DNA of 64,000 bases from Inia geoffrensis (lineage: Eukaryota > Chordata > Mammalia > Artiodactyla > Iniidae). The notes below the pieces were generated by a model. The model made no database searches. It had not been told where the DNA came from and saw only the letters and a list, made by a program, of their open reading frames with translations. Both the position numbers and the translations under genes were made by a program. This document shows positions 1 to 64,000 of this stretch, one piece after another. The number at the start of each line of letters is the position of its first letter. Position 1 is the first letter of the stretch. The stretch covers positions 118,295 through 182,294 of the forward strand of contig JAZAQT010000544.1 of assembly GCA_036417435.1 (NCBI GenBank), written 5' to 3'.

Positions 1-131
1 GGTGGGGCCTCTCTAATGAAGTGGGCTGGAGGTGGGAACTTGCCTAGCAGGAGCTGTGGAGATCCGCTTTCTTCATAGACCTTCCCTCTCAGCTGTTTCA
101 CCATCATTTGGGTACACCAGTCTGTGCTTAC

Positions 132-262
132 CTGTAGGAGGGCCCTGTTGGATCGGCAGATTGTGGTACCACGCGGCGGAGAACAGCAGCAGCATCCTCC
201 AGCCGCGGAACACAGGCCTCCTGAGGCTCCAGGGGTCTGACGCCAGCCGACGTCACAGAGGC
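132..262 (-). other. Candidate 131-nt exon, minus strand, alpha (U1)
   Basis: On the minus strand TTTCTTACCTCAG precedes 262 as an acceptor and CTACAG|GTAAGC at 137-126 is a near-consensus donor, framing a 131-nt segment that would recur in each alpha. The beta counterpart would be 1959-1749 with a poorer acceptor, and in U5, U11 and U14 betas the donor's last exon base is changed (GCTTACGTG). The acceptor overlaps the + strand donor, so at most one strand need be real. Confidence 0.2.
238..255. promoter_or_regulatory. CRE-like GACGTC palindrome with paired half-site in alpha (U1)
   Basis: CGACGTCA at 248-255 is one base from the ATF/CREB site TGACGTCA, and a further TGACG at 238-242 makes an inverted half-site pair with the CGTCA at 251-255. 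It is present in all 20 alphas, including the partial U20 (63203). The homologous beta position reads CGACATCA, so the palindrome is lost there and the X-box lies beside it. A binding role is only suggested. Confidence 0.35.
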
Positions 263-267
263 CTGAG

Positions 268-333
268 GTAAGAAAGTGGCCATTTCGTAACCCCTTACTT
301 GCCTTGTCATTGAACAGTCCTTTTCTCTTTCAG
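268..333 (+). other. Candidate 66-nt intron, + strand, alpha (U1)
   Basis: CTGAG|GTAAGA at 263-273 fits the splice-donor consensus, and CCTTTTCTCTTTCAG ending at 333 is a strong polypyrimidine-acceptor. A CTTAC between them could serve as branch point. The preceding segment 93-267 is itself preceded by an acceptor-like CTTCCCTCTCAG ending at 92, giving a candidate 175-nt exon. All 20 alphas keep these signals. 66 nt is near the lower limit for a mammalian intron and there is no transcript evidence. Confidence 0.25.
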
Positions 334-380
334 CATAGTTTATATACAATGCTGCGTCTCTTTGAGTTCTAAAGCCACCT

Positions 381-1200
381 GATGCATTATAAACGTAGCT
401 CTACATGTAGGGTTTCGGATTCTTTGCTCTGTTATTTAACGAGGAATATTTGGTAGAGTCCCATGTTCTTTTGGGTGAGTCGCCCTTGATGAGCACTTTT
501 TCATACGTTAAATGTGTTTCTGTTAATCCCAATCTCCTAATTCACTCTTCCGCGGTCTCCAATCTACCCCTTTGGGAACTCCTCGCTTCTTTCTTCCCTT
601 TGTGAACCTGTGTTTCCTTTCTTTACTAACTTCCTTTGTATCCCTATGTAGACTGCACACATAAGGGATATCCGGGTATATGTGTCTTGCTGCCTCTAAT
701 TGACCAGAATAAGTGAGATCATCTAGTGCTCCACCCATGCTGCTGCAAATACTATGAGTGCATTTTGTTCTCTGGCTGCGTGGTAGTCGAGCATGTGTAG
801 GTAGCGGAACATCTTTCTCCCTTCACCCCTCGCTCGACAGTTCGTTCGTTTGTATGTCTTGGCTGTGGTCAAGGGTACCACAACGACTGCTGGGGTGCAA
901 GAGCTTCCTTCCAATGATGCTAGTGTCTGGTTATACGACCTGCAGCGGGGTTGCCGAATCTCGTGATACCTCCAGTGTTTAGTTTGGTAAGGAATGTGCC
1001 TACTGATCCTCATACCGGCTGTTACCAATTTACAATCCCACCAACAGCAATAGCTGGCTTCACTTTGTGGCCTGCCCTCTTGAGCACTTAAAATTTTAGG
1101 GTTTGAGAGGACTTCAGCCAGGGATCAACTCGTCTAGCTTTCTTTTCACTCTCTAATCATGAGAGACCTTGAGCATCTTTTCATTTGAATGTGCTGTTTT
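381..1200 (-). mobile_element. Decayed L1 3' end, antisense, in the alpha monomer (U1 as representative)
   Basis: Read on the + strand, this tract follows the order of landmarks I know from the reverse complement of mammalian L1 3' ends: TTAATCCCAATCTCCTAATTC (527 onward) against the L1 'TTAATCCCAAACTCCTAATT'; TAGACTGCACACATAAG near 650; CCATGCTGCTGCAAAT near 736; a TGTCTTGGCTGTGG segment near 856; GGGGTGCAAGAG near 892; TTTACAATCCCACCAACAG near 1029; and CTCTAATCATG...GAGCATCTTTTCATTTG at 1151-1188. On the minus strand 723-788 still translates as DYHAA...FAAAWVEH, close to the EYYSA...FAATWMDLE C-terminal stretch of L1 ORF2-like sequence. The element is far from intact, has no open ORF2, and lacks its 5' end. 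The same tract lies at unit start +380 to +1199 in all alphas. Confidence 0.8.
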
Positions 1201-1395
1201 CTAAAACGCGGGTGACTACCACTGAGGTCTTGTAAGGTTTCTGCCTGAGAGTCGGGCCTGATGTGGATTCATTTCAGATTGCCTAGCCCAGGATATTTCC
1301 TGAGGGCAGGGTTGTGTTTTCAAAGCCGCAGGCTCTAGGTCTTGTGAATGACAGTTGCCCTTCAGCACAGTTGGTAAGGTTGTTACGGCAGTGTG

Positions 1396-1409
1396 CCACA
1401 AGGCGGCAG
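1396..1409 (+). promoter_or_regulatory. CTCF-like motif, alpha type (U1; 19 identical copies)
   Basis: CCACAAGGCGGCAG fits the commonly quoted CTCF core CCGCGNGGNGGCAG with two differences and sits in GTGCCACAAGGCGGCAGCAC. The core is unchanged in all 19 complete alphas, at 1396, 4711, 8027, 11340, 14656, 17967, 21278, 24594, 27905, 31216, 34532, 37845, 41160, 44476, 47787, 51098, 54414, 57725 and 61036, always on the same strand. It lies just downstream of the L1 tract. Binding is inferred from motif only; the alpha form is the weaker of the two. Confidence 0.6.
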
Positions 1410-1830
1410 CACTACTCCGTGTCGTCTCTGGTAACTTGGGGAAAGAAAGTCTTAGACGGGGTCCCGGTGTTGGATTGGAAATGGGGAGTCGAACGTGGCT
1501 AAACACACACTTCTGGGCTTGTGTATGCTCACCTCCTGCCCCTTAACCTGCACTGCCCCACCACAGACAAATCGCAAGCCTTGCAAGTGGGCCATTCGGA
1601 GGGTGCCGTGGTTCGCAGGTGGGGTGACTCTAATGAAGTTGGCTGGAGGTGGGAACGTGCCTAGCAGGAGCTGTGAAGATCCGGTTACTTCACCGCTCTT
1701 CCCTCTCAGCTGCTCCACCCTCATTTGGGTACACCAGGCTTTGCTTACCTGTAGGAGGGCCACGTTGGATCGGGAGATTGGGGTATCACGCAGGGGAGAA
1801 TGGGCAATAGCGGTCCGGGGTGCCGCTTGT

Positions 1831-1930
1831 CAGGTGGCACGTCCTCCTGCCTTGATGCCTCAGCAGCAGCATGCTCCGGCCGTGGGACCCAGGTCTGCCG
1901 TGGGACCCAGGCCTGCTTAGGCTCCAGGGG
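1831..1930 (+). repeat. Beta-specific GC-rich insert with an 18-bp tandem duplication (U1)
   Basis: Beta is about 80 bp longer than alpha mainly here. After CACGCAGGGGAGAA beta has extra GC-rich sequence (about 1800-1860) with no alpha counterpart, followed by CCGTGGGACCCAGGTCTG and CCGTGGGACCCAGGCCTG in tandem at about 1880-1915, where alpha has a single CCGCGGGACACAGGCCTC. The insert and duplication are present in every beta, so they predate amplification of the dimer. Confidence 0.75.
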
Positions 1931-1931
1931 C

Positions 1932-1945
1932 GTTACCGTGGTAAC
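1932..1945. promoter_or_regulatory. RFX-type X-box palindrome in beta (U1; 19 identical copies)
   Basis: GTTACCGTGGTAAC fits the full X-box consensus GTNRCC-NN-RGYAAC bound by RFX proteins, and flanking C and G extend the arms to 7 bp around a 2-nt centre. It occurs once per beta and in no alpha: 1932, 5247, 8563, 11876, 15192, 18503, 21814, 25130, 28441, 31752, 35068, 38381, 41696, 45012, 48323, 51634, 54950, 58261, 61572. It lies about 20 bp upstream of the splice-donor-like CCTGAGGTAAC. Confidence 0.55.
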
Positions 1946-1964
1946 GACATCACAGACACCTGAG

Positions 1965-2030
1965 GTAACAGAGTAGGCATTTCTTAACCCCTTACTTGCC
2001 TTGTCATTGTACAGTACTTTTCCCTTTCAG
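1965..2030 (+). other. Candidate 66-nt intron, + strand, beta (U1)
   Basis: The beta counterpart keeps exactly the same 66-nt length: CTGAG|GTAACA at 1960-1970 (a weaker donor than in alpha) and ACTTTTCCCTTTCAG ending at 2030. The candidate upstream exon is 1710-1964, longer than in alpha because of the GC-rich insert. Confidence 0.2.
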
Positions 2031-2077
2031 CCTAGTTCATATACAATGTTGCGTCTGTTTGAGTTCTACAGCCACTT

Positions 2078-2900
2078 GATGCAATTATACATGTAGCTAT
2101 ACCCTTAGGGTTTCGGATTCTTTGCACTCTTCGCGTATTGAGGAATGTTTTGTAGCGTTCCCTGTGATTGAGAGTGGGTCGCCCTTGAGCACTTTTTGAT
2201 AAGTTAAGCGTGTTTCTGTGAATCCCGACCTCCTACTTCACCCTTCCCCGTTCTCCAATTTCCCCCTCAGGGAACTCCAGGCTTCGTTCTTCCCTTTGTG
2301 AACCTGTGTTTCCTATGTGGACTAGCTTCCTTAGTATCCGTATTTAGGCGGCAGACAAAAGTGGGATATCCTGGAATATGTGTCTTGCTGCCTCTAATTG
2401 ACCGGAATTAGTGAGATCATGTACTGCTGCACCCATGCTGCTGCAAAGAGTATGGGTTCATTTTGTTCTGTGGCTGAGTGGTAGTCGAGGGTGTGTAGGT
2501 AGCAGAACATCTTTCTCCATTCACCCCTCGCTCCCCATTCCGTTCATTTCTCTGTCTTGGCTGCGGTCATGGGAACCGCAAGGACCGCTGAGGTGCAAGA
2601 GCTTTCTTCCAATGATGCTAGTGTCTGGTTATACGACCTGCAGCGGGGTTGCCGAATCTCGTGGTACCTGCAGTGTTTAGTTTGGTAAGGAATATGCCTA
2701 GTGTTCCTCATACCGGCTGTTAGCAATTTACATTCCCACCAATAGCAATAGCTGGCTTCTCCTTTTGGCATGCCCTCTTGAGCACTTACGCTTTTAGCGT
2801 TTGAGAGGACTGCAGCCAGGGAACACCTCGTCTAGCTTTCTTTGCACTCTCTAATCATGGCAGATCCTGAGCATCTTTTCTTTTCAATGTGCTGTTTTCT
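2078..2900 (-). mobile_element. Decayed L1 3' end, antisense, in the beta monomer (U1 as representative)
   Basis: Paralogous to the alpha tract and in the same order. Some segments are closer to L1 than in alpha: GCAATTATACATGTAGC near 2081, GTTCCCTGTG near 2157 (L1 commonly has GTTCCCTGTGCTATACAG), and TTTACATTCCCACCAATAG near 2727. Because alpha and beta contain the same L1 segment with the same ends, the L1 insertion predates the split of the two monomers. The tract is at beta start +460 to +1282 in every beta. Minus-strand frames are broken. Confidence 0.8.
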
Positions 2901-3093
2901 ACAACGCGGGTGAGTACCACTGAGTTCTTGAAAGGTTCCTGCCTCAGGGTCGGGCGTGATTTGAATTCGTTTCAGTTTCCCTAGCCCAGGATATTTCTTG
3001 AGGGCTGGGTTGTGTCTTCAAAGCCGCAGGCCGTAGGCCTTGTGGATGATAGGTGCCCTTCAGCACAGTTGGTAATATTGTTACGGCAGTTTG

Positions 3094-3107
3094 CCACGAG
3101 GTGGCAG
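3094..3107 (+). promoter_or_regulatory. CTCF-like motif, beta type (U1; 19 identical copies)
   Basis: CCACGAGGTGGCAG differs from CCGCGNGGNGGCAG at one base, and the wider GTGCCACGAGGTGGCAGCA fits the 19-position CTCF consensus at about 17 positions. The core is unchanged in all 19 betas: 3094, 6409, 9725, 13038, 16349, 19660, 22976, 26287, 29598, 32914, 36230, 39543, 42858, 46169, 49480, 52796, 56107, 59418 and 62734. All share the orientation of the alpha motifs, so the array offers one same-direction site about every 1.6-1.7 kb. Confidence 0.72.
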
Positions 3108-3315
3108 CACTGCTCCGTGTCGTCTCTGGTAACGTGGGGAAAGAAAGCCTTAGCGGGCTTCCCGATGTTGGACTGGAAATGGGGAGTCGAACGTGGCTAA
3201 ACACACGCCCCTCGGTTTTTGTAGGCTCACCTCCTGCCCCTTAACCTGCACTGCCCCACCTCAGGCATATCGCAAGGCTTGCAAGTGGGCTACTCGTAGG
3301 GTGCCGTGGTTCGCA

Positions 3316-6300
3316 GGTGGGGCCTCTCTAATGAAGTGGGCTGGAGGTGGGAACTTGCCTAGCAGGAGCTGTGGAGATCCGCTTTCTTCACAGCCTTTCC
3401 CTCTCAGCTGTTTCACCATCATTTGGGTACACCAGTCTGTGCTTACCTGTAGGAGGGCCCTGTTGGATCGGCAGATTGTGGTACCACGCGGCGGAGAACA
3501 GCAGCAGCATCCTCCAGCCGCGGGACACAGGCCTCCTGAGGCTCCAGGGGTCTGACGCCAGCCGACGTCACAGAGGCCTGAGGTAAGAAAGTGGCCATTT
3601 CGTAACCCCTTACTTGCCTTGTCATTGAACAGTCCTTTTCTCTTTCAGCATAGTTTATATACAATGCTGCGTCTCTTTGAGTTCTAAAGCCACCTGACGC
3701 ATTATAAACGTAGCTCTACATGTAGGGTTTCGGATTCTTTGCTCTGTTATTTAACGAGGAATATTTGGTAGAGTCCCATGTTCTTTTGGGTGAGTCGCCC
3801 TTGATGAGCACTTTTTCATACGTTAAATGTGTTTCTGTTAATCCCAATCTCCTAATTCACTCTTCCGCGGTCTCCAATCTACCCCTTTGGGAACTCCTCG
3901 CTTCTTTCTTCCCTTTGTGAACCTGTGTTTCCTTTCTTTACTAACTTCCTTTGTATCCCTATGTAGACTGCACACATAAGGGATATCCGGGTATATGTGT
4001 CTTGCTGCCTCTAATTGACCAGAATAAGTGAGATCATCTAGTGCTCCACCCATGCTGCTGCAAATACTATGAGTGCATTTTGTTCTCTGGCTGCGTGGTA
4101 GTCGAGCATGTGTAGGTAGCGGAACATCTTTCTCCCTTCACCCCTCGCTCGACAGTTCGTTCGTTTGTATGTCTTGGCTGTGGTCAAGGGTACCACAACG
4201 ACTGCTGGGGTGCAAGAGCTTCCTTCCAATGATGCTAGTGTCTGGTTATACGACCTGCAGCGGGGTTGCCGAATCTCGTGGTACCTCCAGTGTTTAGTTT
4301 GGTAAGGAATGTGCCTACTGATCCTCATACCGGCTGTTACCAATTTACAATCCCACCAACAGCAATAGCTGGCTTCACTTTGTGGCCTGCCCTCCTGAGC
4401 ACTTAAAATTTTAGGGTTTGAGAGGACTTCAGCCAGGGATCAACTCGTCTAGCTTTCTTTTCACTCTCTAATCATGAGAGACCTTGAGCATCTTTTCATT
4501 TGAATGTGCTGTTTTCTAAAACGCGGGTGACTACCACTGAGGTCTTGTAAGGTTTCTGCCTGAGAGTCGGGCCTGATGTGGATTCATTTCAGATTGCCTA
4601 GCCCAGGATATTTCCTGAGGGCAGGGTTGTGTTTTCAAAGCCGCAGGCTCTAGGTCTTGTGAATGACAGTTGCCCTTCAGCACAGTTGGTAAGGTTGTTA
4701 CGGCAGTGTGCCACAAGGCGGCAGCACTACTCCGTGTCGTCTCTGGTAACTTGGGGAAAGAAAGTCTTAGACGGGGTCCCGGTGTTGGATTGGAAATGGG
4801 GAGTCGAACGTGGCTAAACACACACCTCTGGGCTTGTGTATGCTCACCTCCTGCCCCTTAACCTGCACTGCCCCACCACAGACAAATCGCAAGCCTTGCA
4901 AGTGGGCCATTCGGAGGGTGCCGTGGTTCGCAGGTGGGGTGACTCTAATGAAGTTGGCTGGAGGTGGGAATCTGCCTAGCAGGAGCTGTGAAGATCCGGT
5001 TACTTCACCGCTCTTCCCTCTCAGCTGCTCCACCCTCATTTGGGTACACCAGGCTTTGCTTACCTGTAGGAGGGCCACGTTGGATCGGGAGATTGGGGTA
5101 TCACGCAGGGGAGAATGGGCAATAGCGGTCCGGGGTGCCGCTTGTCAGGTGGCACGTCCTCCTGCCTTGATGCCTCAGCAGCAGCATGCTCCGGCCGTGG
5201 GACCCAGGTCTGCCGTGGGACCCAGGCCTGCTTAGGCTCCAGGGGCGTTACCGTGGTAACGACATCACAGACACCTGAGGTAACAGAGTAGGCATTTCTT
5301 AACCACTTACTTGCCTTGTCATTGTACAGTACTTTTCCCTTTCAGCCTAGTTCATATACAATGTTGCGTCTGTTTGAGTTCTACAGCCACTTGATGCAAT
5401 TATACATGTAGCTATACCCTTAGGGTTTCGGATTCTTTGCACTCTTCGCGTATTGAGGAATGTTTTGTAGCGTTCCCTGTGATTGAGAGTGGGTCGCCCT
5501 TGAGCACTTTTTGATAAGTTAAGCGTGTTTCTGTGAATCCCGACCTCCTACTTCACCCTTCCCCGTTCTCCAATTTCCCCCTCAGGGAACTCCAGGCTTC
5601 GTTCTTCCCTTTGTGAACCTGTGTTTCCTATGTGGACTAGCTTCCTTAGTATCCGTATTTAGGCGGCAGACAAAAGTGGGATATCCTGGAATATGTGTCT
5701 TGCTGCCTCTAATTGACCGGAATTAGTGAGATCATGTACTGCTGCACCCATGCTGCTGCAAAGAGTATGGGTTCATTTTGTTCTGTGGCTGAGTGGTAGT
5801 CGAGGGTGTGTAGGTAGCAGAACATCTTTCTCCATTCACCCCTCGCTCCCCATTCCGTTCATTTCTCTGTCTTGGCTGCGGTCTTGGGAACCGCAAGGAC
5901 CGCTGGGGTGCAAGAGCTTTCTTCCAATGATGCTAGTGTCTGGTTATACGACCTGCAGCGGGGTTGCCGAATCTCGTGGTACCTGCAGTGTTTAGTTTGG
6001 TAAGGAATATGCCTAGTGTTCCTCATACCGGCTGTTAGCAATTTACATTCCCACCAATAGCAATAGCTGGCTTCTCCTTTTGGCATGCCCTCTTGAGCAC
6101 TTACGCTTTTAGCGTTTGAGAGGACTGCAGCCAGGGAACACCTCGTCTAGCTTTCTTTGCACTCTCTAATCATGACAGATCCTGAGCATCTTTTCTCTTC
6201 AATGTGCTGTTTTCTACAACGCGGGTGAGTACCACTGAGTTCTTGAAAGGTTCCTGCCTCAGGGTCGGGCGTGATTTGAATTCTTTTCAGTTTCCCTAGC

Positions 6301-6630
6301 CCAGGATATTTCTTGAGGGCTGGGTTGTGTCTTCAAAGCCGCAGGCCGTAGGCCTTGAGGATGATAGGTGCCCTTCAGCACAGTTGGTAAGATTGTTACG
6401 GCAGTGTGCCACGAGGTGGCAGCACTGCTCCGTGTCGTCTCTGGTAACGTGGGGAAAGAAAGCCTTAGCGGGCTTCCCGGTGTTGGACTGGAAATGGGGA
6501 GTCGAACGTGGCTAAACACACGCCCCTCGGTTTTTGTAGGCTCACCTCCTGCCCCTTAACCTGCACTGCCCCACCGCAGGCATATCGCAAGCCTTGCAAG
6601 TGGGCTACTCGGAGGGTGCCGTGGTTCGCA
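3316..6630 (+). repeat. Macrosatellite unit U2 (beta from 4933)
   Basis: 3,315 bp. CTCF-like cores at 4711 and 6409, X-box at 5247, YY1-like position at 4951 is the non-matching AAGTTGGC. Its alpha shares the CTGACGCATTATAAACG form near 3697 with U13, which is its closest relative over the alpha monomer. Confidence 0.95.
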
Positions 6631-9600
6631 GGTGGGGTCTCTCTAATGAAGTGGGCTGGAGGTGGGAACTTGCCTAGCAGGAGCTGTGGAGATCCGCTTT
6701 CTTCAAAGCCCTTCCCTCTCAGCTGTTTCACCATCATTTGGGTACACCAGGCTGTGCTTACCTGTAGGAGGGCCCTGTTGGATCGGCAGATTGTGGTACC
6801 ACGCAGCGGAGAACAGCAGCAGCATCCTCCAGCCGCGGGACACAGGCCTCCTGAGGCTCCAGGGGTCTGACGCCAGCCGACGTCACAGAGGCCTGAGGTA
6901 AGAAAGTGGCCATTTCGTAACCCCTTACTTGCCTTGTGATTGAACAGTCCTTTTCTCTTTCAGCATAGTTTATATACAATGCTGCGTCTCTTTGAGTTCT
7001 ACAGCCACTTGACGCAATTATAAACGTAGCTCTACCTGTAGGGTTTCGGATTCTTTGCCCTGTTACTTATCGAGGAATATTTGGTAGAGTCCCATGTTCT
7101 TTTGGGTGAGTCGCCCTTGATGAGCACTTTTTCATACGTTAAATGTGTTTCTGTTAATCCCAATCTCCTAATTCACTCTTCCCCGTTCTCCAATCTCCCC
7201 CTTTGGGAACTCCTCGCTTCTTTCTTCCCTTTGTGAACCTGTGTTTCCTTTCTTTACTAACTTCCTTTGTATCCCTATGTAGACTGCACACATAAGGGAT
7301 ATCCGGGTATATGTGTCTTGCTGCCTCTAATTGACCAGAATTAGTGAGATCATCTAGTGCTCCACCCATGCTGCTGCAAATACTATGAGTGCATTTTGTT
7401 CTATTGCTGCGTGGTAGTCGAGCATGTGTAGGTAGCGGAACATCTTTCTCCCTTCACCCCTCGCTCGACAGTTCGTTCGTTTGTATGTCTTGGCTGTGGT
7501 CAAGGGTACCACAACGACTGCTGGGGTGCAAGAGCTTCCTTCCAATGATGCTAGTGTCTGGTTATACGACCTGCAGCGGGGTTGCCGAATCTCGTGGTAC
7601 CTCCAGTGTTTAGTTTGGTAAGGAATGTGCCTACTGATCCTCATACCGGCTGTTACCAATTTACAATCCCACCAACAGCAATAGCTGGCTTCACTTTGTG
7701 GCCTGCCCCCTTGAGCACTTAAAATTTTAGGGTTTGAGAGGACTTCAGCCAGGGATCAACTCGTCTAGCTTTCTTTTCACTCTCTAATCATGAGAGACCT
7801 TGAGCATCTTTTCATTTGAATGTGCTGTTTTCTAAAACGCGGGTGAATACCACTGAGGTCTTGTAAGGTTTCTGCCTGAGAGTCGGGCCTGATGTGGATT
7901 CATTTCAGATTGCCTAGCCCAGGATATTTCCTGAGGGCAGGGTTGTGTTTTCAAAGCCGCAGGCTCTAGGTCTTGTGAATGACAGTTGCCCTTCGGCACA
8001 GTTGGTAAGGTTGTTACGGCAGTGTGCCACAAGGCGGCAGCACTACTCCGTGTCGTCTCTGGTAACTTGGGGAAAGAAAGTCTTAGACGGGGTCCCGGTG
8101 TTGGATTGGAAATGGGGAGTCGAACGTGGCTAAACACACACCTGTGGGCTTGTGTATGCTCACCTCCTGCCCCTTAACCTGCACTGCCCCACCACAGACA
8201 AATCGCAAGCCTTGCAAGTGGGCCATTCGGAGGGTGCCGTGGTTCGCAGGTGGGGCGACTCTAATGAAGATGGCTGGAGGTGGGAACCTGCCTAGCAGGA
8301 GCTGTGAAGATCCGGTTACTTCACCGCTCTTCCCTCTCAGCTGCTCCACCCTCATTTGGGTACACCAGGCTTTGCTTACCTGTAGGAGGGCCACGTTGGA
8401 TCGGGAGATTGGGGTATCACGCAGGGGAGAATGGGCAATAGCGGTCCGGGATGCCGCTTGTCAGGTGGCACGTCCTCCTGCCTTGATGCCTCAGCAGCAG
8501 CATGCTCCGGCCGTGGGACCCAGGTCTGCCGTGGGACCCAGGCCTGCTTAGGCTCCAGGGGCGTTACCGTGGTAACGACATCACAGACACCTGAGGTAAC
8601 AGAGTAGGCATTTTTTAACCCCTTACTTGCCTTGTCATTGTACAGTACTTTTCCCTTTCAGCCTAGTTCATATACAATGTTGCGTCTGTTTGAGTTCTAC
8701 AGCCACTTGATGCAATTATACATGTAGCTATACCCTTAGGGTTTCGGATTCTTTGCACTCTTCGCGTGTTGAGGAATGTTTTGTAGCGTTCCCTGTGATT
8801 GAGAGTGGGTCGCCCTTGAGCACTTTTTGATAAGTTAAGCGTGTTTCTGTGAATCCCGACCTCCTACTTCACCCTTCCCCGTTCTCCAATTTCCCCCTCA
8901 GGGAACTCCAGGCTTCGTTCTTCCCTTTGTGAACCTGTGTTTCCTATGTGGACTAGCTTCCTTAGTATCCGTATTTAGGCGGCAGACAAAAGTGGGATAT
9001 CCTGGAATATGTGTCTTGCTGCCTCTAATTGACCGGAAGTAGTGAGATCATGTACTGCTGCACCCATGCTGCTGCAAAGAGTATGTGTTCATTTTGTTCT
9101 GTGGCTGAGTGGTAGTCGAGGGTGTGTAGGTAGCAGAACATCTTTCTCCATTCACCCCTCGCTCCCCATTCCGTTCATTTCTCTGTCTTGGCTGCGGTCA
9201 TGGGTACCGCAAGGACCCCTGGGGTGCAAGAGCTTTCTTCCAATGATTCTAGTGTCTGGTTATACGACCTGCAGCGGGGTTGCCGAATCTCGTGGTACCT
9301 CCAGTGTTTAGATTGGTAAGGAATATGCCTAGTGTTCCTCATACCGGCTGTTAGCAATTTACATTCCCACCAATAGCAATAGCTGGCTTCTCTTTTTGGC
9401 ATGCCCACTTGAGCACTTACGCTTTTAGCGTTTGAGAGGACTGCAGCCAGGGAACACCTCGTCTAGCTTTCTTTGCACTCTCTAATCATGGCAGATCCTG
9501 AGCATCTTTTCTTTTCAATGTGCTGTTTTCTACAACGCGGGTGAGTACCACTGAGTTCTTGAAAGGTTCCTGCCTCAGGGTCGGGCGTGATTTGAATTCG

Positions 9601-9946
9601 TTTCAGTTTCCCTAGCCCAGGATATTTCTTGAGGGCTGGGTTGCGTCTTCAAAGCCGCAGGCCGTAGGCCTTGTGGATGATAGGTGCCCTTCAGCACAGT
9701 TGGTAAGATTGTTACGGCAGTGTGCCACGAGGTGGCAGCACTGCTCCGTGTCGTCTCTGGTAACGTGGGGAAAGAAAGCCTTAGCGGGCTTCCCGATGTT
9801 GGACTGGAAATGGGGAGTCGAACGTGGCTAAACACACGCCACTCGGTTTTTGTAGGCTCACCTCCTGCCCCTTAACCTGCACTGCCCCACCGCAGGCATA
9901 TCGCAAGGCTTGCAAGTGAGCTACTCGTAGGGTGCCGTGGTTCGCA
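6631..9946 (+). repeat. Macrosatellite unit U3 (beta from 8249)
   Basis: 3,316 bp. CTCF-like cores at 8027 and 9725, X-box at 8563, intact YY1-like AAGATGGC at 8267. It shares several otherwise rare variants with U11, such as TTGTTCTATTGCTGC near 7395, CAATGATTCTAGTG near 9240 and GTGAGCTACTCG near 9916, so U3 and U11 descend from one ancestral unit eight positions apart. Confidence 0.95.
8267..8274 (+). promoter_or_regulatory. YY1-like motif AAGATGGC in beta (first intact copy, U3)
   Basis: AAGATGGC followed by TG fits the YY1 core (AAGATGGCNGC-like) except at its outer end. Intact copies: 8267, 14896, 18207, 21518, 24834, 28145, 31456, 44716, 48027, 51338, 54654, 57965, 61276. U1, U2, U4, U12 and U13 have AAGTTGGC, and U11 has AAGATGTC, so the site varies among units. 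Alphas have AAGTGGGC and no match. Confidence 0.35.
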
Positions 9947-12900
9947 GGTGGGGCCTCTCTAATGAAGTGGGCTGGAGGTGGGAACTTGCCTAGCAGGAGC
10001 TGTGGAGATCCGCTTTCTTCATAGCCCTTCCCTCTCAGCTGTTTCACCATCATTTGGGTACACCAGTCTGTGCTTACCTGTAGGAGGGCCCTGTTGGATC
10101 GGCAGATTGTGGTACCACGCGGCGGAGAACAGCAGCAGCATCCTCCAGCCGCGGGACACAGGCCTCCTGAGGCTCCAGGGGTCTGACGCCAGCCGACGTC
10201 ACAGAGGCCTGAGGTAAGAAAGTGGCCATTTCGTAACCCCTTACTTGCCTTGTCATTGAACAGTCCTTTTCTCTTTCAGCATAGTTTATATACAATGCTG
10301 CGTCTCTTTGAGTTCTAAAGCCACCTGATGCATTATAAACGTAGCTCTACATGTAGGGTTTCGGATTCTTTGCTGTTATTTAACGAGGAATATTTGGTAG
10401 AGTCCCATGTTCTTTTGGGTGAGTCGCCCTTGATGAGCACTTTTTCATACGTTAAATGTGTTTCTGTTAATCCCAATCTCCTAATTCACTCTTCCGCGGT
10501 CTCCAATCTACCCCTTTGGGAACTCCTCGCTTCTTTCTTCCCTTTGTGAACCTGTGTTTCCTTTCTTTACTAACTTCCTTTGTATCCCTATGTAGACTGC
10601 ACACATAAGGGATATCCGGGTATATGTGTCTTGCTGCCTCTAATTGACCAGAATAAGTGAGATCATCTAGTGCTCCACCCATGCTGCTGCAAATACTATG
10701 AGTGCATTTTGTTCTCTGGCTGCGTGGTAGTCGAGCATGTGTAGGTAGCGGAACATCTTTCTCCCTTCACCCCTCGCTCGACAGTTCGTTCGTTTGTATG
10801 TCTTGGCTGTGGTCAAGGGTACCACAACGACTGCTGGGGTGCAAGAGCTTCCTTCCAATGATGCTAGTGTCTGGTTATACGACCTGCAGCGGGGTTGCCG
10901 AATCTCGTGGTACCTCCAGTGTTTAGTTTGGTAAGGAATGTGCCTACTGATCCTCATACCGGCTGTTACCAATTTACAATCCCACCAACAGCAATAGCTG
11001 GCTTCACTTTGTGGCCTGCCCTCTTGAGCACTTAAAATTTTAGGGTTTGAGAGGACTTCAGCCAGGGATCAACTCGTCTAGCTTTCTTTTCACTCTCTAA
11101 TCATGAGAGACCTTGAGCATCTTTTCATTTGAATGTGCTGTTTTCTAAAACGCGGGTGACTACCACTGAGGTCTTGTAAGGTTTCTGCCTGAGAGTCGGG
11201 CCTGATGTGGATTCATTTCAGATTGCCTAGCCCAGGATATTTCCTGAGGGCAGGGTTGTGTTTTCAAAGCCGCAGGCTCTAGGTCTTGTGAATGACAGTT
11301 GCCCTTCAGCACAGTTGGTAAGGTTGTTACGGCAGTGTGCCACAAGGCGGCAGCACTACTCCGTGTCGTCTCTGGTAACTTGGGGAAAGAAAGTCTTAGA
11401 CGGGGTCCCGGTGTTGGATTGGAAATGGGGAGTCGAACGTGGCTAAACACACACTTCTGGGCTTGTGTATGCTCACCTCCTGCCCCTTGACCTGCACTGC
11501 CCCACCACAGACAAATCGCAAGCCTTGCAAGTGGGCCATTCGGAGGGTGCCGTGGTTCGCAGGTGGGGTGACTCTAATGAAGTTGGCTGGAGGTGGGAAT
11601 CTGCCTAGCAGGAGCTGTGAAGATCCGGTTACTTCACCGCTCTTCCCTCTCAGCTGCTCCACCCTCATTTGGGTACACCAGGCTTTGCTTACCTGTAGGA
11701 GGGCCACGTTGGATCGGGAGATTGGGGTATCACGCAGGGGAGAATGGGCAATAGCGGTCCGGGGTGCCGCTTGTCAGGTGGCACGTCCTCCTGCCTTGAT
11801 GCCTCAGCAGCAGCATGCTCCGGCCGTGGGACCCAGGTCTGCCGTGGGACCCAGGCCTGCTTAGGCTCCAGGGGCGTTACCGTGGTAACGACATCACAGA
11901 CACCTGAGGTAACAGAGTAGGAATTTCTTAACCACTTACTTGCCTTGTCATTGTACAGTACTTTTCCCTTTCAGCCTAGTTCATATACAATGTTGCGTCT
12001 GTTTGAGTTCTACAGCCACTTGATGCAATTATACATGTAGCTATACCCTTAGGGTTTCGGATTCTTTGCACTCTTCGCGTATTGAGGAATGTTTTGTAGC
12101 GTTCCCTGTGATTGAGAGTGGGTCGCCCTTGAGCACTTTTTGATAAGTTAAGCGTGTTTCTGTGAATCCCGACCTCCTACTTCACCCTTCCCCGTTCTCC
12201 AATTTCCCCCTCAGGGAACTCCAGGCTTCGTTCTTCCCTTTGTGAACCTGTGTTTCCTATGTGGACTAGCTTCCTTAGTATCCGTATTTAGGCGGCAGAC
12301 AAAAGTGGGATATCCTGGAATATGTGTCTTGCTGCCTCTAATTGACCGGAATTAGTGAGATCATGTACTGCTGCACCCATGCTGCTGCAAAGAGTATGGG
12401 TTCATTTTGTTCTGTGGCTGAGTGGTAGTCGAGGGTGTGTAGGTAGCAGAACATCTTTCTCCATTCACCCCTCGCTCCCCATTCCGTTCATTTCTCTGTC
12501 TTGGCTGCGGTCTTGGGAACCGCAAGGACCGCTGGGGTGCAAGAGCTTGCTTCCAATGATGCTAGTGTCTGGTTATACGACCTGCAGCGGGGTTGCCGAA
12601 TCTCGTGGTACCTGCAGTGTTTAGTTTGGTAAGGAATATGCCTAGTGTTCCTCATACCGGCTGTTAGCAATTTACATTCCCACCAATAGCAATAGCTGGC
12701 TTCTCCTTTTGGCATGCCCTCTTGAGCACTTACGCTTTTAGCGTTTGAGAGGACTGCAGCCAGGGAACACCTCGTCTAGCTTTCTTTGCACTCTCTAATC
12801 ATGACAGATCCTGAGCATCTTTTCTCTTCAATGTGCTGTTTTCTACAACGCGGGTGAGTACCACTGAGTTCTTGAAAGGTTCCTGCCTCAGGGTCGGGCG

Positions 12901-13259
12901 TGATTTGAATTCGTTTCAGTTTCCCTAGCCCAGGATATTTCTTGAGGGCTGGGTTGTGTCTTCAAAGCCGCAGGCCGTAGGCCTTGTGGATGATAGGTGC
13001 CCTTCAGCACAGTTGGTAAGATTGTTACGGCAGTGTGCCACGAGGTGGCAGCACTGCTCCGTGTCGTCTCTGGTAACGTGGGGAAAGAAAGCCTTAGCGG
13101 GCTTCCCGGTGTTGGACTGGAAATGGGGAGTCGAACGTGGCTAAACACACGCCCCTCGGTTTTTGTAGGCTCACCTCCTGCCCCTTAACCTGCACTGCCC
13201 CACCGCAGGCATATCGCAAGCCTTGCAAGTGGGCTACTCGGAGGGTGCCGTGGTTCGCA
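9947..13259 (+). repeat. Macrosatellite unit U4 (beta from 11562)
   Basis: 3,313 bp; the alpha is 1,615 bp because CT is missing in TTTGCTGTTATTT near 10370, a deletion shared only with U12. CTCF-like cores at 11340 and 13038, X-box at 11876, non-matching AAGTTGGC at 11580. From about 11.92 kb onward it is nearly identical to U13 (offset 29,820). Confidence 0.95.
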
Positions 13260-16200
13260 GGTGGGGTCTCTCTAATGAAGTGGGCTGGAGGTGGGAACTT
13301 GACTAGCAGGAGCTGTGGAGATCCGCTTTCTTCAAAGCCCTTCCCTCTCAGCTGTTTCACCATCATTTGGGTACACCAGGCTGTGCTTACCTGTAGGAGG
13401 GCCCTGTTGGATCGGCAGATTGTGGTACCACGCAGCGGAGAACAGCAGCAGCATCCTCCAGCCGCGGGACACAGGCCTCCTGAGGCTCCAGGGGTCTGAC
13501 GCCAGCCGACGTCACAGAGGCCTGAGGTAAGAAAGTGGCCATTTCGTAACCCCTTACTTGCCTTGTTATTGAACAGTCCTTTTCTCTTTCAGCATAGTTT
13601 ATATACAATGCTGCGTCTCTTTGAGTTCTACAGCCACTTGACGCAATTATAAACGTAGCTCTACCTGTAGGGTTTCGGATTCTTTGCCCTGTTACTTATC
13701 GAGGAATATTTGGTAGAGTCCCATGTTCTTTTGGGTGAGTCGCCCTTGATGAGCACTTTTTCATACGTTAAATGTGTTTCTGTTAATCCCAATCTCCTAA
13801 TTCACTCTTCCCCGTTCTCCAATCTCCCCCTTTGGGAACTCCTCGCTTCTTTCTTCCCTTTGTGAACCTGTGTTTCCTTTCTTTACTAACTTCCTTTGTA
13901 TCCCTATGTAGACTGCACACATAAGGGATATCCGGGTATATGTGTCTTGCTGCCTCTAATTGACCAGAATTAGTGAGATCATCTAGTGCTCCACCCATGC
14001 TGCTGCAAATACTATGAGTGCATTTTGTTCTATGGCTGCGTGGTAGTCGAGCGTGTGTAGGTAGCGGAACATCTTTCTCCCTTCACCCCTCGCTCGACAG
14101 TTCGTTCGTTTGTATGTCTTGGCTGTGGTCAAGGGTACCACAACGACTGCTGGGGTGCAAGAGCTTCCTTCCAATGATGCTAGTGTCTGGTTATACGACC
14201 TGCAGCGGGGTTGCCGAATCTCGTGGTACCTCCAGTGTTTAGTTTGGTAAGGAATGTGCCTACTGATCCTCATACCGGCTGTTACCAATTTACAATCCCA
14301 CCAACAGCAATAGCTGGCTTCACTTTGTGGCCTGCCCCCTTGAGCACTTAAAATTTTAGGGTTTGAGAGGACTTCAGCCAGGGATCAACTCGTCTAGCTT
14401 TCTTTTCACTCTCTAATCATGAGAGACCTTGAGCATCTTTTCATTTGAATGTGCTGTTTTCTAAAACGCGGGTGAATACCACTGAGGTCTTGTAAGGTTT
14501 CTGCCTGAGAGTCGGGCCTGATGTGGATTCATTTCAGATTGCCTAGCCCAGGATATTTCCTGAGGGCAGGGTTGTGTTTTCAAAGCCGCAGGCTCTAGGT
14601 CTTGTGAATGACAGTTGCCCTTCAGCACAGTTGGTAAGGTTGTTACGGCAGTGTGCCACAAGGCGGCAGCACTACTCCGTGTCGTCTCTGGTAACTTGGG
14701 GAAAGAAAGTCTTAGACGGGGTCCCGGTGTTGGATTGGAAATGGGGAGTCGAACGTGGCTAAACACACACCTGTGGGCTTGTGTATGCTCACCTCCTGCC
14801 CCTTAACCTGCACTGCCCCACCACAGACAAATCGCAAGCCTTGCAAGTGGGCCATTCGGAGGGTGCCGTGGTTCGCAGGTGGGGCGACTCTAATGAAGAT
14901 GGCTGGAGGTGGGAACCTGCCTAGCAGGAGCTGTGAAGATCCGGTTACTTCACCGCTCTTCCCTCTCAGCTGCTCCACCCTCATTTGGGTACACCAGGCT
15001 TTGCTTACGTGTAGGAGGGCCACGTTGGATCGGGAGATTGGGGTATCACGCAGGGGAGAATGGGCAATAGCGGTCCGGGGTGCCGCTTGTCAGGTGGCAC
15101 GTCCTCCTGCCTTGATGCCTCAGCAGCAGCATGCTCCGGCCGTGGGACCCAGGTCTGCCGTGGGACCCAGGCCTGCTTAGGCTCCAGGGGCGTTACCGTG
15201 GTAACGACATCACAGACACCTGAGGTAACAGAGTAGGCATTTTTTAACCCCTTACTTGCCTTGTCATTGTACAGTACTTTTCCCTTTCAGCCTAGTTCAT
15301 ATACAATGTTGCGTCTGTTTGAGTTCTACAGCCACTTGATGCAATTATACATGTAGCTATACCCTTAGGTTTTCGGATTCTTTGCACTCTTCGCGTATTG
15401 AGGAATGTTTTGTAGCGTTCCCTGTGATTTAGAGTGGGTCGCCCTTGAGCACTTTTTGATAAGTTAAGCGTGTTTCTGTGAATCCCGACCTCCTACTTCA
15501 CCCTTCCCCGTTCTCCAATTTCCCCCTCAGGGAACTCCAGGCTTCGTTCTTCCCTTTGTGAACCTGTGTTTCCTATGTGGACTAGCTTCCTTAGTATCCG
15601 TATTTAGGCGGCAGACAAAAGTGGGATATCCTGGAATATGTGTCTTGCTGCCTCTAATTGACCGGAATTAGTGAGACCATGTACTGCTGCACCCATGCTG
15701 CTGCAAAGAGTGTGGGTTCATTTTGTTCTGTGGCTGAGTGGTAGTCGAGGGTGTGTAGGTAGCAGAACATCTTTCTCCATTCACCCCTCGCTCCCCATTC
15801 CGTTCATTTCTCTGTCTTGGCTGTGGTCATGGGAACCGCAAGGACCGCTGGGGTGCAAGAGCTTTCTTCCAAAGATGCTAGTGTCTGGTTATACGACCTG
15901 CAGCGGGGTTGCCGAATCTCGTGGTACCTCCAGTGTTTAGTTTGGTAAGGAATATGCCTAGTGTTCCTCATACCGGCTGTTAGCAATTTACATTCCCACC
16001 AATAGCAATAGCTGGCTTCTCTTTTTGGCATGCCCTCTTGAGCACTTACGCTTTTAGCGTTTGAGAGGACTGCAGCCAGGGAACACCTCGTCTAGCTTTC
16101 TTTGCACTCTCTAATCATGACAGATCCTGAGCATCTTTTCAATGTGCTCTTTTCTACAACGCGGGTGAGTACCACTGAGTTCTTGAAAGGTTCCTGCCTC

Positions 16201-16570
16201 AGGGTCGGGCGTGATTTGAATTCGTTTCAGTTTCCCTAGCCCAGGATTTTTCTTGAGGGCCTGGTTGTGTCTTCAAAGCCGCAGGCCGTAGGCCTTGAGG
16301 ATGATAGGTGCCCTTCAGCACAGTTGGTAAGATTGTTACGGCAGTGTGCCACGAGGTGGCAGCACTGCTCCGTGTCGTCTCTGGTAACGTGGGAAAAGAA
16401 AGCCTTAGCGGGCTTCCCGGTGTTGGACTGGAAATGGGGAGTCGAACGTGGCTAAACACACGCCCCTCGGTTTTTGTAGGCTCACCTCCTGCCCCTTAAC
16501 CTGCACTGCCCCACCGCAGGCATATCGCAAGCCTTGATAGTGGGCTACTCGGAGGGTGCCGTGGTTCGCA
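13260..16570 (+). repeat. Macrosatellite unit U5 (beta from 14878)
   Basis: 3,311 bp, beta of the short 1,693-bp class. CTCF-like cores at 14656 and 16349, X-box at 15192, intact YY1-like AAGATGGC at 14896. C to G at 15008 changes GCTTACCTG to GCTTACGTG, shared with U11 and U14. First unit of a three-unit block. Confidence 0.95.
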
Positions 16571-19500
16571 GGTGGGGCCTCTCTAATGAAGTGGGCTGGA
16601 GGTGGGAACTTGCCTAGCAGGAGCTGTGGAGATCCGCTTTCTTCACAGCCCTTCCCTCTCAGCTGTTTCACCATCATTTGGGTACACCAGGCTGTGCTTA
16701 CCTGTAGGAGGGCCCTGTTGGATCGGCAGATTGTGGTACCACGCAGCGGAGAACAGCAGCAGCATCCTCCATCCGCGGGACACAGGCCTCCTGAGGCTCC
16801 AGGGGTCTGACGCCAGCCGACGTCACAGAGGCCTGAGGTAAGAAAGTGGCCATTTCGTAACCCCTTACTTGCCTTGTCATTGAACAGTCCTTTTCTCTTT
16901 CAGCATAGTTTATATACAATGCTGCGTCTCTTTGAGTTTTACAGCCACTTGACGCAATTATAAACGTAGCTCTACCTGTAGGGTTTCGGATTCTTTGCCC
17001 TGTTACTTATCGAGGAATATTTGGTAGAGTCCCATGTTCTTTTGGGTGAGTCGCCCTTGATGAGCACTTTTTCATACGTTAAATGTGTTTGTGTTAATCC
17101 CAATCTCCTAATTCACTCTTCCCCGGTCTCCAATCTCCCACTTTGGGAACTCCTCGCTTCTTTCTTCCCTTTGTGAACCTGTGTTTCCTTTCTTTACTAT
17201 CTTCCTTTGTATCCCTATGTAGACTGCACACATAAGGGATATCCGGGTATATGTGTCTTGCTGCCTCTAATTGACCAGAATTAGTGAGATCATCTAGTGC
17301 TCCACCCATGCTGCTGCAAATACTATGAGTGCATTTTGTTCTATGGCTGTGGGGTAGTCGAGCGTGTGTAGGTAGCGGAACATCTTTCTCCCTTCACCCC
17401 TCGCTCGACAGTTCGTTCGTTTGTATGTCTTGGCTGTGGTCAAGGGTACCACAACGACTGCTGGGGTGCAAGAGCTTCCTTCCAATGATGCTAGTGTCTG
17501 GTTATACGACCTGCAGCGGGGTTGCCGAATCTCGTGGTACCTCCAGTGTTTAGTTTGGTAAGGAATGTGCCTACTGATCCTCATACCGGCTGTTACCAAT
17601 TTACAATCCCACCAACAGCAATAGCTGGCTTCACTTTGTGGCCTGCCCCCTTGAGCACTTAAAATTTTAGGGTTTGAGAGGACTTCAGCCAGGGATCAAC
17701 TCGTCTAGCTTTCTTTTCACTCTCTAATCATGAGAGACCTTGAGCATCTTTTCATTTGAATGTGCTGTTTTCTAAAATGCTGGTGAATACCACTGAGGTC
17801 TTGTAAGGTTTCTGCCTGAGAGTCGGGCCTGATGTGGATTCATTTCAGATTGCCTAGCCCAGGATATTTCCTGAGGGCAGGGTTGTGTTTTCAAAGCCGC
17901 AGGCTCTAGGTCTTGTGAATGACAGTTGCCCTTCAGCACAGTTGGTAAGGTTGTTACGGCAGTGTGCCACAAGGCGGCAGCACTACTCCGTGTCGTCTCT
18001 GGTAACTTGGGGAAAGAAAGTCTTAGACGGGGTCCCGGTGTTGGATTGGAAATGGGGAGTCGAACGTGGCTAAACACACACCTGTGGGCTTGTGTATGCT
18101 CACCTCCTGCCCCTTAACCTGCACTGCCCCACCACAGACAAATCGCAAGCCTTGCAAGTGGGCCATTCGGAGGGTGCCGTGGTTCGCAGGTGGGGCGACT
18201 CTAATGAAGATGGCTGGAGGTGGGAACCTGCCTAGCAGGAGCTGTGAAGATCCGGTTACTTCACCGCTCTTCCCTCTCAGCTGCTCCACCCTCATTTGGG
18301 TACACCAGGCTTTGCTTACCTGTAGGAGGGCCACGTTGGATCGGGAGATTGGGGTATCACGCAGGGGAGAATGGGCAATAGCGGTCCGGGGTGCCGCTTG
18401 TCAGGTGGCACGTCCTCCTGCCTTGATGCCTCAGCAGCAGCATGCTCCGGCCGTGGGACCCAGGTCTGCCGTGGGACCCAGGCCTGCTTAGGCTCCAGGG
18501 GCGTTACCGTGGTAACGACATCACAGACACCTGAGGTAACAGAGTAGGCATTTTTTAACCCCTTACTTGCCTTGTCATTGTACAGTACTTTTCCCTTTCA
18601 GCCTAGTTCATATACAATGTTGCGTCTGTTTGAGTTCTACAGCCACTTGATGCAATTATACATGTAGCTATACCCTTAGGTTTTCGGATTCTTTGCACTC
18701 TTCGCGTATTGAGGAATGTTTTGTAGCGTTCCCTGTGATTTAGAGTGGGTCGCCCTTGAGCACTTTTTGATAAGTTAAGCGTGTTTCTGTGAATCCCGAC
18801 CTCCTACTTCACCCTTCCCCGTTCTCCAATTTCCCCCTCAGGGAACTCCAGGCTTCGTTCTTCCCTTTGTGAACCTGTGTTTCCTATGTGGACTAGCTTC
18901 CTTAGTATCCGTATTTAGGCGGCAGACAAAAGTGGGATATCCTGGAATATGTGTCTTGCTGCCTCTAATTGACCGGAATTAGTGAGACCATGTACTGCTG
19001 CACCCATGCTGCTGCAAAGAGTGTGGGTTCATTTTGTTCTGTGGCTGAGTGGTAGTCGAGGGTGTGTAGGTAGCAGAACATCTTTCTCCATTCACCCCTC
19101 GCTCCCCATTCCGTTCATTTCTCTGTCTTGGCTGTGGTCATGGGAACCGCAAGGACCGCTGGGGTGCAAGAGCTTTCTTCCAAAGATGCTAGTGTCTGGT
19201 TATACGACCTGCAGCGGGGTTGCCGAATCTCGTGGTACCTCCAGTGTTTAGTTTGGTAAGGAATATGCCTAGTGTTCCTCATACCGGCTGTTAGCAATTT
19301 ACATTCCCACCAATAGCAATAGCTGGCTTCTCTTTTTGGCATGCCCTCTTGAGCACTTACGCTTTTAGCGTTTGAGAGGACTGCAGCCAGGGAACACCTC
19401 GTCTAGCTTTCTTTGCACTCTCTAATCATGACAGATCCTGAGCATCTTTTCAATGTGCTCTTTTCTACAACGCGGGTGAGTACCACTGAGTTCTTGAAAG

Positions 19501-19881
19501 GTTCCTGCCTCAGGGTCGGGCGTGATTTGAATTCGTTTCAGTTTCCCTAGCCCAGGATTTTTCTTGAGGGCCTGGTTGTGTCTTCAAAGCCGCAGGCCGT
19601 AGGCCTTGAGGATGATAGGTGCCCTTCAGCACAGTTGGTAAGATTGTTACGGCAGTGTGCCACGAGGTGGCAGCACTGCTCCGTGTCGTCTCTGGTAACG
19701 TGGGAAAAGAAAGCCTTAGCGGGCTTCCCGATGTTGGACTGGAAATGGGGAGTCGAACGTGGCTAAACACACGCCCCTCGGTTTTTGTAGGCTCACCTCC
19801 TGCCCCTTAACCTGCACTGCCCCACCGCAGGCATATCGCAAGCCTTGATAGTGGGCTACTCGGAGGGTGCCGTGGTTCGCA
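16571..19881 (+). repeat. Macrosatellite unit U6 (beta from 18189)
   Basis: 3,311 bp, short beta. CTCF-like cores at 17967 and 19660, X-box at 18503, YY1-like AAGATGGC at 18207. CCTCCATCCGCGG near 16766 is the marker of the second unit of each three-unit block (also in U9, U15, U18). Confidence 0.95.
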
Positions 19882-22800
19882 GGTGGGGCCTCTCTAATGA
19901 AGTGGGCTGGAGGTGGGAACTTGCCTAGCAGGAGCTGTGGAGATCCGCTTTCTTCACAGCCCTTCCCTCTCAGCTGTTTCACCATCATTTGGGTACACCA
20001 GGCTGTGCTTACCTGTAGGAGGGCCCTGTTGGATCGGCAGATTGTGGTACCACGCAGCGGAGAACAGCAGCAGCATCCTCCAGCCGCGGGACACAGGCCT
20101 CCTGAGGCTCCAGGGGTCTGACGCCAGCCGACGTCACAGAGGCCTGAGGTAAGAAAGTGGCCATTTCGTAACCCCTTACTTGCCTTGTCATTGAACAGTC
20201 CTTTTCTCTTTCAGCATAGTTTATATACAATGCTGCGTCTCTTTGAGTTTTACAGCCACTTGACGCAATTATAAACGTAGCTCTACCTGTAGGGTTTCGG
20301 ATTCTTTGCCCTGTTACTTATCGAGGAATATTTGGTAGAGTCCCATGTTCTTTTGGGTGAGTCGCCCTTGATGAGCACTTTTTCATACGTTAAATGTGTT
20401 TGTGTTAATCCCAATCTCCTAATTCACTCTTCCCCGGTCTCCAATCTCCCACTTTGGGAACTCCTCGCTTCTTTCTTCCCTTTGTGAACCTGTGTTTCCT
20501 TTCTTTACTATCTTCCTTTGTATCCCTATGTAGACTGCACACATAAGGGATATCCGGGTATATGTGTCTTGCTGCCTCTAATTGACCAGAATTAGTGAGA
20601 TCATCTAGTGCTCCACCCATGCTGCTGCAAATACTATGAGTGCATTTTGTTCTATGGCTGTGGGGTAGTCGAGCGTGTGTAGGTAGCGGAACATCTTTCT
20701 CCCTTCACCCCTCGCTCGACAGTTCGTTCGTTTGTATGTCTTGGCTGTGGTCAAGGGTACCACAACGACTGCTGGGGTGCAAGAGCTTCCTTCCAATGAT
20801 GCTAGTGTCTGGTTATACGACCTGCAGCGGGGTTGCCGAATCTCGTGGTACCTCCAGTGTTTAGTTTGGTAAGGAATGTGCCTACTGATCCTCATACCGG
20901 CTGTTACCAATTTACAATCCCACCAACAGCAATAGCTGGCTTCACTTTGTGGCCTGCCCCCTTGAGCACTTAAAATTTTAGGGTTTGAGAGGACTTCAGC
21001 CAGGGATCAACTCGTCTAGCTTTCTTTTCACTCTCTAATCATGAGAGACCTTGAGCATCTTTTCATTTGAATGTGCTGTTTTCTAAAATGCGGGTGAATA
21101 CCACTGAGGTCTTGTAAGGTTTCTGCCTGAGAGTCGGGCCTGATGTGGATTCATTTCAGATTGCCTAGCCCAGGATATTTCCTGAGGGCAGGGTTGTGTT
21201 TTCAAAGCCGCAGGCTCTAGGTCTTGTGAATGACAGTTGCCCTTCAGCACAGTTGGTAAGGTTGTTACGGCAGTGTGCCACAAGGCGGCAGCACTACTCC
21301 GTGTCGTCTCTGGTAACTTGGGGAAAGAAAGTCTTAGACGGGGTCCCGGTGTTGGATTGGAAATGGGGAGTCGAACGTGGCTAAACACACACCTGTGGGC
21401 TTGTGTATGCTCACCTCCTGCCCCTTAACCTGCACTGCCCCACCACAGACAAATCGCAAGCCTTGCAAGTGGGCCATTCGGAGGGTGCCGTGGTTCGCAG
21501 GTGGGGCGACTCTAATGAAGATGGCTGGAGGTGGGAACCTGCCTAGCAGGAGCTGTGAAGATCCGGTTACTTCACCGCTCTTCCCTCTCAGCTGCTCCAC
21601 CCTCATTTGGGTACACCAGGCTTTGCTTACCTGTAGGAGGGCCACGTTGGATCGGGAGATTGGGGTATCACGCAGGGGAGAATGGGCAATAGCGGTCCGG
21701 GGTGCCGCTTGTCAGGTGGCACGTCCTCCTGCCTTGATGCCTCAGCAGCAGCATGCTCCGGCCGTGGGACCCAGGTCTGCCGTGGGACCCAGGCCTGCTT
21801 AGGCTCCAGGGGCGTTACCGTGGTAACGACATCACAGACACCTGAGGTAACAGAGTAGGCATTTTTTAACCCCTTACTTGCCTTGTCATTGTACAGTACT
21901 TTTCCCTTTCAGCCTAGTTCATATACAATGTTGCGTCTGTTTGAGTTCTACAGCCACTTGATGCAATTATACATGTAGCTATACCCTTAGGTTTTCGGAT
22001 TCTTTGCACTCTTCGCGTATTGAGGAATGTTTTGTAGCGTTCCCTGTGATTTAGAGTGGGTCGCCCTTGAGCACTTTTTGATAAGTTAAGCGTGTTTCTG
22101 TGAATCCCGACCTCCTACTTCACCCTTCCCCGTTCTCCAATTTCCCCCTCAGGGAACTCCAGGCTTCGTTCTTCCCTTTGTGAACCTGTGTTTCCTATGT
22201 GGACTAGCTTCCTTAGTATCCGTATTTAGGCGGCAGACAAAAGTGGGATATCCTGGAATATGTGTCTTGCTGCCTCTAATTGACCGGAATTAGTGAGACC
22301 ATGTACTGCTGCACCCATGCTGCTGCAAAGAGTGTGGGTTCATTTTGTTCTGTGGCTGAGTGGTAGTCGAGGGTGTGTAGGTAGCAGAACATCTTTCTCC
22401 ATTCACCCCTCGCTCCCCATTCCGTTCATTTCTCTGTCTTGGCTGCGGTCATGGGAACCGCAAGGACCGCTGGAGTGCAAGAGCTTTCTTCCAATGATGC
22501 TAGTGTCTGGTTATACGACCTGCAGCGGGGTTGCCGAATCTCGTGGTACCTCCAGTGTTTAGTTTGGTAAGGAATATGCCTAGTGTTCCTCATACCGGCT
22601 GTTAGCAATTTACATTCCCACCAATAGCAATAGCTGGCTTCTCCTTTTGGCATGCCCTCTTGAGCACTTACGCTTTTAGCGTTTGAGAGGACTGCAGCCA
22701 GGGAACACCTCGTCTAGCTTTCTTTGCACTCTCTAATCATGACAGATCCTGAGCATCTTTTCTCTTCAATGTGCTGTTTTCTACAACGCGGGTGAGTACC

Positions 22801-23197
22801 ACTGAGTTCTTGAAAGGTTCCTGCCTCAGGGTCGGGCGTGATTTGAATTCGTTTCAGTTTCCCTAGCCCAGGATATTTCTTGAGGGCTGGGTTGTGTCTT
22901 CAAAGCCGCAGGCCGTAGGCCTTGAGGATGATAGGTGCCCTTCAGCACAGTTGGTAAGATTGTTACGGCAGTGTGCCACGAGGTGGCAGCACTGCTCCGT
23001 GTCGTCTCTGGTAACGTGGGGAAAGAAAGCCTTAGCGGGCTTCCCGGTGTTGGACTGGAAATGGGGAGTCGAACGTGGCTAAACACACGCCCCTCGGTTT
23101 TTGTAGGCTCACCTCCTGCCCCTTAACCTGCACTGCCCCACCGCAGGCATATCGCAAGCCTTGCAAGTGGGCTACTCGGAGGGTGCCGTGGTTCGCA
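19882..23197 (+). repeat. Macrosatellite unit U7 (beta from 21500)
   Basis: 3,316 bp, full-length 1,698-bp beta. CTCF-like cores at 21278 and 22976, X-box at 21814, YY1-like AAGATGGC at 21518. GCTGGAGTGCAAG near 22470 marks the third unit of each three-unit block (also U10, U16, U19). Confidence 0.95.
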
Positions 23198-26100
23198 GGT
23201 GGGGTCTCTCTAATGAAGTGGGCTGGAAGTGGGAACTTGCCTAGCAGGAGCTGTGGAGATCCGCTTTCTTCAAAGCCCTTCCCTCTCAGCTGTTTCACCA
23301 TCATTTGGGTACACCAGGCTGTGCTTACCTGTAGGAGGGCCCTGTTGGATCGGCAGATTGTGGTACCACGCAGCGGAGAACAGCAGCAGCATCCTCCAGC
23401 CGCGGGACACAGGCCTCCTGAGGCTCCAGGGGTCTGACGCCAGCCGACGTCACGGAGGCCTGAGGTAAGAAAGTGGCCATTTCGTAACCCCATACTTGCC
23501 TTGTTATTGAACAGTCCTTTTCTCTTTCAGCATAGTTTATATACAATGCTGCGTCTCTTTGAGTTCTACAGCCACTTGACGCAATTATAAACGTAGCTCT
23601 ACCTGTAGGGTTTCGGATTCTTTGCCCTGTTACTTATCGAGGAATATTTGGTAGAGTCCCATGTTCTTTTGGGTGAGTCGCCCTTGATGAGCACTTTTTC
23701 ATACGTTAAATGTGTTTCTGTTAATCCCAATCTCCTAATTCACTCTTCCCCGGTCTCCAATCTCCCCCTTTGGGAACTCCTCGCTTCTTTCTTCCCTTTG
23801 TGAACCTGTGTTTCCTTTCTTTACTAACTTCCTTTGTATCCCTATGTAGACTGCACACATAAGGGATATCCGCGTATATGTGTCTTGCTGCCTCTAATTG
23901 ACCAGAATTAGTGAGATCATCTAGTGCTCCACCCATGCTGCTGCAAATACTATGAGTGCATTTTGTTCTATGGCTGCGTGGTAGTCGAGCGTGTGTAGGT
24001 AGCGGAACATCTTTCTCCCTTCACCCCTCGCTCGACAGTTCGTTCGTTTGTATGTCTTGGCTGTGGTCAAGGGTACCACAACGACTGCTGGGGTGCAAGA
24101 GCTTCCTTCCAATGATGCTAGTGTCTGGTTATACGACCTGCAGCGGGGTTGCCGAATCTCGTGGTACCTCCAGTGTTTAGTTTGGTAAGGAATGTGCCTA
24201 CTGATCCTCATACCGGCTGTTACCAATTTACAATCCCACCAACAGCAATAGCTGGCTTCACTTTGTGGCCTGCCCCCTTGAGCACTTAAAATTTTAGGGT
24301 TTGAGAGGACTTCAGCCAGGGATCAACTCGTCTAGCTTTCTTTTCACTCTCTAATCATGAGAGACCTTGAGCATCTTTTCATTTGAATGTGCTGTTTTCT
24401 AAAACGCGGGTGAATACCACTGAGGTCTTGTAAGGTTTCTGCCTGAGAGTCGGGCCTGATGTGGATTCATTTCAGATTGCCTAGCCCAGGATATTTCCTG
24501 AGGGCAGGGTTGTGTTTTCAAAGCCGCAGGCTCTAGGTCTTGTGAATGACAGTTGCCCTTCAGCACAGTTGGTAAGGTTGTTACGGCAGTGTGCCACAAG
24601 GCGGCAGCACTACTCCGTGTCGTCTCTGGTAACTTGGGGAAAGAAAGTCTTAGACGGGGTCCCGGTGTTGGATTGGAAATGGGGAGTCGAACGTGGCTAA
24701 ACACACACCTGTGGGCTTGTGTATGCTCACCTCCTGCCCCTTAACCTGCACTGCCCCACCACAGACAAATCGCAAGCCTTGCAAGTGGGCCATTCGGAGG
24801 GTGCCGTGGTTCGCAGGTGGGGCGACTCTAATGAAGATGGCTGGAGGTGGGAACCTGCCTAGCAGGAGCTGTGAAGATCCGGTTACTTCACCGCTCTTCC
24901 CTCTCAGCTGCTCCACCCTCATTTGGGTACACCAGGCTTTGCTTACCTGTAGGAGGGCCACGTTGGATCGGGAGATTGGGGTATCACGCAGGGGAGAATG
25001 GGCAATAGCGGTCCGGGGTGCCGCTTGTCAGGTGGCACGTCCTCCTGCCTTGATGCCTCAGCAGCAGCATGCTCCGGCCGTGGGACCCAGGTCTGCCGTG
25101 GGACCCAGGCCTGCTTAGGCTCCAGGGGCGTTACCGTGGTAACGACATCACAGACACCTGAGGTAACAGAGTAGGCATTTTTTAACCCCTTACTTGCCTT
25201 GTCATTGTACAGTACTTTTCCCTTTCAGCCTAGTTCATATACAATGTTGCGTCTGTTTGAGTTCTACAGCCACTTGATGCAATTATACATGTAGCTATAC
25301 CCTTAGGTTTTCGGATTCTTTGCACTCTTCGCGTATTGAGGAATGTTTTGTAGCGTTCCCTGTGATTTAGAGTGGGTCGCCCTTGAGCACTTTTTGATAA
25401 GTTAAGCGTGTTTCTGTGAATCCCGACCTCCTACTTCACCCTTCCCCGTTCTCCAATTTCCCCCTCAGGGAACTCCAGGCTTCGTTCTTCCCTTTGTGAA
25501 CCTGTGTTTCCTATGTGGACTAGCTTCCTTAGTATCCGTATTTAGGCGGCAGACAAAAGTGGGATATCCTGGAATATGTGTCTTGCTGCCTCTAATTGAC
25601 CGGAATTAGTGAGACCATGTACTGCTGCACCCATGCTGCTGCAAAGAGTGTGGGTTCATTTTGTTCTGTGGCTGAGTGGTAGTCGAGGGTGTGTAGGTAG
25701 CAGAACATCTTTCTCCATTCACCCCTCGCTCCCCATTCCGTTCATTTCTCTGTCTTGGCTGTGGTCATGGGAACCGCAAGGACCGCTGGGGTGCAAGAGC
25801 TTTCTTCCAAAGATGCTAGTGTCTGGTTATACGACCTGCAGCGGGGTTGCCGAATCTCGTGGTACCTCCAGTGTTTAGTTTGGTAAGGAATATGCCTAGT
25901 GTTCCTCATACCGGCTGTTAGCAATTTACATTCCCACCAATAGCAATAGCTGGCTTCTCTTTTTGGCATGCCCTCTTGAGCACTTACGCTTTTAGCGTTT
26001 GAGAGGACTGCAGCCAGGGAACACCTCGTCTAGCTTTCTTTGCACTCTCTAATCATGACAGATCCTGAGCATCTTTTCAATGTGCTCTTTTCTACAACGC

Positions 26101-26508
26101 GGGTGAGTACCACTGAGTTCTTGAAAGGTTCCTGCCTCAGGGTCGGGCGTGATTTGAATTCGTTTCAGTTTCCCTAGCCCAGGATTTTTCTTGAGGGCCT
26201 GGTTGTGTCTTCAAAGCCGCAGGCCGTAGGCCTTGAGGATGATAGGTGCCCTTCAGCACAGTTGGTAAGATTGTTACGGCAGTGTGCCACGAGGTGGCAG
26301 CACTGCTCCGTGTCGTCTCTGGTAACGTGGGAAAAGAAAGCCTTAGCGGGCTTCCCGGTGTTGGACTGGAAATGGGGAGTCGAACGTGGCTAAACACACG
26401 CCCCTCGGTTTTTGTAGGCTCACCTCCTGCCCCTTAACCTGCACTGCCCCACCGCAGGCATATCGCAAGCCTTGATAGTGGGCTACTCGGAGGGTGCCGT
26501 GGTTCGCA
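23198..26508 (+). repeat. Macrosatellite unit U8 (beta from 24816)
   Basis: 3,311 bp, short beta. CTCF-like cores at 24594 and 26287, X-box at 25130, YY1-like AAGATGGC at 24834. Shares CACGGAGGCC near 23451 and CCCCATACTTG near 23488 with U11, U17 and U20, and ATATCCGCGTATATG near 23866 with U17 only. Confidence 0.95.
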
Positions 26509-29500
26509 GGTGGGGCCTCTCTAATGAAGTGGGCTGGAGGTGGGAACTTGCCTAGCAGGAGCTGTGGAGATCCGCTTTCTTCACAGCCCTTCCCTCTCAG
26601 CTGTTTCACCATCATTTGGGTACACCAGGCTGTGCTTACCTGTAGGAGGGCCCTGTTGGATCGGCAGATTGTGGTACCACGCAGCGGAGAACAGCAGCAG
26701 CATCCTCCATCCGCGGGACACAGGCCTCCTGAGGCTCCAGGGGTCTGACGCCAGCCGACGTCACAGAGGCCTGAGGTAAGAAAGTGGCCATTTCGTAACC
26801 CCTTACTTGCCTTGTCATTGAACAGTCCTTTTCTCTTTCAGCATAGTTTATATACAATGCTGCGTCTCTTTGAGTTTTACAGCCACTTGACGCAATTATA
26901 AACGTAGCTCTACCTGTAGGGTTTCGGATTCTTTGCCCTGTTACTTATCGAGGAATATTTGGTAGAGTCCCATGTTCTTTTGGGTGAGTCGCCCTTGATG
27001 AGCACTTTTTCATACGTTAAATGTGTTTGTGTTAATCCCAATCTCCTAATTCACTCTTCCCCGGTCTCCAATCTCCCACTTTGGGAACTCCTCGCTTCTT
27101 TCTTCCCTTTGTGAACCTGTGTTTCCTTTCTTTACTATCTTCCTTTGTATCCCTATGTAGACTGCACACATAAGGGATATCCGGGTATATGTGTCTTGCT
27201 GCCTCTAATTGACCAGAATTAGTGAGATCATCTAGTGCTCCACCCATGCTGCTACAAATACTATGAGTGCATTTTGTTCTATGGCTGTGGGGTAGTCGAG
27301 CGTGTGTAGGTAGCGGAACATCTTTCTCCCTTCACCCCTCGCTCGACAGTTCGTTCGTTTGTATGTCTTGGCTGTGGTCAAGGGTACCACAACGACTGCT
27401 GGGGTGCAAGAGCTTCCTTCCAATGATGCTAGTGTCTGGTTATACGACCTGCAGCGGGGTTGCCGAATCTCGTGGTACCTCCAGTGTTTAGTTTGGTAAG
27501 GAATGTGCCTACTGATCCTCATACCGGCTGTTACCAATTTACAATCCCACCAACAGCAATAGCTGGCTTCACTTTGTGGCCTGCCCCCTTGAGCACTTAA
27601 AATTTTAGGGTTTGAGAGGACTTCAGCCAGGGATCAACTCGTCTAGCTTTCTTTTCACGCTCTAATCATGAGAGACCTTGAGCATCTTTTCATTTGAATG
27701 TGCTGTTTTCTGAAATGCGGGTGAATACCACTGAGGTCTTGTAAGGTTTCTGCCTGAGAGTCGGGCCTGATGTGGATTCATTTCAGATTGCCTAGCCCAG
27801 GATATTTCCTGAGGGCAGGGTTGTGTTTTCAAAGCCGCAGGCTCTAGGTCTTGTGAATGACAGTTGCCCTTCAGCACAGTTGGTAAGGTTGTTACGGCAG
27901 TGTGCCACAAGGCGGCAGCACTACTCCGTGTCGTCTCTGGTAACTTGGGGAAAGAAAGTCTTAGACGGGGTCCCGGTGTTGGATTGGAAATGGGGAGTCG
28001 AACGTGGCTAAACACACACCTGTGGGCTTGTGTATGCTCACCTCCTGCCCCTTAACCTGCACTGCCCCACCACAGACAAATCGCAAGCCTTGCAAGTGGG
28101 CCATTCGGAGGGTGCCGTGGTTCGCAGGTGGGGCGACTCTAATGAAGATGGCTGGAGGTGGGAACCTGCCTAGCAGGAGCTGTGAAGATCCGGTTACTTC
28201 ACCGCTCTTCCCTCTCAGCTGCTCCACCCTCATTTGGGTACACCAGGCTTTGCTTACCTGTAGGAGGGCCACGTTGGATCGGGAGATTGGGGTATCACGC
28301 AGGGGAGAATGGGCAATAGCGGTCCGGGGTGCCGCTTGTCAGGTGGCACGTCCTCCTGCCTTGATGCCTCAGCAGCAGCATGCTCCGGCCGTGGGACCCA
28401 GGTCTGCCGTGGGACCCAGGCCTGCTTAGGCTCCAGGGGCGTTACCGTGGTAACGACATCACAGACACCTGAGGTAACAGAGTAGGCATTTTTTAACCCC
28501 TTACTTGCCTTGTCATTGTACAGTACTTTTCCCTTTCAGCCTAGTTCATATACAATGTTGCGTCTGTTTGAGTTCTACAGCCACTTGATGCAATTATACA
28601 TGTAGCTATACCCTTAGGTTTTCGGATTCTTTGCACTCTTCGCGTATTGAGGAATGTTTTGTAGCGTTCCCTGTGATTTAGAGTGGGTCGCCCTTGAGCA
28701 CTTTTTGATAAGTTAAGCGTGTTTCTGTGAATCCCGACCTCCTACTTCACCCTTCCCCGTTCTCCAATTTCCCCCTCAGGGAACTCCAGGCTTCGTTCTT
28801 CCCTTTGTGAACCTGTGTTTCCTATGTGGACTAGCTTCCTTAGTATCCGTATTTAGGCGGCAGACAAAAGTGGGATATCCTGGAATATGTGTCTTGCTGC
28901 CTCTAATTGACCGGAATTAGTGAGACCATGTACTGCTGCACCCATGCTGCTGCAAAGAGTGTGGGTTCATTTTGTTCTGTGGCTGAGTGGTAGTCGAGGG
29001 TGTGTAGGTAGCAGAACATCTTTCTCCATTCACCCCTCGCTCCCCATTCCGTTCATTTCTCTGTCTTGGCTGTGGTCATGGGAACCGCAAGGACCGCTGG
29101 GGTGCAAGAGCTTTCTTCCAAAGATGCTAGTGTCTGGTTATACGACCTGCAGCGGGGTTGCCGAATCTCGTGGTACCTCCAGTGTTTAGTTTGGTAAGGA
29201 ATATGCCTAGTGTTCCTCATACCGGCTGTTAGCAATTTACATTCCCACCAATAGCAATAGCTGGCTTCTCTTTTTGGCATGCCCTCTTGAGCACTTACGC
29301 TTTTAGCGTTTGAGAGGACTGCAGCCAGGGAACACCTCGTCTAGCTTTCTTTGCACTCTCTAATCATGACAGATCCTGAGCATCTTTTCAATGTGCTCTT
29401 TTCTACAACGCGGGTGAGTACCACTGAGTTCTTGAAAGGTTCCTGCCTCAGGGTCGGGCGTGATTTGAATTCGTTTCAGTTTCCCTAGCCCAGGATTTTT

Positions 29501-29819
29501 CTTGAGGGCCTGGTTGTGTCTTCAAAGCCGCAGGCCGTAGGCCTTGAGGATGATAGGTGCCCTTCAGCACAGTTGGTAAGATTGTTACGGCAGTGTGCCA
29601 CGAGGTGGCAGCACTGCTCCGTGTCGTCTCTGGTAACGTGGGAAAAGAAAGCCTTAGCGGGCTTCCCGATGTTGGACTGGAAATGGGGAGTCGAACGTGG
29701 CTAAACACACGCCCCTCGGTTTTTGTAGGCTCACCTCCTGCCCCTTAACCTGCACTGCCCCACCGCAGGCATATCGCAAGCCTTGATAGTGGGCTACTCG
29801 GAGGGTGCCGTGGTTCGCA
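26509..29819 (+). repeat. Macrosatellite unit U9 (beta from 28127)
   Basis: 3,311 bp, short beta. CTCF-like cores at 27905 and 29598, X-box at 28441, YY1-like AAGATGGC at 28145. Two private substitutions separate it from its 29,820-bp-offset partner U18: A at 27254 and G at 27712. Confidence 0.95.
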
Positions 29820-32800
29820 GGTGGGGCCTCTCTAATGAAGTGGGCTGGAGGTGGGAACTTGCCTAGCAGGAGCTGTGGAGATCCGCTTTCTTCACAGCCC
29901 TTCCCTCTCAGCTGTTTCACCATCATTTGGGTACACCAGGCTGTGCTTACCTGTAGGAGGGCCCTGTTGGATCGGCAGATTGTGGTACCACGCAGCGGAG
30001 AACAGCAGCAGCATCCTCCAGCCGCGGGACACAGGCCTCCTGAGGCTCCAGGGGTCTGACGCCAGCCGACGTCACAGAGGCCTGAGGTAAGAAAGTGGCC
30101 ATTTCGTAACCCCTTACTTGCCTTGTCATTGAACAGTCCTTTTCTCTTTCAGCATAGTTTATATACAATGCTGCGTCTCTTTGAGTTTTACAGCCACTTG
30201 ACGCAATTATAAACGTAGCTCTACCTGTAGGGTTTCGGATTCTTTGCCCTGTTACTTATCGAGGAATATTTGGTAGAGTCCCATGTTCTTTTGGGTGAGT
30301 CGCCCTTGATGAGCACTTTTTCATACGTTAAATGTGTTTGTGTTAATCCCAATCTCCTAATTCACTCTTCACCGGTCTCCAATCTCCCACTTTGGGAACT
30401 CCTCGCTTCTTTCTTCCCTTTGTGAACCTGTGTTTCCTTTCTTTACTATCTTCCTTTGTATCCCTATGTAGACTGCACACATAAGGGATATCCGGGTATA
30501 TGTGTCTTGCTGCCTCTAATTGACCAGAATTAGTGAGATCATCTAGTGCTCCACCCATGCTGCTGCAAATACTATGAGTGCATTTTGTTCTATGGCTGTG
30601 GGGTAGTCGAGCGTGTGTAGGTAGCGGAACATCTTTCTCCCTTCACCCCTCGCTCGACAGTTCGTTCGTTTGTATGTCTTGGCTGTGGTCAAGGGTACCA
30701 CAACGACTGCTGGGTTGCAAGAGCTTCCTTCCAATGATGCTAGTGTCTGGTTATACGACCTGCAGCGGGGTTGCCGAATCTCGTGGTACCTCCAGTGTTT
30801 AGTTTGGTAAGGAATGTGCCTACTGATCCTCATACCGGCTGTTACCAATTTACAATCCCACCAACAGCAATAGCTGGCTTCACTTTGTGGCCTGCCCCCT
30901 TGAGCACTTAAAATTTTAGGGTTTGAGAGGACTTCAGCCAGGGATCAACTCGTCTAGCTTTCTTTTCACTCTCTAATCATGAGAGACCTTGAGCATCTTT
31001 TCATTTGAATGTGCTGTTTTCTAAAATGCGGGTGAATACCACTGAGGTCTTGTAAGGTTTCTGCCTGAGAGTCGGGCCTGATGTGGATTCATTTCAGATT
31101 GCCTAGCCCAGGATATTTCCTGAGGGCAGGGTTGTGTTTTCAAAGCCGCAGGCTCTAGGTCTTGTGAATGACAGTTGCCCTTCGGCACAGTTGGTAAGGT
31201 TGTTACGGCAGTGTGCCACAAGGCGGCAGCACTACTCCGTGTCGTCTCTGGTAACTTGGGGAAAGAAAGTCTTAGACGGGGTCCCGGTGTTGGATTGGAA
31301 ATGGGGAGTCGAACGTGGCTAAACACACACCTGTGGGCTTGTGTATGCTCACCTCCTGCCCCTTAACCTGCACTGCCCCACCACAGACAAATCGCAAGCC
31401 TTGCAAGTGGGCCATTCGGAGGGTGCCGTGGTTCGCAGGTGGGGCGACTCTAATGAAGATGGCTGGAGGTGGGAACCTGCCTAGCAGGAGCTGTGAAGAT
31501 CCGGTTACTTCACCGCTCTTCCCTCTCAGCTGCTCCACCCTCATTTGGGTACACCAGGCTTTGCTTACCTGTAGGAGGGCCACGTTGGATCGGGAGATTG
31601 GGGTATCACGCAGGGGAGAATGGGCAATAGCGGTCCGGGGTGCCGCTTGTCAGGTGGCACGTCCTCCTGCCTTGATTCCTCAGCAGCAGCATGCTCCGGC
31701 CGTGGGACCCAGGTCTGCCGTGGGACCCAGGCCTGCTTAGGCTGCAGGGGCGTTACCGTGGTAACGACATCACAGACACCTGAGGTAACAGAGTAGGCAT
31801 TTTTTAACCCCTTACTTGCCTTGTCATTGTACAGTACTTTTCCCTTTCAGCCTAGTTCATATACAATGTTGCGTCTGTTTGAGTTCTACAGCCACTTGAT
31901 GCAATTATACATGTAGCTATACCCTTAGGTTTTCGGATTCTTTGCACTCTTCGCGTATTGAGGAATGTTTTGTAGCGTTCCCTGTGATTTAGAGTGGGTC
32001 GCCCTTGAGCACTTTTTGATAAGTTAAGCGTGTTTCTGTGAATCCCGACCTCCTACTTCACCCTTCCCCGTTCTCCAATTTCCCCCTCAGGGAACTCCAG
32101 GCTTCGTTCTTCCCTTTGTGAACCTGTGTTTCCTATGTGGACTAGCTTCCTTAGTATCCGTATTTAGGCGGCAGACAAAAGTGGGATATCCTGGAATATG
32201 TGTCTTGCTGCCTCTAATTGACCGGAATTAGTGAGACCATGTACTGCTGCACCCATGCTGCTGCAAAGAGTGTGGGTTCATTTTGTTCTGTGGCTGAGTG
32301 GTAGTCGAGGGTGTGTAGGTAGCAGAACATCTTTCTCCATTCACCCCTCGCTCCCCATTCCGTTCATTTCTCTGTCTTGGCTGCGGTCATGGGAACCGCA
32401 AGGACCGCTGGAGTGCAAGAGCTTTCTTCCAATGATGCTAGTGTCTGGTTATACGACCTGCAGCGGGGTTGCCGAATCTCGTGGTACCTCCAGTGTTTAG
32501 TTTGGTAAGGAATATGCCTAGTGTTCCTCATACCGGCTGTTAGCAATTTACATTCCCACCAATAGCAATAGCTGGCTTCTCCTTTTGGCATGCCCTCTTG
32601 AGCACTTACGCTTTTAGCGTTTGAGAGGACTGCAGCCAGGGAACACCTCGTCTAGCTTTCTTTGCACTCTCTAATCATGACAGATCCTGAGCATCTTTTC
32701 TCTTCAATGTGCTGTTTTCTACAACGCGGGTGAGTACCACTGAGTTCTTGAAAGGTTCCTGCCTCAGGGTCGGGCGTGATTTGAATTCGTTTCAGTTTCC

Positions 32801-33135
32801 CTAGCCCAGGATATTTCTTGAGGGCTGGGTTGTGTCTTCAAAGCCGCAGGCCGTAGGCCTTGAGGATGATAGGTGCCCTTCAGCACAGTTGGTAAGATTG
32901 TTACGGCAGTGTGCCACGAGGTGGCAGCACTGCTCCGTGTCGTCTCTGGTAACGTGGGGAAAGAAAGCCTTAGCGGGCTTCCCGGTGTTGGACTGGAAAT
33001 GGGGAGTCGAACGTGGCTAAACACACGCCCCTCGGTTTTTGTAGGCTCACCTCCTGCCCCTTAACCTGCACTGCCCCACCGCAGGCATATCGCAAGCCTT
33101 GCAAGTGGGCTACTCGGAGGGTGCCGTGGTTCGCA
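29820..33135 (+). repeat. Macrosatellite unit U10 (beta from 31438)
   Basis: 3,316 bp. CTCF-like cores at 31216 and 32914, X-box at 31752, YY1-like AAGATGGC at 31456. Shares CTTCACCGGTC near 30368 and GCTGGGTTGC near 30710 with U19 only. Private T at 31677 and G at 31744 distinguish it from U19. Confidence 0.95.
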
Positions 33136-36100
33136 GGTGGGGTCTCTCTAATGAAGTGGGCTGGAAGTGGGAACTTGCCTAGCAGGAGCTGTGGAGATCC
33201 GCTTTCTTCAAAGCCCTTCCCTCTCTGCTGTTTCACCATCATTTGGGTACACCAGGCTGTGCTTACCTGTAGGAGGGCCCTGTTGGATCGGCAGATTGTG
33301 GTACCACGCAGCGGAGAACAGCAGCAGCATCCTCCAGCCGCGGGACACAGGCCTCCTGAGGCTCCAGGGGTCTGACGCCAGCCGACGTCACGGAGGCCTG
33401 AGGTAAGAAAGTGGCCATTTCGTAACCCCATACTTGCCTTGTTATTGAACAGTCCTTTTCTCTTTCAGCATAGTTTATATACAATGCTGCGTCTCTTTGA
33501 GTTCTACAGCCACTTGACGCAATTATAAACGTAGCTCTACCTGTAGGGTTTCGGATTCTTTGCCCTGTTACTTATCGAGGAATATTTGATAGAGTCCCAT
33601 GTTCTTTTGGGTGAGTCGCCCTTGATGAGCACTTTTTCATATGTTAAATGTGTTTCTGTTAATCCCAATCTCCTAATTCACTCTTCCCCGTTCTCCAATC
33701 TCCCCCTTTGGGAACTCCTCGCTTCTTTCTTCCCTTTGTGAACCTGTGTTTCCTTTCTTTACTAACTTCCTTTGTATCCCTATGTAGACTGCACACATAA
33801 GGGATATCCGGGTATATGTGTCTTGCTGCCTCTAATTGACCAGAATTAGTGAGATCATCTAGTGCTCCACCCATGCTGCTGCATATACTATGAGTGCATT
33901 TTGTTCTATTGCTGCGTGGTAGTCGAGCATGTGTAGGTAGCGGAACATCTTTCTCCCTTCACCCCTCGCTCGACAGTTCGTTCGTTTGTATGTCTTGGCT
34001 GTGGTCAAGGGTACCACAACGACTGCTGGGGTGCAAGAGCTTCCTTCCAATGATGCTAGTGTCTGGTTATACGACCTGCAGCGGGGTTGCCGAATCTCGT
34101 GGTACCTCCAGTGTTTAGTTTGGTAAGGAATGTGCCTACTGATCCTCATACCGGCTGTTACCAATTTACAATCCCACCAACAGCAATAGCTGGCTTCACT
34201 TTGTGGCCTGCCCCCTTGAGCACTTAAAATTTTCGGGTTTGAGAGGACTTCAGCCAGGGATCAACTCGTCTAGCTTTCTTTTCACTCTCTAATCATGAGA
34301 GACCTTGAGCATCTTTTCATTTGAATGTGCTGTTTTCTAAAACGCGGGTGAATACCACTGAGGTCTTGTAAGGTTTCTGCCTGAGAGTCGGGCCTGATGT
34401 GGATTCATTTCAGATTGCCTAGCCCAGGATATTTCCTGAGGGCAGGGTTGTGTTTTCAAAGCCGCAGGCTCTAGGTCTTGTGAATGACAGTTGCCCTTCG
34501 GCACAGTTGGTAAGGTTGTTACGGCAGTGTGCCACAAGGCGGCAGCACTACTCCGTGTCGTCTCTGGTAACTTGGGGAAAGAAAGTCTTAGACGGGGTCC
34601 CGGTGTTGGATTGGAAATGGGAAGTCGAACGTGGCTAAACACACACCTGTGGGCTTGTGTATGCTCCCCTCCTGCCCCTTAACCTGCACTGCCCCACCAC
34701 AGACAAATCGCAAGCCTTGCAAGTGGGCCATTCGGAGGGTGCCGTGGTTCGCAGGTGGGGCGACTCTAATGAAGATGTCTGGAGGTGGGAACCTGCCTAG
34801 CAGGAGCTGTGAAGATCCGGTTACTTCACCGCTCTTCCCTCTCAGCTGCTCCACCCTCATTTGGGTACACCAGGCTTTGCTTACGTGTAGGAGGGCCACG
34901 TTGGATCGGGAGATTGGGGTATCACGCAGGGGAGAATGGGCAATAGCGGTCCGGGGTGCCGCTTGTCAGGTGGCACGTCCTCCTGCCTTGATGCCTCAGC
35001 AGCAGCATGCTCCGGCCGTGGGACCCAGGTCTGCCGTGGGACCCAGGCCTGCTTAGGCTCCAGGGGCGTTACCGTGGTAACGACATCACAGACACCTGAG
35101 GTAACAGAGTAGGCATTTTTTAACCCCTTACTTGCCTTGTCATTGTACAGTACTTTTCCCTTTCAGCCTAGTTCATATACAATGTTGCGTCTGTTTGAGT
35201 TCTACAGCCACTTGATGCAATTATACATGTAGCTATACCCTTAGGGTTTCGGATTCTTTGCACTCTTCGCGTGTTGAGGAATGTTTTGTAGCGTTCCCTG
35301 TGATTGAGAGTGGGTCGCCCTTGAGCACTTTTTGATAAGTTAAGCGTGTTTCTGTGAATCCCGACCTCCTACTTCACCCTTCCCCGTTCTCCAATTTCCC
35401 CCTCAGGGAACTCCAGGCTTCGTTCTTCCCTTTGTGAACCTGTGTTTCCTATGTGGACTAGCTTCCTTAGTATCCGTATTTAGGCGGCAGACAAAAGTGG
35501 GATATCCTGGAATATGTGTCTTGCTGCCTCTAATTGACCGGAAGTAGTGAGATCATGTACTGCTGCACCCATGCTGCTGCAAAGAGTATGTGTTCATTTT
35601 GTTCTGTGGCTGAGTGGTAGTCGAGGGTGTGTAGGTAGCAGAACATCTTTCTCCATTCACCCCTCGCTCCCCATTCCGTTCATTTCTCTGTCTTGGCTGC
35701 GGTCATGGGTACCGCAAGGACCCCTGTGGTGCAAGAGCTTTCTTCCAATGATTCTAGTGTCTGGTTATACGACCTGCAGCGGGGTTGCCGAATCTCGTGG
35801 TACCTCCAGTGTTTAGATTGGTAAGGAATATGCCTAGTGTTCCTCATACCGGCTGTTAGCAATTTACATTCCCACCAATAGCAATAGCTGGCTTCTCTTT
35901 TTGGCATGCCCACTTGAGCACTTACGCTTTTAGCGTTTGAGAGGACTGCAGCCAGGGAACACCTCGTCTAGCTTTCTTTGCACTCTCTAATCATGGCAGA
36001 TCCTGAGCATCTTTTCTTTTCAATGTGCTGTTTTCTACAACGCGGGTGAGTACCACTGAGTTCTTGAAAGGTTCCTGCCTCAGGGTCGGGCGTGATTTGA

Positions 36101-36451
36101 ATTCGTTTCAGTTTCCCTAGCCCAGGATATTTCTTGAGGGCTGGGTTGCGTCTTCAAAGCCGCAGGCCGTAGGCCTTGTGGATGATAGGTGCCCTTCAGC
36201 ACAGTTGGTAAGATTGTTACGGCAGTGTGCCACGAGGTGGCAGCACTGCTCCGTGTCGTCTCTGGTAACGTGGGGAAAGAAAGCCTTAGCGGGCTTCCCG
36301 ATGTTGGACTGGAAATGGGGAGTCGAACGTGGCTAAACACACGCCACTCGGTTTTTGTAGGCTCACCTCCTGCCCCTTAACCTGCACTGCCCCACCGCAG
36401 GCATATCGCAAGGCTTGCAAGTGAGCTACTCGTAGGGTGCCGTGGTTCGCA
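33136..36451 (+). repeat. Macrosatellite unit U11 (beta from 34754)
   Basis: 3,316 bp. CTCF-like cores at 34532 and 36230, X-box at 35068. The YY1-like site at 34772 is broken by one G to T change (AAGATGTC). The alpha pairs with U20 (for example CTGCATATACTATG near 33880 in both); the beta pairs with U3. Private T at 33226. Confidence 0.95.
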
Positions 36452-39400
36452 GGTGGGGCCTCTCTAATGAAGTGGGCTGGAGGTGGGAACTTGCCTAGCA
36501 GGAGCTGTGGAGATCCGCTTTCTTCATAGCCCTTCCCTCTCAGCTGTTTCACCATCATTTGGGTACACCAGTCTGTGCTTACCTGTAGGAGGGCCCTGTT
36601 GGATCGGCAGATTGTGGTACCACGCGGCGGAGAACAGCAGCAGCATCCTCCAGCCGCGGGACACAGGCCTCCTGAGGCTCCAGGGGTCTGACGCCAGCCG
36701 ACGTCACAGAGGCCTGAGGTAAGAAAGTGGCCATTTCGTAACCCCTTACTTGCCTTGTCATTGAACAGTCCTTTTCTCTTTCAGCATAGTTTATATACAA
36801 TGCTGCGTCTCTTTGAGTTCTAAAGCCACCTGATGCATTATAAACGTAGCTCTACATGTAGGGTTTCGGATTCTTTGCTGTTATTTAACGAGGAATATTT
36901 GGTAGAGTCCCATGTTCTTTTGGGTGAGTCGCCCTTGATGAGCACTTTTTCATACGTTAAATGTGTTTCTGTTAATCCCAATCTCCTAATTCACTCTTCC
37001 GCGGTCTCCAATCTACCCCTTTGGGAACTCCTCGCTTCTTTCTTCCCTTTGTGAACCTGTGTTTCCTTTCTTTACTAACTTCCTTTGTATCCCTATGTAG
37101 ACTGCACACATAAGGGATATCCGGGTATATGTGTCTTGCTGCCTCTAATTGACCAGAATAAGTGAGATCATCTAGTGCTCCACCCATGCTGCTGCAAATA
37201 CTATGAGTGCATTTTGTTCTCTGGCTGCGTGGTAGTCGAGCATGTGTAGGTAGCGGAACATCTTTCTCCCTTCACCCCTCGCTCGACAGTTCGTTCGTTT
37301 GTATGTCTTGGCTGTGGTCAAGGGTACCACAACGACTGCTGGGGTGCAAGAGCTTCCTTCCAATGATGCTAGTGTCTGGTTATACGACCTGCAGCGGGGT
37401 TGCCGAATCTTGTGGTACCTCCAGTGTTTAGTTTGGTAAGGAATGTGCCTACTGATCCTCATACCGGCTGTTACCAATTTACAATCCCACCAACAGCAAT
37501 AGCTGGCTTCACTTTGTGGCCTGCCCTCTTGAGCACTTAATATTTTAGGGTTTGAGAGGACTTCAGCCAGGGATCAACTCGTCTAGCTTTCTTTTCACTC
37601 TCTAATCATGAGAGACCTTGAGCATCTTTTCATTTGAATGTGCTGTTTTCTAAAACGCGGGTGACTACCACTGAGGTCTTGTAAGGTTTCTGCCTGAGAG
37701 TCGGGCCTGATGTGGATTCATTTCAGATTGCCTAGCCCAGGATATTTCCTGAGGGCAGGGTTGTGTTTTCAAAGCCGCAGGCTCTAGGTCTTGTGAATGA
37801 CAGTTGCCCTTCAGCACAGTTGGTAAGGTTGTTACGGCAGTGTGCCACAAGGCGGCAGCACTACTCCGTGTCGTCTCTGGTAACTTGGGGAAAGAAAGTC
37901 TTAGACGGGGTCCCGGTGTTGGATTGGAAATGGGGAGTCGAACGTGGCTAAACACACACTTCTGGGCTTGTGTATGCTCACCTCCTGCCCCTTGACCTGC
38001 ACTGCCCCACCACAGACAAATCGCAAGCCTTGCAAGTGGGCCATTCGGAGGGTGCCGTGGTTCGCAGGTGGGGTGACTCTAATGAAGTTGGCTGGAGGTG
38101 GGAACCTGCCTAGCAGGAGCTGTGAAGATCCGGTTACTTCACCGCTCTTCCCTCTCAGCTGCTCCACCCTCATTTGGGTACACCAGGCTTTGCTTACCTG
38201 TAGGAGGGCCACGTTGGATCGGGAGATTGGGGTATCACGCAGGGGAGAATGGGCAGTAGCGGTCCGGGGTGCCGCTTGTCAGGTGGCACGTCCTCCTGCC
38301 TTGATGCCTCAGCAGCAGCATGCTCCGGCCGTGGGACCCAGGTCTGCCGTGGGACCCAGGCCTGCTTAGGCTCCAGGGGCGTTACCGTGGTAACGACATC
38401 ACAGACACCTGAGGTAACAGAGTAGGCATTTCTTAACCCCTTACTTGCCTTGTCATTGTACAGTACTTTTCCCTTTCAGCCTAGTTCATATACAATGTTG
38501 CGTCTGTTTGAGTTCTACAGCCACTTGATGCAATTATACATGTAGCTATACCCTTAGGGTTTCGGATTCTTTGCACTCTTCGCGTATTGAGGAATGTTTT
38601 GTAGCTTTCCCTGTGATTGAGAGTGGGTCGCCCTTGAGCACTTTTTGATAAGTTAAGCGTGTTTCTGTGAATCCCGACCTCCTACTTCACCCTTCCCCGT
38701 TCTCCAATTTCCCCCTCAGGGAACTCCAGGCTTCGTTCTTCCCTTTGTGAACCTGTGTTTCCTATGTGGACTAGCTTCCTTAGTATCCGTATTTAGGCGG
38801 CAGACAAAAGTGGGATATCCTGGAATATGTGTCTTGCTGCCTCTAATTGACCGGAATTAGTGAGATCATGTACTGCTGCACCCATGCTGCTGCAAAGAGT
38901 ATGGGTTCATTTTGTTCTGTGGCTGAGTGGTAGTCGAGGGTGTGTAGGTAGCAGAACATCTTTCTCCATTCACCCCTCGCTCCCCATTCCGTTCATTTCT
39001 CTGTCTTGGCTGCGGTCATGGGAACCGCAAGGACCGCTGAGGTGCAAGAGCTTTCTTCCAATGATGCTAGTGTCTGGTTATACGACCTGCAGCGGGGTTG
39101 CCGAATCTCGTGGTACCTGCAGTGTTTAGTTTGGTAAGGAATATGCCTAGTGTTCCTCATACCGGCTGTTAGCAATTTACATTCCCACCAATAGCAATAG
39201 CTGGCTTCTCCTTTTGGCATGCCCTCTTGAGCTCTTACGCTTTTAGCGTTTGAGAGGACTGCAGCCAGGGAACACCTCGTCTAGCTTTCTTTGCACTCTC
39301 TAATCATGGCAGATCCTGAGCATCTTTTCTTTTCAATGTGCTGTTTTCTACAACGCGGGTGAGTACCACTGAGTTCTTGAAAGGTTCCTGCCTCAGGGTC

Positions 39401-39764
39401 GGGCGTGATTTGAATTCGTTTCAGTTTCCCTAGCCCAGGATATTTCTTGAGGGCTGGGTTGTGTCTTCAAAGCCGCAGGCCGTAGGCCTTGTGGATGATA
39501 GGTGCCCTTCAGCACAGTTGGTAAGATTGTTACGGCAGTGTGCCACGAGGTGGCAGCACTGCTCCGTGTCGTCTCTGGTAACGTGGGGAAAGAAAGCCTT
39601 AGCGGGCTTCCCGATGTTGGACTGGAAATGGGGAGTCGAACGTGGCTAAACACACGCCCCTCGGTTTTTGTAGGCTCACCTCCTGCCCCTTAACCTGCAC
39701 TGCCCCACCTCAGGCATATCGCAAGGCTTGCAAGTGGGCTACTCGTAGGGTGCCGTGGTTCGCA
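36452..39764 (+). repeat. Macrosatellite unit U12, mosaic of U4-like alpha and U1-like beta
   Basis: 3,313 bp, with the 2-bp alpha deletion of U4. CTCF-like cores at 37845 and 39543, X-box at 38381, non-matching AAGTTGGC at 38085. Up to at least 37,995 (CCCTTGACCTGC) it follows U4; by about 38,420 (GGCATTTCTTAACCCC) and through CCGCTGAGGTGC near 39034 it follows U1. The switch therefore falls between about 38.0 and 38.4 kb. Confidence 0.93.
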
Positions 39765-42700
39765 GGTGGGGCCTCTCTAATGAAGTGGGCTGGAGGTGGG
39801 AACTTGCCTAGCAGGAGCTGTGGAGATCCGCTTTCTTCACAGCCTTTCCCTCTCAGCTGTTTCACCATCATTTGGGTACACCAGTCTGTGCTTACCTGTA
39901 GGAGGGCCCTGTTGGATCGGCAGATTGTGGTACCACGCGGCGGAGAACAGCAGCAGCATCCTCCAGCCGCGGGACACAGGCCTCCTGAGGCTCCAGGGGT
40001 CTGACGCCAGCCGACGTCACAGAGGCCTGAGGTAAGAAAGTGGCCATTTCGTAACCCCTTACTTGCCTTGTCATTGAACAGTCCTTTTCTCTTTCAGCAT
40101 AGTTTATATACAATGCTGCGTCTCTTTGAGTTCTAAAGCCACCTGACGCATTATAAACGTAGCTCTACATGTAGGGTTTCGGATTCTTTGCTCTGTTATT
40201 TAACGAGGAATATTTGGTAGAGTCCCATGTTCTTTTGGGTGAGTCGCCCTTGATGAGCACTTTTTCATACGTTAAATGTGTTTCTGTTAATCCCAATCTC
40301 CTAATTCACTCTTCCGCGGTCTCCAATCTACCCCTTTGGGAACTCCTCGCTTCTTTCTTCCCTTTGTGAACCTGTGTTTCCTTTCTTTACTAACTTCCTT
40401 TGTATCCCTATGTAGACTGCACACATAAGGGATATCCGGGTATATGTGTCTTGCTGCCTCTAATTGACCAGAATAAGTGAGATCATCTAGTGCTCCACCC
40501 ATGCTGCTGCAAATACTATGAGTGCATTTTGTTCTCTGGCTGCGTGGTAGTCGAGCATGTGTAGGTAGCGGAACATCTTTCTCCCTTCACCCCTCGCTCG
40601 ACAGTTCGTTCGTTTGTATGTCTTGGCTGTGGTCAAGGGTACCACAACGACTGCTGGGGTGCAAGAGCTTCCTTCCAATGATGCTAGTGTCTGGTTATAC
40701 GACCTGCAGCGGGGTTGCCGAATCTCGTGGTACCTCCAGTGTTTAGTTTGGTAAGGAATGTGCCTACTGATCCTCATACAGGCTGTTACCAATTTACAAT
40801 CCCACCAACAGCAATAGCTGGCTTCACTTTGTGGCCTGCCCTCTTGAGCACTTAAAATTTTAGGGTTTGAGAGGACTTCAGCCAGGGATCAACTCGTCTA
40901 GCTTTCTTTTCACTCTCTAATCATGAGAGACCTTGAGCATCTTTTCATTTGAATGTGCTGTTTTCTAAAACGCGGGTGACTACCACTGAGGTCTTGTAAG
41001 GTTTCTGCCTGAGAGTCGGGCCTGATGTGGATTCATTTCAGATTGCCTAGCCCAGGATATTTCCTGAGGGTAGGGTTGTGTTTTCAAAGCCGCAGGCTCT
41101 AGGTCTTGTGAATGACAGTTGCCCTTCAGCACAGTTGGTAAGGTTGTTACGGCAGTGTGCCACAAGGCGGCAGCACTACTCCGTGTCGTCTCTGGTAACT
41201 TGGGGAAAGAAAGTCTTAGACGGGGTCCCGGTGTTGGATTGGAAATGGGGAGTCGAACGTGGCTAAACTCACACCTCTGGGCTTGTGTATGCTCACCTCC
41301 TGCCCCTTAACCTGCACTGCCCCACCACAGACAAATCGCAAGCCTTGCAAGTGGGCCATTCGGAGGGTGCCGTGGTTCGCAGGTGGGGTGACTCTAATGA
41401 AGTTGGCTGGAGGTGGGAATCTGCCTAGCAGGAGCTGTGAAGATCCGGTTACTTCACCGCTCTTCCCTCTCAGCTGCTCCACCCTCATTTGGGTACACCA
41501 GGCTTTGCTTACCTGTAGGAGGGCCACGTTGGATCGGGAGATTGGGGTATCACGCAGGGGAGAATGGGCAATAGCGGTCCGGGGTGCCGCTTGTCAGGTG
41601 GCACGTCCTCCTGCCTTGATGCCTCAGCAGCAGCATGCTCCGGCCGTGGGACCCAGGTCTGCCGTGGGACCCAGGCCTGCTTAGGCTCCAGGGGCGTTAC
41701 CGTGGTAACGACATCACAGACACCTGAGGTAACAGAGTAGGAATTTCTTAACCACTTACTTGCCTTGTCATTGTACAGTACTTTTCCCTTTCAGCCTAGT
41801 TCATATACAATGTTGCGTCTGTTTGAGTTCTACAGCCACTTGATGCAATTATACATGTAGCTATACCCTTAGGGTTTCGGATTCTTTGCACTCTTCGCGT
41901 ATTGAGGAATGTTTTGTAGCGTTCCCTGTGATTGAGAGTGGGTCGCCCTTGAGCACTTTTTGATAAGTTAAGCGTGTTTCTGTGAATCCCGACCTCCTAC
42001 TTCACCCTTCCCCGTTCTCCAATTTCCCCCTCAGGGAACTCCAGGCTTCGTTCTTCCCTTTGTGAACCTGTGTTTCCTATGTGGACTAGCTTCCTTAGTA
42101 TCCGTATTTAGGCGGCAGACAAAAGTGGGATATCCTGGAATATGTGTCTTGCTGCCTCTAATTGACCGGAATTAGTGAGATCATGTACTGCTGCACCCAT
42201 GCTGCTGCAAAGAGTATGGGTTCATTTTGTTCTGTGGCTGAGTGGTAGTCGAGGGTGTGTAGGTAGCAGAACATCTTTCTCCATTCACCCCTCGCTCCCC
42301 ATTCCGTTCATTTCTCTGTCTTGGCTGCGGTCTTGGGAACCGCAAGGACCGCTGGGGTGCAAGAGCTTGCTTCCAATGATGCTAGTGTCTGGTTATACGA
42401 CCTGCAGCGGGGTTGCCGAATCTCGTGGTACCTGCAGTGTTTAGTTTGGTAAGGAATATGCCTAGTGTTCCTCATACCGGCTGTTAGCAATTTACATTCC
42501 CACCAATAGCAATAGCTGGCTTCTCCTTTTGGCATGCCCTCTTGAGCACTTACGCTTTTAGCGTTTGAGAGGACTGCAGCCAGGGAACACCTCGTCTAGC
42601 TTTCTTTGCACTCTCTAATCATGACAGATCCTGAGCATCTTTTCTCTTCAATGTGCTGTTTTCTACAACGCGGGTGAGTACCACTGAGTTCTTGAAAGGT

Positions 42701-43079
42701 TCCTGCCTCAGGGTCGGGCGTGATTTGAATTCGTTTCAGTTTCCCTAGCCCAGGATATTTCTTGAGGGCTGGGTTGTGTCTTCAAAGCCGCAGGCCGTAG
42801 GCCTTGTGGATGATAGGTGCCCTTCAGCACAGTTGGTAAGATTGTTACGGCAGTGTGCCACGAGGTGGCAGCACTGCTCCGTGTCGTCTCTGGTAACGTG
42901 GGGAAAGAAAGCCTTAGCGGGCTTCCCGGTGTTGGACTGGAAATGGGGAGTCGAACGTGGCTAAACACACGCCCCTCGGTTTTTGTAGGCTCACCTCCTG
43001 CCCCTTAACCTGCACTGCCCCACCGCAGGCATATCGCAAGCCTTGCAAGTGGGCTACTCGGAGGGTGCCGTGGTTCGCA
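39765..43079 (+). repeat. Macrosatellite unit U13, mosaic of U2-like alpha and U4-like beta
   Basis: 3,315 bp. CTCF-like cores at 41160 and 42858, X-box at 41696, non-matching AAGTTGGC at 41400. CACCTCAGGCATATC near 39705, just before it, and the alpha follow U1/U2. By 41,742 (GTAGGAATTTC) and at AGAGCTTGCTTCC near 42362 it follows U4. Private T in CTAAACTCACAC at about 41269. Confidence 0.93.
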
Positions 43080-46000
43080 GGTGGGGTCTCTCTAATGAAG
43101 TGGGCTGGAGGTGGGAACTTGACTAGCAGGAGCTGTGGAGATCCGCTTTCTTCAAAGCCCTTCCCTCTCAGCTGTTTCACCATCATTTGGGTACACCAGG
43201 CTGTGCTTACCTGTAGGAGGGCCCTGTTGGATCGGCAGATTGTGGTACCACGCAGCGGAGAACAGCAGCAGCATCCTCCAGCCGCGGGACACAGGCCTCC
43301 TGAGGCTCCAGGGGTCTGACGCCAGCCGACGTCACAGAGGCCTGAGGTAAGAAAGTGGCCATTTCGTAACCCCTTACTTGCCTTGTTATTGAACAGTCCT
43401 TTTCTCTTTCAGCATAGTTTATATACAATGCTGCGTCTCTTTGAGTTCTACAGCCACTTGACGCAATTATAAACGTAGCTCTACCTGTAGGGTTTCGGAT
43501 TCTTTGCCCTGTTACTTATCGAGGAATATTTGGTAGAGTCCCATGTTCTTTTGGGTGAGTCGCCCTTGATGAGCACTTTTTCATACGTTAAATGTGTTTC
43601 TGTTAATCCCAATCTCCTAATTCACTCTTCCCCGTTCTCCAATCTCCCCCTTTGGGAACTCCTCGCTTCTTTCTTCCCTTTGTGAACCTGTGTTTCCTTT
43701 CTTTACTAACTTCCTTTGTATCCCTATGTAGACTGCACACATAAGGGATATCCGGGTATATGTGTCTTGCTGCCTCTAATTGACCAGAATTAGTGAGATC
43801 ATCTAGTGCTCCACCCATGCTGCTGCAAATACTATGAGTGCATTTTGTTCTATGGCTGCGTGGTAGTCGAGCGTGTGTAGGTAGCGGAACATCTTTCTCC
43901 CTTCACCCCTCGCTCGACAGTTCGTTCGTTTGTATGTCTTGGCTGTGGTCAAGGGTACCACAACGACTGCTGGGGTGCAAGAGCTTCCTTCCAATGATGC
44001 TAGTGTCTGGTTATACGACCTGCAGCGGGGTTGCCGAATCTCGTGGTACCTCCAGTGTTTAGTTTGGTAAGGAATGTGCCTACTGATCCTCATACCGGCT
44101 GTTACCAATTTACAATCCCACCAACAGCAATAGCTGGCTTCACTTTGTGGCCTGCCCCCTTGAGCACTTAAAATTTTAGGGTTTGAGAGGACTTCAGCCA
44201 GGGATCAACTCGTCTAGCTTTCTTTTCACTCTCTAATCATGAGAGACCTTGAGCATCTTTTCATTTGAATGTGCTGTTTTCTAAAACGCGGGTGAATACC
44301 ACTGAGGTCTTGTAAGGTTTCTGCCTGAGAGTCGGGCCTGATGTGGATTCATTTCAGATTGCCTAGCCCAGGATATTTCCTGAGGGCAGGGTTGTGTTTT
44401 CAAAGCCGCAGGCTCTAGGTCTTGTGAATGACAGTTGCCCTTCAGCACAGTTGGTAAGGTTGTTACGGCAGTGTGCCACAAGGCGGCAGCACTACTCCGT
44501 GTCGTCTCTGGTAACTTGGGGAAAGAAAGTCTTAGACGGGGTCCCGGTGTTGGATTGGAAATGGGGAGTCGAACGTGGCTAAACACACACCTGTGGGCTT
44601 GTGTATGCTCACCTCCTGCCCCTTAACCTGCACTGCCCCACCACAGACAAATCGCAAGCCTTGCAAGTGGGCCATTCGGAGGGTGCCGTGGTTCGCAGGT
44701 GGGGCGACTCTAATGAAGATGGCTGGAGGTGGGAACCTGCCTAGCAGGAGCTGTGAAGATCCGGTTACTTCACCGCTCTTCCCTCTCAGCTGCTCCACCC
44801 TCATTTGGGTACACCAGGCTTTGCTTACGTGTAGGAGGGCCACGTTGGATCGGGAGATTGGGGTATCACGCAGGGGAGAATGGGCAATAGCGGTCCGGGG
44901 TGCCGCTTGTCAGGTGGCACGTCCTCCTGCCTTGATGCCTCAGCAGCAGCATGCTCCGGCCGTGGGACCCAGGTCTGCCGTGGGACCCAGGCCTGCTTAG
45001 GCTCCAGGGGCGTTACCGTGGTAACGACATCACAGACACCTGAGGTAACAGAGTAGGCATTTTTTAACCCCTTACTTGCCTTGTCATTGTACAGTACTTT
45101 TCCCTTTCAGCCTAGTTCATATACAATGTTGCGTCTGTTTGAGTTCTACAGCCACTTGATGCAATTATACATGTAGCTATACCCTTAGGTTTTCGGATTC
45201 TTTGCACTCTTCGCGTATTGAGGAATGTTTTGTAGCGTTCCCTGTGATTTAGAGTGGGTCGCCCTTGAGCACTTTTTGATAAGTTAAGCGTGTTTCTGTG
45301 AATCCCGACCTCCTACTTCACCCTTCCCCGTTCTCCAATTTCCCCCTCAGGGAACTCCAGGCTTCGTTCTTCCCTTTGTGAACCTGTGTTTCCTATGTGG
45401 ACTAGCTTCCTTAGTATCCGTATTTAGGCGGCAGACAAAAGTGGGATATCCTGGAATATGTGTCTTGCTGCCTCTAATTGACCGGAATTAGTGAGACCAT
45501 GTACTGCTGCACCCATGCTGCTGCAAAGAGTGTGGGTTCATTTTGTTCTGTGGCTGAGTGGTAGTCGAGGGTGTGTAGGTAGCAGAACATCTTTCTCCAT
45601 TCACCCCTCGCTCCCCATTCCGTTCATTTCTCTGTCTTGGCTGTGGTCATGGGAACCGCAAGGACCGCTGGGGTGCAAGAGCTTTCTTCCAAAGATGCTA
45701 GTGTCTGGTTATACGACCTGCAGCGGGGTTGCCGAATCTCGTGGTACCTCCAGTGTTTAGTTTGGTAAGGAATATGCCTAGTGTTCCTCATACCGGCTGT
45801 TAGCAATTTACATTCCCACCAATAGCAATAGCTGGCTTCTCTTTTTGGCATGCCCTCTTGAGCACTTACGCTTTTAGCGTTTGAGAGGACTGCAGCCAGG
45901 GAACACCTCGTCTAGCTTTCTTTGCACTCTCTAATCATGACAGATCCTGAGCATCTTTTCAATGTGCTCTTTTCTACAACGCGGGTGAGTACCACTGAGT

Positions 46001-46390
46001 TCTTGAAAGGTTCCTGCCTCAGGGTCGGGCGTGATTTGAATTCGTTTCAGTTTCCCTAGCCCAGGATTTTTCTTGAGGGCCTGGTTGTGTCTTCAAAGCC
46101 GCAGGCCGTAGGCCTTGAGGATGATAGGTGCCCTTCAGCACAGTTGGTAAGATTGTTACGGCAGTGTGCCACGAGGTGGCAGCACTGCTCCGTGTCGTCT
46201 CTGGTAACGTGGGAAAAGAAAGCCTTAGCGGGCTTCCCGGTGTTGGACTGGAAATGGGGAGTCGAACGTGGCTAAACACACGCCCCTCGGTTTTTGTAGG
46301 CTCACCTCCTGCCCCTTAACCTGCACTGCCCCACCGCAGGCATATCGCAAGCCTTGATAGTGGGCTACTCGGAGGGTGCCGTGGTTCGCA
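43080..46390 (+). repeat. Macrosatellite unit U14 (beta from 44698)
   Basis: 3,311 bp, 29,820-bp-offset partner of U5 and indistinguishable from it by eye. CTCF-like cores at 44476 and 46169, X-box at 45012, YY1-like AAGATGGC at 44716. Confidence 0.95.
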
Positions 46391-49300
46391 GGTGGGGCCT
46401 CTCTAATGAAGTGGGCTGGAGGTGGGAACTTGCCTAGCAGGAGCTGTGGAGATCCGCTTTCTTCACAGCCCTTCCCTCTCAGCTGTTTCACCATCATTTG
46501 GGTACACCAGGCTGTGCTTACCTGTAGGAGGGCCCTGTTGGATCGGCAGATTGTGGTACCACGCAGCGGAGAACAGCAGCAGCATCCTCCATCCGCGGGA
46601 CACAGGCCTCCTGAGGCTCCAGGGGTCTGACGCCAGCCGACGTCACAGAGGCCTGAGGTAAGAAAGTGGCCATTTCGTAACCCCTTACTTGCCTTGTCAT
46701 TGAACAGTCCTTTTCTCTTTCAGCATAGTTTATATACAATGCTGCGTCTCTTTGAGTTTTACAGCCACTTGACGCAATTATAAACGTAGCTCTACCTGTA
46801 GGGTTTCGGATTCTTTGCCCTGTTACTTATCGAGGAATATTTGGTAGAGTCCCATGTTCTTTTGGGTGAGTCGCCCTTGATGAGCACTTTTTCATACGTT
46901 AAATGTGTTTGTGTTAATCCCAATCTCCTAATTCACTCTTCCCCGGTCTCCAATCTCCCACTTTGGGAACTCCTCGCTTCTTTCTTCCCTTTGTGAACCT
47001 GTGTTTCCTTTCTTTACTATCTTCCTTTGTATCCCTATGTAGACTGCACACATAAGGGATATCCGGGTATATGTGTCTTGCTGCCTCTAATTGACCAGAA
47101 TTAGTGAGATCATCTAGTGCTCCACCCATGCTGCTGCAAATACTATGAGTGCATTTTGTTCTATGGCTGTGGGGTAGTCGAGCGTGTGTAGGTAGCGGAA
47201 CATCTTTCTCCCTTCACCCCTCGCTCGACAGTTCGTTCGTTTGTATGTCTTGGCTGTGGTCAAGGGTACCACAACGACTGCTGGGGTGCAAGAGCTTCCT
47301 TCCAATGATGCTAGTGTCTGGTTATACGACCTGCAGCGGGGTTGCCGAATCTCGTGGTACCTCCAGTGTTTAGTTTGGTAAGGAATGTGCCTACTGATCC
47401 TCATACCGGCTGTTACCAATTTACAATCCCACCAACAGCAATAGCTGGCTTCACTTTGTGGCCTGCCCCCTTGAGCACTTAAAATTTTAGGGTTTGAGAG
47501 GACTTCAGCCAGGGATCAACTCGTCTAGCTTTCTTTTCACTCTCTAATCATGAGAGACCTTGAGCATCTTTTCATTTGAATGTGCTGTTTTCTAAAATGC
47601 TGGTGAATACCACTGAGGTCTTGTAAGGTTTCTGCCTGAGAGTCGGGCCTGATGTGGATTCATTTCAGATTGCCTAGCCCAGGATATTTCCTGAGGGCAG
47701 GGTTGTGTTTTCAAAGCCGCAGGCTCTAGGTCTTGTGAATGACAGTTGCCCTTCAGCACAGTTGGTAAGGTTGTTACGGCAGTGTGCCACAAGGCGGCAG
47801 CACTACTCCGTGTCGTCTCTGGTAACTTGGGGAAAGAAAGTCTTAGACGGGGTCCCGGTGTTGGATTGGAAATGGGGAGTCGAACGTGGCTAAACACACA
47901 CCTGTGGGCTTGTGTATGCTCACCTCCTGCCCCTTAACCTGCACTGCCCCACCACAGACAAATCGCAAGCCTTGCAAGTGGGCCATTCGGAGGGTGCCGT
48001 GGTTCGCAGGTGGGGCGACTCTAATGAAGATGGCTGGAGGTGGGAACCTGCCTAGCAGGAGCTGTGAAGATCCGGTTACTTCACCGCTCTTCCCTCTCAG
48101 CTGCTCCACCCTCATTTGGGTACACCAGGCTTTGCTTACCTGTAGGAGGGCCACGTTGGATCGGGAGATTGGGGTATCACGCAGGGGAGAATGGGCAATA
48201 GCGGTCCGGGGTGCCGCTTGTCAGGTGGCACGTCCTCCTGCCTTGATGCCTCAGCAGCAGCATGCTCCGGCCGTGGGACCCAGGTCTGCCGTGGGACCCA
48301 GGCCTGCTTAGGCTCCAGGGGCGTTACCGTGGTAACGACATCACAGACACCTGAGGTAACAGAGTAGGCATTTTTTAACCCCTTACTTGCCTTGTCATTG
48401 TACAGTACTTTTCCCTTTCAGCCTAGTTCATATACAATGTTGCGTCTGTTTGAGTTCTACAGCCACTTGATGCAATTATACATGTAGCTATACCCTTAGG
48501 TTTTCGGATTCTTTGCACTCTTCGCGTATTGAGGAATGTTTTGTAGCGTTCCCTGTGATTTAGAGTGGGTCGCCCTTGAGCACTTTTTGATAAGTTAAGC
48601 GTGTTTCTGTGAATCCCGACCTCCTACTTCACCCTTCCCCGTTCTCCAATTTCCCCCTCAGGGAACTCCAGGCTTCGTTCTTCCCTTTGTGAACCTGTGT
48701 TTCCTATGTGGACTAGCTTCCTTAGTATCCGTATTTAGGCGGCAGACAAAAGTGGGATATCCTGGAATATGTGTCTTGCTGCCTCTAATTGACCGGAATT
48801 AGTGAGACCATGTACTGCTGCACCCATGCTGCTGCAAAGAGTGTGGGTTCATTTTGTTCTGTGGCTGAGTGGTAGTCGAGGGTGTGTAGGTAGCAGAACA
48901 TCTTTCTCCATTCACCCCTCGCTCCCCATTCCGTTCATTTCTCTGTCTTGGCTGCGGTCATGGGAACCGCAAGGACCGCTGGGGTGCAAGAGCTTTCTTC
49001 CAAAGATGCTAGTGTCTGGTTATACGACCTGCAGCGGGGTTGCCGAATCTCGTGGTACCTCCAGTGTTTAGTTTGGTAAGGAATATGCCTAGTGTTCCTC
49101 ATACCGGCTGTTAGCAATTTACATTCCCACCAATAGCAATAGCTGGCTTCTCTTTTTGGCATGCCCTCTTGAGCACTTACGCTTTTAGCGTTTGAGAGGA
49201 CTGCAGCCAGGGAACACCTCGTCTAGCTTTCTTTGCACTCTCTAATCATGACAGATCCTGAGCATCTTTTCAATGTGCTCTTTTCTACAACGCGGGTGAG

Positions 49301-49701
49301 TACCACTGAGTTCTTGAAAGGTTCCTGCCTCAGGGTCGGGCGTGATTTGAATTCGTTTCAGTTTCCCTAGCCCAGGATTTTTCTTGAGGGCCTGGTTGTG
49401 TCTTCAAAGCCGCAGGCCGTAGGCCTTGAGGATGATAGGTGCCCTTCAGCACAGTTGGTAAGATTGTTACGGCAGTGTGCCACGAGGTGGCAGCACTGCT
49501 CCGTGTCGTCTCTGGTAACGTGGGAAAAGAAAGCCTTAGCGGGCTTCCCGATGTTGGACTGGAAATGGGGAGTCGAACGTGGCTAAACACACGCCCCTCG
49601 GTTTTTGTAGGCTCACCTCCTGCCCCTTAACCTGCACTGCCCCACCGCAGGCATATCGCAAGCCTTGATAGTGGGCTACTCGGAGGGTGCCGTGGTTCGC
49701 A
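46391..49701 (+). repeat. Macrosatellite unit U15 (beta from 48009)
   Basis: 3,311 bp, partner of U6. CTCF-like cores at 47787 and 49480, X-box at 48323, YY1-like AAGATGGC at 48027. Confidence 0.95.
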
Positions 49702-52700
49702 GGTGGGGCCTCTCTAATGAAGTGGGCTGGAGGTGGGAACTTGCCTAGCAGGAGCTGTGGAGATCCGCTTTCTTCACAGCCCTTCCCTCTCAGCTGTTTC
49801 ACCATCATTTGGGTACACCAGGCTGTGCTTACCTGTAGGAGGGCCCTGTTGGATCGGCAGATTGTGGTACCACGCAGCGGAGAACAGCAGCAGCATCCTC
49901 CAGCCGCGGGACACAGGCCTCCTGAGGCTCCAGGGGTCTGACGCCAGCCGACGTCACAGAGGCCTGAGGTAAGAAAGTGGCCATTTCGTAACCCCTTACT
50001 TGCCTTGTCATTGAACAGTCCTTTTCTCTTTCAGCATAGTTTATATACAATGCTGCGTCTCTTTGAGTTTTACAGCCACTTGACGCAATTATAAACGTAG
50101 CTCTACCTGTAGGGTTTCGGATTCTTTGCCCTGTTACTTATCGAGGAATATTTGGTAGAGTCCCATGTTCTTTTGGGTGAGTCGCCCTTGATGAGCACTT
50201 TTTCATACGTTAAATGTGTTTGTGTTAATCCCAATCTCCTAATTCACTCTTCCCCGGTCTCCAATCTCCCACTTTGGGAACTCCTCGCTTCTTTCTTCCC
50301 TTTGTGAACCTGTGTTTCCTTTCTTTACTATCTTCCTTTGTATCCCTATGTAGACTGCACACATAAGGGATATCCGGGTATATGTGTCTTGCTGCCTCTA
50401 ATTGACCAGAATTAGTGAGATCATCTAGTGCTCCACCCATGCTGCTGCAAATACTATGAGTGCATTTTGTTCTATGGCTGTGGGGTAGTCGAGCGTGTGT
50501 AGGTAGCGGAACATCTTTCTCCCTTCACCCCTCGCTCGACAGTTCGTTCGTTTGTATGTCTTGGCTGTGGTCAAGGGTACCACAACGACTGCTGGGGTGC
50601 AAGAGCTTCCTTCCAATGATGCTAGTGTCTGGTTATACGACCTGCAGCGGGGTTGCCGAATCTCGTGGTACCTCCAGTGTTTAGTTTGGTAAGGAATGTG
50701 CCTACTGATCCTCATACCGGCTGTTACCAATTTACAATCCCACCAACAGCAATAGCTGGCTTCACTTTGTGGCCTGCCCCCTTGAGCACTTAAAATTTTA
50801 GGGTTTGAGAGGACTTCAGCCAGGGATCAACTCGTCTAGCTTTCTTTTCACTCTCTAATCATGAGAGACCTTGAGCATCTTTTCATTTGAATGTGCTGTT
50901 TTCTAAAATGCGGGTGAATACCACTGAGGTCTTGTAAGGTTTCTGCCTGAGAGTCGGGCCTGATGTGGATTCATTTCAGATTGCCTAGCCCAGGATATTT
51001 CCTGAGGGCAGGGTTGTGTTTTCAAAGCCGCAGGCTCTAGGTCTTGTGAATGACAGTTGCCCTTCAGCACAGTTGGTAAGGTTGTTACGGCAGTGTGCCA
51101 CAAGGCGGCAGCACTACTCCGTGTCGTCTCTGGTAACTTGGGGAAAGAAAGTCTTAGACGGGGTCCCGGTGTTGGATTGGAAATGGGGAGTCGAACGTGG
51201 CTAAACACACACCTGTGGGCTTGTGTATGCTCACCTCCTGCCCCTTAACCTGCACTGCCCCACCACAGACAAATCGCAAGCCTTGCAAGTGGGCCATTCG
51301 GAGGGTGCCGTGGTTCGCAGGTGGGGCGACTCTAATGAAGATGGCTGGAGGTGGGAACCTGCCTAGCAGGAGCTGTGAAGATCCGGTTACTTCACCGCTC
51401 TTCCCTCTCAGCTGCTCCACCCTCATTTGGGTACACCAGGCTTTGCTTACCTGTAGGAGGGCCACGTTGGATCGGGAGATTGGGGTATCACGCAGGGGAG
51501 AATGGGCAATAGCGGTCCGGGGTGCCGCTTGTCAGGTGGCACGTCCTCCTGCCTTGATGCCTCAGCAGCAGCATGCTCCGGCCGTGGGACCCAGGTCTGC
51601 CGTGGGACCCAGGCCTGCTTAGGCTCCAGGGGCGTTACCGTGGTAACGACATCACAGACACCTGAGGTAACAGAGTAGGCATTTTTTAACCCCTTACTTG
51701 CCTTGTCATTGTACAGTACTTTTCCCTTTCAGCCTAGTTCATATACAATGTTGCGTCTGTTTGAGTTCTACAGCCACTTGATGCAATTATACATGTAGCT
51801 ATACCCTTAGGTTTTCGGATTCTTTGCACTCTTCGCGTATTGAGGAATGTTTTGTAGCGTTCCCTGTGATTTAGAGTGGGTCGCCCTTGAGCACTTTTTG
51901 ATAAGTTAAGCGTGTTTCTGTGAATCCCGACCTCCTACTTCACCCTTCCCCGTTCTCCAATTTCCCCCTCAGGGAACTCCAGGCTTCGTTCTTCCCTTTG
52001 TGAACCTGTGTTTCCTATGTGGACTAGCTTCCTTAGTATCCGTATTTAGGCGGCAGACAAAAGTGGGATATCCTGGAATATGTGTCTTGCTGCCTCTAAT
52101 TGACCGGAATTAGTGAGACCATGTACTGCTGCACCCATGCTGCTGCAAAGAGTGTGGGTTCATTTTGTTCTGTGGCTGAGTGGTAGTCGAGGGTGTGTAG
52201 GTAGCAGAACATCTTTCTCCATTCACCCCTCGCTCCCCATTCCGTTCATTTCTCTGTCTTGGCTGCGGTCATGGGAACCGCAAGGACCGCTGGAGTGCAA
52301 GAGCTTTCTTCCAATGATGCTAGTGTCTGGTTATACGACCTGCAGCGGGGTTGCCGAATCTCGTGGTACCTCCAGTGTTTAGTTTGGTAAGGAATATGCC
52401 TAGTGTTCCTCATACCGGCTGTTAGCAATTTACATTCCCACCAATAGCAATAGCTGGCTTCTCCTTTTGGCATGCCCTCTTGAGCACTTACGCTTTTAGC
52501 GTTTGAGAGGACTGCAGCCAGGGAACACCTCGTCTAGCTTTCTTTGCACTCTCTAATCATGACAGATCCTGAGCATCTTTTCTCTTCAATGTGCTGTTTT
52601 CTACAACGCGGGTAAGTACCACTGAGTTCTTGAAAGGTTCCTGCCTCAGGGTCGGGCGTGATTTGAATTCGTTTCAGTTTCCCTAGCCCAGGATATTTCT

Positions 52701-53017
52701 TGAGGGCTGGGTTGTGTCTTCAAAGCCGCAGGCCGTAGGCCTTGAGGATGATAGGTGCCCTTCAGCACAGTTGGTAAGATTGTTACGGCAGTGTGCCACG
52801 AGGTGGCAGCACTGCTCCGTGTCGTCTCTGGTAACGTGGGGAAAGAAAGCCTTAGCGGGCTTCCCGGTGTTGGACTGGAAATGGGGAGTCGAACGTGGCT
52901 AAACACACGCCCCTCGGTTTTTGTAGGCTCACCTCCTGCCCCTTAACCTGCACTGCCCCACCGCAGGCATATCGCAAGCCTTGCAAGTGGGCTACTCGGA
53001 GGGTGCCGTGGTTCGCA
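49702..53017 (+). repeat. Macrosatellite unit U16 (beta from 51320)
   Basis: 3,316 bp, partner of U7. CTCF-like cores at 51098 and 52796, X-box at 51634, YY1-like AAGATGGC at 51338. A at 52614 (GGTAAGTACC) differs from G at 22794 in U7. Confidence 0.95.
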
Positions 53018-56000
53018 GGTGGGGTCTCTCTAATGAAGTGGGCTGGAAGTGGGAACTTGCCTAGCAGGAGCTGTGGAGATCCGCTTTCTTCAAAGCCCTT
53101 CCCTCTCAGCTGTTTCACCATCATTTGGGTACACCAGGCTGTGCTTACCTGTAGGAGGGCCCTGTTGGATCGGCAGATTGTGGTACCACGCAGCGGAGAA
53201 CAGCAGCAGCATCCTCCAGCCGCGGGACACAGGCCTCCTGAGGCTCCAGGGGTCTGACGCCAGCCGACGTCACGGAGGCCTGAGGTAAGAAAGTGGCCAT
53301 TTCGTAACCCCATACTTGCCTTGTTATTGAACAGTCCTTTTCTCTTTCAGCATAGTTTACATACAATGCTGCGTCTCTTTGAGTTCTACAGCCACTTGAC
53401 GCAATTATAAACGTAGCTCTACCTGTAGGGTTTCGGATTCTTTGCCCTGTTACTTATCGAGGAATATTTGGTAGAGTCCCATGTTCTTTTGGGTGAGTCG
53501 CCCTTGATGAGCACTTTTTCATACGTTAAATGTGTTTCTGTTAATCCCAATCTCCTAATTCACTCTTCCCCGGTCTCCAATCTCCCCCTTTGGGAACTCC
53601 TCGCTTCTTTCTTCCCTTTGTGAACCTGTGTTTCCTTTCTTTACTAACTTCCTTTGTATCCCTATGTAGACTGCACACATAAGGGATATCCGCGTATATG
53701 TGTCTTGCTGCCTCTAATTGACCAGAATTAGTGAGATCATCTAGTGCTCCACCCATGCTGCTGCAAATACTATGAGTGCATTTTGTTCTATGGCTGCGTG
53801 GTAGTCGAGCGTGTGTAGGTAGCGGAACATCTTTCTCCCTTCACCCCTCGCTCGACAGTTCGTTCGTTTGTATGTCTTGGCTGTGGTCAAGGGTACCACA
53901 ACGACTGCTGGGGTGCAAGAGCTTCCTTCCAATGATGCTAGTGTCTGGTTATACGACCTGCAGCGGGGTTGCCGAATCTCGTGGTACCTCCAGTGTTTAG
54001 TTTGGTAAGGAATGTGCCTACTGATCCTCATACCGGCTGTTACCAATTTACAATCCCACCAACAGCAATAGCTGGCTTCACTTTGTGGCCTGCCCCCTTG
54101 AGCACTTAAAATTTTAGGGTTTGAGAGGACTTCAGCCAGGGATCAACTCGTCTAGCTTTCTTTTCACTCTCTAATCATGAGAGACCTTGAGCATCTTTTC
54201 ATTTGAATGTGCTGTTTTCTAAAACGCGGGTGAATACCACTGAGGTCTTGTAAGGTTTCTGCCTGAGAGTCGGGCCTGATGTGGATTCATTTCAGATTGC
54301 CTAGCCCAGGATATTTCCTGAGGGCAGGGTTGTGTTTTCAAAGCCGCAGGCTCTAGGTCTTGTGAATGACAGTTGCCCTTCAGCACAGTTGGTAAGGTTG
54401 TTACGGCAGTGTGCCACAAGGCGGCAGCACTACTCCGTGTCGTCTCTGGTAACTTGGGGAAAGAAAGTCTTAGACGGGGTCCCGGTGTTGGATTGGAAAT
54501 GGGGAGTCGAACGTGGCTAAACACACACCTGTGGGCTTGTGTATGCTCACCTCCTGCCCCTTAACCTGCACTGCCCCACCACAGACAAATCGCAAGCCTT
54601 GCAAGTGGGCCATTCGGAGGGTGCCGTGGTTCGCAGGTGGGGCGACTCTAATGAAGATGGCTGGAGGTGGGAACCTGCCTAGCAGGAGCTGTGAAGATCC
54701 GGTTACTTCACCGCTCTTCCCTCTCAGCTGCTCCACCCTCATTTGGGTACACCAGGCTTTGCTTACCTGTAGGAGGGCCACGTTGGATCGGGAGATTGGG
54801 GTATCACGCAGGGGAGAATGGGCAATAGCGGTCCGGGGTGCCGCTTGTCAGGTGGCACGTCCTCCTGCCTTGATGCCTCAGCAGCAGCATGCTCCGGCCG
54901 TGGGACCCAGGTCTGCCGTGGGACCCAGGCCTGCTTAGGCTCCAGGGGCGTTACCGTGGTAACGACATCACAGACACCTGAGGTAACAGAGTAGGCATTT
55001 TTTAACCCCTTACTTGCCTTGTCATTGTACAGTACTTTTCCCTTTCAGCCTAGTTCATATACAATGTTGCGTCTGTTTGAGTTCTACAGCCACTTGATGC
55101 AATTATACATGTAGCTATACCCTTAGGTTTTCGGATTCTTTGCACTCTTCGCGTATTGAGGAATGTTTTGTAGCGTTCCCTGTGATTTAGAGTGGGTCGC
55201 CCTTGAGCACTTTTTGATAAGTTAAGCGTGTTTCTGTGAATCCCGACCTCCTACTTCACCCTTCCCCGTTCTCCAATTTCCCCCTCAGGGAACTCCAGGC
55301 TTCGTTCTTCCCTTTGTGAACCTGTGTTTCCTATGTGGACTAGCTTCCTTAGTATCCGTATTTAGGCGGCAGACAAAAGTGGGATATCCTGGAATATGTG
55401 TCTTGCTGCCTCTAATTGACCGGAATTAGTGAGACCATGTACTGCTGCACCCATGCTGCTGCAAAGAGTGTGGGTTCATTTTGTTCTGTGGCTGAGTGGT
55501 AGTCGAGGGTGTGTAGGTAGCAGAACATCTTTCTCCATTCACCCCTCGCTCCCCATTCCGTTCATTTCTCTGTCTTGGCTGTGGTCATGGGAACCGCAAG
55601 GACCGCTGGGGTGCAAGAGCTTTCTTCCAAAGATGCTAGTGTCTGGTTATACGACCTGCAGCGGGGTTGCCGAATCTCGTGGTACCTCCAGTGTTTAGTT
55701 TGGTAAGGAATATGCCTAGTGTTCCTCATACCGGCTGTTAGCAATTTACATTCCCACCAATAGCAATAGCTGGCTTCTCTTTTTGGCATGCCCTCTTGAG
55801 CACTTACGCTTTTAGCGTTTGAGAGGACTGCAGCCAGGGAACACCTCGTCTAGCTTTCTTTGCACTCTCTAATCATGACAGATCCTGAGCATCTTTTCAA
55901 TGTGCTCTTTTCTACAACGCGGGTGAGTACCACTGAGTTCTTGAAAGGTTCCTGCCTCAGGGTCGGGCGTGATTTGAATTCGTTTCAGTTTCCCTAGCCC

Positions 56001-56328
56001 AGGATTTTTCTTGAGGGCCTGGTTGTGTCTTCAAAGCCGCAGGCCGTAGGCCTTGAGGATGATAGGTGCCCTTCAGCACAGTTGGTAAGATTGTTACGGC
56101 AGTGTGCCACGAGGTGGCAGCACTGCTCCGTGTCGTCTCTGGTAACGTGGGAAAAGAAAGCCTTAGCGGGCTTCCCGGTGTTGGACTGGAAATGGGGAGT
56201 CGAACGTGGCTAAACACACGCCCCTCGGTTTTTGTAGGCTCACCTCCTGCCCCTTAACCTGCACTGCCCCACCGCAGGCATATCGCAAGCCTTGATAGTG
56301 GGCTACTCGGAGGGTGCCGTGGTTCGCA
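53018..56328 (+). repeat. Macrosatellite unit U17 (beta from 54636)
   Basis: 3,311 bp, partner of U8. CTCF-like cores at 54414 and 56107, X-box at 54950, YY1-like AAGATGGC at 54654. C at 53360 is private. Confidence 0.95.
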
Positions 56329-59300
56329 GGTGGGGCCTCTCTAATGAAGTGGGCTGGAGGTGGGAACTTGCCTAGCAGGAGCTGTGGAGATCCGCTTTCT
56401 TCACAGCCCTTCCCTCTCAGCTGTTTCACCATCATTTGGGTACACCAGGCTGTGCTTACCTGTAGGAGGGCCCTGTTGGATCGGCAGATTGTGGTACCAC
56501 GCAGCGGAGAACAGCAGCAGCATCCTCCATCCGCGGGACACAGGCCTCCTGAGGCTCCAGGGGTCTGACGCCAGCCGACGTCACAGAGGCCTGAGGTAAG
56601 AAAGTGGCCATTTCGTAACCCCTTACTTGCCTTGTCATTGAACAGTCCTTTTCTCTTTCAGCATAGTTTATATACAATGCTGCGTCTCTTTGAGTTTTAC
56701 AGCCACTTGACGCAATTATAAACGTAGCTCTACCTGTAGGGTTTCGGATTCTTTGCCCTGTTACTTATCGAGGAATATTTGGTAGAGTCCCATGTTCTTT
56801 TGGGTGAGTCGCCCTTGATGAGCACTTTTTCATACGTTAAATGTGTTTGTGTTAATCCCAATCTCCTAATTCACTCTTCCCCGGTCTCCAATCTCCCACT
56901 TTGGGAACTCCTCGCTTCTTTCTTCCCTTTGTGAACCTGTGTTTCCTTTCTTTACTATCTTCCTTTGTATCCCTATGTAGACTGCACACATAAGGGATAT
57001 CCGGGTATATGTGTCTTGCTGCCTCTAATTGACCAGAATTAGTGAGATCATCTAGTGCTCCACCCATGCTGCTGCAAATACTATGAGTGCATTTTGTTCT
57101 ATGGCTGTGGGGTAGTCGAGCGTGTGTAGGTAGCGGAACATCTTTCTCCCTTCACCCCTCGCTCGACAGTTCGTTCGTTTGTATGTCTTGGCTGTGGTCA
57201 AGGGTACCACAACGACTGCTGGGGTGCAAGAGCTTCCTTCCAATGATGCTAGTGTCTGGTTATACGACCTGCAGCGGGGTTGCCGAATCTCGTGGTACCT
57301 CCAGTGTTTAGTTTGGTAAGGAATGTGCCTACTGATCCTCATACCGGCTGTTACCAATTTACAATCCCACCAACAGCAATAGCTGGCTTCACTTTGTGGC
57401 CTGCCCCCTTGAGCACTTAAAATTTTAGGGTTTGAGAGGACTTCAGCCAGGGATCAACTCGTCTAGCTTTCTTTTCACGCTCTAATCATGAGAGACCTTG
57501 AGCATCTTTTCATTTGAATGTGCTGTTTTCTAAAATGCGGGTGAATACCACTGAGGTCTTGTAAGGTTTCTGCCTGAGAGTCGGGCCTGATGTGGATTCA
57601 TTTCAGATTGCCTAGCCCAGGATATTTCCTGAGGGCAGGGTTGTGTTTTCAAAGCCGCAGGCTCTAGGTCTTGTGAATGACAGTTGCCCTTCAGCACAGT
57701 TGGTAAGGTTGTTACGGCAGTGTGCCACAAGGCGGCAGCACTACTCCGTGTCGTCTCTGGTAACTTGGGGAAAGAAAGTCTTAGACGGGGTCCCGGTGTT
57801 GGATTGGAAATGGGGAGTCGAACGTGGCTAAACACACACCTGTGGGCTTGTGTATGCTCACCTCCTGCCCCTTAACCTGCACTGCCCCACCACAGACAAA
57901 TCGCAAGCCTTGCAAGTGGGCCATTCGGAGGGTGCCGTGGTTCGCAGGTGGGGCGACTCTAATGAAGATGGCTGGAGGTGGGAACCTGCCTAGCAGGAGC
58001 TGTGAAGATCCGGTTACTTCACCGCTCTTCCCTCTCAGCTGCTCCACCCTCATTTGGGTACACCAGGCTTTGCTTACCTGTAGGAGGGCCACGTTGGATC
58101 GGGAGATTGGGGTATCACGCAGGGGAGAATGGGCAATAGCGGTCCGGGGTGCCGCTTGTCAGGTGGCACGTCCTCCTGCCTTGATGCCTCAGCAGCAGCA
58201 TGCTCCGGCCGTGGGACCCAGGTCTGCCGTGGGACCCAGGCCTGCTTAGGCTCCAGGGGCGTTACCGTGGTAACGACATCACAGACACCTGAGGTAACAG
58301 AGTAGGCATTTTTTAACCCCTTACTTGCCTTGTCATTGTACAGTACTTTTCCCTTTCAGCCTAGTTCATATACAATGTTGCGTCTGTTTGAGTTCTACAG
58401 CCACTTGATGCAATTATACATGTAGCTATACCCTTAGGTTTTCGGATTCTTTGCACTCTTCGCGTATTGAGGAATGTTTTGTAGCGTTCCCTGTGATTTA
58501 GAGTGGGTCGCCCTTGAGCACTTTTTGATAAGTTAAGCGTGTTTCTGTGAATCCCGACCTCCTACTTCACCCTTCCCCGTTCTCCAATTTCCCCCTCAGG
58601 GAACTCCAGGCTTCGTTCTTCCCTTTGTGAACCTGTGTTTCCTATGTGGACTAGCTTCCTTAGTATCCGTATTTAGGCGGCAGACAAAAGTGGGATATCC
58701 TGGAATATGTGTCTTGCTGCCTCTAATTGACCGGAATTAGTGAGACCATGTACTGCTGCACCCATGCTGCTGCAAAGAGTGTGGGTTCATTTTGTTCTGT
58801 GGCTGAGTGGTAGTCGAGGGTGTGTAGGTAGCAGAACATCTTTCTCCATTCACCCCTCGCTCCCCATTCCGTTCATTTCTCTGTCTTGGCTGTGGTCATG
58901 GGAACCGCAAGGACCGCTGGGGTGCAAGAGCTTTCTTCCAAAGATGCTAGTGTCTGGTTATACGACCTGCAGCGGGGTTGCCGAATCTCGTGGTACCTCC
59001 AGTGTTTAGTTTGGTAAGGAATATGCCTAGTGTTCCTCATACCGGCTGTTAGCAATTTACATTCCCACCAATAGCAATAGCTGGCTTCTCTTTTTGGCAT
59101 GCCCTCTTGAGCACTTACGCTTTTAGCGTTTGAGAGGACTGCAGCCAGGGAACACCTCGTCTAGCTTTCTTTGCACTCTCTAATCATGACAGATCCTGAG
59201 CATCTTTTCAATGTGCTCTTTTCTACAACGCGGGTGAGTACCACTGAGTTCTTGAAAGGTTCCTGCCTCAGGGTCGGGCGTGATTTGAATTCGTTTCAGT

Positions 59301-59639
59301 TTCCCTAGCCCAGGATTTTTCTTGAGGGCCTGGTTGTGTCTTCAAAGCCGCAGGCCGTAGGCCTTGAGGATGATAGGTGCCCTTCAGCACAGTTGGTAAG
59401 ATTGTTACGGCAGTGTGCCACGAGGTGGCAGCACTGCTCCGTGTCGTCTCTGGTAACGTGGGAAAAGAAAGCCTTAGCGGGCTTCCCGATGTTGGACTGG
59501 AAATGGGGAGTCGAACGTGGCTAAACACACGCCCCTCGGTTTTTGTAGGCTCACCTCCTGCCCCTTAACCTGCACTGCCCCACCGCAGGCATATCGCAAG
59601 CCTTGATAGTGGGCTACTCGGAGGGTGCCGTGGTTCGCA
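56329..59639 (+). repeat. Macrosatellite unit U18 (beta from 57947)
   Basis: 3,311 bp, partner of U9. CTCF-like cores at 57725 and 59418, X-box at 58261, YY1-like AAGATGGC at 57965. CACGCTCTAATC near 57477 is shared with U9. Confidence 0.95.
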
Positions 59640-62600
59640 GGTGGGGCCTCTCTAATGAAGTGGGCTGGAGGTGGGAACTTGCCTAGCAGGAGCTGTGGAG
59701 ATCCGCTTTCTTCACAGCCCTTCCCTCTCAGCTGTTTCACCATCATTTGGGTACACCAGGCTGTGCTTACCTGTAGGAGGGCCCTGTTGGATCGGCAGAT
59801 TGTGGTACCACGCAGCGGAGAACAGCAGCAGCATCCTCCAGCCGCGGGACACAGGCCTCCTGAGGCTCCAGGGGTCTGACGCCAGCCGACGTCACAGAGG
59901 CCTGAGGTAAGAAAGTGGCCATTTCGTAACCCCTTACTTGCCTTGTCATTGAACAGTCCTTTTCTCTTTCAGCATAGTTTATATACAATGCTGCGTCTCT
60001 TTGAGTTTTACAGCCACTTGACGCAATTATAAACGTAGCTCTACCTGTAGGGTTTCGGATTCTTTGCCCTGTTACTTATCGAGGAATATTTGGTAGAGTC
60101 CCATGTTCTTTTGGGTGAGTCGCCCTTGATGAGCACTTTTTCATACGTTAAATGTGTTTGTGTTAATCCCAATCTCCTAATTCACTCTTCACCGGTCTCC
60201 AATCTCCCACTTTGGGAACTCCTCGCTTCTTTCTTCCCTTTGTGAACCTGTGTTTCCTTTCTTTACTATCTTCCTTTGTATCCCTATGTAGACTGCACAC
60301 ATAAGGGATATCCGGGTATATGTGTCTTGCTGCCTCTAATTGACCAGAATTAGTGAGATCATCTAGTGCTCCACCCATGCTGCTGCAAATACTATGAGTG
60401 CATTTTGTTCTATGGCTGTGGGGTAGTCGAGCGTGTGTAGGTAGCGGAACATCTTTCTCCCTTCACCCCTCGCTCGACAGTTCGTTCATTTGTATGTCTT
60501 GGCTGTGGTCAAGGGTACCACAACGACTGCTGGGTTGCAAGAGCTTCCTTCCAATGATGCTAGTGTCTGGTTATACGACCTGCAGCGGGGTTGCCGAATC
60601 TCGTGGTACCTCCAGTGTTTAGTTTGGTAAGGAATGTGCCTACTGATCCTCATACCGGCTGTTACCAATTTACAATCCCACCAACAGCAATAGCTGGCTT
60701 CACTTTGTGGCCTGCCCCCTTGAGCACTTAAAATTTTAGGGTTTGAGAGGACTTCAGCCAGGGATCAACTCGTCTAGCTTTCTTTTCACTCTCTAATCAT
60801 GAGAGACCTTGAGCATCTTTTCATTTGAATGTGCTGTTTTCTAAAATGCGGGTGAATACCACTGAGGTCTTGTAAGGTTTCTGCCTGAGAGTCGGGCCTG
60901 ATGTGGATTCATTTCAGATTGCCTAGCCCAGGATATTTCCTGAGGGCAGGGTTGTGTTTTCAAAGCCGCAGGCTCTAGGTCTTGTGAATGACAGTTGCCC
61001 TTCGGCACAGTTGGTAAGGTTGTTACGGCAGTGTGCCACAAGGCGGCAGCACTACTCCGTGTCGTCTCTGGTAACTTGGGGAAAGAAAGTCTTAGACGGG
61101 GTCCCGGTGTTGGATTGGAAATGGGGAGTCGAACGTGGCTAAACACACACCTGTGGGCTTGTGTATGCTCACCTCCTGCCCCTTAACCTGCACTGCCCCA
61201 CCACAGACAAATCGCAAGCCTTGCAAGTGGGCCATTCGGAGGGTGCCGTGGTTCGCAGGTGGGGCGACTCTAATGAAGATGGCTGGAGGTGGGAACCTGC
61301 CTAGCAGGAGCTGTGAAGATCCGGTTACTTCACCGCTCTTCCCTCTCAGCTGCTCCACCCTCATTTGGGTACACCAGGCTTTGCTTACCTGTAGGAGGGC
61401 CACGTTGGATCGGGAGATTGGGGTATCACGCAGGGGAGAATGGGCAATAGCGGTCCGGGGTGCCGCTTGTCAGGTGGCACGTCCTCCTGCCTTGATGCCT
61501 CAGCAGCAGCATGCTCCGGCCGTGGGACCCAGGTCTGCCGTGGGACCCAGGCCTGCTTAGGCTCCAGGGGCGTTACCGTGGTAACGACATCACAGACACC
61601 TGAGGTAACAGAGTAGGCATTTTTTAACCCCTTACTTGCCTTGTCATTGTACAGTACTTTTCCCTTTCAGCCTAGTTCATATACAATGTTGCGTCTGTTT
61701 GAGTTCTACAGCCACTTGATGCAATTATACATGTAGCTATACCCTTAGGTTTTCGGATTCTTTGCACTCTTCGCGTATTGAGGAATGTTTTGTAGCGTTC
61801 CCTGTGATTTAGAGTAGGTCGCCCTTGAGCACTTTTTGATAAGTTAAGCGTGTTTCTGTGAATCCCGACCTCCTACTTCACCCTTCCCCGTTCTCCAATT
61901 TCCCCCTCAGGGAACTCCAGGCTTCGTTCTTCCCTTTGTGAACCTGTGTTTCCTATGTGGACTAGCTTCCTTAGTATCCGTATTTAGGCGGCAGACAAAA
62001 GTGGGATATCCTGGAATATGTGTCTTGCTGCCTCTAATTGACCGGAATTAGTGAGACCATGTACTGCTGCACCCATGCTGCTGCAAAGAGTGTGGGTTCA
62101 TTTTGTTCTGTGGCTGAGTGGTAGTCGAGGGTGTGTAGGTAGCAGAACATCTTTCTCCATTCACCCCTCGCTCCCCATTCCGTTCATTTCTCTGTCTTGG
62201 CTGCGGTCATGGGAACCGCAAGGACCGCTGGAGTGCAAGAGCTTTCTTCCAATGATGCTAGTGTCTGGTTATACGACCTGCAGCGGGGTTGCCGAATCTC
62301 GTGGTACCTCCAGTGTTTAGTTTGGTAAGGAATATGCCTAGTGTTCCTCATACCGGCTGTTAGCAATTTACATTCCCACCAATAGCAATAGCTGGCTTCT
62401 CCTTTTGGCATGCCCTCTTGAGCACTTACGCTTTTAGCGTTTGAGAGGACTGCAGCCAGGGAACACCTCGTCTAGCTTTCTTTGCACTCTCTAATCATGA
62501 CAGATCCTGAGCATCTTTTCTCTTCAATGTGCTGTTTTCTACAACGCGGGTGAGTACCACTGAGTTCTTGAAAGGTTCCTGCCTCAGGGTCGGGCGTGAT

Positions 62601-62955
62601 TTGAATTCGTTTCAGTTTCCCTAGCCCAGGATATTTCTTGAGGGCTGGGTTGTGTCTTCAAAGCCGCAGGCCGTAGGCCTTGAGGATGATAGGTGCCCTT
62701 CAGCACAGTTGGTAAGATTGTTACGGCAGTGTGCCACGAGGTGGCAGCACTGCTCCGTGTCGTCTCTGGTAACGTGGGGAAAGAAAGCCTTAGCGGGCTT
62801 CCCGGTGTTGGACTGGAAATGGGGAGTCGAACGTGGCTAAACACACGCCCCTCGGTTTTTGTAGGCTCACCTCCTGCCCCTTAACCTGCACTGCCCCACC
62901 GCAGGCATATCGCAAGCCTTGCAAGTGGGCTACTCGGAGGGTGCCGTGGTTCGCA
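59640..62955 (+). repeat. Macrosatellite unit U19 (beta from 61258)
   Basis: 3,316 bp, partner of U10. CTCF-like cores at 61036 and 62734, X-box at 61572, YY1-like AAGATGGC at 61276. Private A at 60488 and A at 61816. Confidence 0.95.
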
Positions 62956-64000
62956 GGTGGGGTCTCTCTAATGAAGTGGGCTGGAAGTGGGAACTTGCCT
63001 AGCAGGAGCTGTGGAGATCCGCTTTCTTCAAAGCCCTTCCCTCTCAGCTGTTTCACCATCATTTGGGTACACCAGGCTGTGCTTACCTGTAGGAGGGCCC
63101 TGTTGGATCGGCAGATTGTGGTACCACGCAGCGGAGAACAGCAGCAGCATCCTCCAGCCGCGGGACACAGGCCTCCTGAGGCTCCAGGGGTCTGACGCCA
63201 GCCGACGTCACGGAGGCCTGAGGTAAGAAAGTGGCCATTTCGTAACCCCATACTTGCCTTGTTATTGAACAGTCCTTTTCTCTTTCAGCATAGTTTATAT
63301 ACAATGCTGCGTCTCTTTGAGTTCTACAGCCACTTGACGCAATTATAAACGTAGCTCTACCTGTAGGGTTTCGGATTCTTTGCCCTGTTACTTATCGAGG
63401 AATATTTGATAGAGTCCCATGTTCTTTTGGGTGAGTCGCCCTTGATGAGCACTTTTTCATATGTTAAATGTGTTTCTGTTAATCCCAATCTCCTAATTCA
63501 CTCTTCCCCGTTCTCCAATCTCCCCCTTTGGGAACTCCTCGCTTCTTTCTTCCCTTTGTGAACCTGTGTTTCCTTTCTTTACTAACTTCCTTTGTATCCC
63601 TATGTAGACTGCACACATAAGGGATATCCGGGTATATGTGTCTTGCTGCCTCTAATTGACCAGAATTAGTGAGATCATCTAGTGCTCCACCCATGCTGCT
63701 GCATATACTATGAGTGCATTTTGTTCTATTGCTGCGTGGTAGTCGAGCATGTGTAGGTAGCGGAACATCTTTCTCCCTTCACCCCTCGCTCGACAGTTCG
63801 TTCGTTTGTATGTCTTGGCTGTGGTCAAGGGTACCACAACGACTGCTGGGGTGCAAGAGCTTCCTTCCAATGATGCTAGTGTCTGGTTATACGACCTGCA
63901 GCGGGGTTGCCGAATCTCGTGGTACCTCCAGTGTTTAGTTTGGTAAGGAATGTGCCTACTGATCCTCATACCGGCTGTTACCAATTTACAATCCCACCAA
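62956..64000 (+). repeat. Partial macrosatellite unit U20, cut by the window end
   Basis: 1,045 bp of an alpha monomer, ending inside the L1-derived tract before the CTCF-like site would be reached. It matches U11 (offset 29,820), including the variants TTTGATAGAGTCC near 63406 and CTGCATATAC near 63700. Confidence 0.95.

What the first reader, a model, noticed from the sequence alone, without database searches (positions are those of the whole stretch)
1..64000. Same-direction CTCF-like motif in every monomer of a 64-kb gene-free macrosatellite
All 38 complete monomers carry a 14-base CTCF-like core, all on the + strand, spaced 1,693-1,698 and 1,615-1,618 bp alternately, with no base change inside either core class across 19 copies. 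Established knowledge: DXZ4, an X-linked macrosatellite with about 3-kb units, binds CTCF in tandem orientation on the inactive X and forms a large domain boundary; FIRRE also has tandem CTCF sites. Inference: this array could act as a multi-CTCF boundary or loop anchor.
Basis: partly seen in the sequence, partly recalled or inferred. Interest (0 to 1): 0.85.

Follow-up and report, generated by a model that had tools for sequence, protein, structure and literature searches.

The report
L1-derived satellite with CTCF-like site
This stretch looks like an ordinary whale-and-dolphin-type satellite DNA built from a dead L1 jumping-gene fragment, and the CTCF-like motif in every copy is most simply a passenger copied along with it.

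Summary
In detail: 38 of 38 complete monomers carry the 14-base core, all on +, at the stated spacings. The inference does not follow. The sites are one inherited motif multiplied by array amplification, not 38 independent sites. "No base change" is expected: 60.6% (class A) and 64.3% (class B) of all 14-column windows are equally invariant. Between classes (87.6% identical) the core is no better kept than its surroundings. The B core is a good CTCF match (17.2 bits), the A core weaker (13.6 bits, recalled matrix); 10 and 90 of 2,000 dinucleotide shuffles reach these.

Both classes contain, antisense, the C-terminal part of LINE-1 ORF2 (E 4.7e-07 and 3.3e-05, only LINE-1 hits). L1 3'-end content is the published description of the common cetacean satellite, a heterochromatin satellite. 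Dimers are amplified in blocks. Most likely: heterochromatin satellite with a passenger CTCF-like motif. A DXZ4-like boundary is not favoured and CTCF binding was not testable. Species, chromosome and identity to published cetacean clones are untested.

The parts
1..62955 (+). 19 head-to-tail A-B dimers (3,311-3,316 bp) of an L1-derived satellite; 38 complete monomers
62956..64000 (+). incomplete last monomer (1,045 bp); the array runs off the window end
1..1617 (+). first A monomer (class length 1,615-1,618 bp; 19 copies, mean identity 98.9%)
1618..3315 (+). first B monomer (class length 1,693 or 1,698 bp; 19 copies, mean identity 99.0%); A and B consensus 87.6% identical
1396..1409 (+). first A-class CTCF-like core CCACAAGGCGGCAG (19 copies; 13.6 bits over 19 bases)
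3094..3107 (+). first B-class CTCF-like core CCACGAGGTGGCAG (19 copies; 17.2 bits over 19 bases in 18 copies, 19.8 in this first copy)
7363..7818 (-). in an A unit: relic of the L1 ORF2p C-terminus, residues 1091-1248, antisense, with stops
   Evidence: E 4.7e-07, read-through with X at stops; shorter piece without stops, (E 9.4e-05); coordinates by arithmetic from the alignment
2415..2897 (-). in a B unit: relic of the L1 ORF2p C-terminus, residues about 1088-1252, antisense, with stops
   Evidence: (E 3.3e-05)
13260..33135 (+). block of six dimers (d5-d10), itself two copies of a 3-dimer 9,938-bp unit; repeated at 43080-62955
   Evidence: 9 differing columns in 19,876 bp
43080..62955 (+). 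second copy of the six-dimer block (d14-d19), 29,820 bp downstream
1495..1920 (+). chance ORF across an A-B junction; its translation has a 71% identical relative (P0001) on a 1,726-bp unnamed ENA contig

Best explanation
The window is a piece of a large constitutive-heterochromatin satellite of the kind called the common cetacean satellite. Its ~1.6-1.7-kb monomer contains a 3'-terminal part of an L1 retrotransposon in antisense plus other sequence. Shown here: two monomer classes fixed as a dimer, the L1 ORF2 relic in both classes, and amplification of dimers in blocks. Inferred: repeated unequal exchange or block duplication spreads and homogenises the units, so any motif in the founder monomer, including one CTCF-like site, appears in every copy in the same direction and nearly without change. 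The site is most likely a passenger. The B-class site could bind CTCF where the DNA is open and unmethylated, but by default the array is expected to be methylated and closed (inferred). The role of the array, if any, would be that of bulk heterochromatin.
For: LINE-1 ORF2p is the only hit (4 of 4 distinct PDB sequences listed at E <= 1) for an A read-through (E 4.7e-07, residues 1091-1248), a B read-through (E 3.3e-05, residues 1088-1252) and an A piece without stops (E 9.4e-05). [quoted passage not shown] table entries of PMC8909793, and PMC6947457), and whale heterochromatin as 25-30% of the genome made of several repeat families; a 1,579-bp killer-whale unit is in the title of a listed reference (passage and reference list of PMC7763226). 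Homogenised block structure. Motif not more conserved than its surroundings. A relative from another source keeps the reading frame across the monomer junction at 71% identity, on a 1,726-bp contig.
Against: The host species is not identified; no published cetacean satellite sequence could be compared, and the two primary papers asked for are not held. Unit lengths here (1,615-1,618 and 1,693/1,698) differ from the 1,579 bp of the killer whale. One review table gives the source as the L1 3' UTR; what I tested and found is the end of ORF2, and 3' UTR homology was not tested. The B core is a good CTCF match, rare in shuffles (10 of 2,000). CpG observed/expected of 0.50-0.57 is high for an always-methylated repeat (recalled expectation). 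Pfam found no L1 domain (0 families for 7 pieces and 3); shorter pieces gave weak LINE-1 hits or none, and an unrelated designed protein reached E 0.0095.
Confidence: 0.74

Rival explanations
1. A multi-CTCF boundary or loop anchor in the manner of DXZ4: tandem same-direction CTCF sites stop cohesin on one chromosome or allele.
For: 38 same-direction cores; B core 17.2 bits; in Dxz4 the common polarity of the sites sets the direction of contacts (passage of PMC6985041).
Against: GC 50-52% and 117 CpG per 3.3-kb dimer against 61-65% GC and 154-192 CpG per ~3-kb primate DXZ4 monomer. [quoted passage not shown] 52% of windows do as well). The L1 relic points to a heterochromatin satellite.
Confidence: 0.06
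2. The same kind of thing in a different mammal: an L1-derived tandem satellite outside Cetacea, with an independent origin.
For: The species is unknown. L1-derived satellites are reported elsewhere, e.g. PROsat of Phodopus (passages of PMC9659126).
Against: [quoted passage not shown]
Confidence: 0.14
3. A CTCF site kept by selection inside heterochromatin, for example to block spreading or to order loops within the satellite.
For: The core is present in both diverged classes, 17 of 19 bases identical, and every one of the 38 sites passes p < 1e-5.
Against: That identity is typical of the unit. The two differences fall at matrix positions 8 and 12; both classes have a disfavoured base at 8, and all 19 A copies a strongly disfavoured one at 12. 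Both differences look like CpG decay from an ancestor that would score only 12.4 bits (the ancestry is inference).
Confidence: 0.06

Closest known systems
Common cetacean satellite DNA (Widegren et al. 1985; Kapitonov et al. 1998; only titles in reference lists seen)
   Same: Tandem units well over 1 kb containing L1 3'-terminal sequence; a long homogenised array.
   Different: Here a fixed A-B dimer amplified in a 9.94-kb three-dimer unit and a duplicated 19.9-kb block; unit lengths differ from the 1,579 bp of the killer whale. Whether published units carry the CTCF-like core, or a dimer, was not testable.
DXZ4 macrosatellite
   Same: Long same-direction tandem array with a CTCF-like core in each unit; dimer length near 3 kb.
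   Different: L1-derived, 50-52% GC, fewer CpGs, none of five simple-repeat types scanned on the + strand, no X linkage shown.
FIRRE / ICCE tandem repeats
   Same: Repeated CTCF-like sites.
   Different: Those lie inside genes with paired CTCF-YY1 sites (passage of PMC6985041); here the full YY1 motif AAGATGGCGGC (recalled) is absent on both strands and a shorter form occurs 13 times on the + strand; no gene was found in the part checked.
D4Z4 macrosatellite (search listing only)
   Same: 3.3-kb unit length, and a CTCF-dependent insulator is reported in the listed title.
   Different: No relation by sequence was tested; the 3.3 kb here is a dimer of L1-derived units.

Membership tests
[quoted passage not shown]
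   LINE-1 ORF2p residues 1091-1248 in A and 1088-1252 in B; the 3' UTR part was not tested
Common cetacean satellite | Long head-to-tail array of units longer than about 1.5 kb (1,579 bp in killer whale by title; about 1.75 kb in other whales is recalled) | tested here: met
   38 complete units of 1,615-1,698 bp; neither length equals the printed one
Common cetacean satellite | Sequence identity to published cetacean clones | not testable with these tools
   No such clone was found in the collections searched; papers not held
Common cetacean satellite | Host is a cetacean; heterochromatin location | not testable with these tools
   No genome held for the window
DXZ4 macrosatellite | GC 61-65% and 154-192 CpG per ~3-kb monomer (primates) | tested here: not met
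   GC 50.1% and 52.2%, CpG 51 + 66 = 117 per dimer; range from PMC3218863 passages
DXZ4 macrosatellite | Internal simple repeats such as GGGCC, CT, TAAA (primates) | tested here: not met
   0 runs of the five types scanned, + strand only
DXZ4 macrosatellite | X-linked, next to PLS3 | not testable with these tools
   window holds only the array; no genome held
DXZ4 macrosatellite | CTCF-like site in each unit, one direction | tested here: met
   (sequence match only, not binding)
Macrosatellite (units 2 to >12 kb, array limited to one or two locations; PMC3218863) | Restricted to one or two locations | not testable with these tools
   no genome held
CENP-B-box centromere satellite | CENP-B box | tested here: not met
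   0 strict or relaxed boxes on either strand (motif recalled)

The most novel reading that the evidence does not exclude
A cetacean-type heterochromatin satellite that carries a same-direction CTCF site every ~1.65 kb in very many copies, so that wherever it is demethylated (germline, early embryo) it becomes a huge one-way cohesin barrier and a sink for CTCF, unlike any single-locus macrosatellite.
Probability: 0.06. Interest if true: 0.75.

Novelty: new member of a known kind. Interest (0 to 1): 0.25.

Why it matters
If ordinary, it is a clean example of how an L1 fragment becomes a many-level satellite, and a caution that a motif repeated 38 times in a homogenised array is one observation. 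If the CTCF sites are bound, satellite heterochromatin would hold a very dense same-direction CTCF array, which would test how cohesin and CTCF behave in repeats.

Tried and rejected
DNA look-ups for relatives or contaminating copies found nothing: three patterns in viral contigs, the first 3,316 bases by blastn against plasmids and phages, one pattern in genome contigs, and related loci in genome contigs (41 stretches, none confirmed) and viral contigs (98, none confirmed). Of three protein searches one found a relative (1 protein); two with frames across the CTCF core found none, so conservation of the core in relatives stays untested.

Pfam gave no family for 7 pieces and 3 pieces. In the PDB sequence searches: the first A piece found LINE-1 at E 0.03 with one unrelated hit among five; a 49-residue B piece found LINE-1 only, at E 0.68; a 95-residue B piece found one unrelated hit at E 0.85; a 40-residue A piece upstream found five hits at E <= 10, none LINE-1, the best an unrelated designed protein at E 0.0095. 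The read-through that joins these frames found LINE-1 only. Whether the CTCF-like core lies in L1-derived DNA is not settled; the detected ORF2 match ends about 210 bp short of it in the A unit.

Papers: CTCF + cetacean + satellite gave one paper, whose passages are unrelated. A looser search listed 20 of 277 papers, none of those 20 with both CTCF and cetacean; CTCF binding in satellite repeats listed 15 of 49, none opened for that; a search on Arnason's work listed 20 of 177. Odontocete + telomere-to-telomere + satellite + centromere gave none; a whale-assembly search listed 8, none opened afterwards. A claim that the CTCF-like core is unreported would rest only on these searches of an open-licence library. 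Rejected: centromere satellite of CENP-B type (no box). Also mended on re-checking: 29.8 kb is the distance between two copies of a six-dimer block, not a regular nine-dimer period.
Full report
Observation. The pattern CCACNAGGNGGCAG occurs 38 times on the + strand and never on the - strand. There are 19 copies of CCACAAGGCGGCAG (class A) and 19 of CCACGAGGTGGCAG (class B), at 37 intervals of 1,693/1,698 and 1,615/1,617/1,618 bp. Cutting the window at a fixed junction gives 19 A units of 1,615-1,618 bp alternating with 19 B units of 1,693/1,698 bp, and one incomplete unit of 1,045 bp with no core.

What the regularity is worth. Mean pairwise identity is 98.9% within A and 99.0% within B, with 65 and 61 variable columns. 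Of all 14-column windows 60.6% (A) and 64.3% (B) are invariant over 19 copies, so an invariant core is what one expects of any 14 bases (random-placement estimate 0.56 and 0.60). The same direction follows from head-to-tail repetition. Between the A and B consensus (87.6% identity over 1,614 aligned columns, 87 gap columns) the 19-base site matches at 17 of 19; 52% of all 19-column windows do at least as well, and 68% of 14-column windows do as well as the 14-base core. There is no sign of extra constraint on the motif.

CTCF score. With the JASPAR MA0139.1 counts, recalled and not fetched, the A site scores 13.6 bits (p 7.6e-06), the B site 17.2 bits (p 8.2e-07) and the first B copy 19.8 bits on a uniform background, where these 38 are the only sites below p 1e-4 in the window. 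With a 41% GC background all 38 stand at p 1.6e-06 or better, and 37 weaker - strand sites also pass 1e-4. One base (C at matrix position 12) costs the A site about 4 bits. In 2,000 dinucleotide shuffles per consensus the best site reached the observed score 90 times for A and 10 times for B. So the match is real but amounts to one moderately unlikely event, chosen after looking, not 38. The two differences between A and B both look like CpG decay; an ancestor with both CpGs would score 12.4 bits (the ancestry is inference).

What the repeat is. Translating the - strand gives a relic of the C-terminus of LINE-1 ORF2p in both classes. For A, a stretch without stops matches LINE-1 ORF2p at E 9.4e-05, and a longer read-through with X at stops at 4.7e-07, residues 1091-1248. 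For B, the read-through matches at 3.3e-05, residues about 1088-1252. In some searches all four listed sequences are LINE-1 ORF2p. One rough scrambled control found nothing. Shorter pieces were weaker or negative: searches (LINE-1 at E 0.03, four of five hits; LINE-1 only, E 0.68; no LINE-1; an unrelated designed protein at E 0.0095), and Pfam gave no family. The relic lies at about 733-1188 of the A unit, antisense; the CTCF-like core, at 1397 of that unit, lies about 210 bp beyond it, and whether it is L1-derived is not known.

Identity. [quoted passage not shown] table entries in PMC8909793, and PMC6947457), all citing Kapitonov et al. 1998. PMC7763226 (passage and reference list) says that whale heterochromatin reaches 25-30% of the genome and is made of different repeat families, and lists a 1,579-bp killer-whale component (Widegren et al. 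1985). [quoted passage not shown] The two primary papers asked for are not held, and no cetacean DNA could be compared. The filing therefore rests on two met features (L1 3'-terminal content and long units in a long array), with sequence identity and host untested.

A relative. A chance ORF across an A-B junction (window 1495-1920) has one relative among the predicted proteins, P0001, 71% identical over 98% of the query, on a 1,726-bp ENA contig with no name. It keeps the frame across the monomer junction, and it aligns through the 60-bp stretch that B has and A lacks, which suggests that A lost it. Two searches with frames through the core found nothing.

Array structure. Dimers d5-d10 and d14-d19 differ in 9 columns over 19,876 bp and lie 29,820 bp apart. 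Within the block, d5-d7 and d8-d10 differ in 16 columns over 9,938 bp. Other pairs of dimers differ by up to 67 columns, and the nine-dimer distance is not a regular period: d2 and d11 differ in 63 columns, d3 and d12 in 50, d4 and d13 in 10. This is the mark of recent block duplication or unequal exchange (inference; an assembly effect was not excluded). No CENP-B box was found.

Against DXZ4. [quoted passage not shown] Here GC is 50.1% and 52.2%, CpG 117 per dimer, none of the five simple-repeat types scanned on the + strand is present, and the core shows no extra conservation. X linkage cannot be tested. In its favour, polarity of CTCF sites does matter in Dxz4 (passage of PMC6985041), and the B site would be a plausible binding site if open.

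Mechanism. Most likely an L1 3'-terminal fragment with adjoining DNA became a tandem founder, diverged into two classes, was fixed as a dimer, and was then amplified in blocks; the CTCF-like site came along. Shown: L1 relic, two classes, block structure, typical conservation of the core. Inferred: cetacean host, heterochromatin state, absence of CTCF binding in most cells.

Noticed in passing
13260-33135 and 43080-62955: Two 19,876-bp blocks with 9 differing columns, 29,820 bp apart: very recent block duplication inside the array, or possibly an assembly effect.
   Followed up: partly
1879-1916 and 18 further B units: An 18-bp duplication (GCCGTGGGACCCAGGCCT) in every B unit (19 rows); the A consensus lacks the extra copy.
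   Followed up: partly
A versus B units, near alignment column 184: B carries 60 bp absent from A; the unnamed relative P0001 aligns through it, so A probably lost it.
   Followed up: partly
A and B consensus units: CpG observed/expected of 0.50 (A) and 0.57 (B), higher than I would expect (recalled) for a permanently methylated satellite.
   Followed up: no
whole window: 25 scattered single TTAGGG and no CCCTAA on the + strand, and no TTAGGGTTAGGG.
   Followed up: no
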